DNA of 64,000 nucleotides from assembly GCA_030272155.1 (NCBI GenBank), contig CP126203.1, positions 2,542,001-2,606,000 on the forward strand, written 5' to 3'. The translations under genes were made by a program, and so were the position numbers. This document shows positions 1 to 64,000 of the stretch, one piece after another. The notes under the pieces were generated by a model. The model did not search any database, had not been told where the DNA came from, and saw only the letters and a list, made by a program, of their open reading frames with translations. How positions within the stretch are numbered: the stretch's first letter is position 1; every line of letters starts with the position of its first letter. The stretch comes from Tetradesmus obliquus. Lineage: Eukaryota > Chlorophyta > Chlorophyceae > Sphaeropleales > Scenedesmaceae.

Positions 1-63
1 TGCACCCTGCACAAGGTGCCTTTCAATAGCATGCAATTTGCTGCAGTGCCTGCTGCTCCTCAC

Positions 64-1951
64 CAGGTGCATGACATCCCTCAGTGCTTCGATAGCTGCA
101 ATGCGCGTCCTGTGCCGCTTGTGAGTAGTCAGCGGCAGCAGCGCGGCCACTATGTCTTTGCTGATGGTAGACAGGCGCATGCCCAGGCACCCTGGCATGG
201 ACACAGTTGCAACAAGATGTACATGTAGAAAGTTATGCATGGCATCCGCCAGTTGATCAACCATGGAAGCAACACACTGTGTGTTTTGTTGCTGCTTGAA
301 CATGCCACACACAAACACATGCACGGAGGTGCCGGGCAGTCAATCATGCATCACAACTGCCTGCTCAGCAAGCAAACATAAATACATGCATGATTGGCAT
401 CTGCAACGCATCTCACTCCACACCTCCTGCCTCACCTGCCAGCTGCTGCACTGTCCTGCAGGCCTGCTCTGCTGCTTCGTGGAACGAGTCTGCCAAGCCA
501 GCAGACAGCACCGACCAGACCTCTGAGGCATAAGCTGCTACTGCTGAGCCTGCTTGAGCGACAATAACCCCCAGCAGCTGCAGCAGCAGCAGCCGCACCT
601 CCTCACTTGGCTCTGCAGAGCCCTGACCCTGCAGGGGTGTGATAGGATGTGATGTGAGAAATGGAAAAGTGACATTGCAGGAATCATACGGGCAGCAAGG
701 TGGTGTGTATGTACGATCATGTGATACTAGAAGAGGTATTTTGCACACAGTCAACTGCAAGATGCAGGTGCCCAAGTAACATCTTGACGAACATTCAACA
801 AGCGGCTGCCGGTGCTGCCAAGCTGCTTGCATGTCTTGCTGCATGCCCACCACAGACTCCTCGCCTGCACTACCAGCAGATGTTGCACCCACGCAAGCAG
901 CATACGGGCAGCAAGTCCTGCAGGACATGTATGCTTTCTGGCAGCTGGCTGCAGGGGTGTTTTCCCACCTGCTGAATGAATAGCCGCTCTTCCAGGACTG
1001 GTATAGCATATGGCAGCAGGCTCAATGTAGCATCTGCCCCCGCCTGCACAACAAGATAGACGAGGAAACAGACAGACAAGGACGTGTTTGGCCAAGTCCT
1101 TGTGGAAGCAAGCCAGCAGAGCACTGAGCAGCTGCAGCAGCATGTGGAGGGCTGCTATTGCAGAATGCTATACACCTAGTCAAAAGCATACAGCTGAAGA
1201 TGCAACGGCACAGTAGCAAGTGTACTGCTCCTCTGCAGTGCTACTGCAGCTGTCAGCAGCAGGCACCTGGAGCATGGCGTTGAAGGTGCTGACTGCTGCC
1301 TCCCTGCAGGCTTCCGACTTGTCCTCAAAGCGACGCAGCAGCGCCTTCCCCAGCTTGCAGGAAAGGGCCTCTGCCACATCTTCTGCTGAGGGTGGTGGTG
1401 TCCTGCTTACAAAAGCAACCTGCGCAGCAACGAGCAGGCGCATGCAGCTGTTCAACTTGAGTGCTGCAAGGCCGCAGCAGGGGGAGCGCTCTAGCACTGC
1501 TGCTCTTGCTAATGCCTAGGGCTCAGGATGTACATCTAGCGAAAGTCGTTCATTGCATACCGAAGATGTGTATGCAACTCACCTGCACTTGGTGCAGTGC
1601 TGCCTTGCGCACATTTGCATCAGGGCTCTGCAGTGCCTGCACCAGCCTGTCCAGCGCAGCACCCTCCAGGTCTGTCGGGGGCGCAAGCTTTTGCTGCTGT
1701 TCTTGACTCGCTGACGTTTGTCTGACAACTGCAAGTTTGCCGATCAGTGGATCGAGCTTGAGCTGCTGAGCCTGCTTCTTGGCCGTGTCCTGTGTGCTGC
1801 TGCTGCATGGCTTGTTGGACCTGGAGATGTCGCTGCTGAAGCCATGCCACAGCTTATCAAAATCGCGGTTGCTCGCAGGCCTTGATGCGTTCAGTTGCTG
1901 CCAGATAGCGTTGACATCGCGCCTGTCAGGCTTCTTCCCGCCCTCCTCCAT
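64..1951 (-). CDS. DNAAF5: Dynein axonemal assembly factor 5 (HEATR2)-like, 5' part; gene continues past the left edge
   Basis: DNAAF5 is a cytoplasmic HEAT-repeat factor needed to preassemble ciliary dynein arms. Exons in transcript order: 1951-1583, 1419-1267, 1167-1084, 1043-969, 628-436, 191-64; phases agree throughout. Start chosen at the ATG of MEEGGKKPDRRD, the first Met of an open exon. HEAT-type helices are visible: KLGKALLRRFEDKSEACREA (exon 2), LSLLPYAIPVLEERL (exon 4), EEVRLLLLQLLGVIV (exon 5) and LLPLTTHKRHRTRIAAIEAL (exon 6). Order and spacing match my recollection of human DNAAF5, whose exon-6 counterpart reads HWKVRVAAIEATGAVIHFG. The exon 3/4 junction is the weak point: the implied intron is only about 40 nt with a poor donor. 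Only about 270 N-terminal residues lie in the window. It shares an 891-bp divergent promoter region with the next gene. Alternative: another HEAT-repeat protein, less likely given the ordered matches. Confidence 0.8.
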
Positions 1952-2842
1952 TGATGCTACTGTCAGATGGTGCCCTGGCTACTCCAGCAAGCACTTAGTG
2001 CTGTCTTACCCTTGTTCAAGGTGTATTGCATGCTTTATTCGGACGAATGAGAATGAGGACGGAGACTGTGGCCTTCCGGCTGGGTTACTTTTTCATGTTA
2101 CAGCTTGCGTGTCATCGCCAATTGCGCTCGCATGTCTAAGCCTGAGACAAACTTCGTGTGACCAAATCGTTAAAATCAACAAACGACCTTTATGTCAGGA
2201 ACTTTGTTGCGCGAGGCACTGCCATTGCAGAGCGTCGAAGGGCAGTAACAGTCGCTGGATACGTCGAAGCAGGCCAGCAAATGTACCTGAATTTATCATA
2301 ACGCTGTTATAGATTGCTTGCGTTATTTACGACCCCTGGTTCTGCTTTTTGGAAACGTTCAATGGTCGCTGGTGTTTGTATGCGTGGGTTTTGACTTTGC
2401 CAGAGGTTGCGCGCTGGTGTTTCCCTGTAGGAAGTCAGAAAAAAAGTAAAGCTTATGGTTAGCAAAGTGAATAGTGCGCCTCGAAAAAGGTGGGAGGGGT
2501 GGGTGGTGGCCGGAGGGCTTCATCTGCCATCCCAGGCAACTGTAGCCATGTCAAGCCATGCCCTCGCACACAAACAAGGAAACGATCGTCCAGGATACGG
2601 AGTCACCGACTCCCTAATTTACGTTGTTGTACTGGCCAACAGGCAACTCCCTCTGTGGTGATTCAGAAGTAACAGTGTTGTTGGTCGAGTAGGGTTGTGC
2701 AGATGGGCTGTATTGTGCAGGAAACAACAGTGTGATGCCAAATTCGTGAGACCTCCACACTCGCGATGCATTTTGGGGTGTGTTCCTTTGAACTGTAACG
2801 ACAGCTGCTGTGCGAGCTCCGCAAAACTGTGTGTTCGCAGCC
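1952..2842. promoter_or_regulatory. Divergent intergenic region between DNAAF5-like and coiled-coil genes
   Basis: These 891 bases separate two head-to-head start codons and so hold both promoters and 5' UTRs. I see no coding exon, no convincing TATA box and no repeat longer than short CTG runs. A 177-codon open frame at 1779-2312 crosses the DNAAF5 start on the opposite strand and looks like a shadow. A shared promoter is inference from the geometry only. Confidence 0.5.
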
Positions 2843-5085
2843 ATGGGGGATGCAACACTGGTTCAGCAGCTTGAGGATGTGCTCAGAACCACAGCTCTTT
2901 CTGCCATGGCCGTTTACGAGCAAGGTAGGCTCTGCATCAGCTGCAGCAGCTTCTTGTGATTTTGCTGTTGGCTGCAACTCAAATTACCTTGTGCCATGAC
3001 CATTGCAGGCATCCACCAGACGCAGGACCAGCTGCATTGCTGCCTGGATGACCTGCATCGTGTGCGTGAGGCAGCAGATGCGCAGTGCCTGGCGCAAGTG
3101 CAGCAGATTCAGCAGCAGTACCAGCAGGACTTGGATGTGCTGACTGCGCAATATGAGGAACAGGTAACAGAGCAGTAGTGCTTGAATAGATAACCCACAA
3201 CAGGAAGCTTCGTACTGGCTGGCAGCTTTGATTGTGCTTCACTTGCTGCAGCATCTGCCCCGTACCCTGGACAGACAATAGCGCCAATGCATTGCCTCCA
3301 CTGCTGTTGTGTGCATGCGAAACTGTGCAGGTGCGGTGCGTTGAGCAGCAAACGCGGCAGCGCATCACCGAGGCACATGCAGAGGCAGAGGAGGTCATTA
3401 CCCAAGCAGCAGCAGAGCTGCTGGCCAAGCTGCAGCCCCCAGCGCCTGCAGCTGCAGCAGCAACGCAGGAGCTGTCGATGATGCAGCTGCAACAAGCAGA
3501 CCAGGCACAGGGACTAGGGCCAGCGGCATATGTGCCGTGGGACGAACCGCAGCAGGAGCAGCAGCAGCAGCAGCAAAGCTTCGACATGCAGAACCTGCAC
3601 AGAGCTGCTCAAAGCAGTGAGGTGCACGACTGCACAAACGGCAATGTCAGCCGCATGCCAAGCAGCATTGCTGTGGCTGCCACGAGCCTGGCCAGCAGCC
3701 CCCAGCCAGAGTACGCTAACACTCCTGCAAGCGATGACCGTGCACAGCAACAGCCACAGCAGCCGCTGCCAATGCAGCAGCACATGCACCACCTGCAGCA
3801 CACAGCTGGTCAGGCGGTGATGCACCCTCAAGGGCAGCTGGACCAGCTGCACATTCAGGAGCATGTCAGTTCACCTGAGTGGCAGCAGCAGCAGCAGCAT
3901 GTGGAGGAGTCATCTCTGATACACAGCAGCTACAGCATGCACCACAAGCAGCAGCAGGACAGCGGCCTGGCCCAGCATCCTCGCCACAGCAGGAGCAGGA
4001 GCAACAGCAGCAGCAGCCGCCACCATGCGGCTGCCTTGCCGCAAGATTTAGCTGACATGCCGCCACCTGCTCACAGAAGCAGGCATGCAGGCAGCCGCCC
4101 TGACTGGGTGGAGCCCATGCAGGACGCTGCTGCACACGCTGTGCAGAGGAGCAGCAGCAGTCGCCGCCGCACCTCTGGTAGCAGCAGGGCATCTGAGTAT
4201 GACGCAGCCACCACTGCTGCAGCAGGCGCATCCTTGCATGAGCAGCAGCAGCAGTGGCATGCACTTCACAACACAGGCAGGCGCAGCAGCAGCCTGTATC
4301 CCGGCGGATGCACAGGCCACAGCAGCAGTAGCAGCCGCAGTGAGCCAGGCGCAGCAGGCAGCAGGCGGCACAGCAGAGCTGATGCCATACACAGCAGCAG
4401 CGGCACACATTATGCTGCGCGTGCTGCAGTGATGGCTGCTGCGGCTGTTGCAGACGACGATGATGACGAGTTTTACGGCACATCAGGGCCTACATTTGAG
4501 CGAAACACTGTGCAAACACAGCAGCAGCAGCACCAGCAGCAGCACGTGCTGTCAGCAGCTGATGTCCTGCGGCACTCCTCCAGCAGCAGGCAGCAGCTGT
4601 CAAACAGCTTGGTGCAGGGGCTGCGCAGGGCATCGTCTGAAGCGGCCTCTGCATCAGCAGCTGCTGCTGAGCGGCGCAGCAGTGATGGCGGCAGCAGCGG
4701 CTCGGTTCTGGATGCAGCAGGCAGCAGAGACAGCGCTGTTCACTGGCGGGGCTCTGGCAGCGCCAGCAAACAAGAGCGGCACAGCAGCCGCACACGTGGC
4801 AGAGGCGACAAGGGCGGGGGCCAGCTGTTTGCCAGCTGGCAGCCTGGCAGTGCCAGCAAGCACATAGACAGCAGCATCCTGAAGGCGCTGCAGCCATTCG
4901 GCAAGCAGGAGCGCAGCAGGCATCAGCGGCAGGATCAGGCTGTAGCAGCAACAGCAGCAGCAGCACCTTTATGGGCTACGGCCAGCTCACCTATACATTC
5001 TGTGGTCAAAGGTGGAGCGCAGCAGCGCCGGCCGTCGAGGGCGTTGGATTTGCTGCGAGACAATGACAGTGGCAGTGATGCATAG
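2843..5085 (+). CDS. Unrecognised coiled-coil protein with long Ser/Gln/Ala-rich tail
   Basis: Exons 2843-2924, 3009-3163, 3331-5085, joined in phase, give about 664 residues. The start is the ATG of MGDATLVQQLEDVL, directly before the first GT donor. Residues 1 to about 120 are ordered and helical, with heptad-like stretches around QQIQQQYQQDLDVLTAQYEE and QRITEAHAEAEEVITQAAAE, which suggests a coiled coil. The remaining ~540 residues are low complexity: many Ser-rich blocks with SRS and RRSS motifs, poly-Gln runs, His-rich patches, an acidic DDDDDE patch near residue 480, and a basic Ser-rich segment towards the end. No enzyme motif, signal peptide or membrane span is visible. I do not recognise the family. 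Divergent pairing with a cilium assembly gene makes a ciliary or centrosomal role conceivable, but that is only inference. The tail composition would also suit a phosphorylated scaffold. Confidence 0.7.
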
Positions 5086-5774
5086 GGTGACACATGGTGC
5101 ATGGTGGGCGGGGAGGTAAACTGCTCGCAGCGCAGCACCAACAGCGCCACGGGTCAAGGAGCCAGCTAGCACATCTTGAGTATTGGGGTTTTGTGGAGCG
5201 TTGCTTGTTAGTGTGCTGTGGTGCAGGGTTGTAGCATCGCAGCGTGCCAGCATGCGCCTGTGTGGCAGGCTGCTTCGTCACAGCCAGCACTGTGTGCCTT
5301 GGAAGGCGGCAAACTGGCACATGAACTCTGGTGTGATGTGAGGGATTGCATGTTGCAGCCTAGTTGTCAAATGGGACGTGTCACATTTGCCAGGCTCTTG
5401 GCTGCCGGAAAGGCGCGTGTGAGGTGAACACCTACTTGCACCCTCGTCATGTCATCCAGCTGCCTCAAAAGCCGTGATTTGCCGATCGACTGCACAGCCT
5501 CTGGGAAGCCTCCAAACAGTTCGAAACAGCGTAATACGCAACTTTAAGGTGTCTGAAGCTGCAGAGGTCTGACTGTCCGGTGTTCCTCATCACCAACCTG
5601 AACACTTGCTAAGCAATAATGTGATTTGTAGTTATCGTTCAGTTCGATATACTTGTCTAAAAATATATTCGACGGCCCCGAGGCCGGCGGGTTGGCTCTC
5701 CACCAGGAGTGCACCTGAACGGCTTAGCAGGTCAGCCAAGGCTATTAGCGGTGCCTCTTTGTGCATCAATCAAC
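5086..5774. other. Intergenic region
   Basis: These 689 bases lie between the stop of the coiled-coil gene and the start of the Tudor/PHD gene, in the same orientation. They should hold the 3' UTR of the first and the promoter of the second. No exact TGTAA poly(A) signal is present in it. An AT-rich stretch near 5640-5670 stands out from its surroundings. I see no gene. Confidence 0.5.
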
Positions 5775-8700
5775 ATGGCTGATCAAGAGGACTCGGTGTG
5801 GGCTGAGGTGCGGCCATGCTAGTGGTGCAGCATGCAGATGCTTCCAGCGCCCGCCGCCACGCCAACGGCAGCGGCTGCGGCAGCCAGCAAGCCCCGCTAC
5901 CCGCAGCAGCATAGTACCTGGCATATGCCCTGCTGACATGCATGCTCTGTATGGGTGTTGATGCTGCAGGCGGTGATCAGCGAACAAGAGTTCACAGCAG
6001 CGGCCAGCCAGCTTGAGGAGTGGAGCACAGCCAGGGACTTCCTTGCTCTGGTGGCCAACGGATGCAGGCCAGAAGTGGTGTTCGTCACAGAAGGGTGTGT
6101 TGCTATGAAAGCTCAACCAACTAATTAGCTTCGCAGTATGCAGTAACAAGAGCCTGGGCGTGCTTGCTCGTTGGTAAACAAGGCCCGCTGTATACAAGCA
6201 ACTGTATCACACGGCACTTCTGCATGATCATAGTGCCCGCAAGTACGTGCTGCTGCGTACACGACTGCTAAGATACCATTCTGCAGCCCTTAGCATTCAC
6301 CAAGTCGTCGCACGTTCTAGAACATGCGCCTCACCCCCTGCCTTCGCTGCACTGCACACAACCTGTGACACATGTGCACGCAGCTACCACAAGCAGCAGT
6401 CGCTGGCGCTCAACTTCCAACTGCCAGAGCTTGAGCGCATGGCTGATGCAGAAGACCTCCCAGAGCCGCCAAATCTGCACTGGAGCAGGTCAGCAAACAT
6501 GCTCAACCCAGGGCTGCTGCTAGAGCGGGAGCTCTCAGGGGGCTGCAACGCTAGCTGCATGCAGCGCCCGGCACGGCTGCCGCACGCGCAGGAGCAGCAG
6601 GGCAAAGCGGAGCGCTTCGGTGGGTTTATGGGGCTTACACACGGTCGTTTTGGTTGCCATTGGAATGGCATGCAGACTGCAGTGGGCGCTACACAGGCAT
6701 GCATGATGCTGCAGCAGTCGATAGTGTAACTAGATACATGCATGCTCATTGTCCTCGCAGGCACAAACTGCCAAAGGCATGCCTGCTTCACTTGTCCCAA
6801 GCGCAGTTGGCTTGTCGAAGAGGGTAGTTGGTTTTGCTCACCCCTGTGTTGTTGCTTCTTGGCGCTTTGCTGATGCTCCTGCAGGCGTGGTTGAGCGCTG
6901 TAAGCTGCTGGATGTGCAGTACATCAGCAAGCAGTACCTCCCGCAAGCAGAAGATGACAACCCCTTTGGCGAGCACAACGTTCCTGCAGATCAGCGCGTG
7001 GCACTATCTATTCGTGTCACTTTGCAGCGCCTGGCAGGTTCGCAGCAGCGTTGCAGCCCTCAAAAAACTGCAGAGCAGCAGGTAGAGCAGCAGCAGGATG
7101 ACGCAACAGAGCAGCAGCGCCCAGGCAGCTGCTGCAGCTGCCATGGCGATGAGCGCGGGGGGTGCGGCAGCCCAAGCGACAAAGAGAACAAGCAGAACAA
7201 GCAGCAGGCAGTTGCTGAAGGCCCCAGCAAGGCAGCTGATAGCACTGCAGTGCCGTGCAGCAGCAGCAGCTGCAGCGGCTGTGGGGAGGCGCTGCTGTGT
7301 GTGTTAGAGTACCCCGTGCTGCACCTGGAGGGCAATGATTACATCGTTCCTGCAGCTGTGTTTGACCGGGGCATGGCTGAGTGGTCAAGTTTGACCGCCA
7401 AGGACCGCTTTGTCATGCTGTGGGACGGCCGACCATGCTTGTGAGTGGCGCAGCATGCTGCTGTTTCAAACAGTCGAAGCTGCTGCTTCCTGCAGGCATC
7501 TGCAGTTGCAAGCATGAGCAGGCGGCTGTTAGTATGCTTCTTAGCTGCTGCTCATAGCGCATGCACTGGTTTGCCTTTGAGTTGAAAGAGGCCTGTATGT
7601 GTGGCGCCGCTATTCATGCTGCTACTGCTGCCGCCGCTGTGCTGTACTGCGCGCTCCTGCAAGGTCTTTGTGGAGGGCCACAGGCAGATCATTATCCCGC
7701 GGTCATCATCGCAGCCGCTTGAACGCTTTGGCCAACTTTTCTCATATCAATGCTGCTGCGTGTGCTGTCCTGCAGGGTTTTTGTGCAGGGCTACACTCGG
7801 CTGGCTATCGCGGCGCAGCCTCTTGAACACGTCAAGGCATTCATCTCATGTATCGCTGCTGCTGTCTGCTTGTGCCTGCAGGGGCTTTGTGGAAGGCTAC
7901 AGGCGGCGCAAGCTGCAGGACAGCTTCTGGGGCTCGCCCTGGCGCAGCATCACCATCGACTGGGTGGACAACCCAGTGGACAGGTGTGCGCTGTTTGTGA
8001 GGGTGCCATGTTGCTATGTTCAAGCGTATCTTATGCACTGCTTGTGCTCTGTTGAATTGGGTGGACAACCCGGTGGACAGGTGTGCGCTGCGCTGCCTTG
8101 CAGTTGGTTTGTCTGGCGATGGGTTTGGCTGCTGCTGTGAATGCTGTCAGTGAGTGATAAACTGGACAGGTGCGCGTTGTTTGTGGTTGCCGTGTTGTTG
8201 CCTTCAAGTGTTTGGGCGTGTGCAGCATCACCATCGACTGGGTGGACAACCCAGTGGACAGGTGCACAGCTGGCATTGTTGGTTGCTGTTGTTGTGCGCA
8301 AGCCACTTCACTGCTGCGCCTTGTTGATGGCTGTTTGTTACAACTTGCAGTGCAGAGCTTCTGCGCAGCTCCACAGCACAGACGGGTTTGGCTGAGTGCC
8401 AGTGTTGGTTGTGTGGTGTGGTGCCTGTGGGCTCCTACCTAGTTCAAAGTAGTTCAAAGTAGTTTGACCATTGACCATTGACCGTTGAACTGGGTGGGCC
8501 TGTACTGCTTGTGCTGGAAATGACTGCAGGGAGAATGACCCAGAGGACTGGGGGTATGGCAACCCATGGTGAGCTCCTGCAGAAAGCTGCATGGAGTTTC
8601 AGTCAAGGAAGGGTCCGCCAGGGATCGGCATCACAGTTGTAGGGCGTGACTGGGCTGCTTGTTCATCGGCACCAGGCCTGTTACCCTAACTGCAGCACAC

Positions 8701-10361
8701 CGCGCAGTGATCTAGTCACAGTAGGAACCTGTCTACAGCGCGGCATGCGCATGCACGCATGCAGGCACCGCAGCTTCCATGGCTGTTCCAGTTTCCTGTG
8801 CGTGCGTGTCTTGCACGGCGTCTTTATTTGGTGTTGACGCAGCTCCAACTTGTTTTGTGCTTGCAGGGAAATGGTGCGGGAGGCGTGCTCAGGCTCCAGC
8901 AAGGTCCTGAATGCTCCCTGGACCCCAGAGGGCGCTGCTGCAGCAAGGGCAGACGCACTGGCTGATGCAGCAAAGCAAGTCAAGGCAGCGAAGAAGCGCA
9001 AGCGCAATACGTGGTGCGGGGTGAAACATGGGGCTTGCTGGCTGTGCCTTGTGGCACGTGCTTGTGTGCCTGTGTCCTTGTGTGCTGTGTGCTTCTGTGC
9101 CAGCTGTTCTGGTTGGCATGTGCAAAAGGTCAAGAGCTGCTGGTGTGATGGCAGGCGATTTGATGTGCTGCGTGTTACCTTTCTGTGTTGCCTCCCGCAA
9201 CATATGACTGCTCCACTGTTTTCCTGCCTGGGCATGTGGGCAACTTGTTGTTGGCGTCGTTTTGCCGCGCCTGCAGTGCTGCTTGGACCCAACTTTCACC
9301 AAACTTTCTCATCACTCCTCCCACCATTCCTGCAGGGGCAGGGCCGAGGGTGACTTCTACTACGAAGCAGAAGACGACGAGGCTGCAGAGATCTCCGACA
9401 CGTCATTCTTCTTCGATGATGATCCTGAGGACTTTATAATCCACAGTAGCAGCCGCAGGGCCGCAGCACGCAGCAGCAGCGCCAGAGGCTCCGGCCGTCC
9501 TCGCAGCAGCGGCGGCGCACGGGCCCCACGGCAGAGGCGCAGCGATTCAGCAGCTGCAGGCGGCGGCACTGCATATGGCAGGCAGAGGGGAGGTGGGGGT
9601 GAGGCAGCAGAGGGAGAGCCGTCACACAGTTGGGGGAGGGAGCTGGTTGGAGTGCCCGAGGATGTGTGTTTGGTTTGCAGGAAAGGGAGCGAGGCAGGGG
9701 AGCTCGTGAACAAGCACACAGGCCACAGCTACCAGAACTGCTGCAGGAGGTACCACGTGGGGTGCCTGCTGCTGCTGAACGCTGCAGGCATACGCACCGC
9801 GTACCTGAGCAAGCAGCAGCTCAAGAAGATGCAGACCGCGCAGCAGCGAGGCGCAGCGGCGCAGCCGCCTGCGGCAGCAGCAGCAGCAGCAGGCGGTGGC
9901 GTGCCGTGTGATGGCCTGCTGGGGAAGCTGCAGCAGCTGCTGCAGCGCAAGGACCCTAGGGTCAGCCCTGCGCTTGCTGCTGCAGTAGCTGAAGCTGAGC
10001 AGGCAGCAGAGCTGTACAAGAAGGATGAGGTCAGCCTGGCGTGCCCGGCGCACTGCTGCCATGGCTGCGGGTGAGCTTGCATTTTGTTTTTCACTTGTTA
10101 CTTCTGGCTTCCAACTCAGTTGCTGGTGATGCAACAGCTGCTCTAACTTATCTTGTACACACACTGGACAGCTGGGTGTGTGGTGCTTGTGTTGATGATG
10201 TTGCAGGGGTTAGCCGGGTCCCAAGCGCACGCAGCATCTGCTTGACAGGCAACTTCCACAGTTGATCCCGCAGGGTGTAATTCTTAGACTGTCATCCTGG
10301 AAGCTGATGCTGTCCGCCTAGTCAGCGCTGCACTGTCAACACGCAGAGCTTGACTTTACCA

Positions 10362-10394
<33 letters not shown>

Positions 10395-10952
10395 TTGTTT
10401 CCTGCAGGCTCAACGGCAAGCACGAGTTCCTCGTGTGGTGCTGCTGCTGCTGGGTGCGCACCTACCACTGCCGCAACTGCATGCCGATGGGCGCACAGCG
10501 CGTGACAGTGGCAGGCAGAGACTACATTCGCTGCCCTCACTGCGTAGCAGCTGGCGCACCTCTGCCTGTACCACTTATTGTTGTGCCAGCAGCAGCAGCA
10601 GCAGCAGCAGGTGCACCAGCAGTGAAGCAGGAAGCAGCGGATGGCTTAGCTGCTATGCTGGCAGCAGCAGCTGCAGCACCAGAGCCTTCCGAGGCCGCTG
10701 CAGCAGCGCTGGCAGCAGCAGCAGCAGCAGCAGGTGCAGCAGATGCAGCAGATGGCTTAGATGAGGAAGAGCAGCATGCAGAGCAGCTGCTGCTGCTTGC
10801 TACACACAGCAGCCGGGAGCCTTCTGCTTCCAGTGACCAGCAGCAGCAGCAGCAGCAGCAGCATGTGAAGCAAGAGCCTGATGTGCTTGACGAGGTTTTA
10901 CAGCAGCCTCACAAAAGGGTGGTTGCTTCAGAGGAGCCAGGCGAAGCTGCTG

Positions 10953-10983
<31 letters not shown>

Positions 10984-11975
10984 TGGTGTGTCTGATGCAT
11001 TCAAGCCAGAAATGCAGAAGCTTGCAGGACTGGAGCTTGAGCTGCAGCTGATGCAGCAGCAGCTGGGAGCGCCTGCGCTGCCAGCAGTGCTTGAGGCTCC
11101 TCTGGATGCTGCAGCCAGTGCAGATCTTGATGAGTCAGCTGCTGCTTCAGAGGAGGTGGTAGATGCAGGGCAAGGTGCTGTGGCAGCAGCAGCAGCAGGG
11201 CCAGCAGCAAGTACGGCAGCAGAGTCCTCAGGTGCTGCTGGCAATGCAAGTGGCGATGTTATGACAGAGCTCATGCCTGATGTAGAAGAGCTAGCAGGGC
11301 TGAAGGTGGAGCTGCAGCTGCTGCAGCAGCAGCTGGCGCAGCTGCAGGCAGCCGTGCAGCAGAAGCAGGGGGCGGTGCAGCAGAAGCAGCAGCAGCTGGA
11401 TGAGAAGCAGCAGAAGCTGCTGCGGGAGCGAGGGCTGGTGCCAGCAGGGGTGCCTGAGGTGGCAGCAGCGCCTGCACGCGCAAACAGGCGCAAGCGATCT
11501 GCAGGTGCTGCTGCTGCTGCTGCTGCTAGTGTCTCAGGCACTGCAAGCATGACAGCAGGTCTGCCAACAGCAGCAGCAGCAGCTGCTGCTGATGTGGCAA
11601 TGCCTGATGCCCCAGAAGATCCAGAGGCAGCGGCTCTCTTTGCGCTTGACATGCTCGCTGTTGCAGCTGAAGGTGCAGGCGCAGCAGCAACCCCAGCGCA
11701 GCCCTCTCGAGCAGCAGCAGCAGCAGCACCTGAGCCGGTCGATCCTGCAGCAGTGGCGGCAGCAGCAGCAGCAGCAGCCGCTGCGCAGATGCCGGATGAG
11801 GGGAATGTGGCGGCTATGCCTGGCTGGCTGCTGCGCAGCTTGCAGGATGGGGAGCTGCATACCCCCAGCTTCAAACTGGTGCCAATAGATGATGATGAGG
11901 CCGGCAGCACAGCTGCCAAGCTGCGCCACGTGGCAGCAGCAACTGCACGCCTGCCAAACCACTGCAAAGCGGTTG

Positions 11976-12006
<31 letters not shown>

Positions 12007-12514
12007 TGGGTGGGGCTTGGCGCTGGGTGCTCCGCGCTGCTTCTGGCTGATGGGTGACCTGGCGAAAGCTGAGTCAGCAAAGTACAAGGTTTCAGGATCA
12101 TGGGGAGGATGTCCGATCATACATGTGGACACACCAGATGAAGGCGTGTTTGGCTGTTGCATTGCACTGGAGCACCCGCTGCCACTGCAGCCTTCTGCCG
12201 GCATGCTTGCAGCAGCAGCAGCAGACGGTGAGGAGCAGCAGCAGCAGCAGCGGCGGCCGCGTGTGTGGCTGCGCTGCTGGCGGCCCGTTGCACAGGACGG
12301 TGTGCAGCAGCCGAGGCAGAGCCGGCAGCAGCAGCAGCAGGGTGATACAGGGGAGCGAGAGAGGCCCGGCAGGCAGGGCTGGGACTGGCAGGTGCTGGTA
12401 AATGGGCTGCCGTATCCAGTTGGGCAGAGCAAGGAGGGGCTGGAGCTGCAGGCGGGGGATGAGCTGACTGTGCAGGGTGTGCGGCTGAAGCTGGTGGCGC
12501 AGCAGGCTGCATGA
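5775..12514 (+). CDS. BRWD/PHIP-type cryptic Tudor protein with PHD-like zinc region and FHA-like C-terminus
   Basis: Exons 5775-5807, 5970-6094, 6384-6619, 6885-7440, 7882-7983, 8530-8568, 8867-9010, 9336-10070, 10408-12514 join in phase to 1358 residues. Residues ~40-375 follow the cryptic Tudor module of PHIP/BRWD1 in order: GCRPEVVFVTEGYHK (PHIP has PDVVYFRQGHE), VERCKLLDVQYI, then NDYIVPAAVFDRG, LTAKDRFVMLWDGRPCLGFVEGY and GSPWRSITIDWVDNP ending in PEDWGYGNPWEM. In PHIP this module reads methylated H3K4. Residues ~520-690 are Cys/His-rich: CLVC, CCRRYHVGC, CPAHCCHGCG and CWVRTYHCRNC, resembling a PHD followed by the C5HCH element of NSD/EDM2 proteins. Residues ~700-1190 are Ala/Gln linkers with leucine-rich helices. 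The last ~100 residues (IIHVDTP, WQVLVNG, GDELTVQG) look like a degenerate FHA domain. Neither WD40 repeats nor a bromodomain is present. A nuclear chromatin reader is inferred; the two terminal domain calls are less certain than Tudor. Confidence 0.72.
7655..7870 (+). repeat. Two degenerate copies of the start of Tudor-gene exon 5
   Basis: The true exon 5 begins at 7882 with a frame reading LGFVEGYRRR. Upstream, after similar CTGCA acceptors, lie 7661-7700 (reading VFVEGHRQ) and 7776-7815 (reading VFVQGYTR). Both diverge after about 30-40 bases and have no matching donor, so they look like intronic relics of exon 5 duplication. Confidence 0.7.
8050..8265 (+). repeat. Copies of the 3' end of Tudor-gene exon 5
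   Basis: The exon 5 end, which encodes TIDWVDNPVD plus a GT donor, recurs at 8057-8080 and, more completely, at 8224-8261. The second copy keeps the same reading frame and donor. A shorter scrap lies near 8155-8175. All sit in intron 5. Confidence 0.75.
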
Positions 12515-12567
12515 GCAGGGTAGGCATGAGCAGGCAGGGTTGATGATGATGCGGTGATGGTGCCAGC

Positions 12568-12615
12568 TGACTGTGCAGGGTGTGCGGCTGAAGCTGGTGG
12601 CTCAGTAGGCTGCGT
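12568..12615 (+). repeat. Copy of the end of the Tudor-gene last exon, downstream of the stop
   Basis: About 45 bases repeat, with few differences, the final coding stretch at 12466-12512 (encoding LTVQGVRLKLVAQ). Here the frame ends in TAG instead of continuing QAA-stop. It probably lies in the 3' UTR. Confidence 0.8.
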
Positions 12616-12726
12616 GAGAAGGTCTATGGTCCGGTGATAGCAGTGGCATCATGGCTGCGTGCCAGGCTGTCCTGTTGAATGATGAAGCAGCGCAGCTACG
12701 GCTGATGGTTGTCGGTGAGGAAAGGA

Positions 12727-12731
12727 TGTAA
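12727..12731 (+). terminator. TGTAA poly(A) signal of the Tudor/PHD gene
   Basis: TGTAA is the usual polyadenylation signal of chlorophyte algae. This copy lies 213 bases past the stop codon. Confidence 0.55.
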
Positions 12732-12963
12732 GTGAGCGGGGCGGGGCGGGGCAGACGCTGTGTGAGTATCACTGCTATGCGGCATTGTGATGAGGCTGGC
12801 AAGCATCTTCTGTGCAGCCAGTGCCGCAGCAGGCTCTGGTATTCTTATGTGCCGTGTTTGGTACTGTTTGCCTCTGGTTGGACTCGTGACATAAGGGTAT
12901 GCGTTGCCGGTGTTATCAAAGGTGGCGTGACATGCATGCCACCTTTGCATGGTTGCTGACGAC

Positions 12964-13057
12964 AGCAGCAGGCCATGCAGTGCTTGCCGTGTGCAGCAGC
13001 AGGCCATGCAGTGCTTGCCGTGTGCAGCAGCAGGCCATGCAGTGCTTGCCGTGTGCA
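12964..13057. repeat. 31-bp minisatellite, about three units
   Basis: The unit core GGCCATGCAGTGCTTGCC starts at 12971, 13002 and 13033, a period of 31 bp, and is joined by CGTGTGCAGCAGCA. The copies are nearly identical, so the array is young. Confidence 0.9.
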
Positions 13058-14519
13058 GCAGCTGCAGCCGGCTCATTGCAGCATCCCGTGCGCGCCCCGC
13101 AGTGCTGTGCTTGCACAGGGCGCTCGTATTACGGCCTTCTGCCGTGTGCTTTCTAGGTCTGTGTTATTTTGTTCGGCCCCATCCTACGGCCTTTTGCCTG
13201 AGTGGACTCCATCCTCCAAATCGCCATGTGTATCGATCTTCTTCTGCAGTTCTTGTTGCATGGTTATTCCCCACTGCAGTAGCAGCCCCGGGCCCACCCT
13301 AGGGCGGCAGGTTTGTTTGTGGCCCCTCCTGTTGGGGCCTGACACTGGAGGTGCTTGTACCGCCAGTCAATGGAGCTCTGCTGTGTGCAGAGTCAGCGTA
13401 ATGGTTATTGGTGCCTGGATGCAGCGAGCCTTGATGCATCAAACATTGTTCGACTGCATTGCACCACGTCGTATGGTACGTCTTGCCGCTGGATGCACTG
13501 TTTGCTTGTAGCAACGACTGTCTGGTTCTCTGTTGCCATGCATCAGGGTGGTGCGCACATGCCACAGTTTTCATGCAAAGAGCAATTGTTGCATGGGTGG
13601 TGTGGGGGTGCCCCTGCTGCGTGCCCCGGCTGTGAGCAGCGCTCAGCATCACTGTTGTCTGACAGTACGTCTTCTGTGTGCAGGCCTGCAGTGTACGTCT
13701 TTGTTGTTGCTCATCAGTTAGTCTTGTGAGCGGTGGAGCGAGTTTTGCTGCAACAATGCTGTTCAGCAATGCTGCTGGGAGGTAGCCAACAGCAATCATG
13801 GTTGGGGTTGTGCCTGTCCCGCCCGCCAACTTTTGGGGTTCAGGGCTGTTGGTGTGTTGCAGAGGCCTCTTTGAGGCAAGGGTGAGGAAGTGCCTCAATT
13901 GGAGCATTTCGTCGAGCTGTTGTCCATGGATGTAAAGTACGTAGGCGTTGCTATTGTTGCTGTGCTCGCTGGTGTGATTTACAGCAATTCTGCTGCTGTG
14001 GAACGAGCTCTCATGCAAGCGCTTTCCCAGAGCACAGCTGCTCAACGACTGGCCGTGCTCTACACACAAGGTACGAATCTCTCAAGCTGTAGTTGCTGTT
14101 TCCAACTCGTCAACCGCACAGTGAAGCACGTGGAAGCACTGCATTCCAGGCTGTGAGACCACCCAAGGTTCACATTGCGTTGATCGTGCCCGCTGCTTGT
14201 TCCGTGCAGTTCGATCCAACCTACAGACGCGCTTTCCTGTTCTAGGGTGAGCAATGCGCGTGCTTACGTGGACAGCCACCTGGCTGCACTACCACACTTG
14301 CACACAGCGTGTACGCACCACTGTCGTTGCATGATGGAGCAGGAACTTAAGCAAGACGCCTTCTGAGACGCATTGCAACCATCACATTGCTGTCAGCAGC
14401 AGTCAGCAGCCGAAGCAATGCTGTGGCAGTTCCTGTAGCAGTGCTGCTGCTGCTGCTGTTGCGGCTGTAGGTCCGCCAGCAGAGGCCAAGCCACCCTTGC
14501 TTCACCATCCACGAGCAGC

Positions 14520-15218
14520 ATGGAGGTTGTGCGTGTGCCAGCACTGTCAGACAATTACGTGTGGCTGCTGCATGAGCCAAAGAGCGGCCTGACAGCAGTA
14601 GTAGACCCAGCAGAAGCGCCGCCAGTCAATGCAGCGCTCAAGGAACGGTGCGCAGTGACAAGCTTCAGCTTCAGCATGTGTACACGCACACCGCACTGTC
14701 AGCACATGTGCGCACACCCTGCTATGGTGCATCTTGCTGATGACGAAGGACCCATGAATCCGCATCTGCAGCATGTGCAGTTGGTCAACACGCACCACTT
14801 TAGCTGCATCCCCCTGTTGACCCACTGCAAGCGCTACCGTCCTATGGCTTTAAATCTGCATTGCCTGCACACTACTGCCGTGGCTTTCGTTCTACACGTG
14901 GCGTGGGCCTGCTACCTGCCATTGCCGGCTGCCCAGCGGCTGACGCCTGGAGTGTGTAATCAACGCGCACCACTCTTTCCTCCCCCAGACACGACCCACT
15001 GCACCCTGCTGCTGTGGCTCATAAAAACTTGGTTAGTACATGAACACTACACTGTGTGGTGGTGCCTGCTGCATGCCACTGTGCAGGGGCTGGAGCCTGG
15101 ACTTTGTCATCAACACGCACCACCACTTTGACCACACGGGTGGCAACCTCGAGCTGAAAAAGCAGCACCAGGGCCTGCAGGTGGGCCCAGCTGCTGACCT
15201 GTAGCCACAGCAGCAGCC

Positions 15219-15252
<34 letters not shown>

Positions 15253-15328
15253 CAGCAGCAGCAGCAACAGCAGCAGCTATGCACAGCAGTGCCATCCCAA
15301 GAAGGAGTACCAGGGCCTGCAGGTGGGG

Positions 15329-15372
<44 letters not shown>

Positions 15373-15529
15373 TTTTGGCAGCACAGCAGTAGGACGAGAT
15401 ACAAGTACCAGGGCCTGCAGGTGGGGCCAACTGCTGACCTGTAGCCACAGCAGCAGCCACAGCAGCAGCAGCAGCAGCAGCTTAGAACAGCAGTGCAAGC
15501 TGAAGAAGCAGTACCAAGGGCTGCAAGTG

Positions 15530-15583
<54 letters not shown>

Positions 15584-17388
15584 TTGGCATCGCATGGCGA
15601 GCTCAAGCAGTGAATTTTTCAAATCATGGCGCCGTGTCTGGATGTCGCCGTCATTTCCGGCATCACCTTATATAGTATGCTGACGTTGGGGTGTTTTGCC
15701 ATACCTACATGGGCCCTGCCTCACTGTTCCTTTGACTGTGTGTTGCAGATCGAGGGGCCGCGTACGAATGCAGCTTGGTGAGACACCATGACATGCTGAT
15801 GCTAGGGCAGCACCAATCTGACTGACGCCTGCTGTTGCCTTGCCTCACTGTGATGTGTTTGATTGCAGATTGTGGGCCCGCGTGCGGATGCCGCGCGCAT
15901 CCCCGGCATTGATGTGCAAGTGGGCGATGGGGACAGCTGGCAGTTTGGGCAGCTGACGGCGCGCGTGTTTGACACACCGGGGCACACGCGCGGTCACATC
16001 ACATACTGGTTCCCTGACGCCAAGGCGCTGTTTCCAGGTGCGTGCAGAAGCATGGTGGCAGTGCGCTGCTCTGCCAGCGTACTGCAGCCGTGCATGCTGC
16101 CGCATGCTGTGTTTTGCTCAAAAGTGTGGACGTGCGTGGCGCAACCTTGCTTGCTGGTGCTTCTGCTGGATACGTGTCACCGGGTGTGCCTGTCGACACG
16201 CGCTGGTGTTGAACAACCAACTGCATGTTTGCGCACCGCTACCCTTGCAGTCTGCCCTGATGCTCCCGCCTTTTGAATAGTTCAATGTCATTCTCACGCC
16301 AGGTGACACGCTGTTTGCGATGGGCTGTGGCCGCCTGTTTGAGGGCGACCCGCCCACCATGTGGGCTAGCCTGAGCAAGCTGCTGCCTGCTGACACACTG
16401 CTGTTACTTTTATGTCATTTTCTCGCCAGGTGACACACTGTTTGCGCTGGGCCTCGGCCGCCTGTTTGAGGGCGATCCACCTGCCATGTGGCCAGCCTGA
16501 GCAAGCTGCCTGCTGACACACTGCTGTTACTTTTATGTCATTTTCACGCCAGGTGACACGCTGTTTGCGCTGGGCTGCGGCCGCCTGTTTGAGGGCGATC
16601 CACCTGCCATGTGGCCAGCCTGAGCAAGCTGCCTGCTGACACACTGCTGTTACTTTTATGTCATTCTCACGCCAGGTGACACGCTGTTTGCGCTGGGCTG
16701 TGGCCGCCTGTTTGAGGGCGACCCGCCCACCATGTGGGCCAGCCTCAGCAAGCTGCTGCCGCTGCCACGGGACACGCTGGTCTACTGCGCGCACGAGTAC
16801 ACGCAGAGCAACGCGCGCTTCGCGGTGCACATCGACCCCAACAATGACGCGCTGGCGGCGCGCAAAACGGCGATCGATGAGGCACGCAGCAAGGTGGGTT
16901 GGTTGGTGCGCAGGGTTGTGTAACACAACACACGTGAAGTGGTTTGGCCTGGTTGCTGTGGATATGCTCTCCTGATTGTTCTGCACATCGACACCAAAAT
17001 GACGTGCTGGCGGCGCGCAAGGCTGCGATTGATGAGGCGCGCCGCACGGTGGGTGGCGTTTCTGGCCCGCATTGCGTTCAGTTAGAAGACAACTCGAGTA
17101 TGTTGCCAGCACCTTGCAGCAGCCTCGAGCCATGGCAGCAGCCTTGCAACACGAGCTCCTTCCATATGCATGCAACACTGATGTCAACACCTGTGTGCTG
17201 CCTGTATGTGTGTTTGTGTGCAGGGCGAGCCAACAGTGCCAAGCCTGCTGGGGGATGAGTTTGACACAAACCCCTTCTTGCGGCCTGGCAATAGCGGCAT
17301 ACGCGCGTCAGTGGGCGCCAACAACGACACACCTGACTTTGAGGTGTTTGGGCGAGTCAGGGCAGCCAAGGACGGCTTCAGGGGTTGA
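14520..17388 (+). CDS. GLX2: Hydroxyacylglutathione hydrolase (glyoxalase II)
   Basis: Hydrolyses S-lactoylglutathione to lactate and glutathione, the second step of methylglyoxal detoxification. Exons 14520-14647, 15087-15180, 15869-16037, 16676-16893, 17224-17388 join in phase to 257 residues, the usual length of the family. The metallo-beta-lactamase motif THHHFDH (residues ~53-59) is intact. The second-metal His lies in PGHTRGH, the bridging Asp in GDTLF (about D132), and a further ligand in [16 protein letters not shown] and the C-terminal substrate region (NPFLR) are present. The ATG at 14520 starts right at the conserved [15 protein letters not shown], so no targeting peptide is visible and a cytosolic form is likely; an upstream leader exon cannot be excluded. 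Introns 2 to 4 are loaded with copies of exon fragments, listed separately. Confidence 0.93.
15181..15600 (+). repeat. Intronic array: copies of glyoxalase exon 2 end interleaved with CAG tracts
   Basis: The last bases of exon 2 (encoding KKQHQGLQ) with the following donor region recur ending near 15320, 15420 and 15530, each followed by (CAG)n. Two of the junctions also share GCTGACCTGTAGCCACAGCA. The CAG tracts differ in length, the longest spanning about 15533-15580. This reads as a tandem duplication whose units then underwent triplet expansion. Confidence 0.85.
15738..15785 (+). repeat. Degenerate copy of the glyoxalase exon 3 start
   Basis: A TTGCAG acceptor followed by a frame reading [10 protein letters not shown] mirrors the true exon 3 start ([10 protein letters not shown] at 15869). 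It then runs into a stop and has no donor. Confidence 0.75.
16303..16675 (+). repeat. Three tandem copies of glyoxalase exon 4 start upstream of the true exon
   Basis: Copies begin at 16303, about 16431 and about 16553, each after a CGCCAG acceptor, with a spacing of 122-128 bp; the true exon starts at 16676. All keep the catalytic GDTLFA and GRLFEGDPP codons. Copies 2 and 3 share the same small deletion (CCATGTGGCCAGCC), so one derives from the other. None has a donor that continues the gene. Confidence 0.88.
16978..17055 (+). repeat. Copy of glyoxalase exon 4 end
   Basis: The stretch encoding [14 protein letters not shown] followed by GTGGGT repeats the end of exon 4 ([14 protein letters not shown]) with its donor, inside intron 4. 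Confidence 0.8.
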
Positions 17389-17490
17389 GCAAGCAGCAGC
17401 AGTCACGCATATAGATCCCCAGCAGCATGGGAGGACAGTCTGCCGGAAGTATGGCACAGCAAATGTGCCAGCACTTGGCCTGTTACTCCC

Positions 17491-17495
17491 TGTAA
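17491..17495 (+). terminator. TGTAA poly(A) signal of glyoxalase II
   Basis: It lies 103 bases past the stop and 127 bases before the next start codon, and fits the chlorophyte poly(A) signal. It sets a compact 234-base gap (17389-17622) between two genes of the same strand. Confidence 0.65.
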
Positions 17496-17622
17496 CCTTG
17501 AGTGGAGGTTGAGTCAACCCCTGTTGTTGGTCCCGTATAGCTTCAAAGGTACAGCTTGCGCAACATGTGATCAGTCAATCGACGTCAAAGTCGCCGTTTT
17601 TTGGAAGATCGTAGCTTGAAAG

Positions 17623-19523
17623 ATGTCGCTGCTCTGCCCCAGCTCTGTCGCTGCACGCTGCGTTCGCCCTGGCAGCAAGTCATGCGTTCCGGTGCGTGCT
17701 GCCCTTACTTCGGGCCTCCGTACTCTATCATACCACGTCAAGGCTCGCTCCGCAGCTGCTGGGCCGTGTGGACGCAGGAGTGTGCAGGTACTGACGAGAG
17801 CAACAACAGCAGCGTTAGCCGGGCAACATAGGCTACAGAGAGACGCTTTCAAGTGCTTGATGCATTGTTTGTTGCAAAATCATGTTAGAGCATGCAGCTA
17901 GCCTGTTCTCAGCCAGCTTGCACATCCATGCAGCAGCATGCCTTAAGAACAAGCAGCATCCCAGCAACGCATGAAAAGGCTGCTGGCACCCACTTATTGG
18001 CTCACACACTATAAAAATCGCCTTCACGTTATTGACTGCGTGCACTATACTGCTGTCCTGTTGTTCTTGGTCAAAGATCACCTGCAACGCCTCGTCAGGT
18101 GACCTGCCAGTGTCAGCAGACACGCTTGGAGACAGCGCAGCGACCGTGCGCAACTTCGCCTTTGCGTCGTTCTGGGTGCAGCTGCCGCTGACCATCGTCA
18201 GCGCAGGCATCTTGTTCTTTGCCATCTCATTCAGCAAGGCGGTGAGTCCACACAAAAGTGATCCCAGCCCTTTTGCAGGAAATTGTGCTGGGAGGGCTCA
18301 CTGCTTCTGTGCTGGCGGCATGGATAGGTGATGCCAGCAAGCAGCAGCAGCAGTGGCAGCAGAAACAGTGCCAGCCTTCTTGGCAGCAGCAGCAGCAGCA
18401 GCAGCTGGCTCGGTGGCAGGCGCAGCAACAGAGACAGAGTCCGACCAGTGGCATGGACTGGTGCAGCAAGCTGTGTGTTGTGTTGCGCGGGTGCCCTCTT
18501 CAGCAGCTGCACTGTGTACTGCGTGTTGTAGTCTACAAGCAGCTTGGCAGTATCTGAGCACCTAGGGCCCTGCAGCTCGTGCGCTGGCGTTGACCTGCCA
18601 CCCCAGCTGCACGCAGTAGCATGACCAGATGCTGTCCTGCTGTCATGATGATGACCATGGTCATAACCGCGACTGACAGATTCAAACGACGAGAACCCGT
18701 GTCGCCTTGCACCTGCCGCCTGTGGCGCGTTTGCAGCCCAGTCACGTAGCGCGTGTTCACGCTTGATCACAATTGTGACGTTGATCGACGTGCTGTGCCT
18801 TGCCGCCTGCTGCCCATATCTCTGCGTCTGCAGCCCAGTGACGTGTCGCGCTGGTTCACGCTGGTGGGCATCGTAGCCTCCTTCATCTCCACCTTCTTCG
18901 CGCACGGCTTCCTCACACTGGCCAAGCAGGTGCGTGGGGCACTATGCAGTTGATGGCGGTCGTTTTGAATTTGGTTGTTATCTTGCTGCTGGGCGCCGAG
19001 CAGCTGTCTTGCTTCTTTATCCTATCACCTGGTTGGCACCCGGCTTGCTCGCAATGGCCAAGCAGTTGGGCCATCTGTACTGTGATGTGTTGGTGTGCGT
19101 GCTTTTGTTGCTGGTTCACGCTGGTGGGCATTGTGGCCTCATTCATCTCCACCTTCTTCGCGCACGGCTTCCTGACGCTGGCAAAGCAGGTGCGTGGGAC
19201 ACTGTGCAATCAACGGCGGTTTGTACCAAGTCGATTTGCTGTGTTTCTGGCTGCTGGGCGCTGAGTGGCTTCCTTTTTCAAGCGCCTTTTCCAAGCACCT
19301 GCTCTTGGCGCATGGCTCCCTTACCACGGCCAAACAGGTGGGTGCTGCGCAGACATCAGGTGCTGCAGATGTCCAATCAAGCGCTTGTAACAGCCAAAGT
19401 TGGTGACAGCATCTGCACAGTATGCTGCACTGCCCTGCAAGACATCAGCCAGGCTCCTGCTTGCTGTGGCAGCAGCAGCCATTGCCTCACGCGCTTGAAA
19501 CATAGCATTCTGCTGCTGCTGCA

Positions 19524-19559
<36 letters not shown>

Positions 19560-20522
19560 TGTTTACGAGGGCAAGACCGTTTGCCATGGTTGTTGCCTTG
19601 CCTGCCTTATACAGCCACACTTGACATGACAGCAAGTTGCTGCTTTTCCTGCTGCTGCTGCCGCTGCTGCTGCTGCCGCTGCTGCTGCTGCCGCTGCTGC
19701 CAGGCTATCAACGAGGGCAAGACCGTCAGCCGCAGCTTCCTGGTGCAGAACCTGGTGCGCAACACCAACATCAACCTGGCCGGCATCGGCATCACATTGA
19801 TTGGGCTGCAGGCCTCAGGTGCGAGACAGGAAACTGCATGCTTGTTGGTTGTGCACTCGCCCCAAGTAGACTGCAGGCGTCAGGTGCTCTGGGGTGGACG
19901 GATTTCGCCAAGAACAAGACGGCTCTTGTCATAACCTGGTTGCTGGTGCTTGTCGGCACGTTGGTGTTCAAGACATGCTGTGCACTCACATACACGCTGC
20001 GTGCAGGTAGTTGATACTGATCTGCATTGCTCTGGGCAATGCCTGCTTGCTGCCCTTGCTGCTTCAGTTGGCACACTGGTGTCGAAGACCATGTTGGCAG
20101 CAGCCAACGCACCATATGCAGCGCCAGCGCCTGGCGGGACACTGGTGTCCCTGGACGTCTTCTCGCTGCAGGTGGGCTTGTGGCCGCTGGATTGGTTTGT
20201 GGGGCGTCGTTGCTTGGCATTGTACATGCATCAGCAACAGTGGTGGCTGTTCACGCGCAGGTTGTGCATGTATGCACACATGTCGCTACATCCAGCACAT
20301 GGTCTGTGCCCTGGGTTCGGCAGACGTGCATCCTGCAGTGGCGGTGCCTGTTTTCCGCTCACTCTACTCAACACAAGTGCTGCTGCTGCCTCTGCTGCTG
20401 CTGCTGCTGCTGCATTGTAGGCATCCACCAACACGCTGCTGGCGCACTTCCTGTCGGTGGTGTTTGCCAACTTCATCATTGGCGCAGTCAACAGGATTAG
20501 GGCACGGCCGGCAGCTGCCTGA
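17623..20522 (+). CDS. TIC21: TIC21/PIC1-like plastid envelope protein (DUF3611)
   Basis: Exons 17623-17787, 18077-18241, 18834-18929, 19704-19818, 20068-20171, 20421-20522 join in phase to 248 residues. Exon 1 (55 residues, starting MSLLCPSSVAARCVRPG) is rich in Ser, Ala and Arg, poor in acidic residues, and typical of a chloroplast transit peptide. The mature part matches the DUF3611 order: FASFWVQLPLTIVSAGILFF, WFTLVGIVASFISTFFAHGF, NTNINLAGIGITLIGLQASV, SLDVFSLQASTNTLLAHFLS and the final FANFIIGAVN, four predicted membrane spans. In Arabidopsis this inner-envelope protein (TIC21/PIC1) has been assigned to protein import or iron uptake; which role applies here cannot be read from the sequence. 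DUF3611 proteins also occur in cyanobacteria. Copies of exons 3, 4 and 5 lie in the introns. Confidence 0.88.
18715..18765 (+). repeat. Degenerate copy of TIC21 exon 3 start
   Basis: GTTTGCAGCCCAGTCACGTA mirrors the true acceptor and exon start at 18828-18846 (CTGCAG then CCCAGTGACGTG). The copy loses similarity after about 40 bases. Confidence 0.7.
19107..19340 (+). repeat. Two further copies of TIC21 exon 3
   Basis: 19112-19190 is almost identical to exon 3 from WFTLVGIV to LAKQ and keeps the GTGCGTGGG donor, but no AG precedes it, so it lacks an acceptor. A third, more decayed copy ends at 19338 (reading HGSLTTAKQ before GTGGGT). Confidence 0.85.
19555..19590 (+). repeat. Scrap of TIC21 exon 4
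   Basis: The bases encoding YEGKTVCH repeat the exon 4 start (INEGKTVSR) right after a (CTG)n run, the same context as the true exon. Confidence 0.6.
19935..19985 (+). repeat. Degenerate copy of TIC21 exon 5 start
   Basis: The frame reading VGTLVFKTCCA mirrors VGTLVSKTMLA of exon 5, which starts at 20068. It lies in intron 4. Confidence 0.65.
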
Positions 20523-23458
20523 TTGTTCAGTCATGACGGCATGTTGGTGATGTTGCCATGGCTTCAGATTGCAGCATGATCACTGTTGCTGTGACAGCGT
20601 GCAGTTGACGGTGTTAGCTGGGACACAGGGCAGGCGGTCCCAGCAGGCTGCGAGGTGTGCTGAGGCATCCTGACAATGCGGTTTGTGCAGAAGGCGGCTT
20701 ATTTTGTTGAATGGATTTGTTGTGTTGGCCGACGTGTGCCTGGCTAGAGCAGCAACTGCATGCTGAAAGGGCTGCTACGCGCTATAAAGCGCAGAACATA
20801 TGTTACGTAGCAGATGCAGTACCCCAATTGTGACTTTTATGCTGAGGCAGGGAGCCTCATCGTGAGAGCAACATATGAGCTCATAGCCTGCATGCTGCGT
20901 TGTGAGAAGGTGAGAGTTGAGCCATCATTGGGGCTGATGGGTGTGGCGCAGGCCGGTCACCTGTGCTAGTGCTCGCGGCCTTTGTTGAGAGCTGTGTTCA
21001 GTGCTGTGTACCTGTTCTGTTGTGAAGAAGTGCCATGGGTCTGCAATGTACGGCTGTTGACATGAGACAAGGCGCTGCTACTCATCATCATGTTACCGTC
21101 TAACATGGCGCTGCTACTTATGTTGTGCGGGGTTGCTGCTGGCTGAAACGGCGTGTTCCTGCTCCTCTGATGATCTGCATCGCGTATGGTTCATCCAACG
21201 GCATGGCGTGGTTGCTGTGCACTTCCATGTCCATGGCAGTCGTGCTCTGGTTGGGGTGCCAGCACCTGCAAATGAGTGCTTCAAGTGCTCTTGCTAGGCA
21301 CACGGTGGATCGCAGCAAGGCCGTCTGTCGTGCTTGGGGTGCCAGCACCTGTGCTTGAGCCCTGCTGATTGGATAGCTGCATGACTTACGGCGGCCGACA
21401 GAGGAAGTTCTCTGCAGAAGCTGATGTTACATTATTTGAAGTACAGAGATGACGCGTGCAAGCTTGCTTGGTTAGTTTGTGGAAGAGCGGGGGCTGCTCT
21501 GGCGTGATGATTAATTGGCGTCAGAGGCGCTGGTTTGGATTGTAACCTGTCGATGCTGCAGGCATCCTCTTGTATTGGTGGTGGCCTTGCATTGCACTCA
21601 GCAACTGCCTTTGCGTTACACGAGATGTAACAAGCATACTTATGCTTCACTTCAATACTGTGCGCAGCTGCCGACAGAGCATACCCTAATGCTACACTGT
21701 GCCTGGCTTTTTGATAGCGGCGCGCAACCGCAACTCTTTATACACGTGTTTTTATGCGCCTGGTGCGTGCAACGTACGTACATACTTTGTGCAAGTGATA
21801 CCGCCAGTTACACCTCGGCGTGCGTATCAGCGTATGTAGTGTAACACCGTTCACTGCCGGTGTCAACTCCTTAGAGCTGCACCGGAGCGCAGGTCAACCA
21901 CAACAACTGCCAACTTTCAACATCATTGCTGCCCTGCGACGCGTGCAGAAGCAGCTGTTAGAAGCAGGCTGCACGTTGTACCAATTTTATACAAAAGTCC
22001 ATGGCAAACAAGCCTCTGCCACAACTCTTGACAAGCCTGAAGCATCTGGACAACTTCCCATTCCAAAGCAGCCCTCTCTCAACGCGTCATACGCTGTATG
22101 CAGTTACGCTGCGAACCACATAGCACACTGTACTGCCGCACGCGCGTTGAAAAGCATGGCATGCGATCCAATGGCATCACAGTTGTGACAACTGTACTCA
22201 GGCATGCAAGCCATTCCCAGCCAAGGCATCTCATAGTTATCCCTGCGACAAGACGCTCCACGAACTTAAATCACAGGCGTGGCGTGTTGGAGGCACACCC
22301 CACAGAAAACAACACCAAGGCCAGCACACATGGTAGACAGGAGCAGAGTGCGCTGTGGCTGCGCCTGACAGCGGCCTACATGCACCAGCAACCAATGCAC
22401 ATCACATGGTGACATGCGCGGCGTGATGCTCTTCTCCTACAGGCGTGCATGCGTTCAAAGGGCGTTATTGCACTGCACCATGTTTTGCAGCCAAAGCGCA
22501 GTCACTCAATGCAAAGCAAAGATCTGCCAAGCCTCAAAGACACCGTTCCAACGGCTGCAAGCATCCGTCAAGTATCCTCTGGCTCACTCCGAAACGCATG
22601 CTGTGCTTCAGTTGATATGACAAGAAACACACCTGTGTTGTAATGTGGGCCCCAGCCATGATGAGCTGAAAGGCAAGGGAAAACCTCTGGCAGCATGGTG
22701 GCTCTGAAGCAGCACATCACATCCCTGAGTACCCTGATAACAACACAATGTTGCGCACTACTCTAGTCCCTCGGGCAAACTAGCAGAGGGAGATGCAAAA
22801 GTTGGCCCCTTGAGCATTCAGGGAAATATGAGAGCTAGTCCCTTAAATAGGGGGAAACAAGCTGAGCAAACAAGCATGCCATGCAACAAGCAGTCAGCTG
22901 ATGAGCTGCTACATCTGCATGATACTACAACAATGAGTGCATGGCCACTTGCTGTGGCTGCCAGACACCGAAAAGGGACGATCATTGCAAGCATAGATGC
23001 GTTCAGTAACAATATAAGCAGCTCACGCCATCTTCTGCTTTAACGACTCGGCCGCATCACTTAGCCGCATCACTCTTCCGCTCCCTGCCATGTAACGCCC
23101 AAGGTCTAGACATGCATGTGGATCTGCATGCAAATCAATCTGCAGTTTGCAAACACCAGGCCAAGTACACTCCATCCAGTCACAACATGCAAACACTTCA
23201 CTTCCTCTCACTCTGGTCAGCACCAGCTGCCATGCTAAGCGCCTTTTGACCTGGTCAAACCTTGACCGGCTTAAACACTCAGGTCAAACCTTCACTTAAA
23301 ACCTCATGCTGTGCTGCTGCACACTGCTGTTCGGCTCACTTGCCTTTCATGTGCATATCCTCTTGCTCCTCCTTGCCCATCTACAAAGGCAGCATTGACC
23401 TGGTCAAACGTCAGTCAAACCTGTGGTTAAACTTCATGTGCTGCTGCTGTTGACCGGC
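20523..23458. other. Intergenic region between convergent genes
   Basis: These 2.9 kb separate the stops of TIC21 (plus) and the P450 (minus). TGTAA at 21541-21545 could end the TIC21 transcript, giving a 3' UTR of about 1 kb. Several open frames of 60-120 codons occur on both strands, but none shows family motifs or splice logic. The right edge (23250-23385) holds a copy of the P450 terminal exon, listed separately. Otherwise I see nothing assignable. Confidence 0.45.
23250..23385 (-). repeat. Copy of the P450 terminal exon
   Basis: A frame reading MGKEEQEDMHMKGK-stop repeats the true exon 10 (MGKEEQEEMHRKAK-stop at 23503-23459). Both units carry the palindrome-like TTGACCTGGTCAA and a GTCAAACC stretch in their flanks, so the duplicated unit is roughly 125 bp. 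Confidence 0.8.
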
Positions 23459-25704
23459 TCACTTGGCCTTCCTGTGCATCTCCTCCTGCTCCTCCTTGCC
23501 CATCTGCAGTAACAGCCAATAGGGGGATGAAGTGTTGCACCCTGTGTGACCATGCGGGACACGAGAACGAGGTGCTAGATCGTATGAAGACACTATCGTG
23601 ATCTCAAACAGTGCCAGCAGCGGCAGCAGCAGCAGCAGCAGCAGAAGGTTTCTGCACCATGGCCTTAGTGGACACCCCACATTTGCACAGCTGCAGGAGT
23701 TTGATTGACTAAACAGCCCATGACGCGCTAGCCTAGTACTGTGGGGCACGTGTGGATATGCTACCCAATGTCGAATTGGATAGGCTACCCAATCCTGCAC
23801 AACAGTACTTGGCTAGCACAACAAGCACAATGTAGAGCAAGAAGGTAGCAGGAAGGTTGCTGCATCATGGCCTCAGTGGCTACCCCACATATACATAGTT
23901 GCAGGAGAATTTTCCAATGGTGCACTATCCAAGGCCTGTTGGGCAGGACTTGACTGGCTGGCCGCATAGTGCTCAACAGTACTTGGCTAGCGTTCACATC
24001 ACGCGCCCACCTTCCACATAACAGGCAGCGCCGCGACACCCACGTCCTTGTCGGAGCCGCTCCACTGGATCTGACACATGTTATGTAACAGAGTTGCAGC
24101 AGCTAGCAGTAACACTGACTCGCCTTCCACGTAACAGGCAGTGCTGCAACACCCACATCCTTGTCGGAGCCGCTCCACTGGATCTGACACATGTTATGTA
24201 ACAGCGTTGCAGCAGCTAGCAGTAACACTGACTCACCTTCCACGTAATAGGCAGTGCCGCCACGCCCACATCCTTATCGGGGCCACTCCACTGGATCTGC
24301 GACTCAGGCACTGCCAAGCGCAGCCCAGGCAGCCGCTCGAACAGGCCTGCATCAGCAGGCAGGGGCACAACAACACACACAATGTGTGATCAGCATTGGA
24401 TGTAACGGAGTGTGGCGGACGGGTGCATGACTTGCTGCCCCATTTGTCATACAGGCACTGCCCGGCGCAGGCCCAGCAGCCACTCAAACAGGCTTGCAGC
24501 GAAAGGGCCAGTAGCAGCAGGCACGATCACACAAACCATGCACAGGTTGATACTAAGCAAACAAACGGATGATCTCAGCAATGACTGCTACCAGCAGCAG
24601 TGAGGTGCGCATGCAGGCTGTCACACTCTCCACAGCAGCCGCAGCTTCACCTGAGCAGCTTCACCTGAGCGGTATACCTCCAGCTCCACATTGCACAGCT
24701 ACAGCCAGGCCCGCAGCTTTTCCCAGCCTCAACACAGCAAGGCATGCAGATGTGGCTGTACTAGGCAGGCCCTGCCTGACACTGGCACAGCCTTAGCCTA
24801 TACCTCAACCTCTGGCAGCAGCAGCAATGGCAGCAGCGGCAGCAGGCTCACCTGAGAAAGCAATCTCCAGCTCCACATTGGACAGGTACTCGCCAGGGCA
24901 CACGTGCGTGCCGTAGCTGCAGCGAAAGCAGCAGCGGCAGCAGCGACAGTAGCAGCATTAGCCACATCTGACTGTGTTGATCAATAGACCAACGTTCTCG
25001 CTGCTGTTAGGGCGTCAGCCTCAGACAGCACGCCTGACAGCAGCACGCAAAGCATGCTTCATCATGCACCAACTCAAAAGTCCATGCAGTTACTACAGCA
25101 CTGTCGTACTGCAGTGCACCACAGGGCCAAACAGCCAGGCTGCACGCAGCTGGCTGCCACTCACCCGTAGGCCACGTGGGGGTGTGCATGAAGTAGGAGA
25201 AGGACAGGCCTGGTACAAGCCTGAGAATCCTATTGTGCTGTCTCATTCCTACCCTACTATGCCGAGAAATGCTTACCCATATGCCACATGGGGGTTGGGC
25301 TTGCGGGTGATGTCAAACCTGTCGGGCTCTGGGAAGACATCCTCATCCCTGTTGGCAGACTGGTTCAAAGCAATGAGGCCCTCGCCTGCAGCAAATCAGC
25401 AGGGGAGGGGGCGGGGGGCACATCCATTGTGTTAGAATGTGTGATGTGTAATTGGCCTGCGTTTCAGAACACATCCTCATCCCTGTTGGCAGACTGGTTT
25501 AGCGCAACGAGGCCCTCGCCTGCAGCAAATTAGCAGGCAGTGCACATCGAGTACCGTTGGTTTTGTGGTGTCTAAGTGGCTTGCGTCTTAGATCACATCC
25601 TCGTCCCTGTTGGCGGACTGGTTCAGCGCGATGAGGCCCTCGCCTGCAGCATCAAAAATGTACACAGCTTAGCACATAAAGCACAGGTTGCACCTTCTCA
25701 CACG

Positions 25705-25740
<36 letters not shown>

Positions 25741-28700
25741 ACCCTCCACACCTGCCTTCATTATTATCCTGAGTGCCAGGACCCACGTGCAACTTCCTCT
25801 CTCATAATAATCCTATCCACTAACTGATTAAAACAATCAAATCGCCTCACCCGGCTTGAAGGCCTGCCCGCCCACGTGCACCTCCTGCAGAGCCACGCGT
25901 GCACCCTGACACAGCAACAGCATCAGCAGCAGCAGCAGAAACCCCGCCTTACCTGGCTTCATCATCATTAAATTAAAACAAACCAAATTGCTTCACCTGG
26001 CTTGATGCTCTGCCCGCCCACATGCACCTCCTGCAGCGCTACGCGCCGCAGCGCATACGCAGAGGCAGTGTGGTAGCGGCAGATCTCCGCAACTGCGCTG
26101 GGCCACAGCGAGGGGTCTTTCTTGACTGCCTCAAGCTGCTCGGGGTGGCGCAGCAGCGTGATGACTCCCAGGTTGATCATGCTGGCCACAGTGGCATTGC
26201 CTGCAGGCAATACGGCAGTGCAGCCAGTCACAGCTCATGTGCCTGTAGTGAAAGCACAGCGGGGGGTCTTTCTTGACTGCCTCAAGCTGCTCGGGGTGGC
26301 GCAGCAGCGTGATGACTCCCAGGTTGATCATGCTGGCCACAGTGGCATTGCCTGCAGGCAATACGGCAGTGCAGCCAGTCACAGCTCATGTGCCTGTAGT
26401 GAAAGCACAGCGGGGGGTCTTTCTTGACTGCCTCAAGCTGCTCGGGGTGGCGCAGCAGTGTGATGACTCCCAGATCATGCTCGCCACGGTGGCATTGCCT
26501 GCAGGTAGTAACCGGGCAGGGCAGTGAGGCACAATTCATGTGACTGTTCTGGGCCACAGCGAGAGGTCCTTCTTGACTGCATCGAGTTGCTCGGGGTGCC
26601 GCAGCAGTGTGATGACTCCCAGGTTGGTCATGCCGGCCACAGTGGCGTTGCCTGCGCAGGTGATAAATGATGCAGGATAGGCATGCAGCGCAGTGACTCA
26701 GTGTATGTGACCATGCTGTGCCGCAGCGAAGTGTCCTCCACTCGCTGCCATGCTGTGGGGATGTACACACAGACAGCAACGAGGATGATAGAAACCGTGG
26801 CACGCTGCGACCAGCAGCAGCAATGCGCGTGCCACCAGCTGCTCCCTGCTGATGTTGCTGCTGTGCTGCAAGCAGGCAATGCAACCAATCAACAACAGCA
26901 ACCCATACACGCCGCCGCACCTGCCACCAGCAGCAGGAAGGCGTGTGCCACCAGCTGCTCCCTGCTGATGTTGCTGCCATGGTGCTGATATCGCAAGCAA
27001 AACAGCAACACACAAATGTGCATTGGCTGCCACACCTGCCACCAGCAGCAGGAAAGCGTGTGCCACCAATTGCTCCCTCAAAATGTTGCCATGCTTCAGG
27101 TGGCCCTGCCCACCTCACTGATCAGGCCCTTGCCAGCAAGACAACGGCTAAGCGCCTTGCATGACAGGATTCCAGTGCGTACAGTGCACATGTGTCACAC
27201 CATAAATTGCCGCCGCACCTGCCACCAGCAGCAGGAAAGCGTGTGCCACCAGCTGCTCCCTTGGGGAAAGCAGACTAACATTCAACAGCAGTGACACAGC
27301 AAGAAACCATACACCCTGCCACACCTGCGACCAGCAGCAGGAAGGCGTGTGCCACCAGCTGCTCCCTCGAAATGTTGCCATTCTTCAGGTGCCCCTGCAC
27401 CACCTCACTGATCAGGTCCTTGCTGGGGTTCTTCTCCTTCTCTGTCACAAGCTTGTCCATGTAGCGCGTGAGCTGCTCCTGCGCTGCTGCAGCATCGCGG
27501 GCAGTGGAGGAGCCGCTGGCACGCACAGCCACGTTGTTGGACAGCATGTGGTAGTCCTGCAGGTGTCATTGAAAAGTGTCTGGTAAATGGAGCAGTAGGG
27601 ACAAGGCTGGCATGTACAGCAGCATTGTTGGAGCGCATCCTGCAGTCCTGCACACGTTCTGGACACCAGAGCAGAGTACGCCACCAGCAGCAGCAGCAGC
27701 AGCAGCAGCAACATATTGTGTAGCAGAGTTTATGCAGTAAAGGAGCCACTGGCACGCACAGCCACGTTGTTATAGAGCGTGTGGTAGTCCTGCAGGCCAT
27801 GATTGAAAAGGCCGACGGCAGCGGATGTCTGTAAATAAGCAGTAGGCACAAGGCTGGCATGCACAGCAGCATTGCTGGAGCACATTGCGCAGTCCTGCAA
27901 GCGTTATGGAGACAGGAGCAGAGTGCGTCAGCAGCAGCAGCAACGTCTTGTGTGGCAGTGTGTGGGCAGTGGAGGAGCCGCTGGCACGCACAGCAACATT
28001 GTTGGAGAGCATGTTGTAGTCCTGCGGGCGTCAGGGACAAAGGAGCAGAGTGCGCCAGCAGCAGGAGCAGCAGCAACAGCAACATGTGTGTTACAGGATG
28101 TAGGAAGAGGAGGAGCCGCTGGCGCGCACAGCCACGTTGTTGGACAGCATGTTGTAGTCCTGCAATCGTGGTGGGAGGAAGCAGCAGGTTGTGCCAGTAG
28201 CAAAGGAAAAGTGGGTGTTTTGTGGCTTGCATGCATAGTACAGCTGCCTCACCTAGCCATCAGCCTCACCCGCAACAGCACACCTTCAGCATGGTTTTTT
28301 TGACATGTCACTTCTTTTGTGCAACAGCCGGACCCCAGGCTACTGCCTACGATGCAACAGCCAGATGCATACAGGCAGCTCACCTTGAAGGGGCTGCCCA
28401 CAGCAGCTGGTAGATGCAGCATCACAGCAACCACAACAGCAAAACAGCAACCACAAAGCAACAAGGCCTGCCGGGCGGCGACTCAAAACAGCAGGGACCA
28501 CCAGCACCGCAAAATTTCACCTCAAAAGATATGCCCAGCAGCTGGTAGATGACCTTGAAGGCCAGCGGCAGCGAACAGCTCGTCTTCACTTCAAATGTAT
28601 CATACACAACATAACAACCAGCGCCTGATCAGGCCAGCAGCAGCAAAAATCTCTCCTGCAACTCACATGCGTCATATAAAAACACAACCAGTGCTTGATC

Positions 28701-31105
28701 AGGCAAACCCTAAACCCCTTGTAAACACTCACCTCAAAGGGGATGCCCAGCAGCTGGTAGATGACCTTGAATGCCAGCGGCAGCGAGAAGTTTTCCTGCA
28801 GGTCCACTGCATCACCGCTGCCCTTCCAGCGCTGCAGCTTCATTGCATCGATCAGCTCTGTGGCGTGCTGCTTGATGGAGGGCTTCATCGCATCGACGCG
28901 CTGCTTGGAGAAGCCGGGCTCAAAGATGGACCTGCAGCAGCAGCAGCAGCAGCAGCAGCATGAGCAGCAGTGGTTGTAGCAGCAGCAAGCGATCGTGGCA
29001 GCATCAGGAGTGGCATGCTGCTTGATGGAGAGCTTCATCGCGTCCACACGCTGCTTTGGAAAGGGGGGCTCAAAGATGGACCTGCAGCAGCAGCAGTGGT
29101 TGTAGCAGCGGCAAGTGGTTGTGGCAGCGGCATGAGTGGTGTGCTGTTTGATAGATGGCCTCATTACATTCACACGCTGCTTGGAAAAGCCAGGCTCGAA
29201 GATGGACCTGAGGTGGTGCAGGAATGAACACCACAGTTGTCACAGCAGCAGCAGCAACTCTAGTGGTGGCTTGCAGGAGACCTGCAAGCTACCCGATCTG
29301 CATGTCATTTGCTTGCACAGGTTCTCTTTTTCATGCAGCATACACTGGCAGCTCACCTGAAGTGTGTGTGCTTGGGCGGGCCCATGCCTACAAAGATTGT
29401 GATCTGAGTACAAGGTCGCTTGAGGTGTGAAGGCTGGGAAGTCCAAGGTTCTACTTGAGGTGCGTACATATTGCTTGCAGGAGACCTTCACGCTACCGAA
29501 TGCGCATGCCATAGTCTGCTTGTATGAAAAAGCATATCAAAAGCATAACCCCGCAGCTCACCTGAAGTGTGTGTGCTGGGGTGGGTCCATGTCCACAAAG
29601 GTGGGCTTGCGGCCCTCGATGGCAGCCTTGGCCCCCGGCACAAGCTCAGGGAAGCCAGGGTGCGTGCGCACCTGCACGTTGTGAGTGTACAGTTGCAAGC
29701 CACATCAGACAAGCAAGACAGAGTCAAGCTCAGGTCACGGCAATCCTAATGGCAGCCTTGGCCCCCGGCACAAGCTCAGGAAAGCCGGGTTGCGTGCACA
29801 CCTGGTGGCAGCAGGACACAAAGTAGGGTAAGATTGGCAACTGCGCATAAGATGAGTACAAAAAGCTCAAGTCACCACAACCGCGAGGTGACTTCAATGG
29901 CGGCCTTGGCCCCAGGCACCAGCCCAGGGAAGCCGGGGTGCGTGCGCACCTGCATATGTTCAACAGCATGATCGTGGCAGACACACACAGGCGATACACA
30001 AGTCGAACAAACACACTTCACCACAATGCCAATGGCAGCTTGGCCCCCGGCACAAGCTCAGGGCAGCAGCACACACAGTATGGTAGTGGCTAGTACATAG
30101 TAGACAGTTGTGAGACACGCGAGCCGCGACAAACTCAAACGGCAGCCTTGGCCCCCGGCACCAGCTCAGGGAAGCCGGGGTGCGTGCGCACCTGCACATC
30201 GTGAGAATGCAAGCATGCATGGGTTGCGCTCAAGAGGCGCATTCACTACCAAGACACGGCAGCAGGGATCCACTGCGCATTGCACTTACCTAGTTCAAGT
30301 TGAGGGCCAAATAACCACCTACAGCGCGCACAGCACCCACCTTGCTCAGCCTGTTGTTCTGCAGCACCTCTTTCAGGTCCTTCAGCTTGGTGATCAAGCT
30401 TGATCAATTTAACATGCACACCACGTCAAATGCTAGACCACCTGTAAACACGTGCTTTGCAGCAGACACACCGCGCGCAGCTCCCCATCCGCATTGCAGA
30501 AGCAACACAAAGTCACAACACAGTTACAAACATCATCTACAGTCCAACTGATAGGTGCAACAAGACACCTGCATTGCAGCACATGCAATGCCCCCACCTT
30601 GCTGAGCCTGTTGTCCTGCAGCACCTCCTTCAGGTCCGTCAGCTTGGTGATGAGCCACATGTCGCTGCCATCAAACAGGCGCGCCTTGGCTACAGGGCAC
30701 TCCCTGCGGCAGCAGCAGCAGTAGCAGCAGCAGCAAGCAGCAGGCGCTGTGGCTGCTGCATTGCAACATTGGACTGCACGTCAGCAACATTGGACTGCAA
30801 TGCCGTCTGCAGCAAGCACCTGTTAGTGCAAATGGCGTTGCTGCCTTGCTCAACAAAGGGCCTGATCAAAGTTGTGTATAACCAGCAAGCAGCGGCTTGC
30901 AGCATCAAGCACTTTGACAACTCTCCTGCAGGGTTGGTTCCAGAGATCCAGCAGTAGATCTTTGCACATGTTGCTGGGACGCAGTCAGCAGGCTTTTATC
31001 AAGATCGCTTTGATACAATGCAGGACAAACGCATTGTGCGTGTGAACTGCATGTGGATGATCACAGGGCACATGCTGGCTGGCGTAGCCAGTGATTAGAT
31101 CTGGA

Positions 31106-31158
<53 letters not shown>

Positions 31159-31419
31159 CAGTCCAAGGAAGTCCATTTGGCACCAGCTGCCGCACCTCCT
31201 CAGCTTGGCATACTCTGCAGGAGGCTGATCTGCAGCAGGCCTCTTGAAGGGGAAGTTTGGTGTGTCTGCATGCTCATGGTGCTTGGGCTGGGGCTGTGCA
31301 GAAGATGCCCCTGCTGCAGCAGACACGGTCAGCATGCGGCCTGCAGGCACCAGCTTGCAGGGAAGCCGGCTGCCTGCGTTGTGCATCACAGTAGGCCTCA
31401 TTAGGCCGTTGAGTAGCAT
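23459..31419 (-). CDS. CYP55: Cytochrome P450 of the CYP55 family (P450nor, nitric oxide reductase)
   Basis: CYP55 enzymes reduce two NO to N2O with electrons taken directly from NAD(P)H. Exons in transcript order: 31419-31196, 30703-30598, 29671-29562, 28931-28733, 27556-27325, 26200-25997, 25385-25277, 24916-24852, 24346-24237, 23503-23459; all phases fit and give 467 residues. The match to Fusarium P450nor is collinear: PNFPFKRPAADQPPAEYAKL, PTFVDMDPPQHTHFRSIFEP, NNVAVRASGSSTARDAAAAQ, LLLVAGNATVASMI (I-helix Thr, about T294), ICRYHTASAYALRR, NQSANRDEDVFPEPDRFDI, the heme loop YGYGTHVCPGEY (Cys about 401) and DKDVGVAALPITWK. About 45 extra N-terminal residues (MLLNGLMRPTVMHNAG...) are basic and hydroxylated, suggesting organelle targeting, plastid or mitochondrion undecided. 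Exon 10 adds a charged tail, MGKEEQEEMHRKAK. The introns are full of exon-fragment copies. Confidence 0.92.
23995..24190 (-). repeat. Two copies of P450 exon 9 3' half
   Basis: Copies at 24075-24006 and 24185-24119 repeat IQWSGSDKDVGVAALPV.WK with donor-like GT or GC after the Lys codon. Each starts at a TGTCAG acceptor-like site. The true exon 9 is upstream at 24346-24237. A decayed copy of the exon 9 start also lies at 24500-24450. Confidence 0.85.
25459..25640 (-). repeat. Two copies of P450 exon 7 start
   Basis: CTGCAG followed by codons for GEG/GEGLIALNQSANRDEDV recurs at about 25630-25580 and 25523-25465, upstream of the true exon 7 (25385). Both lose similarity right after DEDV, before PEPDRF. 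Confidence 0.85.
25848..25905 (-). repeat. Copy of P450 exon 6 end
   Basis: Codons for VALQEVHVGGQAFKPG followed by GTGAGG repeat the end of exon 6 with its donor, downstream of the true exon. Confidence 0.85.
26250..26660 (-). repeat. Three tandem copies of P450 exon 6 5' half
   Basis: Upstream of the true exon 6 (26200) the AGNATVASMINLGVITLLRH and PEQLEAVKKDP codons recur in units ending near 26351, 26505 and 26655, with a period of about 150 bp. The first copy is essentially identical to the exon, the outer two progressively diverged. Each keeps a CTGCAGG acceptor. Confidence 0.9.
26815..27275 (-). repeat. Four copies of P450 exon 5 3' end
   Basis: Codons for REQLVAHAFLLLVAG followed by a GT recur near 26850-26813, 26972-26925, 27075-27035 and 27262-27215, downstream of the true exon 5 (ends 27325). 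A copy of the preceding LKNGNIS/VVQGHL region occurs at 27115-27076. Confidence 0.88.
27600..28165 (-). repeat. Five copies of P450 exon 5 5' end
   Basis: Upstream of the true exon 5 start (27556), the stretch encoding DYNMLSNNVAVRASGSS or its decayed form recurs near 27640-27605, 27797-27750, 27890-27855, 28022-27970 and 28162-28112, interspersed with short CAG arrays. The 28162 copy is closest to the exon. Confidence 0.85.
28380..28600 (-). repeat. Copies of P450 exon 4 3' end
   Basis: Codons for LPLAFKVIYQLLGISFE recur at about 28588-28530, and a shorter scrap lies near 28415-28380, downstream of the true exon 4 (ends 28733). Confidence 0.75.
29020..29215 (-). repeat. Two copies of P450 exon 4 5' end
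   Basis: After CAG acceptors, frames reading SIFEPPFPKQRVDAMKLSI (about 29080-29015) and SIFEPGFSKQRVNVMRPSI (about 29208-29145) repeat the true exon 4 start at 28931, including the ending KQHAT-like codons. Confidence 0.85.
29350..29410 (-). repeat. Copy of P450 exon 3 end
   Basis: The stretch antiparallel to GGCAGCTCACCTGAAGTGTG repeats the exon 3 end and donor found at 29555-29575, downstream of the true exon. Confidence 0.7.
29745..30200 (-). repeat. Four copies of P450 exon 3 5' half
   Basis: The GFPELVPGAKAAI codons of the true exon 3 (29671) recur at about 29803-29748, 29950-29893, 30062-30030 and 30193-30138. Most keep a CAGGTGCG-type acceptor. All stop matching after the AAI codons, so the units share one breakpoint region. 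Confidence 0.88.
30335..30405 (-). repeat. Copy of P450 exon 2 3' half
   Basis: Codons for ITKLKDLKEVLQNNRLSK followed by GTGGGT repeat exon 2 (30703-30598) and its donor. Confidence 0.85.
31107..31154. repeat. (CTG)16 microsatellite in P450 intron 1
   Basis: An uninterrupted CTG run on the plus strand, hence CAG in the transcript, about 40 bases downstream of the exon 1 donor. Confidence 0.95.
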
Positions 31420-33593
31420 CTTGAGCGGCAAATGTTTGGCGTCGATGTCGCTGGGCGGAGATATCTGCTGTCAGTCAGCCAGTGGTTGATAGATTATGAT
31501 GGCAAAGGAGAGCTGTGCAGCTTCTGTATTTTGGTGTGAGGATAACCAGTGCGTCGGAGTTCATAAACAGGCGGAGGTAACGAGGGGACCAGGTCACTTT
31601 CTGCCAATCCCGTGACAATGTGACGGGGTCCTTCTCGCACTTGGCTGTACGATGGCTAGTGCTATCCACGTCCAAAACTAGTCTGATTGCTTGTTTCAGA
31701 TAATCAAGCTTTGATTGCAAAGGAGCTGACCGCGGAAACGTGAGAATTGCGGTGGCCCTTTCGAGATTGCTGACGCAATCGCAGCACTACAACTGAGTTG
31801 CCATCAACGCGCATTGCTTAAACTGTCAACACCTGCCTGTTGAAGTACAAGTTTTGTTTAATTTGTATATCTATTGGTAGATGACTGGGCGAATTTGTGC
31901 CATCTGCCTTCAGCCACTGTTGTTAGTTATTTCCGGTTCAAACGATGAGCAGCTGGTCAGTCCACAAGGTCCGTGTCAAAACAGAGCGCCATGGCGCGAT
32001 GCACCAGTTGCGTGGATCACTGGTTGTCAGGAGAGAACTTTGTCGCACTTTCAAGGGCAGCCAACAGCAGCAGTGTCCCAACCCTTCGGTCAGCATCTGT
32101 CCAGGACCAGCGCTACTGCCGTTTGCTTGATGTCATGTAAAAAGCTTGCATTGGCATGTAAACACAGTTTGCAATAGCTGAATGCAACATGCTGCTCACT
32201 CACGCATCTAGGAGTCATGACGTGACCACTTTACGCGCTGTCGCAGCACACACTGTGCTTGTTGAGCCAGCCGTCGCCACCAGCATATAAAGTAAGTTGC
32301 CGAATTGCATTCATTACAAGCATAAGCATCATGCAACATAATGCGCACTCACATGGCAAGAAGTGGTCCCCCGAAAGGCCACCGTGGCTGCTGCACCTCA
32401 GATTAGCATGTGCAGCTCCTGCTTCTGCTCCTATGTCGTCTAGTATTAGCATAAGTGATCGATGATGTTACCAGAACGCGCAGCTGCTACAGTGCCGTAT
32501 GTACTCATTGACACAACGTTGCGGACTGCCAGCTATCAGCCGGACTGCGAAGAGCTCTGCTGCAACATGTACAGCATCAATGTTGACTGCAGCCTGCAGT
32601 TTGCAGCTGCATGCAAGCATCCCAACCAATCAAAATGAATGCATCATGCTGATAAGGCCCCAGTCGGGTGTGGACTGCGTAGACAACTCCAACGAATATC
32701 AGGTGCTCTTGAAGAGAGCAACAAGAATTGGTTGCAGGGGTGTCGGTTATCAAACAACATGGCATGGCAGTGTTTAGCTAGCCTATGCTGCTAGCCAGCA
32801 TGGCTGAATGAGTAGCAGCATTTCGGTCCGCCATTGCGTCTGGCTTGCAGCTCCTTCGAGCAGCACCAGCCCGCGCAGATGCAAATAAACACAGTGCCTG
32901 TCAATGCATTTGCACACTACTTATGCACACCAAAACTCATGTACAATGACTCTGAGTCAAGTCATATGACGCAAGTAACGGCCCCACCATGTCATGCCCC
33001 GCAGCACGCTTTGCATGCGGCAGCGCACGGTACATACTTAAGCATATACTAATGCCAAAAACCCCGGACCAAACCCTCAAAATACTGCACCGTGCACAAA
33101 GCCACTTGTGCAACCACCATACGTGTTGCGAAGCCGCGTAAGTCACGGCTTCGGATTCCCGAAGCGCGCAGCATGCAGGGCATAAGCGCAAACTGCCCCG
33201 CTGTTGCAGCAAAAAACACTCGACGTCCGCCGGCAGTTGATGTGTCACGCTGCAGAAGCAACAACAGCGCTGGCATGCCCGCCTATCATAAGATTGTCTG
33301 GACAGTGCCAGCCGTAACAGCGACATACACGTGAAACCGACAACAACGTTCTAGGGATTAGATTCGCCAGCCACACACGTTCCATGCCATGCCCGCACAA
33401 CAGGCCCCCGGGCGGTGCCATGCAGCACAGCCGCGCAAGCGCCAACCAAACGATACAACCCCCGGGAGGGAGAGAGAGTGAGAGTTGTTACGCCCAACAC
33501 ACATAGACACAAACATGCTCTTCCTACGGTAACAGCCTGTATGCTCTTCGATAATGCAGTCCTCATGACAATAACAAACTACGCCCACCTAGC
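31420..33593. promoter_or_regulatory. Intergenic region upstream of the P450 gene
   Basis: These 2.2 kb hold the P450 promoter at the left and the 3' UTR of the DUF5765-like gene at the right. Small open frames occur on both strands, none with family features. No repeat, RNA gene or duplicated exon fragment is visible. Confidence 0.45.
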
Positions 33594-35174
33594 CTAATCT
33601 AGCTTGCGGCTGCTTGCCGTCACGCACACCGCCGCTGTGACCGTCGGCGCGCCCTGCTTCCCGCCCGCGGCAGCCATTGCAGCTGCTGCTGCTGCTGCAT
33701 TCACCCTCGAATGCTTCGCCCACTTCCCAACCTGCGCCATCTCCTCCGCATCAGCCGCAATAAACCGCTTCTTGTAAAAGTACAGCTCCACGAGGATTGC
33801 CCAGAAGCTCTGCACTGCCGCAAAGAAGCACCAGATCGTGGCCCACTCAAACACGTACGTCGACATGTCCTGTGCAGCGATCGCCATGCAGGCGAGCGGG
33901 CCGATGAAGACCGTCGCGATCATCAGCAACCGCTTCACGTTATCGCCCGCAGTGAGCGTAGGCACGAAGAACATGAAGAAGTGGATGAAGGAGGAGGGCA
34001 GGAAGTAGGTGGTGGGCGCCAGCGGGATGCTCCAGCTGATGTGGCCCCAGGCGCCGCCCTTGAAGGAGCAGGCGCGCTCGCCGCAGAACGCCTCCAGGTA
34101 GTGGCAATGCTGCAGAAAGGCAACGCAGCGGCAAAGGGCGTAATGGAAAGTGTGCATATTACAGCCAGCATGATCTGTAATTTTGCCTGTTTTGGCGGCC
34201 GGCTGATCACTGATCTGCCTGACAGGCATGCCTTGCCGCCCAACTGCCTGCAATGCTGCCCGCCTGCCTGCCCACCTGCCAGTGTTCTGATCTGTCATTT
34301 GCAATTTGACAGTCTGCACCAGCTGTCTGTCGCTGCTCCCCGCCTGTGGCAACTGCCTGTTGCAGCCGCAGCTTGCCGCATCTGTTGCTGGTGGGAATAC
34401 TATCTGGCAGGTAGCTCAATGCTTGTCAATGGCTCAGCTGCCTGCCTGCCTCCATTTCTCTGCTGGTCCAGCGCTTACCACTGGCGTGCTGGGCCATTTC
34501 CGTGGCTTCGCCTGGCCTGGCTTCGCCTGGAAGTAGGTGTTGCAGGTGGGTATGTCTGCTGCCCTGTCGATATGCTGACCCCGCTTACGCACTGTCTTTG
34601 CTGCTGCTGTTTGACCTTGCCAGCTGCTGCCTTCCTGCAACTGCCATGTGCCACCATATGGCCTCACTGCCGCCTCACCTTGCCGCAGGTGTCGCTGGTG
34701 GGTATGTCTGTCTGCCCAACTACATGATTGCTCACCTGCCCTACTGCTTGCCTGCTTGCCCGCCTGCTTTCATGTCTGTGTGTCTGCGTGGCTGTCCATT
34801 CGTCCATCTGCTTGTCCAGCACACACCCCCGGCCTGCCAGCTGCATTTCCCTGGCCTCACCTTGCCGTAAGTATCGCTGGTGGGTATGCCTGCCGCCCCG
34901 CCGATCGCTGACATTCCCTTACGCACTGTCTTTGCTGCTGCTGCTTTGACCTTGCCAGCTGCTCCCTTCCTGCAACTGCCATGTGCCACCATGTGGCCTC
35001 ACTGCCGCCTCACCTTGCCGTAGGTATCGCTGGTGGGTATGTCGGGGAAGTAGGTGTGCAGCCAGTCGCCCAGCAGCGCCAGCGGCAGCACTGGAGTGCG
35101 CATCAGCATCAGGACTGCTGCGGCCAGGCACAGCTTCATCACAAACGAGCCCACCTCCGGGTGCGGGTTGCGCT

Positions 35175-35206
<32 letters not shown>

Positions 35207-36842
35207 AGAAGGAGAAGTTGTGTTGGGGCTCCATGCGTGTGAACCGTGTGCTGTGCATGCCGTTGGGTTGACGGTGTTTGTGGTTACTATTGATGTTGCC
35301 GATGCAGACTGTTTGCTACTGCCTGCTGTGTTGGCGGTTGAGCACATCCCAGCTGCTGCAACCCCGTGATCTGCAGCTGCGGCCGCAGCAGCTGCTGTGC
35401 AACAGCACCTGTGCTGCCAGCCTTCATTGGCCTGCATGGACTGACATGATGCAGGTTGGGGATGCTTGCGCGGCACAGAAACACTACCGATGCGGCTGCG
35501 CATGTGCTACAGCCACGGCTGCAGCTGCTGTTGCATGTATATGCATGCATGTATATAACTGTTGCTGCCACTTGTTAGCTTACACGGCTCAGCAAGCTGG
35601 CTAGCTGGCTCTGGCCCTGTTCAGATGTACCACAGCTGCCTCGCAATCGCAATCAACGCTGCTGCTGGTGCAGTCATTCTCCAAGCCGGCTGTCTGACAC
35701 GCTTCATGGCCCCCGGACATTGACAGCTGCAGCTGGCACCCCAGCTTCGCATCTTGCAGGATCGGCATGTGATGCATGCACTGGCGAAAATCTATGACCA
35801 GCTGTGCATATGGCAATGTTGCTGCTGGCGCTGCTGACGGAGGCTTGCACTGCTCCTGCTGCTACGGCTGCTGCCTCTTGCAGCGGTATGCCGCAGACAA
35901 GCAGCTTTGCTAGGACTATAGTATGTTTGAATGCAACGTCTAGACGCAAAGATTGCTGCTGCTACTGCTGCTGCGGCTATGGGACTGCTGCCACGCCATG
36001 CCCTGACCCAAACAGAGCTGCCGAGCATGTTTTACTGCTCATGATGCTGCTGTTGCAGCCCCATTGCTCTTCTATGCTGCACAGCACCGTGTGCCGCTAC
36101 TGTTGCTCACCTGGCCCCACAGGAAGTAGAAGTTGACTACCAGCGGTTGGAAGGCCACATGTATGTACGCTGCCCAAGTCAACGCCTGCTTGCAGGACAG
36201 CATTTAAAGGGCACCCCATGCAAAGAAAAGGCCACTCAGAGGTTTTGTATCAGCGTGGAGGTCTAATCCTTTGCTTTGCAGGACAGCCGTGCATACCCAT
36301 GGCAGGACAGAGAGGGCTGGGGCATGCTGCTGCACAGGACCAAAGGCTTGGGCACGCAGCGCACCTGCTGAGCAGCTGTGATTTAGGAACAGCTGTGACA
36401 GGCTGCATGCACAACTGTGTCATATCATATTATGGTCCTCTTGCTTTGACATCCTTGTCTGGCTGCTTAGGCCACATCATGCAGGACAGCAGCAAGGCAG
36501 TTGCATGGCTGTTTCTTGTTGTTAGTGTCTGCTGTCAACAGCTGGCCCACTTGCCTGGTTGATTCTGCTGTCACACTGTCCAGCGACCGAGTACTGCGCG
36601 AGTTGCAGGAACTGCAGGCCAACAAGAGGCGAGCACATTGTCAACCCACTGCAGTGCAGGCCCGCGAACTGCTTCAGCCACTTGAGCACCTATACACAAA
36701 TTGGTGTTCCTCTTACCTCCATTATCGCAAAGTATATAAACATACTGTAGCTCCTAAAAGGCCTGCCTCGCTTGGCAAGCAGCCCAGCAGAAGCAAGGGC
36801 CGCCGCGCCAATCGCAGCGCTCATAGGCGGATTAAAACACAT
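33594..36842 (-). CDS. Small multi-span membrane protein, DUF5765-like
   Basis: Exons in transcript order: 36842-36717, 36611-36555, 36185-36111, 35172-35014, 34109-33594; phases fit and give 310 residues. The protein starts MCFNPPMSAAIGAAALASAG, and I recognise the MCFNP start, the MEFLQLAQY/GQCD motif, the YIHVAFQPLVVNFYF span, the FVMKLCLAAAVLMLM span, CSFKGGAWGHISWSIPL and the SSFIHFFMFFVPTL span as the layout of a short multi-TM family that I believe is DUF5765; the name is from memory. Three more spans follow (LLMIATVFIGPLACMAIAA, TIWCFFAAVQSFWAILVELY), then a basic Ala-rich cytosolic tail. No biochemical function is known to me. Intron 2 begins with GCAAGT, a GC-AG intron. The reading VLKWLKQFAG just before exon 2 was excluded because the family alignment runs directly from YFAIME to FLQLAQY. 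Confidence 0.72.
34535..34905 (-). repeat. Three copies of the 3' end of DUF5765-like exon 4
   Basis: The exon 4 end plus donor (transcript ATACCCACCAGCGATACCTA, then GGCAAGGTGAGG) recurs at about 34560-34535, 34710-34670 and 34890-34855 with a few changes. Flanking CCACCATATGGCCTCACTGC is shared too. The period is roughly 160-170 bp. All copies lie in intron 4. Confidence 0.8.
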
Positions 36843-38669
36843 ATTAGCGTTGTGTTTCTGTTTTAGCAGATCATGTGGGCTTTCAGACGGACGTGAAAAA
36901 GAAGCGAGGGGGAAGTGCCCGTTGTTGACGCTCAAGCGACCCCCTTAAGCCTTGTCTGCAACTCCTTTTCGTAGTAATAGCAAACAAGCCAGGTGAGAAG
37001 CGCGATCGCTGTCTAATTTCACGCGTGGTTGTGGTTGCACCCGCTGACGAGTGACACCCCCGAGTGACACACGGCCTCTGCTGCAGGCTGCTATATGCAG
37101 GGCTAGACACTCTTTTTGTACACATTTTTAGTGGTTTGGCGGGGCCCACGTGTGTACTTGGTCCCCGATGTAAGCCCACGGTTGCAGTCATCCCCTGAGG
37201 GCACCACGAGGCACCACAGCTTCCGGCAGGTGCACTGTGGCCCGTTGATGTGGCGTGGTGACAGAAAATGATCAAGCAGTCAATGAGATCACATGCTTTA
37301 GCTGGCAATGTGCAGCTCAAGTCAACAAATCTCCTACCACCGAGATACTCAGCCTGAGCATGCGCATGCATGGCATATGCCATGCAGCAAGGCTATCTGC
37401 TGCAAGCCTTGCAGCCTTGAAGGCTGTCTACTCGTGCGTACCAGGCGAACAACAAGTTTGGCTGGCATATCAGCATACAACAGCTGGAGTTCACTGAAAC
37501 AGGCAGATTGCTCGATTGTATAAGAACATTACACCAGCAGGGTCCTGGCTCAGACGGCCACTGGCAGGTGCTGACCAGCAGCGCTGTCTTTTGTGCACGT
37601 GTGTGCGTGTGTGTGCTTGCGCAGCCACTTGCACGGCCGGCGCCCGACGCGGCGCCCCACGCGGCAACTACTGTGCGACTGTTCAAACGCAGCAAATTTG
37701 CTGCGTGGCTGCTGCGGGGCTGCGTTCGGCAGACTCCGGAACTGATGAAAATGTTGGCGGCGTTCCTTGCGCTACTAGCGTATAGTGTTCGCAGTGCACT
37801 CGTGAGACTCTGATAAAACTCTGAAGCTAGGCGAGCCGCTTTTCACCTGAGAAGCCAGGGCCGAAGCCAGCTGCTGGGCAGCACCCTGTTGGCAACAGAA
37901 CGAGCCAATGACAGGCTCACTGGGCAACCTTTGAATCCATCGACACCAGGAGACAGTTATTTGTCACTTCCTGCAGGGATCTCGCCATCTGGCGCGCCTT
38001 GTACTACATCAGAGTCCGACGGTCCGACGGTCCGGCTGAGCCGCAGGCCTGCCAGGCCTGGGCAGTGCCCAGGCATGGCACAAATACCCATCCCAATGAA
38101 ATCTGAGGTAGCGCTTCAATGTTTTGCCCATTCAGCCGGACCCTGATCACTAGCCTGCTTCTGGGGCTTATGGTTGTCCCTATTCCGCAGGGCCTAGATA
38201 TGCGCTACGGTGGCTAAGATAGAATGGAATCTTGGCTCATTTTGACCGTGTTGACTGATCGAGGCGCCCTGATTATCAACGTACCCCAAGAACAGTCCAA
38301 TATTTTGTCATCTGTGGATGTATGCAAAGGTCCTCCGCATTACCTGGTATGGTGCTTGAGATCCCTGCAGAAGTGACCTATGACCCAGCCCCAAGGGCTG
38401 AGTGTGTGCGAGAGGTTTCTGCGTGCGGGCTTGTGCTACCGGGCCAAAGCACATCGTCAGCCTATATCGTGTTCTTGAGTTCCTTATCGTTGAAAGAACA
38501 GACTGGCACCTTGTTTGGTGTCGAATCTGGGTGAATCCATACCTTCAACGGCTTTCCTACCTGGCTAAGAGCAACGTTTAAAAAGTACAGAAATTTGCGA
38601 TACCGTTTGTTGCACCTGCTTCCACAGCCACGCGCTCACCAGCAGCCACACTCAACGTGACCAGAAGCC
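36843..38669. promoter_or_regulatory. Divergent intergenic region between DUF5765-like gene and isopropylmalate synthase
   Basis: These 1.8 kb carry both promoters. No exon, RNA gene or tandem repeat is evident. Short frames such as that at 37889-38146 have no recognisable features. Confidence 0.45.
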
Positions 38670-41600
38670 ATGGCAATGCAGCCCACATGCTCGCTGCAAG
38701 CGGGATCCAGGCGTGTGGTGGTACCAACGTCTAGGCCAAAGGTCAAGCCAACTCATGTAGTGCGGTGAGTATGATCGGAGTACGGTAGGCACGCACTGCT
38801 GTGCCGCTGTTGTTGCGGGACTGTCGGGCATCCTTCGACACCTAGTCAAGGCCTCTGCGCGCCAGCAACGCAAGTACAACCGCGCTCGTAACGTTGAATA
38901 CGCATCGACCTTTCATTCCCGCGAGGGCGCTATGCTGCTACCTGCTGCTCGTCTGTTTCCACTGCTGACTGCTGCTGCTGCTTCTGTGTCTGCTGCTGCC
39001 GTTGGCGTGCTTGGTGCAGCTTCCAAACCCTCAATGGCTCTGAAACGGGCCGCAAGCGGCCTGAGTATGTGGCTAACCGGATCAGCGACCCCAACTATGT
39101 GCGGGTGCTGGACACCACGCTGCGTGACGGAGAGCAGTCACCAGGTCAGCAGCAGTCTGCTGCTGCAGCATCCAACAGCAACAGCAGGACAGCAGTGCAG
39201 CACGGCAGTGTGGAGTGTGTTACTCGCTGAGATGCAATGTAGGCTATCAAAGCAGCAGCTTTGCGCGTCAGGAGTGCAATACGGCTGTACATGTGTTACT
39301 GCGCATGCAGCCGGCTGACAGTGTGCCTCTTAATGTGCCCCTTCCTGCAAGCCGACTAGCCAGCAGCAGCAGCAGCAGCAAGCACTGCTGGCTGTTGTCC
39401 GCCCCAGAAGTAGCGTGTGCCCACCACCCCAGCAGTCAGCACCACAGCACTTGACTGCCTTGTATGTCCACATCCTTGCATCTCATTCCGCATCACTTGT
39501 GGCTGCACCCAGGCGCCCGTCTGACTGCGCGCGAGCAGCTAACAACCATAGAATGACCTCATCTCACCCTGATTCTGCGCGATATCTTCTGATGTATCTT
39601 GCCAGGCGCCACGCTGACTGCGCGTGAGAAGCTGGAGATTGCGCGGCAGCTGTCGCAGCTGGGCGTGGATGTCATTGAGGCAGGCTTCCCTGTGTCATCT
39701 CCCGCAGACTTTGAGGCAGTCAAGCAGATCGCAATCGAAGTTGGAAATGAGGTGCAGGTGAGCTGCTGGGGAGTGTGCGTGCATTGACCGTGCAGCGCTG
39801 CAGTGTGTGTGGGGTGTTGGCACAGAGTGGCGGGAAACCACTGTCGCAATGAACAGCAAGGTGCAGCTGTCGCAGCTGGGCGTTGATGTCATTGAGGCGG
39901 GCTTCCCTGTCTCCTCGCCCGCTGACTTTGAGGCAGTCAAGCAGATCGCTATTGAGGTCGGCAACGAGGTGCAGGTGCGCAGCAATGCGGCTAGGTTCCT
40001 GCAGCTCTGTATGCACAGTTGTGGTGCGACGGCCAGCGCATTTGGCAATGAGGTGCGGGTGTGGCAGTTGGGTGTGGCTGTCATGGAGGCTTCCCCGTGT
40101 CATCTTCTGCTGAATTCGAGGCAGCCAAGCAGATCGCGATCGAAGTTGGAAACGAGGTGCAGGTGAGACATGCAGTAGCGGGGCGCTGTGCTGCTTGCTG
40201 CTGCGCTGTGCGGCGCTGCGCTCTATGCGCTGCTGCATGCTGATTCATAGGAATCATTGTGCTGTATCTCATTTGCAGGAGGACGGCTATGTGCCTGTGA
40301 TCTGCGGCATAGGTCGCACCGTGTTCAAGGACCTGGAGCGCACATGGGAGGCTGTGCGGCACGCGTGCTGACATGTGGCAACGCAAAGCGCCTTCAACAA
40401 AGCCTGAAGCAGTCATGTGTCTGAGCTCACAATCATGTTTGTTGTTTGCTGTTGGCGCCATGGGTGAATCGCTTGCAGGAGGACGGCTATGTGCCTGTGA
40501 TCTGTGGCATGGGCCGCACCGTTTTCAAGAACCTGGAGCGGACCTGGGAGGCTGTGCGGCATGCTGCAGTGCAAAGTAATCTGAACAAAACCTGAAGCTT
40601 CCTGCTTCCGGGCTCGCTATCGTTGTTGTATTTGCTGCTGGCGTACTCACCACGCCTCTGTCCGTGCGATTGCAGGAGGACGGCTACGTGCCTGTGATCT
40701 GCGGCATGGGTCGCACCGTGTTCAAAGACCTGGAGCGGACCTGGGAGGCCGTGCGGCACGCGCAGCGCCCGCGTGTGCACATGGTGCTGGCCACGAGTGA
40801 GATCCACATGCAGCACAAGCTGCACATGACCCGTGATCAGGTGGGATACACATGTGTTGTGCTTTGAAGCATCATATGCATGTGACGTGTGCACATGGTG
40901 CTGGCCACAAGTGAGATCCACATGCAGCCAAGCTGCACATGACCCGTGATCAGGTGCAATGCACACATCGTCACTGTTATTATTGAAGCATCATGTGCAT
41001 GCATGTGACGTGTGCACATGGTGCTGGCCACGAGTGAGATCCACATGCAGCACAAGCTGCACATGACCCGTGATCAGGTGAGATGCGCACATCGTTACTG
41101 TTATTATTGAAGCATCATGTGCATGTGACGAGTGCACATGGTGCTGGCCACGAGTGAGATCCACATGCAGCGCAAGCTGCACATGACCCGTGATCAGGTG
41201 AGATGCTCAAAAAGGAGGTGGTGGAGATCTGCATCTACTTGAGATCTGCTTCTAGGTAAGATCAAGGACGAGTGAGATCCACATGCAGCACAAGCTGCAC
41301 ATGACCCGTGATCAGGTGCAATGCACACATCGTCACTGTTATTATTGAAGCATCATGTGCATGCATGTGACGTGTGCACATGGTGCTGGCCACGAGTGAG
41401 ATCCACATGCAGCACAAGCTGCACATGACCCGTGATCAGGTGGGTTGCGCACATGTTACTGTTCATTGAAGCATCATGTGCATGTGACGTGTGCACATGG
41501 TGCTGGCCACGAGTGAGATCCACATGCAGCACAAGCTGCACATGACGCGCGACCAGGTGCGTTGCACATATGTTGTTATTGTGTGTCGAAGCATCATGTA

Positions 41601-42516
41601 CATGTGACGTGTGCACATGGTGCTGGCCACGAGTGAGATCCACATGCAGCACAAGCTGCACATGACCCGTGATCAGGTGCAATGCACACATCGTCACTGT
41701 TATTATTGAAGCATCATGTGCATGCATGTGACGTGTGCACATGGTGCTGGCCACGAGTGAGATCCACATGCAGCACAAGCTGCACATGACCCGTGATCAG
41801 GTGAGATGCGCACATCGTTACTGTTATTATTGAAGCATCATGTGCATGTGACGAGTGCACATGGTGCTGGCCACGAGTGAGATCCACATGCAGCGCAAGC
41901 TGCACATGACCCGTGATCAGGTGAGATGCTCAAAAAGGAGGTGGTGGAGATCTGCATCTACTTGAGATCTGCTTCTAGGTAAGATCAAGGACGAGTGAGA
42001 TCCACATGCAGCACAAGCTGCACATGACCCGTGATCAGGTGCAATGCACACATCGTCACTGTTATTATTGAAGCATCATGTGCATGCATGTGACGTGTGC
42101 ACATGGTGCTGGCCACGAGTGAGATCCACATGCAGCACAAGCTGCACATGACCCGTGATCAGGTGGGTTGCGCACATGTTACTGTTCATTGAAGCATCAT
42201 GTGCATGTGACGTGTGCACATGGTGCTGGCCACGAGTGAGATCCACATGCAGCACAAGCTGCACATGACGCGCGACCAGGTGCGACGCAGCAGCAGCAGC
42301 AGCAGCAGCTTGCGCAGCCCTTAAGAACCGCCATGTGTGCTCCTTGCTTTGCATCAGCATGTACTTGAAAAGGTAGTCCTTGCATCAGCCACAGCATTGC
42401 TCCGGTGCAGGGCTTGGTTTCTTGCAGACACTGTGCAGATGGCGCTGTTTCTAAGAGCTCACAGGGTGTACTGTAAGTCGCAACATGTGTGTTGTTCTTG
42501 CTGTGACCGCTACCTA

Positions 42517-42559
<43 letters not shown>

Positions 42560-44541
42560 CTAGGTGATTGAGAACGCTGTGGCTGCCTGCAAGCACCTGC
42601 AGTCCATGGGCTGCTACGACATCGAGTTCTGCGCAGAGGACGCCAGCAGGTGGGCATATAATTTAGAATCAAGCAGAGTTATGAGTGACATTGACAAAGA
42701 TACAGGATGGATTACTACTGTCGCTCTCTTTGGGTGATACGAGTAATACCAATAAAGCAGCTCAAGCAAGAGAGCACAGCTCAGCAGACGTATGGGCTGC
42801 TCAGACATGGAGCCTTGCACGCAGGATGTCAGCAGGTGGGGGCTGTAGTCTGACGCTGTTGACCAACATCTTCATGCGCACCCTGATTCCTTCTGTCCCC
42901 TGCTGCCTATCCCTGCCTGAACACCTGAACCTGCAGGTCTGACCCCGCATTCCTGTACGAGGTGCTAGGCGCTGTCATCGCAGCTGGTGCCACCACGCTC
43001 AACATTCCCGACACTGTCGGCTGGTCCATGCCGCATGAGTACTCGGCGCTGATCGCAGGTGGGCGCATTAGGGGGTGATGTTTTTCCTATTTGGCAGTTG
43101 CAGGGACCTCTGCAGGATCAATGCACACATGTTGTATGCATCGTGCACATGGCACTGTCGGCTGGTCCATGCCACATGAGAACTCGGCCCTGTTCCCAGG
43201 TGGGCAAATCAGTGTAGCAGTTTTGTTGTGTGGCAGTTGCAGGGATCTGCCTATGCACGATTGCTGCATTCATTTGCTACCAGCGTGACGCACACGACGC
43301 TGTCGGCTGGTCCATGCCGCAATAGTATTCGGCCCTGGTTGCAGGTGATGCTGCGTACAGATCTTAATGTTTGTGGTTCAAGTGAACAAAATCTCAGCTG
43401 GCCCATGCCTCATGATGAGCCAGCGCTGATCGCAGGTGGGGGCGCACCAACTTAGCAGTTTTTTGTTTTCACATTTGCAGAAATCTGTGCTCAATTGCTA
43501 ACAGCACATGTGACGTGCACAGTGCGCATGACACTCTGCGCTGGTCCATGCTGCACAAGCACTCAGAGCTGGTTGCAACTGACGCTGCAATGAATTACAA
43601 AACCCATTAGGTGTTATTCAACTTCCGTGCCTAGCAGATCGAGCAGTTGGCTTCACAACACAGACACACAACAGTGTGCTGATCCTACACCAGCAGTCAT
43701 TATCGGACATCAGGATACCTTCTAATACGAATAATTGTCGGCCCGCATGAATGGCGTAATCACCCATCCGCTGTCTCTACCGAGGTGTGGGCGAAGTTGA
43801 CATGATTGAGTTATGTTGCGTCGCCTCAGCACAAGGATGAAAGAGTTACATCGTGTGACTCTTTTGTCCTGACGCCAAGGCAATGCAGCATAACTCAATC
43901 AGTAAGAAGGTCATCCAATGTGTGATGTGATACATTGTTGTTGGTACTCTGCTGTGCAATATTATACATAATTCGTTGTCATAACACCACCGCCTGCATC
44001 AAAATGCTTGTTTTCCAATGCTGTTTGTGTGTTTTTGGCTTATATTTGCCCGCAGGCATCAAGGTGCACATCAAAGCCGTTAATGGTGTGGTGCTGTCCA
44101 ATCACTGTTATGATGAATTCAGCCTGAATAATGTTGATAGTACACAGTTTCATGGCGTTTCTTGTCTATTTGACTTGGGTATTCGCCCCCGCAGGCATCA
44201 AGGCGAACACCAAGGGTGTTGATGGTGTCGTGCTGTCCACGCACTGCCACGACGACCTGGGCCTGGCCACAGCCAACAGCCTGGCGGGAGTGCTGGCAGG
44301 TGCGTGAAGAGGGGTTTGAAACCTATTGTACACCCATGATCGGCACAACAGCACACAGCAGCAGCACACACGTTGTGATTTTCCTGTCCTGCTTGTGTTG
44401 GCCTAGGCCTGGCCTCACCCAGCAGCTTGATGCCCGTGCTGGCAGATCAGAGCAGCAGCAACAGCAGGCGTTCTGCTGGCTCCCGTTGCCTTGTGTTGAT
44501 GCCCAGCAACACCTCACCTTGTTGCGGCTGCCCCCCTCACC

Positions 44542-44579
<38 letters not shown>

Positions 44580-45133
44580 AGGTGCGCGCCAGATTGAGTG
44601 CTGCGTGAACGGCATTGGGGAGCGTGCCGGCAACGCCTCACTGGAGCAGGTGGTCATGGCCATGGCACTGCGCGGGTGAGTTCATGCTCAGGTTCATGTT
44701 CAAGTTCATGTTCAAGTGAACTGCAAGCTCATGTGCTTTGAGTGGCCGCGACGCTTCACTGGAGCAGGTGGTCATGGCCATGGCACTGCGCGGGTGAGTG
44801 CTGGCATGAGCGCTTCAATGCTGCTTAGTTTGCAGTGCAGTGCATGGCTGGCAGGGTGCAGCTATGGCTGGCAGGCTGGCTGTTAAGCACTGCTGCTTCA
44901 CAGCTGCGTTGCAGACTGGCTGACTCGTGCCAATGCAACTGCTAGCCGCTCAGCATTGGACAATCGAGTGCAGAGTTTACACACAAGATTGTGTAGCATT
45001 TATTATACTCAGGTGCAGAGCCAACCTGAATCCCCTCCTGACGTTGTTCCTGCTGGCTGATGCTGTTGCTGTGTGGCGTGTGTAACACAGCCTGCAGCTG
45101 TGGCTGTGGAACGGTTCTGTGCACATCTTACTG

Positions 45134-45166
<33 letters not shown>

Positions 45167-45411
45167 TGCGCAGGGAGGAGACGATGGGCGGGCTGTGGAA
45201 CGGCATCCGGCCCGTGCACATCTACCCGGCAAGCCGCATGGTCAGCAGCTACAGCGGCATGATCGTGCAGGTGGGTCACAACTGAATTTGGCGTTGATAA
45301 GCTCACTTCACAAGCATATCCTGAGACATGCTGTGCTGTTGCCTTGTCACCTGGAGGAGACGTTCACAAGTGACTCAGGCAGAGCAGCAGGTGTGTGTCC
45401 ACAGCTCATCA

Positions 45412-45476
<65 letters not shown>

Positions 45477-47853
45477 GTCTCGCAGCCGCACATGGCGATT
45501 GTGGGCGCCAACGCCTTCAGCCACGAGAGCGGCATGCACCAGGACGGCATCCTCAAGCACCGCGAGACCTACCAGATCATGACCCCGGAGAGCGTGGGAC
45601 TGCCCAAAGACAGTGAGCATCCAGCTGTTTTTTTGTAGTTTTTACTTTGGATCTGGACATAGTAGCATGATGTAATAACATTGGTCAAGTATTATTATGT
45701 GTTGTGGCATCCTCAAGCACCGCGAGACCTACCAGATCATGACCCCTGAGAGCGTGGGACTGCCCAAAGATAGTGAGTTCGGTCAGAAAGCATATCAGCT
45801 TCATGTTTGATCAGTTGTGAACTTGTTTGGTGTGGCGAGACCTACCAGATCATGACCCCTGAGAGCGTGGCCTGCCCGAAGCCAGTGAGCATCTGAGTAG
45901 TGTCTGAACTCTTAAATTTGAATTCGAGCTCACCCTGTTATGTTGTATGGTGTACTGCAACCAGCGTTGTGCTGGAGTAATTATCTTGGCGCAACAGCTA
46001 TCATGCCTGCACATCCCCTCTCAACATGTGTGTACTGCATGCTTGTATTGCCTGCATTGTACTGCCTGACCTGCAGCCAGCATCGTGCTGGGCAAGCTGT
46101 CTGGGCGCAAGGCGGTGTCCAGCCGCCTGGAGCAGCTCGGCTTCGGGCTCAGCGCAGAGGAGGTCAACGACGTGTTCAAGCGCTTCAAGGTGAGCTTGAT
46201 GTAACTGTAGCCTATGTGTGCCTTTGGTCTAATGCATGTCAGAAGGTGTGTGTGCATCGCTATGGCAGCAGCTCGGGTTTGGGCTGAGCGCGGAGGAGGT
46301 CAACGACGTGTTCAAGCGCTTCAAGGTACGCCACGGTTGGCTGGCTTCGGCTGGCTTCGGCTAATCTGGCGTTGGATTTGAGCTTGATCCTGGATGTACC
46401 TGCCCACGCTCCTGCAATTTATGCCGCACTTGTGGGATCCCAACATGTGCCTTCCCTTCCAATTGCAGGCGCTGGCGGATGATCGGCAGGCCATCACTGC
46501 TGATTGCTTGATGGGCTTGATTATGCTAAACCACGAGGAGTGCCATGCATGATGTTATAACCTGCTTTTATTGGCATTCGCAGGCGCTGGAGGACAAGAA
46601 GAAGAACGTCACCGATGATGACTTGATGGACCTTGTCACGCTGGACCACGAGGAGTGCCAGAATCCATGACCATTGGACGGACCTGCTTACACTGCTGCA
46701 ATGAATGCTGCATTACTAACAAAAAAACTCATGCCGTTCGTGCTTTGCAGGCGCTGGCGGATAAGAAGAAGAACGTCACTGATGATGACCTGATGGACCT
46801 TGTCACTCTGGACCACGAGGAGTGCCAGGGACTGGAGCAGGAGGAGTGCCTGGGCCACGGCCAGTGGGAGCTGGGCTACATTCAGGTGAGGCTGTTACTT
46901 ATGGTGTTATAACATCAGTAGTAACATGTCAGTAACATCACAGTACTATGTTGCCATGTTGAGCATGACCAGGAGGAGTGCCTGGGCCACGGCCAGTGGG
47001 AGCTGTGCTACATCCAGGTGAGGCTGTTACATTGTTATAACAAAATATACTGTTACACAATATAACATGTCTTAATATATTTTGTATGATGTTGCTGAGT
47101 GCACCATGAGGAGTGCCTGGGCCACAGCCAGTGGGAGCTGGGCTACATCCAGGTGAGAGAGTGTTACTTGTTACTTATTGTGTTATAACAATGTTAGTAA
47201 CATTTTGGTAACATCACAGTATCAGGAGGAGTGCCAGGGCCACGGCCAGTGTGAGCTGGGCTACATTTAGGTGAGGCTGTTATGTTTTGCAGTATAACAT
47301 TGTTAGTAACATTTCACTTGATGTATGATGAGTGAGCATGCACAGTGGCAGCTTCTGCTGTCATGATTGTTGGTGTGGGTGCTGATCACTGCTGTGTTTG
47401 TGCACGGCACCATGCATGCGTGCACACACCCCTGCAAGCAACTCCTGCAGTGCCATTACTGCGCGTCTGCGCTCACTGCTGCTGCTGCTGCTGCAAGCGG
47501 TGCATGGCACTATGAATGTGCCTACCAGCGCTGTCGCTCTCTGCTTTCAGGACCCACGCATTGCCATACATAAGCCCTGACTGCTGCTGCTGCTGCTGCC
47601 GCTGCTGCTGCAGGTGGTGCATGGCACCATGAATGTCCCCACCAGCGCAGTCACGCTGAAGGGCCCCGACGGCGTCACCAGTGTGGCACAGGGCGTGGGC
47701 ACAGGTGCGGTCAGGTGTTGTTTCTGCCTTGGTTGAATACCTTTATTACCACGCAAAACGCTAATCATTGTCTTCTAGTTGTTCCGAGCTATAAGGGCGT
47801 GGACAGCACCGTGCACAACTCAGCTGTCGCTGCTTTGCGCGCTCTCCATTGAC

Positions 47854-47900
<47 letters not shown>

Positions 47901-49108
47901 AGGCCCCGTCGACGCCACCTTCAAGGCCATTGACAGCCTTGTGAAGGTGAGACACAGCAGCAGCAGCAGCAGCAACAGCGTGGGAGAGTCGGCTGCAGCT
48001 GCTCCATGGCGCCTGTCTACAGCATCTGCTGCACAAACTGCAGATCTATAACAGACGGCATACACGCTCTTCACATAACATACACGTACCCTTGCTTGAA
48101 CATAAAAGTATCAATAAACCAATTTGGTTTACAATCATGCAGTTGGAGGCGCAGCTAGTGGACTACTCCGCGCAGAGCCTTTGGGACGGCAGCCAAGCCC
48201 CTGTCACCTCACACCAAGAAACATGTTGTAACATTGTTTATATTCCCTTCCACAACATACAAAAAGGACAACAGGTTGTGCAAAGAATTGCTTGTCATGC
48301 TGCAGTTGGAGGCACAGCTAGTGGACTACTCCGCGCAGAGCCTGTGGGACGGCAGTCAGGCCCCTGTCACCTCAACACCAACAAACATGTTGAAATATTG
48401 TTTATATTCCTTTTAAAAACATACAAAAGGGCAATAAATTATGCAAACATTTGCTTGTTGTGCTGCAGTTGGAGGCGCAGCTGGTGGACTACTCCGCGCA
48501 GAGCCTGTGGGACGGCAGCCAGGCGCCTGTCACTGCCCGCGTGGCCATCCAGCCTACAGGCGCAATGGGGGAGCTTGCGAAGCAGCTGAGGGGTGGCGGC
48601 AGCGTGGAAGCCAAGCCTCTGCAGTTCTCAGGTGCGCTTGTGGTTGTTGGGTCTTGCAGTACAGCTGCAGCTGCGGAGTGCTGCTGCTGCTGCTGCTGCT
48701 GCTCTGTGTACACAAATGTGCGTAGCCTAGGCTTGCTGGTGGTTTTATGTTTTTTGCTGGATGAATGCTCGCGCGGAGTCGGCAGAATGGAGGATCAATC
48801 AAATGCAAATCTCTCTTGTGCCCTGCAGGCCAGGACCTTGATGAGGACAGCGTGGTGGGCTCTGGAACGCCTGCTGCTGACTGTCTTGGTGTATATCTTT
48901 GCTGTGTTGTCGATGCATTGCAGGCCAGGACCTGGATGAGGACATCGTGGTGTGCTCCGCGCGTGCCTACCTCACCGCGCTCAACAAGATGATCGGATGG
49001 GTCAACGCGGTCAACCGCAAGCGCGGCGCTGCCAGCAGCAGCAGTGCGGGCAGTGCCGGCAAGGAGGAGCAGCAGCAGCAGGACAAGGCGCACATGGCCG
49101 TCAGGTAG
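38670..49108 (+). CDS. IPMS: 2-isopropylmalate synthase, plastid
   Basis: Condenses acetyl-CoA with 2-oxoisovalerate, the committed step of leucine synthesis. Sixteen exons: 38670-38764, 39020-39144, 39606-39757, 40676-40840, 42564-42649, 42937-43058, 44195-44299, 44582-44675, 45174-45270, 45486-45612, 46077-46189, 46751-46885, 47614-47704, 47903-47946, 48469-48631, 48924-49108. They sum to 1899 nt, exactly 633 codons, close to plant IPMS. Exon 1 ([19 protein letters not shown]) is a transit peptide. The catalytic HMGL-type barrel shows [14 protein letters not shown], the metal ligands in STHCHDDLG (about H265, H267), [14 protein letters not shown] and [13 protein letters not shown]. The LeuA dimerisation/leucine-feedback domain follows ([52 protein letters not shown]). 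The tail is a Ser/Gln-rich extension ending KAHMAVR. Nearly every intron holds partial copies of a neighbouring exon. Confidence 0.95.
39855..40165 (+). repeat. Two copies of IPMS exon 3 3' part
   Basis: 39862-39975 repeats 36 codons ([20 protein letters not shown]... NEVQ) with an intact frame and GT donor. 40066-40163 is a more decayed copy that also keeps its donor. A short scrap of the exon 3 start lies at 39508-39540. Confidence 0.9.
40276..40575 (+). repeat. Two copies of IPMS exon 4 5' half upstream of the true exon
   Basis: 40280-40370 and 40481-40566 both start after a TTGCAG acceptor and encode [18 protein letters not shown] and RTWEAVRHA. They lose similarity at the HA codons; the first ends in a stop. 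The true exon 4 starts at 40676, a period of about 200 bp. Confidence 0.92.
40886..42287 (+). repeat. Twelve tandem copies of IPMS exon 4 3' end, with a 723-bp higher-order repeat
   Basis: The 3' end of exon 4 ([20 protein letters not shown] then DQ and a GT donor) recurs ending near 40951, 41078, 41198, 41318, 41438, 41558, 41678, 41801, 41921, 42041, 42161 and 42281, a period of about 120 bp. Two of the copies (ends 41318 and 42041) lack the first part. Blocks starting about 40921 and 41644 match almost base for base with a fixed offset of 723, for example AAAGGAGGTG at 41211 and 41934. The array fills nearly all of intron 4 (1723 bp). Confidence 0.95.
42519..42558 (+). repeat. (CTG)n tract fused to the IPMS exon 5 acceptor
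   Basis: About 13 CTG units run into GGCTAG, the acceptor for exon 5 at 42564. Confidence 0.9.
43150..43585 (+). repeat. Four copies of IPMS exon 6 3' end
   Basis: The end of exon 6 ([15 protein letters not shown] plus donor) recurs near 43155-43200, 43298-43346, 43394-43437 and 43530-43577. Similarity falls with distance from the true exon: the last copy has lost the donor and has many changes. Confidence 0.9.
43803..43901 (+). ncRNA. Long near-continuous hairpin in IPMS intron 6 (possible small-RNA precursor or MITE)
   Basis: Position i pairs with position 87704 minus i from 43803/43901 inward to 43850/43854, around a three-base loop, without any bulge. Of 48 positions 37 are Watson-Crick pairs, five are G-T wobbles and six mismatch. 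The outer arm is TGATTGAGTTATG. No duplicated exon fragment overlaps it. It may be a microRNA-type hairpin on the intron, or the palindromic core of a small non-autonomous DNA element; no flanking target duplication was made out. Function is inference. Confidence 0.55.
44050..44130 (+). repeat. Decayed copy of IPMS exon 7 start
   Basis: After CCCGCAG, a frame reading [20 protein letters not shown] mirrors the true exon 7 ([20 protein letters not shown] at 44195). Both metal-ligand positions are visibly altered around it, and there is no donor. Confidence 0.9.
44752..44800 (+). repeat. Copy of IPMS exon 8 end
   Basis: Codons for [13 protein letters not shown] followed by GTGAGT repeat exon 8 and its donor exactly. 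Confidence 0.92.
45414..45473 (+). repeat. (CTG)20 tract just upstream of the IPMS exon 10 acceptor
   Basis: A pure 60-base CTG run followed by CTTGTCTCGCAG, the acceptor of exon 10. It is the longest pure triplet run in the window. Confidence 0.95.
45700..45892 (+). repeat. Two copies of IPMS exon 10 3' end
   Basis: 45705-45771 repeats [20 protein letters not shown] with the donor (AGTGAGT). 45836-45888 is a shorter copy with a one-base loss in the VGLP region. Confidence 0.92.
46265..46328 (+). repeat. Copy of IPMS exon 11 3' end
   Basis: [19 protein letters not shown] codons followed by GTACGC repeat exon 11 (ends 46189) with a GT donor. Confidence 0.92.
46465..46670 (+). repeat. Two copies of IPMS exon 12 5' half
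   Basis: 46469-46552 (decayed) and 46584-46664 ([20 protein letters not shown] intact) precede the true exon 12 at 46751, each behind a CAG acceptor. Confidence 0.9.
46970..47275 (+). repeat. Three copies of IPMS exon 12 3' end
   Basis: Codons for [15 protein letters not shown] plus GTGAGG recur ending near 47017, 47153 and 47271. Intervening bases also share TTGTTATAACA-like AT-rich motifs, so the repeated unit is about 125-135 bp. Confidence 0.92.
47400..47535 (+). repeat. Two copies of IPMS exon 13 5' end
   Basis: VHGTMHA (47400-47425) and [15 protein letters not shown] (47494-47545, behind a CTG run and GCAAG) mirror the true exon 13 start [15 protein letters not shown] at 47614. Confidence 0.8.
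48140..48372 (+). repeat. Two copies of IPMS exon 15 5' half
   Basis: 48143-48208 and 48304-48368 encode [20 protein letters not shown] with TGCAG acceptors and match the true exon 15 at 48469. Both break at the same codon (VT). Spacing is about 160 bp. Confidence 0.92.
48827..48870 (+). repeat. Copy of IPMS exon 16 5' end
   Basis: CTGCAG followed by codons for [10 protein letters not shown] repeats the true exon 16 start ([10 protein letters not shown] at 48924). Confidence 0.9.
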
Positions 49109-49262
49109 ACGATCGGCTGGGTCAACGCGGTCAACCGCAAGCACGGCGCTGCCAGCAGCAGCGGTAGTGCGGAGGGCAAGGAGCAGCAGCAGCAGCAGGA
49201 CAAGGCGCACATGGCGGTCAGGTAGATGGTCGGCGGGCTCAGCGCGGTCAACTGCAAGAGAT
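49109..49262 (+). repeat. Copies of the IPMS terminal coding segment after the stop
   Basis: Directly after the stop, 49109-49225 repeats the segment encoding [17 protein letters not shown]... DKAHMAVR including its own TAG. A third, short copy (VGGLSAVNCKR) begins at 49227. The period is about 118 bp. Confidence 0.92.
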
Positions 49263-51849
49263 GGTGGTGTTTATGGCTTGCCAGCAGTGCATGCGTGTGC
49301 TGCATTGGATGGAAATTGGTGATGTGATGTTGATGATTCCAGCTGGTCTGCTGTCCAACAAGGCATTTCAAGGCTGGGGCTTGGGGCTGCGCAGTGTTAC
49401 AGCTGACTGCTTGCCATGGTGGTGCTGGCTGGCAGTGTCAGCCCGGATGGGAGTTGTAGTTGCTGGGTAGTGTTGCCTGCACTGGGAATAAACACGCAAC
49501 ACACTATGTTTGTGTTTGCGGCTGTCTGCGCTGCGGTTCAGAATGGTGTTAGTTGTTTGGGCCAGTGTTGTGGCAGCAGTGGCTTGGTTGATTTGCCTCT
49601 TACGTTGCGGTAGCATGCCATGCCCAGCGGTCAAGGCAAAGCCAAGGAGAGCCGGTGCTTTCTCAGGATGGTTCAGCATCAGACAGAAGAGTTTGAAAGG
49701 TCAAACACTGGCTCAGCGTCACTGTGTCGCGGCTGTTGGTCTGGCAGTGGCATCCGGCAATGCCTGCAGCTGCTGCTTGGTCCTTACAGCCCCTGCACCA
49801 GCATCTGCTGCGCAATTTGTGTGACCACACTGTTCAGGTTGGTTCATACCGGAGTTTTTTTGGGCACTGGGCAGGTTTTGGACACAGGGGTATTCAAGGC
49901 AGGGCCCAGTGGCTGGCCTGTAACATGTCATTTGTTACAAAACGTGACACTGTGACACACTGCCTGCCGCCAGCTGTGGCGCACTGCCAGCTGGTGGTGC
50001 TCTTGTCCGCAACACATTGGTGTTTGTTATTGTTGTGGTACACTTCAACAGCACGTGCTGTTGCAGCTTTCAGGCGCAGCTATGGCATGCATGACAGTGA
50101 GACGCATGTCACACACATGTCTCACTGCAGCGCCTGGGGTTTTCGGTTCTGTGCTGCACCCGCAATGCAAAATCCTTGCTTGTTTCAAGCAAGGTTGACA
50201 TCGTGGCGGGATTTTGATTTTGATTTGGAAATCGTAGTTGTATCCTATTCGTTTGCAGGCCTTGGCACAGCGACTGTTGCATGCTTGTTGTCACATCATG
50301 GCAAGCGCTGGGTGCACAGCTGCAGGTCTTTGCGTAGTTGTGTTTTTGTGTTTTACCAGCAGTGTTGCTGCTGGACTAGCTGGCTACGTGCCTCTGTTGT
50401 TTTTGGGTACACGGCACACACACACATACTAATACATACTATTTCTGCGAGATTGTTGGATGCTGGGTGCATTTGCAAGGCGTTGTGGGCTGGCCAGTAA
50501 AGCTGCCTGCATGGCAGGATGCGAAGACGGCACACGGCGCTGCATGGGTGTGCAGCATGGGTGTGCAGCATGGGTGTGCTCCAGCTGCGCTGTTTTGAGC
50601 ATGCTCTTCTGGTCGGGTTCTGCTGCACATTTTGTATGTTACATCACTCGGGGTTGAGGCGCTGTGGCCCTGCTGGTTGATTTGAGGAGTCTACTGATTT
50701 GCCAGCAAACCTGCAGGTTTGGGGTTTGATACGACAGCAGCTTGCAGCAGTACTCAGGTGCGCGGACACCTGTGCGTAACACACACCCCACAATTTTGGC
50801 ACCCTGACAGAAACCGTCTTGTCAGGCTTGCATGTTTGCTGAGTTTTGTCGTTGTTGGCTTGGTTAAGAAAAGAAGTTGGCCTGATGGGATTTTCAGGCT
50901 GGGATGAAGTGTTTCTGCCGCAGGGCGGTCATGCGGCGTTCTCGCTGCGTATCCATGTGTGTTTTGTCAGCTGCTGCGTGGCTTTTGCAGCAACAAAGGT
51001 GCACAGAGTGCCTTTGCGATTTTGCCAGGATCCGTGAACAGCCGTTCTCTTGCAAAGGAGGTGGGTTGACAGTCCATTGTGTGCTGTGCACCATGCACAT
51101 CCAATGTCCAGAGTCTGGATGCAGTGGATCGGTCGTGTAACACACACATCAAGGATCCACTTTGACAGCAATGCATCGGGTATTATGTGCAGATGCTTAA
51201 ATGAGGACACCGTATCAGCAGGTAACTTTTTGTATACTGATGACTTTAGTGATCTCATCCGCATAGCTGTATTCTGAGCGGCAGCATCTTCTGGTTTGTG
51301 CCAGTCCAACGATTGATGAGCTGGCATGGATGCTTGCTGTACGACTATACCAGGCTTTCTAGCACCGTATTTTCACTGTTTTTGTGGTTGAAAGTGATTA
51401 AGGTGTTTTGACGCAACGAAACCCATCTGCATCCCATCCATACACAAACCACCAGCAGCAGCAGGCTGGTGCAAGCAATTCGCTTCACCCATCACTAGAG
51501 GAGCTGCACGCTAATCCTAATGCATGCCAAGTTGACAAACAAATCTGATAGCTGTCTGAGAAGCCATCAGGAGCACACGCTCTTCACTTTCCAAAGCTGT
51601 CAAACCCTTCGCCTTCCGGTGGCGGTGGGACCACGGGTGGGCCGGTATGCTGGAACAACAACTTTTCAATCTCAGGCTGCTAGTTGATCGATATCGAAAC
51701 ACAGGCACAGGTGCCGCAACAGCAAGTTCAACGCGCGACTTTGCTGCAGAAGGCTTGCTTTGGTTTGATCGTCAACTCATTGCTTACAGGTTGAACACTT
51801 CTGTTTTATCGTTTTAAGTTTACGCCGTTCCAAAGGATCGACAGCAGCT
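49263..51849. other. Intergenic region
   Basis: These 2.6 kb lie between IPMS and the LpxC-like gene, same strand. TGTAA at 49919-49923 is the first candidate poly(A) signal for IPMS. A 9-bp perfect stem with a TTT loop (CCTTGCTTG / CAAGCAAGG) lies at 50170-50190, and a 13-bp tandem (GCATGGGTGTGCA, three units) near 50541-50580. A 258-codon plus-strand frame at 49724-50500 shows no family features. No gene is supported. Confidence 0.5.
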
Positions 51850-53140
51850 ATGCGGCAGGGGTGCTTGCAGGGCCTGCAGCAGCACAAATGCAGAATAGAA
51901 GCAGCAAACGTTCGACATAGACCGTGTCGAGTGCGGTCCCGGCTGCCGACATGCTCCGGCAGTCGCGTTCAAGTCAGGCCAGTGGCAGCAGCAGCAGCAG
52001 AGGCAACAGAAGCAGCAGCGAGCAGGGGCCGCCCCAGAGGCCGCCCTGCACGAAAGCAGTCTCCGGAAGAAGAAATTGGAGAGCAAGGGATGCCAGAGCT
52101 GCCCATGGTAGGCTGCTGCTTGCTTTGCTTGCTGAGTGGACGTTGCTGCAGTGTACTGCTGGCATCGTTTGATTGAATGACTCTCCTGCACAGAGGCGTC
52201 ATTCACCAGCTTGTAACTGTTAGTCCGCACTGCTGCTGCTGCTGCTGCTGCAGCCGCTGGACTACCAGCAGACGCTGGTCAAGTCCTTCACACTAGGCGG
52301 CATCGGCCTGCACGGCGCAGAGTATGGTGAGCAGCCTTTGCTGACCATGCCAGCAAGCAGCTAGTGCTGCTGCAACAATCTAGATAGTTTTGCACATGGC
52401 TCGGCTTGCAGCAGCAGCTGACAGGGCAGCGTGTGAGCAGCAGGGTAACACATCTGCAGCTGCATCTTGTAGTGGCGACAGCAGCATGACCAGCGGCGAT
52501 GCAAACAGCATCTGTGTATGTCAAGCTGGCTGATTCAGCTCAAGTGAGGCAAGTAGCAGCAGCAGCAGCAGCAGCAGTGCAGTGCAAACTGCACAGGCTG
52601 CCTTAAGCCCGGTCTTGCGTCTGCTGGGTGATGTAAAGCAGCGAAGTAGTGAACACGCGGTCCCGCAGGTGCATCCAGCTGCACACACAGTGCAGTGTGA
52701 TCAGCGTGTCAATGGTGGCTGCAGCCGTCAACCGGCATGCTCAACAGCTAATCCAACACTTGCAAACCGGCGCAGGCAGTGCTCGCGGCAGCAGCAGCAG
52801 CAGCACCGACATGAAGTGTCAAGCCACATTATGATTTATGCACTTGGCTGCATGGACGACACACTCTTGCTGTCTCGTGCAGCTGCACCAAAGGTTCTTA
52901 AAGTGCAGCGCCGCTATCTCACAGCCCTGCAGCCGCCAACAGCAAGCAACTTGGATGGTGCTACTCTACCATGCTACAGCTCAATAACTGCCCGCCTGCC
53001 TGCCTACCTGCCTGCCTGCCTGCCTGCCTGCCCGCGTGTTATGCCTATCCATTGCAGCTGTGGTGCGGGTGCGGCCTGCTTTTGCTGGCGAGGGGCGCTA
53101 CTTTGTCAGGGTGCCTGACGGTGAGCCAAGGACGTGCAGC

Positions 53141-53191
<51 letters not shown>

Positions 53192-54737
53192 CAGGCACCA
53201 GTGAAGCCGTCAAGTCCAATGCGGCTTCCAGAGTCTTGGCCTAATGAGTAGCCTCAGTATGCACATGCGGCGTATGATAAACAGTGTGCAATGTCAGGCA
53301 ACATTGCTTAAATGTTCATATATCCACAGCTGCGTTGCCAAGGCCTGGTGCACTCGCACATCCCCGTGCGCCGTAGGGATAGTTGCATGTTGCTAGGACA
53401 CAGCAATGCCCACAGCAATTGCCTTGATTTGCGCTGCGCAGGCACCAACGGCGGCCGCTTTGTGTTTGACGAGGGCAGCCTGCTGGATGAGGCGCCCTAT
53501 GAGGAGGGCATCACGCCTGTGCCTGTGCCCGAGGAGGTGGAGGATCTCAAGGTGGGTTTTAGGGTGCAGGGTTTTGCTTGTGCGTAAAGGGTTTGGGCTT
53601 TTGAAGTTGGGGTATTAGGTGTCACAGCCCTATGAGGAGGCAGAGCAGCGTAGCCGCAGCTGCCATGCACAATCTTCTGCTGCTGCTGCTGTGCTGCTGT
53701 TTCTGCTTCACCACTGCACCCACTACGCTGTTCTTGCCCCTGCTGCTGCTGCTGCTGCAGGTGGAGTGGTTCACCACCTACCTGGCTGCCCAGGAGGAGC
53801 AGGGATACATCGGCACCTTTGGAGACTTCCTGCAGCAGCGGGTGAGCGGGCAGTGACACAACTTGTGTGCTTGGTTGTTTAGATCAGATGCAAACTAGCA
53901 GGTTGCTTCAGGCGATTTGCCGGCACTTTTGGAGACTTCCTGCAGCAGCGGGTGAGCGGGCAGTGGAGTATTGTTGCAGCAGGGCTGTGGGTGGCTGAGG
54001 AGAAGGTGCAAAGAGAACATAACAAGAGTAACAGCATCCCTAGGCTAGCTTGCGCGTCGCCAATCATGTGCTGCCAGCCAATGTTGACTAAAATTGGTGG
54101 TGGTCACTTTGTAACATGTACTAGATGGGCAGCTGGAAGCGCGCACACGCGCCATGATGCCGGGGCTGCCTCAACACAATCGTCATTCTGACATTGTCAT
54201 TACCACCGTCATGTGTCTTTATTTTGCCACGCAGGTGCTGGAGTTTCAGCTGGAGGCGCGCACACGTGCCATGATGCCGGGGCTGCCTCAACACAATCGT
54301 CATATCGACATTGTCATTAACACTGTTATTTCTCATTTGTCATTGTCACGAAGGTGCTTGAGGGTCAGCTTGAGGCGCGCACACGGGCGATGATGCTGGG
54401 GCTGCCGCTGGACGATGACGAGCCTGACGTGGAGCCAGAGTGAGTGACAGCTGTTATCTTTTATTATTTTGTAGTGTTGCAACATGTTGTGTCGATCCAG
54501 CTTGTGCTATGGTTGTGCAGTAAACACCGTGCGTTATGCAGCAAGTGACTGCTGCGTCTTTTGCTGCTGAAATTGATCCAACTCATATGTTGTGACTTCC
54601 CACTGCCCTGCTCTCGCGTTGTTCCTGCTGCTGCTGCTGCTGCTGCTGCTGGTGGTGGTGGTCCATCAGCCTGAGCATGGAGCCTGAGGAGATTGAGCAG
54701 TTCAGACCTGCCTTGATTGCTTGTATGGTTGTGACGC

Positions 54738-54776
<39 letters not shown>

Positions 54777-57700
54777 TCAGCCTGAGCATGGAGCCTGAGG
54801 AGATTGAGCAGCTGGACCCCTCTGACCCCAGCCTCGTGCGCGCCACCATAGGCAGCGTGAGGCAGCCGGACTACCCCTTCACACAGCTGGGAGAGGGAGA
54901 CAACAGGGTGCGCTAGTCAGCATGTTTGCGCTAATGAAACATGCAAAATTTCGGTAGCTTAATAGGTACTAGGTACTACCAGGTGTTCAGTAGTAAGCAT
55001 GTTCCATGTCTGTTGCATGTGGTTTTAATGGGTGCTTGCAATTGCTGGCAGTGTGAGGCAGCCAGACAACCCCTTCAAAGCTTGGCGAGGGAGACAACAG
55101 GGTGTGCAGACTGGGTTTTACTTCAAAATGTTGCGGCGGTCTAGTGCTGCTTGGAACATGCTGCGCTTGTGCTGTATAGATCTTGCAGGAGTGAATGAGT
55201 GGTTGCTTGCAGAGGTTGCCTGAGCTGCTGGTCGCGCATGGCTTGTAGTTTGCTTGCTGCCGTGCCTCTGCACCACACATGCACAGCTGTTTCCCATGCT
55301 GACGAATTGCTGTTGTTGTGTTGCCGCTGCTCTGCTGCTGCGCTGGTGATAACCAATCAGGTGATAAGTGTGGAGCTGCTGCTGGCTGCACTGGAGGCCA
55401 GTGGCGTGGACAATGCACGGTGAGCACGGCAGATGCATTCAGTGTCTGCACACACAATCAACTGGTGTATTACATCAAACACGCAATTGATTAATATAAA
55501 ATTGTGTGTGGAGCTGTTGTATGGCATCAGCTTCCATTGACCTGTCAACTGCTCTGAGCATTTGGCATGATGCAAGCTGGCAATTTACAGTGGCTGCACT
55601 CACCCACGCGTATCTGACCTCGCCAACAACACATCACGGCTGCTGCTGCTGCTGCCGCAGCATCGAGATCGAGGGCGGCCACGAAATCCCAGTGCTCGAC
55701 AACAGTGCGCTTGGCTGGTGCATCGACATCCAGTGCGCGGGGCTGCGGCCAGCGCCAATCCGGCCAGGCAGTGAGGTTGCAGAGGCCGCAAAGATGACGG
55801 CTGCTGGTGCTGCTGTTGCTGAGGGCAGCGATGACCTGGTGGTGCTGCGAAGGGAGCTGCTGCGGCTACCCAAGGCTGTAGCGGTATGTTGTTCAGCGCC
55901 GCAGGCTTTTCTTTTGTTTCATTCTGTTTGTCGCGCTGCTTTCTCCCGCCGCCTGTCGTTTCGAGCTGTGTTGTGTGTTGTATGCTTCCATCTGCCATGT
56001 GTTTATGGTTGTTTGCTATGGTGATTGGCCAGGCAGCGAGGGGGCAGGTGCTGCTGTTGCTGAGGGCAGCGATGACCAGGTGGTGCTGCGGAGGGAGCTG
56101 CTGCGGCTGCCCAAGGCTATAGCGGTGTGTGCTTTGGGTTTTTTTTGGTTTCATTTTGTCCCGCTGCTGTGCTTCATCCTATCTTGCCTTGCAACTTTCC
56201 CGCAGTGTTCTTTGTATGGTATGTATGCTCCACTGCTACCTTCACTAGTTGCTGATTGCTGATCAACCTGAAAATATATGTGTTGCTGTGCTGCATTGCA
56301 CGCTTGCAGTTGCAGGATGAGTTTGGCTGGATCAGCTTCTTCCCTGGACTCATCCTTTAAAGTGACCCTGCTCCTCCTTCAAACTCCATGCCTCCATGCC
56401 ATGCCTCGTGCTGTGCTGCATTGCTTTTATTTTTGCGCGTGCAGGTCCAGGATGAGTTTGGCTGGATCAGCTTCTTCCCTGGTCCGTTCAGCAAGCTGAC
56501 CGCCTGTGCAGACCACAACTTGGTGGCACCTGTGATCGGCACGCAGTGGCTGACCTGGCACAGCGACGACGTGCACTTCCGGTGAGGTCAGGGTTGATGT
56601 TGGGTACTTCATTAAACTAGCTTGCTGATGTTTATATTGGTTGTAGTGCAGAACAGCACAGCAATGAGCAGTGGCTGACCTGGCACAGCGACGACGTGCA
56701 CTTTAGGTGGGTCTTATACATTTACAACAGCTTATCACTAAGGTTCTGCGTTACACGCAGCGGAACATTTGAACACTACACCTGGTACTGGTGTACCTTG
56801 TTTGTATGCTGGACTGGTTGAAACTGCTGTTGGGGCAGTTAGCGTTGGTGTTCAGTGCAGCGCAGCACAAGCTGCAGTCTGCAGCGAGCGTTGAAATGTG
56901 CTGCTGGCATGCTGATGTTGATCCTTTTCTCTTACTTCTGCACACATGCAGGTACTCGCTGGCCCCCGCCAGGGCGTACGCAGAGTCAGTGGAGGAGCCG
57001 TCGCGCTGTTGGCGCGCTGATGCATTACTGGTGTTTGCTTGCTTCCCTGCTTTGCCCATGCGTACAGGCACTCGCTGGCCCCTGCAAGGGTGTATGCAGA
57101 GTCGGTGGAGGAGCTGTCGCGCTGTTGGCGCGCTGATGCATTACTGGTGTTTGCTTTCTTCCCTGCTTTGCTCTTGCGCGCAGGTACTCGCTGGCCCCCG
57201 CAAGGGCGTATGCAGAGTCAGTTGAAACAGCTGGTTACGCTGCTGGCATGCTTATGTCATCTGTCTTTCTTGCGCTGCAACATTTCCTGCAGGTATTCGC
57301 TGGCTCCTGCCAGGGCGTATGCTGAGTTGGTGGAGGAGCTGTTCTCGCTGCTGGCGTTTTTATGCATCCCTGATGTGTCCTTGCTGCTTGCAACGGCCTC
57401 GCAGGTACTCGATGGCCCCCGCCAGAGCATACAGAGAGTCAGTTGAATAGCCGCCTGCGCTGCTGGCGTGCGTTTGTAACCCGTTTCTTGCCGCTGTACA
57501 CAATACTATTTCTTGCAGGTACTCGCTGGCTCCTGCCAGGGCGTTTACAGAGTCTGTGGAGGAGCTGTTCTCGCTGCTGGCGTTTTTATGCATCCTTGCT
57601 TCCCTGCTTTTCTCTTGCGTGCAGGTACTCGCTGGCCCCCGCGAGGGCGTATGCTGAGTCGGTGGAGGAGCTGTTCTCGCTGCGGGAGCAGGGCTTCGTG

Positions 57701-58701
57701 CAGGCTGGGGCGGAGGACCTCTTCCTGATTGCCGCTGGCGACAGATGGTGAGCACGAAACTTGCTTTTCATGCATCCATACTTCGTGAGCGGTGCTTGTT
57801 TGCATGTGTGCCTGTGCGTGTGTGTGTCTTGTTGTGCTGCGGGAGCAGGGCTTTGTGCAGGCGGGCGCCGAGGACCTGCTCCTCATTGCTGCTGGCGACA
57901 GATGGTGAGCTGCAGCAGAGCCTGTGGGACCCCGCCATGTTGCGCATGGCGTACGCTTCATTGCCGTCGATGCATGGAGTGGAGAACCGGTGCCCCTCGC
58001 GTATCACCTGCATTTCAATCGAATGATGTCTTGATCTCTGCTGCTTGCTCCATGTAAACCCAGGTGGGACCCTGCTGTTGTGCGCATGGCGTACGATGAG
58101 CCCATTTGCTACATTCTGTCTGCTGCGATTCAAACACGTCACACTTGCGTGTTCCTGCATTTCGACCAACGCCTGCAGCTGGGACCCTGCTGTTGTGCGC
58201 ATGGCGTACGATGAGCCTGTGCGCTACACGCTGTCTGCCGCATATCCACACCATCATGTCTGCATTTCATGTTCCTGCAATCTTATCACTCGCTGCAGGT
58301 GGGACCCTGCTGTTGTGCGCATGGCGTACGATGAGCCCGTTCGCTACAAGCTGTCGCAGCTGGTGGGCAACCTATCCCTTCTGTCCATGAATGGCAGCCA
58401 GGGCATTCCTGTCGGCCACATCACGGCTTACAATGCAAGCCCCTCATTGCAGCTCAGCTTTGTCCAGGCAATGCTCGAAGCTGTGGAAGAAGGCAACTTC
58501 ACAAGTTATGGGGAGGTTATTGAGGAGCAGGCAGCATGGGTGGCAGTGAAGTATGGGGCGTTTAAGGATGCGGCTGGTGCGGATGGTTTAGGGCTCGCGG
58601 CGCGGCGCAGCAGCACGAGTGTCGGAGGGGACGTGGTGCTGGAGTATGAAGATGAGGATGAAATGGAGGAGGAGGAGTATGAAGATGAGGCTGAGGCGTG
58701 A
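51850..58701 (+). CDS. LpxC-like protein without catalytic residues (pseudoenzyme of UDP-3-O-acyl-GlcNAc deacetylase)
   Basis: Exons 51850-52107, 52254-52326, 53058-53120, 53442-53551, 53761-53841, 54354-54439, 54781-54907, 55361-55419, 55661-55883, 56445-56581, 57625-57747, 58299-58701 total 1743 nt, giving 580 residues. LpxC deacetylates the lipid A precursor. The fold signature is plain: QQTLVKSFTLGGIGLHGAEY (residues ~91-110), VISVELLLAALEASGVDNAR (267-286), HEIPVLDNSA, RYSLAPARAYAESVEEL, EQGFVQAGAEDLFLI and GHITAYNASPSL. E. coli LpxC binds zinc with H79, H238 and D242; aligned here are L272, Y463 and Q467. D246 becomes N471 and H265 becomes P495. Only the Glu (E271) and Lys (K464) remain. 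Exon 1 looks like a transit peptide followed by RGRPRGRPARK. An acidic, coil-rich insert (~residues 132-265) splits the first domain, and the tail is acidic. A structural or regulatory role is inferred. Confidence 0.85.
52985..53034 (+). repeat. (CCTG)n microsatellite in LpxC-like intron 2
   Basis: About eleven CCTG-type tetramers, with a few variants, occur just upstream of the exon 3 acceptor. A CAG run (53143-53190) follows exon 3. Confidence 0.9.
53920..53962 (+). repeat. Copy of LpxC-like exon 5 end
   Basis: Codons for GTFGDFLQQR and the GTGAGC donor repeat exon 5 (ends 53841) exactly over about 33 bases. Confidence 0.92.
54120..54330 (+). repeat. Two copies of LpxC-like exon 6 5' part
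   Basis: GQLEARTRAMMPGLPQHNR-like frames at 54126-54182 and 54235-54300 precede the true exon 6 at 54354. Flanking ATTGTCATTA-type sequence repeats with them; the period is about 114 bp. Confidence 0.9.
54655..54712 (+). repeat. Copy of LpxC-like exon 7 start
   Basis: SLSMEPEEIEQF codons behind (CTG)n repeat the true exon 7 (54781), which is itself preceded by a (CTG)n CCTCAG acceptor. Confidence 0.9.
55045..55110 (+). repeat. Copy of LpxC-like exon 7 end
   Basis: GSVRQPDNPF then a one-base shift and GEGDNR-like codons before GTGTGC repeat the exon 7 end with its donor. Confidence 0.85.
56033..56128 (+). repeat. Copy of LpxC-like exon 9 end
   Basis: GAGAAVAEGSDDQVVLRREL and LLRLPKAIA codons plus GTGTGT repeat the exon 9 end (55790-55883) with about 90 percent identity by eye. 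Confidence 0.92.
56305..56360 (+). repeat. Copy of LpxC-like exon 10 start
   Basis: Behind TTGCAG, codons LQDEFGWISFFPG repeat the true exon 10 start (VQDEFGWISFFPG at 56445). Confidence 0.92.
56665..56710 (+). repeat. Copy of LpxC-like exon 10 end
   Basis: Codons QWLTWHSDDVHFR with GTGGGT repeat the exon 10 end and donor. Confidence 0.92.
56945..57570 (+). repeat. Six tandem copies of LpxC-like exon 11 start
   Basis: Behind CAG acceptors, YSLAPARAYAESVEE-like frames start at about 56952, 57068, 57184, 57293, 57406 and 57520; the true exon 11 starts at 57625. The period is 105-116 bp. Copies keep acceptor and frame for about 17 codons, then diverge into CTGTTGGCGCGCTGATGCAT or similar. None has the exon's own donor. 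Confidence 0.92.
57840..58235 (+). repeat. Copies of exon 11 end and of exon 12 start (LpxC-like)
   Basis: 57837-57906 repeats REQGFVQAGAEDLLLIAAGD (exon 11 end) with donor. Frames reading WDPAMLRMAYA (57926), WDPAVVRMAYDEPICY (58064) and WDPAVVRMAYDEPVRYTLSA (58180) repeat the exon 12 start; the true one is at 58299. Copies become more exact towards the true exon. Confidence 0.92.
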
Positions 58702-58923
58702 AGTCGGGCGTGAAGTTCTCGGTGTGTTCAGTTGTGAAGTTGCCCTGTGGCTGGTGCGTAGCAGCGCTGTGATGCTGTGCTCTGCAAGTGCTGGGAGGGT
58801 GAGGCTGAGGAGGAGAAACTGAGGAGGATTGTGGAGAGGACGGCATGTACAGGCGCCTGGTAGCTTGCAAGCTGACGCTGCAGGCCGTAGGTTTGTACTA
58901 TGTGTGCCGACTGTTCAAAGCAA

Positions 58924-59029
58924 GTTGTGCATGCCTTGTGCAGGCGGCAGTTGTGCATGCCTTGTGCAGGCGGCAGTTGTGCATGCCTTGTGCAGGCGGC
59001 AGTTGTGCATGCCTTGTGCAGGCGGCACT
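58924..59029. repeat. 26-bp minisatellite, four units
   Basis: GTGCATGCCTTGTGCAGGCG recurs every 26 bp four times with virtually no change, so the array is young. It lies in the presumed 3' UTR of the LpxC-like gene. Confidence 0.92.
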
Positions 59030-59056
59030 CTTGGTTGTCAGAATCATTCAGAATGA

Positions 59057-59061
59057 TGTAA
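59057..59061 (+). terminator. TGTAA poly(A) signal of the LpxC-like gene
   Basis: First TGTAA past the stop (356 bases), directly after the minisatellite. Confidence 0.55.
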
Positions 59062-60802
59062 CATGGTATGAGCCACGGCATCAGCCACTACCGTCTTGTC
59101 TGCCAACTGATGCCATGCAATTCCAGGATGACAGGCGACAAGGAGAACTAGAGTTGCAGGAGATGCAATTTACGCACTGCACATGTCTATCAGTTCTACA
59201 GGGGCCCGAAATCATGTGCCTAAAACTTTTCACAGTGAGTTTGCATATAGCATGAAAGCTTGGAAGTATCCTCAGCACGTTTGATCGAGAAGCGCGTCGA
59301 AACTGTCATATTACATGTGATGCAGATCCACTGCTCAAGCTCCCCTTACGTTACAGCCTGCACACCAGCAAGCCAGGTAATACATTGTCATTGATGCGTA
59401 ACAAGCCTGTATGCCCAAGGCATAACATAACACATATACAAGCCCATCTGTGTCTGCTGCTTACTCCAGTCAGTCATGCAACCAGGTATGCAAGCTTGCA
59501 AAGCTCGTAGTGGTACAACTGCCAACCGGCATGATGCAAGACAGGGCCATCCAAGGTTTCGACAGAAGATCTGCACACATACAATCAGGGAAACGGCACC
59601 ACCACACATTTACCAAACAGCAAAACACAGACCGCAAAACACAAAACTGTGATGTGATGTAGCCAAGCGCGGACTGCAGAACAGCGCCGGCAGAGGAAAC
59701 TGTACTGCGTCAGACACACCCGTGCACTGAAAGACAGCAGCCACGTGTCACGCTTCAACATCAACTTCATACACATACAAGCAGCAGCACCACAGCAATG
59801 CACCTGCCAGCTGCTGCTGTTCTGGCGTATAGTACAAGGCCTTGCTTTACAAGCCTCTGCAACTGACGCACATAGTCAACATCAAGTGCACGAGAGCAGC
59901 CGCAGCAATTGCAGCCGCCTGCAACATTCCATGCACCTAGCTGCTCTTCACATCGTGGGTCACCTTGCCATCGCACATACAGTGCATACTATGAGCTGCG
60001 CAGACACTACTACTGCACATGCCAAGGCTGGCAAAGACCTTCTCCGTTCAATGCTTCGCCGCATCCTTTGATGCTTTGCTGCATCCTTTGATGCTTCGCC
60101 GAGCAGCCACAGTATCACATACAAGTGCACGGCAAATGCTGCAAGCTGCTGCCATCGCAGCAGATGCCAGTGATGCGTATTGATTCGCTGCGCACACATG
60201 CACACCCTCTTAGCACGAGCAAGGTGCAAGTGCCGGCGGCCTGCTAGCAAAGCACTCAGGGGACAACGCTCACAAGCTGCTACTAGTGTGAGGTTAAGAA
60301 TGCGCAGCACGAGTTGACACAGCGTGCTACTACAAGGCACGTCATGCCTAAAACAAGCAGAACCTCATGTCATCATCACAAGCGCTCTGTGTCCTGGGAC
60401 CAGGCCCTGCAAAGCCAGCGCCCATCAAGCCACCTGGAAAGCATTGGCTGCTCATCATGCTGCTGCTGCAGCCCTTTGCAGCTGCACCAACATGCATCAC
60501 CAAGATCCGTGGATGCAGTCCCTTCGTCGCGTTCACATCCGCAGCCGCAGCTTGCTCATGCCTTCAGAGGAGCCAAAGGACCCGTACTGCGGCCCTCAGC
60601 AGGTGTCTTGCTGTTGTGGCGGTTACCATGAGCCGTGGATGCAATCCTTCGGTGCGTCCACCTCACGCTGCTGCTGCGGCTGCTGCGGCTGCTGCTGCTG
60701 CTGCTGCTGCGCCTGCCGCTGCCACCTCAGAGCCCATTGGCAGCTTGTTCATGCCCTCAGTGCAGCTGACAGCAGCCGCATACCCTCTTGCTGTTGTGCT
60801 GT

Positions 60803-61596
60803 TTACCACGAGCCGTGGATGTAGTCCTTCATTGCATCCACCTCGTGCTTCCTGTCATCCAGCAGCACCTTGATCACGTCCTTCATGGACAGCACACCAG
60901 CCATGTTGGCGGCGTGGGGCTCGATCTGCAAGAAGTGACAGGAAAGATTGTTTGACAATATGACATGGTTAGAAACAGTGTCACAGATTTCGGCGTCCAG
61001 CAGCACCTTGATCACGTCCTTCGCAGACGGCACGCGAGCCATGTTGGCGGCCTTTGGGTCGATCTGCAATAGTAACATATAAAGTAACAATGTGACATGT
61101 ATGCAGCGACCAGCAGCAGCTTGATCAAATCACATCTTTGGACAGCACGCCAGCCATGTTGGCGACACTGGGGTCGATCTGCTATAGTGACAGAACACCC
61201 AACATGTTTGTAATGTATTCAGTAACAAATGTAACGGTCAAAACCACAAACTCGCTGGAACTCACCACGGGCACGTGGCGCACGTTGTACTTGACCATCA
61301 AGTCCATCGCCTCCAACACACTGTGCTGTGGGGTGAGCACTGCCAGCTTCTCCTGGGGTGTCATGATCTTGCTGACAGGCGTGGTGGGTGAGGCCAGGCC
61401 CTTGAGCATGACCTTCTTCAGGTAGTCTGTTGGGAGGTATCAAGCGTAGCAGCAGCAGCAGCAGCAGCGACAGGGAGATGGTGAGTGGGGTTGTGTGGGT
61501 GCGATCAGGCCCTTGAGCATGACCTTTTACAGGTAGGCTGTTGCGATGCAGCAAACAATGGACAGAGAGGGTGCGGGGTGTTGCATAGTGACGGGC

Positions 61597-61629
<33 letters not shown>

Positions 61630-62574
61630 GAGTGGATGCGCAGAGCATGAAGGAGCGGCATGCATATTAAGGCTCGTGCTACCCAATCTCCTTTCCCAGC
61701 TGTGCTGCCAGCTGTGCTGCCGGGTGGCTAACATGTGAAGCAGCTGCGGCAACAGCTCTCCTCCTCAGGTTGAACTCACAGCAGATGGGCTTGGCCATGC
61801 CAGCAGCTGCTGCCGCTGCTGCTGCCGCCGTCGCTGCTGCTGCTGCTGCGCGGTGCCGCGCCACCTCCCTCCGTAACAACATGCCCACGCAGGTGTGTGT
61901 AACGTCCCTCAACCCTAGACCACAAACCCAAGCCCTGCACCCAAGCCCTGAACCGTATTCCAAAACTTAAAAGCACCTCGCTCTGTGACGATACCCACAC
62001 AGGCATCAATGGATGTGGGCACCTCGCCCGCCTCAACCCACCTCGCAGCAGATGGGCCTGATCATGCCAGCAGCTGCTGCCGCTGCTGCCGCTGCTGCTG
62101 CTGCTGCTGCTGCGTTGCACCCCATCACCATGTGACGGGACCCTCGCAGGTGTCTGCAACGACCCTCAACTCTAAAACACATACCAACAGCCCCAACCGC
62201 AAGCCCTGAAACATCAACCCACCTCGCTCTGTGACGATGCCCACGCAGGCATCAATTGAGGTGGGCACCTGGCCCCCTGGGCCGACCTTGTCCTTGTCAT
62301 ACACAAGCAGGCTGCCCACGTCATTCTGGGCCATCTGCAGTCATTAACATCGTGCAAATGACACATGTTATGTTACATCAGTGGTTTTCAAAGTTGCAGG
62401 TTCAAATGTTGCTGTTTCCCGCCTTGTCCTTGTCATACACCAGCAGGCTGCCCCACATCATTCTGGGCCATCTGCTGCCGCACCTTCTTGACCGCGTCCA
62501 GCACCATGCACTCGTCAGACACCCACAGCCGCTTGCCGTCATCCTTGGTCTGCAGCACCTCCCAGATCTTGGTC

Positions 62575-62631
<57 letters not shown>

Positions 62632-63711
62632 GGTGAAGGCAGGAGGGAGGCGAATCCATTGGCCGAGTGTATCTGCAATAGCCAGGCACAGGGTGCAAGG
62701 CAGCTGCTGCACCTTGGTGGTTGCAGCGTGTGATGATTCCTGCAGTGCCAGCATTTGAACTTCATATGGCGGGGCACCATTCAACCCATGAAACCCAACA
62801 CCAACCTACACAGCAGCAGCGTGTGATGATTCCTCCAGTGTCAGCACCCGGACTTTGAAGAAACCATCACAGGCTGGCGCTATGTGCGCAAGTTTCACAA
62901 ACGAGATGCATTGAGCAGCGCCATGAAGACGTAACAAGGACAGACCGTGGGTCAGACACCAAACACAAGCAGCAGTGCGCTAGTGATGTGCATCTGATTG
63001 CTGGGGTACGCGTGTGGATGAGAGTAACATTAGCTGCCCCTACGCTGCAAAATGACGCTGGAAGCACCGTACCTGGAAGGAGCACTCGTCTCGGTCTTCT
63101 GAGTGCTCAAATGCTGGCTCTGATGCCTTGCATTGAGCAGCACTGGATGTGAAGGCCTGGGTCACCAGGGGCAGTGACAGGGTCGGGCGGGGCAGAGCAG
63201 CAGATGGGACAAAAACAGCACGATGTTAAAGTTATAGTAGTTGATATTTAAGACCGGTGTCGCGCGCTGCAAATGCATGCGCGATAAGAGAGCCGTGCTG
63301 TCCCGAAAGGGAGGGCAAGAGAAGCTTTCCAGAATGCACTATGGACACTGGTACAGTCCTTGCTGCGCGTACAACAGCGGATCAATGAGTTCAGTCGCTG
63401 TTGTTGAGTGAGTGGTGCGCTGCTGTGCTGGTAATGCTCAGGAGTTACCGAGAGTGCCACAAGTCAGCACCGAGGGTCGATCTTGGCAGGTTGACAGCAA
63501 AATGTAATATGTAGCTGCTAAAAAGCATAATGATTCAGTTGAGAGCCCTAGGTGCAGCGTAAATGCGCGGATAGGGTTTCGACAGGCAGGCCAGGCAAGT
63601 GCTGCTGCTGCTGCACGTCCGAGGAGCTAGCACGGCCTCGCTCACCCGCTGCAGAGGTAGGAGGCTTCCAGGTGCAAGCAGAGACCTGCCAAGGATCCTG
63701 AGCTGAAGCAT
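60803..63711 (-). CDS. CBSX3: Two-CBS-domain protein, CBSX3-like, probably mitochondrial
   Basis: Exons in transcript order: 63711-63646, 63156-63073, 62739-62713, 62573-62484, 62334-62223, 61426-61266, 60925-60803; 663 nt, 220 residues, close to Arabidopsis CBSX3 (about 206). Exon 1 encodes MLQLRILGRSLLAPGSLLPL plus QR, an Arg/Leu/Ser-rich amphipathic leader typical of a mitochondrial presequence. CBS1: KIWEVLQTKDDGKRLWVSD, MVLDAVKKMAQNDVGSLLVY, CVGIVTERDYLKKVMLKG. CBS2: VSKIMTPQEKLAVLTPQHSV, LEAMDLMVKYNVRHVPV, MAGVLSMKDVIKVLLDD and the ending MKDYIHGSW. CBSX proteins bind adenosine nucleotides and, in Arabidopsis, activate thioredoxins; here that is by analogy. Exon 3 is a 27-nt micro-exon (ESSHAATTK). 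The insert after VYDKDK (VGPGGQVPTSIDA) is longer than in the plant protein. The donor after VLDAVKK was chosen because only it restores the family alignment. Confidence 0.88.
60980..61195 (-). repeat. Two copies of CBSX3-like last exon start
   Basis: Behind CTGCAG or CTATAG-like acceptors, frames IDPKAANMARVPSAKDVIKV (61063-60990) and a decayed IDPSVANMAGVLS (61180-61115) mirror the true last exon (IEPHAANMAGVLSMKDVIKV at 60925). The period is about 125-140 bp. Confidence 0.92.
61495..61545 (-). repeat. Copy of CBSX3-like exon 6 start
   Basis: The bases antiparallel to GGCCCTTGAGCATGACCTTT repeat the YLKKVMLKGL region of exon 6 (starts 61426). Confidence 0.8.
61770..62155 (-). repeat. Copies of CBSX3-like exon 5 3' end with GCTGCTGCC-type runs
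   Basis: The exon 5 end (CVGIVTER plus donor) recurs in decayed form near 62010-61978 and 61895-61860. A roughly 280-bp unit with CAGCAGATGGGC and a GCTGCTGCCGCTGCTGCTGC-type tract appears twice (about 61780-61860 and 62045-62125). Confidence 0.8.
62433..62483 (-). repeat. Coding-like copy of CBSX3-like exon 5 start retained right behind exon 4
   Basis: Immediately after the chosen donor the intron continues in frame as VRQQMAQNDVG, then a one-base difference shifts the frame before LVYDKDK. The true exon 5 start is at 62334. Confidence 0.85.
62578..62630. repeat. (AGC)n tract at the acceptor of CBSX3-like exon 4
   Basis: Fifty-three bases of pure AGC on the plus strand, hence CTG in the transcript, run directly into CTCCAG, the acceptor of exon 4 at 62573. 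Confidence 0.95.
62800..62875 (-). repeat. Copy of the CBSX3-like micro-exon region
   Basis: KVRVLTLEESSHAAAV mirrors the stretch around the 27-nt exon 3 (EVQMLALQESSHAATTK at 62765-62713). Confidence 0.85.
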
Positions 63712-64000
63712 GCTGCCTGTTTGTCCGAGACAGAGGAGCGGAGGAACTGCAGCGTTCAGCAAACGTCCTGGCGACACGAAAGATGTGAGTAAGTGTACAG
63801 CAGTGTGCGTCAGCGGCGCTGTGCCATGCGGGCACTTGAAGGGGCTCGCTGCTGAGATGATTGCTGACTAGGCTGGGTTCGGGTCTCGGGATGCTCAGAC
63901 AGATGGCTCGTTCCGCAACGTCTTATGAATCATACAGTCATCAAAGACGGCAAGAACAACTTGACGCGAGTTTAGCTCGCCTTACACCTCGGCTGCAAGG
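63712..64000. promoter_or_regulatory. Upstream region of the CBSX3-like gene (to window end)
   Basis: These 289 bases precede the CBSX3-like start and should include its promoter and 5' UTR. No motif or further gene can be made out before the window ends. Confidence 0.4.

Follow-up and report, generated by a model that had tools for sequence, protein, structure and literature searches.

Mutations in exon-end copies of Tetradesmus obliquus suggest that each copy was once part of its own working gene

Why do introns of a green alga hold partial repeats of the exons beside them, and how did exon and repeat come to differ? The window analyzed here is a 64,000-nucleotide stretch of the T. obliquus genome (assembly GCA_030272155.1, contig CP126203.1, positions 2,542,001 to 2,606,000), for which a preliminary description had reported over 100 such copies in eight of ten genes. 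When the window was scanned with the ends of exons of at least 28 nt, at the score threshold (≥50) that gives no matches for reverse-complemented exon-end queries, 81 exon-end copies were observed, all direct, across seven of the nine predicted genes. The copies are therefore confirmed and their order of number was right; the exact counts vary with threshold and gene models. The predicted genes at 436-1951 and 2996-5085 have no exon-end copies at this score. In a comparison of the window with itself, with simple repeats masked, 103 direct and no inverted local pairs (less than 2 kb apart) cover 20.9% of bases, the head-to-tail, local arrangement of tandem duplications in general. The lack of inverted repeats in the window agrees with the earlier view that no obvious transposon is involved. 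Both copy types described before, exon 3′ ends repeated downstream and exon 5′ ends repeated upstream, are present. A third type lies past the stop codon in four of the nine predicted genes, where the similarity ends at the stop codon and there is no splice signal. The decay of copies with distance from their exon that had been described is not seen (Spearman −0.09, p 0.28); of 34 arrays with at least two copies, 16 have the greater divergence in the farthest copy and 13 in the nearest, and 5 show no difference.

The exon model of the 2-isopropylmalate synthase (IPMS) gene corresponds exactly to a public protein (P0001), whereas every other gene was predicted ab initio by a home-made HMM run on masked sequence. 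The IPMS copies comprise 23 exon 3′ ends downstream, 8 exon 5′ ends upstream and 1 past the stop. With the 16-exon model, each of the 32 falls within an intron that already exists or after the stop codon, and the public protein contains each exon once and none of the copies. The features of this gene are as follows.

38670-49108, + strand: IPMS gene with 16 exons; its introns and the region past its stop hold 32 exon-end copies (Pfam HMGL-like, HCS_D2)
39900-39974, + strand: copy of the final 75 nt of exon 3, with 10 differences, all synonymous and at third positions
40088-40162, + strand: second copy of the exon 3 end
40279-40552, + strand: two copies of the acceptor and first 74 nt of exon 4 (40279-40352 and 40479-40552); in the first all 5 differences are at third positions, in the second 5 of 6
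40676-40840, + strand: exon 4; its 5′ part is repeated upstream and its 3′ part downstream
40886-42279, + strand: array in intron 4, where the final 48-69 nt of exon 4 and the donor are present in 12 copies spaced about 117-139 bp
43153-43344, + strand: decayed copies of the exon 6 end (43153-43199, 43295-43344), one with an in-frame stop
44056-44107, + strand: copy of the exon 7 start
44742-44793, + strand: copy of the exon 8 end, with similarity ending at GTGAGT
45706-45884, + strand: two copies of the exon 10 end (45706-45770, 45835-45884)
46267-46325, + strand: copy of the exon 11 end, with 4 synonymous and 0 nonsynonymous differences
46584-46658, + strand: copy of the exon 12 start
46967-47270, + strand: three copies of the exon 12 end
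48143-48370, + strand: two copies of the exon 15 start, 163 bp period, each with 4 synonymous and 0 nonsynonymous differences
49157-49225, + strand: copy of the last exon's end, past the stop

Comparable copies are found in other genes of the window. The P450, LpxC and CBS names below come from reading the predicted proteins by eye, because a Pfam scan of the reverse strand at 23001-32902 returned no families. In one protein search none of 298 candidates reached E ≤ 0.001, and a further protein search gave none at E ≤ 1e-30.

12565-12617, + strand: end of the last exon of the gene at 5775-12514, copied past the stop
16303-16626, + strand: three copies from a hydroxyacylglutathione hydrolase gene, each of the start of its exon 16676-16893
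24011-24186, − strand: two copies of an exon 3′ end of a P450-like gene (no Pfam hit)
26805-27261, − strand: four copies of one exon 3′ end of the P450-like gene
29749-30191, − strand: four copies of one exon 5′ end of the P450-like gene
56313-56703, + strand: exon 56445-56581 with a 5′-end copy upstream (56313-56347) and a 3′-end copy downstream (56668-56703), both 100% identical
56952-57580, + strand: five copies (score ≥50) of one exon 5′ end of an LpxC-like gene, and a sixth at 57404 in a looser scan
62422-62453, − strand: exon-end copy in a CBS-like gene

As a separate observation, positions 62286-62475 are a possible case of a new intron with splice sites from a duplicate.

The phenomenon extends beyond the window. 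Across the window and 20 random stretches, 94 of 435 junctions carry a copy and the opposite strand gives no matches. Local direct pairs occur in 18 of 25 random 10-kb stretches, and exon-end copies in 10 of the 20 usable ones. L007, L021, L022 and L030 were excluded from gene modelling (repeat arrays or high GC), and L028 from junction tests (repeats within coding sequence); exons shorter than 45 nt were left out of the junction, divergence and simulation tests. The nearest copy lies at 100-300 bp in 93 of the 94 cases and at 86 in the remaining one, successive copies have a median spacing of 140 bp, and 61 of the 94 junctions have a single copy. Within 15 nt of the junction on the exon side, 32% (donors) and 27% (acceptors) of 30-mers have a local direct match, compared with 10-16% more than 60 nt inside exons, 7-13% in flanking intron, 4.4% in intergenic sequence and 0.14% in the opposite-strand control. 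Visible similarity is thus truly concentrated at exon borders, and the window is not special in this respect.

The copies are partial exons, with a median recognizable extent of 55-67 nt at one exon end and variable inner ends. Among 154 copies, splice dinucleotides are intact in 134, in-frame stop codons number 3, and 17 of the 20 gap events are of 1 nt. Non-overlapping groups with at least three distinct 45-mer members number 33, 14 of them at ≥87% identity; one array holds seven members and another 13. One 601-bp query from a copy array, the only such query, gave five matches, all at the same locus.

The similarity of exon and copy breaks off at the splice site. The earlier description of units that span a junction needs correcting here: beyond the junction, the recognizable part of a copy continues for a median of 5-6 nt. 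The proportion of 12-mers kept is 58-72% in the exon, 26% and then 8-20% in the intron, and 0-1% in the control. A hypervariable zone beside splice sites, an idea taken from the array at 40772, was discarded: in the pooled data, similarity stays low over the whole intron part and does not fall further at the splice site itself. Weak intron similarity is detected in 36 of 55 adjacent pairs (p < 0.05), which suggests that the units are tandem duplications, and 16 of the 55 have p > 0.2. In pairs with still-significant intron homology (79 of 181), the intron:exon substitution ratio is 1.6 (0.163 vs 0.101). An intron part beyond recognition beside an almost identical exon part (dS 0.015) occurs in 19 of the 154 rows, from 13 junctions. 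Several loci are full-unit young arrays, with L/d above 1 at ≥94% identity, and in some arrays whole units agree at 95-100% identity, in line with the continuing local tandem duplication proposed earlier. A process focused on exon borders, also proposed, is not needed: the units include intron, similarity also ends at stop codons, and coding conservation gives the same profile. Border targeting was set aside as a mechanism for these reasons, and decoy function is likewise not needed.

The new aspect here is the manner in which exon and copy have diverged. Synonymous and nonsynonymous differences number 359 and 150 (dN/dS 0.16), split 210:92 in the window, 149:58 elsewhere and 67:33 in IPMS with its exact public model. 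The synonymous share of 0.705 (0.658-0.749 when junctions are bootstrapped, with none of 5000 replicates reaching 0.45 or less) compares with 0.43-0.44 expected for a neutral copy and a perfectly constrained exon. A drifting copy made in cis would show a dN/dS of about 0.5, and the copies do not behave as neutral pseudo-exons. By codon position, differences are 0.042, 0.033 and 0.152, against the equal rates (0.063, 0.066 and 0.063) predicted from the intron substitution spectrum. The share of divergence time during which both sequences were coding is estimated at 0.69-0.88. The bias is weaker than in this pair test among the copies' private changes (90 synonymous, 122 nonsynonymous and 1 stop in 33 multi-copy groups), and a looser ungapped set of 132 intronic copies (0.103, 0.084 and 0.185 by codon position) lies near the neutral-copy expectation. 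The mutations of the copies suggest that each was once part of its own working gene; its divergence from the exon probably took place on separate haplotypes, with both sequences still coding.

To account for these observations, we infer that short tandem duplications, almost never below 100 bp, would arise often throughout the genome. Those within coding sequence would be lost, and those running from an exon end into the intron or past the stop would leave the mRNA unchanged and survive. Since exon and copy appear to have both coded for most of their separate history, they would have come from different haplotypes. They may have been joined at birth, with the homologous chromosome serving as template for a break repair that was aborted as the introns mismatched and was closed by end joining; alternatively, the working exon may later have been replaced by an allele. 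The noncoding DNA of the haplotypes would be very different, and the copies would look cut at the splice site because only the coding part of each duplicate stays recognizable. At present the copies would be spliced out and decaying; the frameshifting gaps and the few stops fit a recent loss of coding. We give this whole explanation, with frequent tandem duplication, an exon and copy from two haplotypes, and copies that are now inert, a probability of about 45%.

In support of a two-haplotype origin are the direct-only copies genome-wide, the sizes given by the nearest copies, the intron traces, the synonymous excess and the failure of a neutral cis simulation (below). A strain of T. obliquus is described as diploid with extensive heterozygosity, and the title of a report on a phased assembly of a strain speaks of divergent haplotypes. 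In C. elegans, tandem duplications from about 100 bp up are reported to result when homologous repair is aborted and polymerase theta closes the break (PMC8654963). The rows with a nearly identical exon and an unrecognizable intron are left unexplained by allelic divergence alone, and the weaker bias in private changes and the near-neutral looser set also count against the two-haplotype origin, as does the ab initio nature of every gene model but that of IPMS. A tentative extension, to which we attach somewhat less than an even chance, is that the copies form a genome-wide record of failed inter-homologue repair: the partner's exon end would patch breaks near exon borders, end joining would close them, and an allelic fossil would remain at about a fifth of junctions.

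An unlikely source, already strained by the dN/dS of 0.16, is plain tandem duplication over splice junctions in cis, after which the copy decays neutrally and only the working exon is constrained. It would explain the full-unit young arrays, the detectably related introns, the looser ungapped set and the substitution ratio of 1.6, which is the neutral prediction for exon-copy pairs and speaks against two haplotypes. However, the synonymous share exceeds its expectation, with the same sign in the exact IPMS model, and none of five simulation settings reproduces the exon/intron contrast: where the exon differs by less than 3%, unrecognizable introns make up 7-18% in simulation and 52% of the 21 best copies observed. 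Two variants were rejected by argument. If exon and copy converted each other on one chromosome, exon-only selection should push dN/dS towards 1, against the 0.16 observed; with alternating use of copies in an array, one cis copy is functional at a time and a pair cannot fall below about 0.5.

Present use of the copies, as splicing elements or alternative ends of exons that are now under purifying selection, is distinctly unlikely. The synonymous bias, the retained splice dinucleotides and a number of stops below that of neutral drift over the whole divergence would all follow, but the copies are partial exons and inspection by eye gave no consistent AG/GT signal at their inner ends, as cassette exons would have. 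Moreover, most gaps are of a single nucleotide, some copies lie past stop codons, the public IPMS protein includes none, and a copy's donor would add an intron stretch to the mRNA. With the partial exons, gap events and IPMS protein, the earlier suggestion of selection for extra splice-site units is not supported; of the earlier interpretation, continuing local tandem duplication with no obvious transposon stands.

An assembly artefact, in which two diverged haplotypes are strung together in unalignable introns, would account for the low dN/dS and mismatched introns together, and high heterozygosity has been described in at least one diploid strain of T. obliquus. It is very unlikely, since two haplotypes cannot supply the three or more distinct members of many arrays, and the periods are regular with whole units repeated. 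Exon-end-specific copying, for example via RNA or splicing intermediates, is highly improbable: the similarity ending just past the junction and the adjacent pairs lacking intron similarity fit it, but most adjacent pairs (36 of 55) retain intron similarity, copies also end at stop codons and a just-made copy would have no synonymous divergence.

Among known systems, a potato RdRp case (PMC4974935) is described as a similar short tandem duplication over an intron-exon boundary with splice signals from the parent junction. In contrast to that case as described, duplicates in T. obliquus are pervasive and lie inside existing introns, past the stop or in arrays, the 16-exon IPMS model needs no new copy-made intron, and exon and copy would have separate coding histories. 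Mutually exclusive exons from tandem exon duplication (PMC9013439) are likewise described as exon sequence repeated beside itself and partly unannotated. Such exons would be complete, with both splice sites and an intact frame, whereas the copies here are mostly partial ends, with many frameshifting gaps and no sign of exon use. The polymerase-theta duplications of helq-1 worms (PMC8654963) are also direct and tandem from about 100 bp upwards. They reach 10 kb with a median of about 1 kb, a size larger than the T. obliquus units that counts against the proposed route, and the part of that report available to us claims no diverged-homologue template. Staggered-break end joining (PMC5730883) is described as giving similar short direct tandem duplications, copied in cis and so without prior synonymous divergence. 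Some arrays resemble minisatellites (up to 12 copies, regular period), but T. obliquus junctions mostly have one copy, and within a unit the coding part matches much more closely than the remainder does. No description of such copies in T. obliquus was recognized in the literature searched, which did not extend to the genome paper (Biondi et al. 2024).

If exon and copy do derive from two haplotypes, the introns of a diploid alga would preserve, in readable form, an archive of how diverged haplotypes recombined, and sequence divergence, with no exon-aware machine, would make the copies look limited to exons. Break repair without noncoding homology, intron growth and a tolerated load of decoy splice sites would become testable. 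As a practical matter, local duplications of this kind can confound annotation and copy-number calls in this biofuel species, as ab initio finders call copies as exons; the finder used in this analysis did so with IPMS copies.

Self-comparison of the window with simple repeats masked gave 103 direct and no inverted local repeat pairs, covering 20.9% of the sequence. One or more direct pairs under 2 kb were present in 18 of 25 random 10-kb stretches of the same genome, with inverted pairs limited to one stretch, L022. With a gene finder made for this work and applied to the window and 21 stretches, copies of exon ends were located in neighbouring introns or past stop codons. The preliminary description reported many exon copies in nearly all genes: they are pervasive and direct, and at a score of at least 50 they number 81 in seven genes (1, 5, 22, 2, 32, 15 and 4), with none in two genes and no matches in the window to reverse-complement queries. 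Beyond four stop codons in the window, a copy is found. When all loci used are combined, the gapped set holds 154 copies, found at 94 of 435 junctions, and an opposite-strand control over the same 435 junctions gave none; an ungapped scan found copies at 114 of 450. The proposed wider count showed that copies also occur outside the window: 47 of 130 junctions have one within it and 47 of 305 in 20 other stretches, 10 of which contain any copy.

The best copies that reach 87% identity comprise 33 at donors and 33 at acceptors; the donor set matches a median of 55 nt of exon and 6 nt of intron, the acceptor set 67 and 5 nt. The local-match profile likewise has its maxima on the exon side (0.32 and 0.27 at the two junction types; 0.07-0.13 beyond the junction), and the splice dinucleotides are preserved in 134 of 154 copies. 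The nearest copy lies at 86-300 bp, at least 100 bp in 93 of 94 cases, and successive copies have a median spacing of 140 bp (5 of 154 below 90). This limit of about 100 bp is not obviously a splicing effect, because matches clear of any predicted exon, although copy-copy pairs are among them, share the 100-149 bp mode (26 of 910 at 40-69 bp). The decay of copies with distance from the true exon, described earlier, was not found when tested.

Most copies thus originated as plain direct tandem duplicates of an exon end with adjoining intron: intron sequence lying between the two copies is similar to that following the second in 36 of 55 adjacent pairs (p<0.05), and in some arrays whole units are repeated at 94-100% identity. 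No such resemblance is seen in 16 of 55 pairs (p>0.2), and in a pooled 12-mer profile similarity steps down at the splice junction. Under neutral decay, the copy drifts everywhere and the exon at synonymous sites only, leaving introns somewhat more diverged, still recognisable. Neutral simulation of substitutions and indels, with the same detection as the real data and five settings, gave 7-18% unrecognisable introns at exon differences under 3% and 17-44% at 3-7%; the observed values for best copies are 52% of 21 and 71% of 24. Pointing the other way, pairs that retain significant intron homology have a substitution ratio of 1.6, the neutral prediction; in them the contrast lies mainly in gaps (0.15 versus 2.43 events per 40 nt, in a set picked by ungapped exon matches).

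The Ka/Ks-type comparison proposed in the preliminary description was run on the gapped set. Differences per site are 0.042, 0.033 and 0.152 at codon positions 1, 2 and 3, and codons with a single difference are mostly synonymous (359 versus 150 nonsynonymous; 236:103 for the 104 copies mostly outside predicted exons). The intron-part spectrum (123 differences) predicts equal neutral rates at the three positions, with an expected synonymous share of 0.27 when a pair purely drifts and of 0.43 when a copy drifts next to an exon under perfect constraint. The observed share is 0.705 (bootstrap 0.658-0.749), and 0.735 for the best copy per junction. A looser scan without gaps, with 132 intronic copies, gave a weaker signal (0.103/0.084/0.185; 245:158). 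In 33 multi-copy groups, changes private to exons are 30:15 synonymous to nonsynonymous and those private to copies 90:122 with 1 stop, a weaker bias than the pairs show.

In 2-isopropylmalate synthase (IPMS; 38670..49108, + strand), the predicted protein finds its best match in "hypothetical protein OEZ86_009166 [Tetradesmus obliquus]", and a 16-exon model whose translation equals the public 632-aa protein exactly was used in place of the gene-finder model. With it, 32 copies give 67:33 synonymous to nonsynonymous differences, and 59:31 without 11 of the 12 copies of a large array. One copy is extreme:

39900-39974, IPMS copy, 10 differences, every one synonymous

The only other T. obliquus protein among the 120 best matches listed, P0004, is encoded on a different contig and, at 73% identity, is too distant to be the source. 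In the large array (40772-42289), units recur in a higher-order pattern of about 716 bp; the 30 nt past each donor are variable and the following 22 nt and exon part nearly constant. An IPMS exon also contains a 24-bp in-frame tandem duplication (46808-46854), where the public protein has extra residues compared with P0002, a relative at 93% identity.

A history confined to one chromosome cannot bring the pair dN/dS much below 0.5 unless the copies are selected, because only one of two copies in cis can be the working exon. Selection on copies is opposed by their frameshifting gaps (17 of 20 are 1 nt), a few stops and their being partial exons. An assembly mixing two haplotypes is unlikely because 33 groups hold three or more distinct members. 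The codon pattern instead suggests that exon and copy come from different haplotypes, since two coding lineages of a single-copy exon are alleles. Exon and copy would first have diverged while both were coding; this phase is estimated to cover between 69% (61-75) and 88% (79-95) of the total time, according to the dN/dS value taken for working exons. In a second, shorter phase the copy would have drifted. Either the homologue would have served as template for the duplicate, or a different allele would later have taken the place of the working exon. The genome scanned comprises 104.66 Mb in 17 contigs, with the window at C13:2542001-2606000; reported sizes are 208 Mb for strain DOE0152z versus about 109 Mb for UTEX393 (PMC5552973), and one T. 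obliquus strain is described as diploid with "extensive heterozygosity".

A break in an intron could be repaired from the homologous chromosome, with synthesis that begins in the partner's intron, continues into the exon there and then detaches. With no match between the two introns, the new strand could not anneal, and end joining would close the break, leaving the exon followed by a stub of its own intron, then the exon end and intron of the partner. In C. elegans lacking HELQ, tandem duplications of about 100 bp and more arise when homologous repair is aborted and polymerase theta closes the break (PMC8654963). Two loci of the genome (G000) combine a POLQ/HELQ-type helical domain with a polymerase-A domain some 8-9 kb further 3′:

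C4:2768702-2778993, polymerase-theta-like locus, DNA_pol_A and HTH_61 on the same strand
C9:2090769-2101913, polymerase-theta-like locus, DNA_pol_A and HTH_61 on the same strand

An exon-by-exon genome search, which gives a lower bound, reported no further, free-standing HTH_61 domain, so a possible lack of HELQ counts as no more than a lead. Duplication had been proposed to be aimed at exon borders. The tandem units stand and the aim is unneeded, although not disproved: a unit within coding sequence would be harmful and one wholly noncoding would be invisible where haplotypes differ, so only border-spanning units would be both tolerated and visible. Events of two kinds, duplications that span splice borders and tandem duplications made by end joining, are already documented (PMC4974935, PMC9013439, PMC8654963, PMC5730883). 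No precedent emerged in the literature searched, which did not include the T. obliquus genome paper, for such a density, for exon ends copied only in part or for a coding history separate from that of the exon.

Other repeats were observed. In a CBS-like gene, a repeated segment (62286-62338 and 62422-62475) flanks a predicted intron whose acceptor CAG is present in the upstream copy too, and intron gain by duplication is possible at 62286-62475. The random stretches L022 and L030 contain long direct repeats spaced 4282 bp and 3682 bp, plus multiples, and an array spaced in 279-bp steps, possibly a satellite, occupies 59% of the 10-kb stretch L021. CAG/CTG triplet runs are plentiful in exons and introns across the window (for example, 45414-45475 and 15208-15580).
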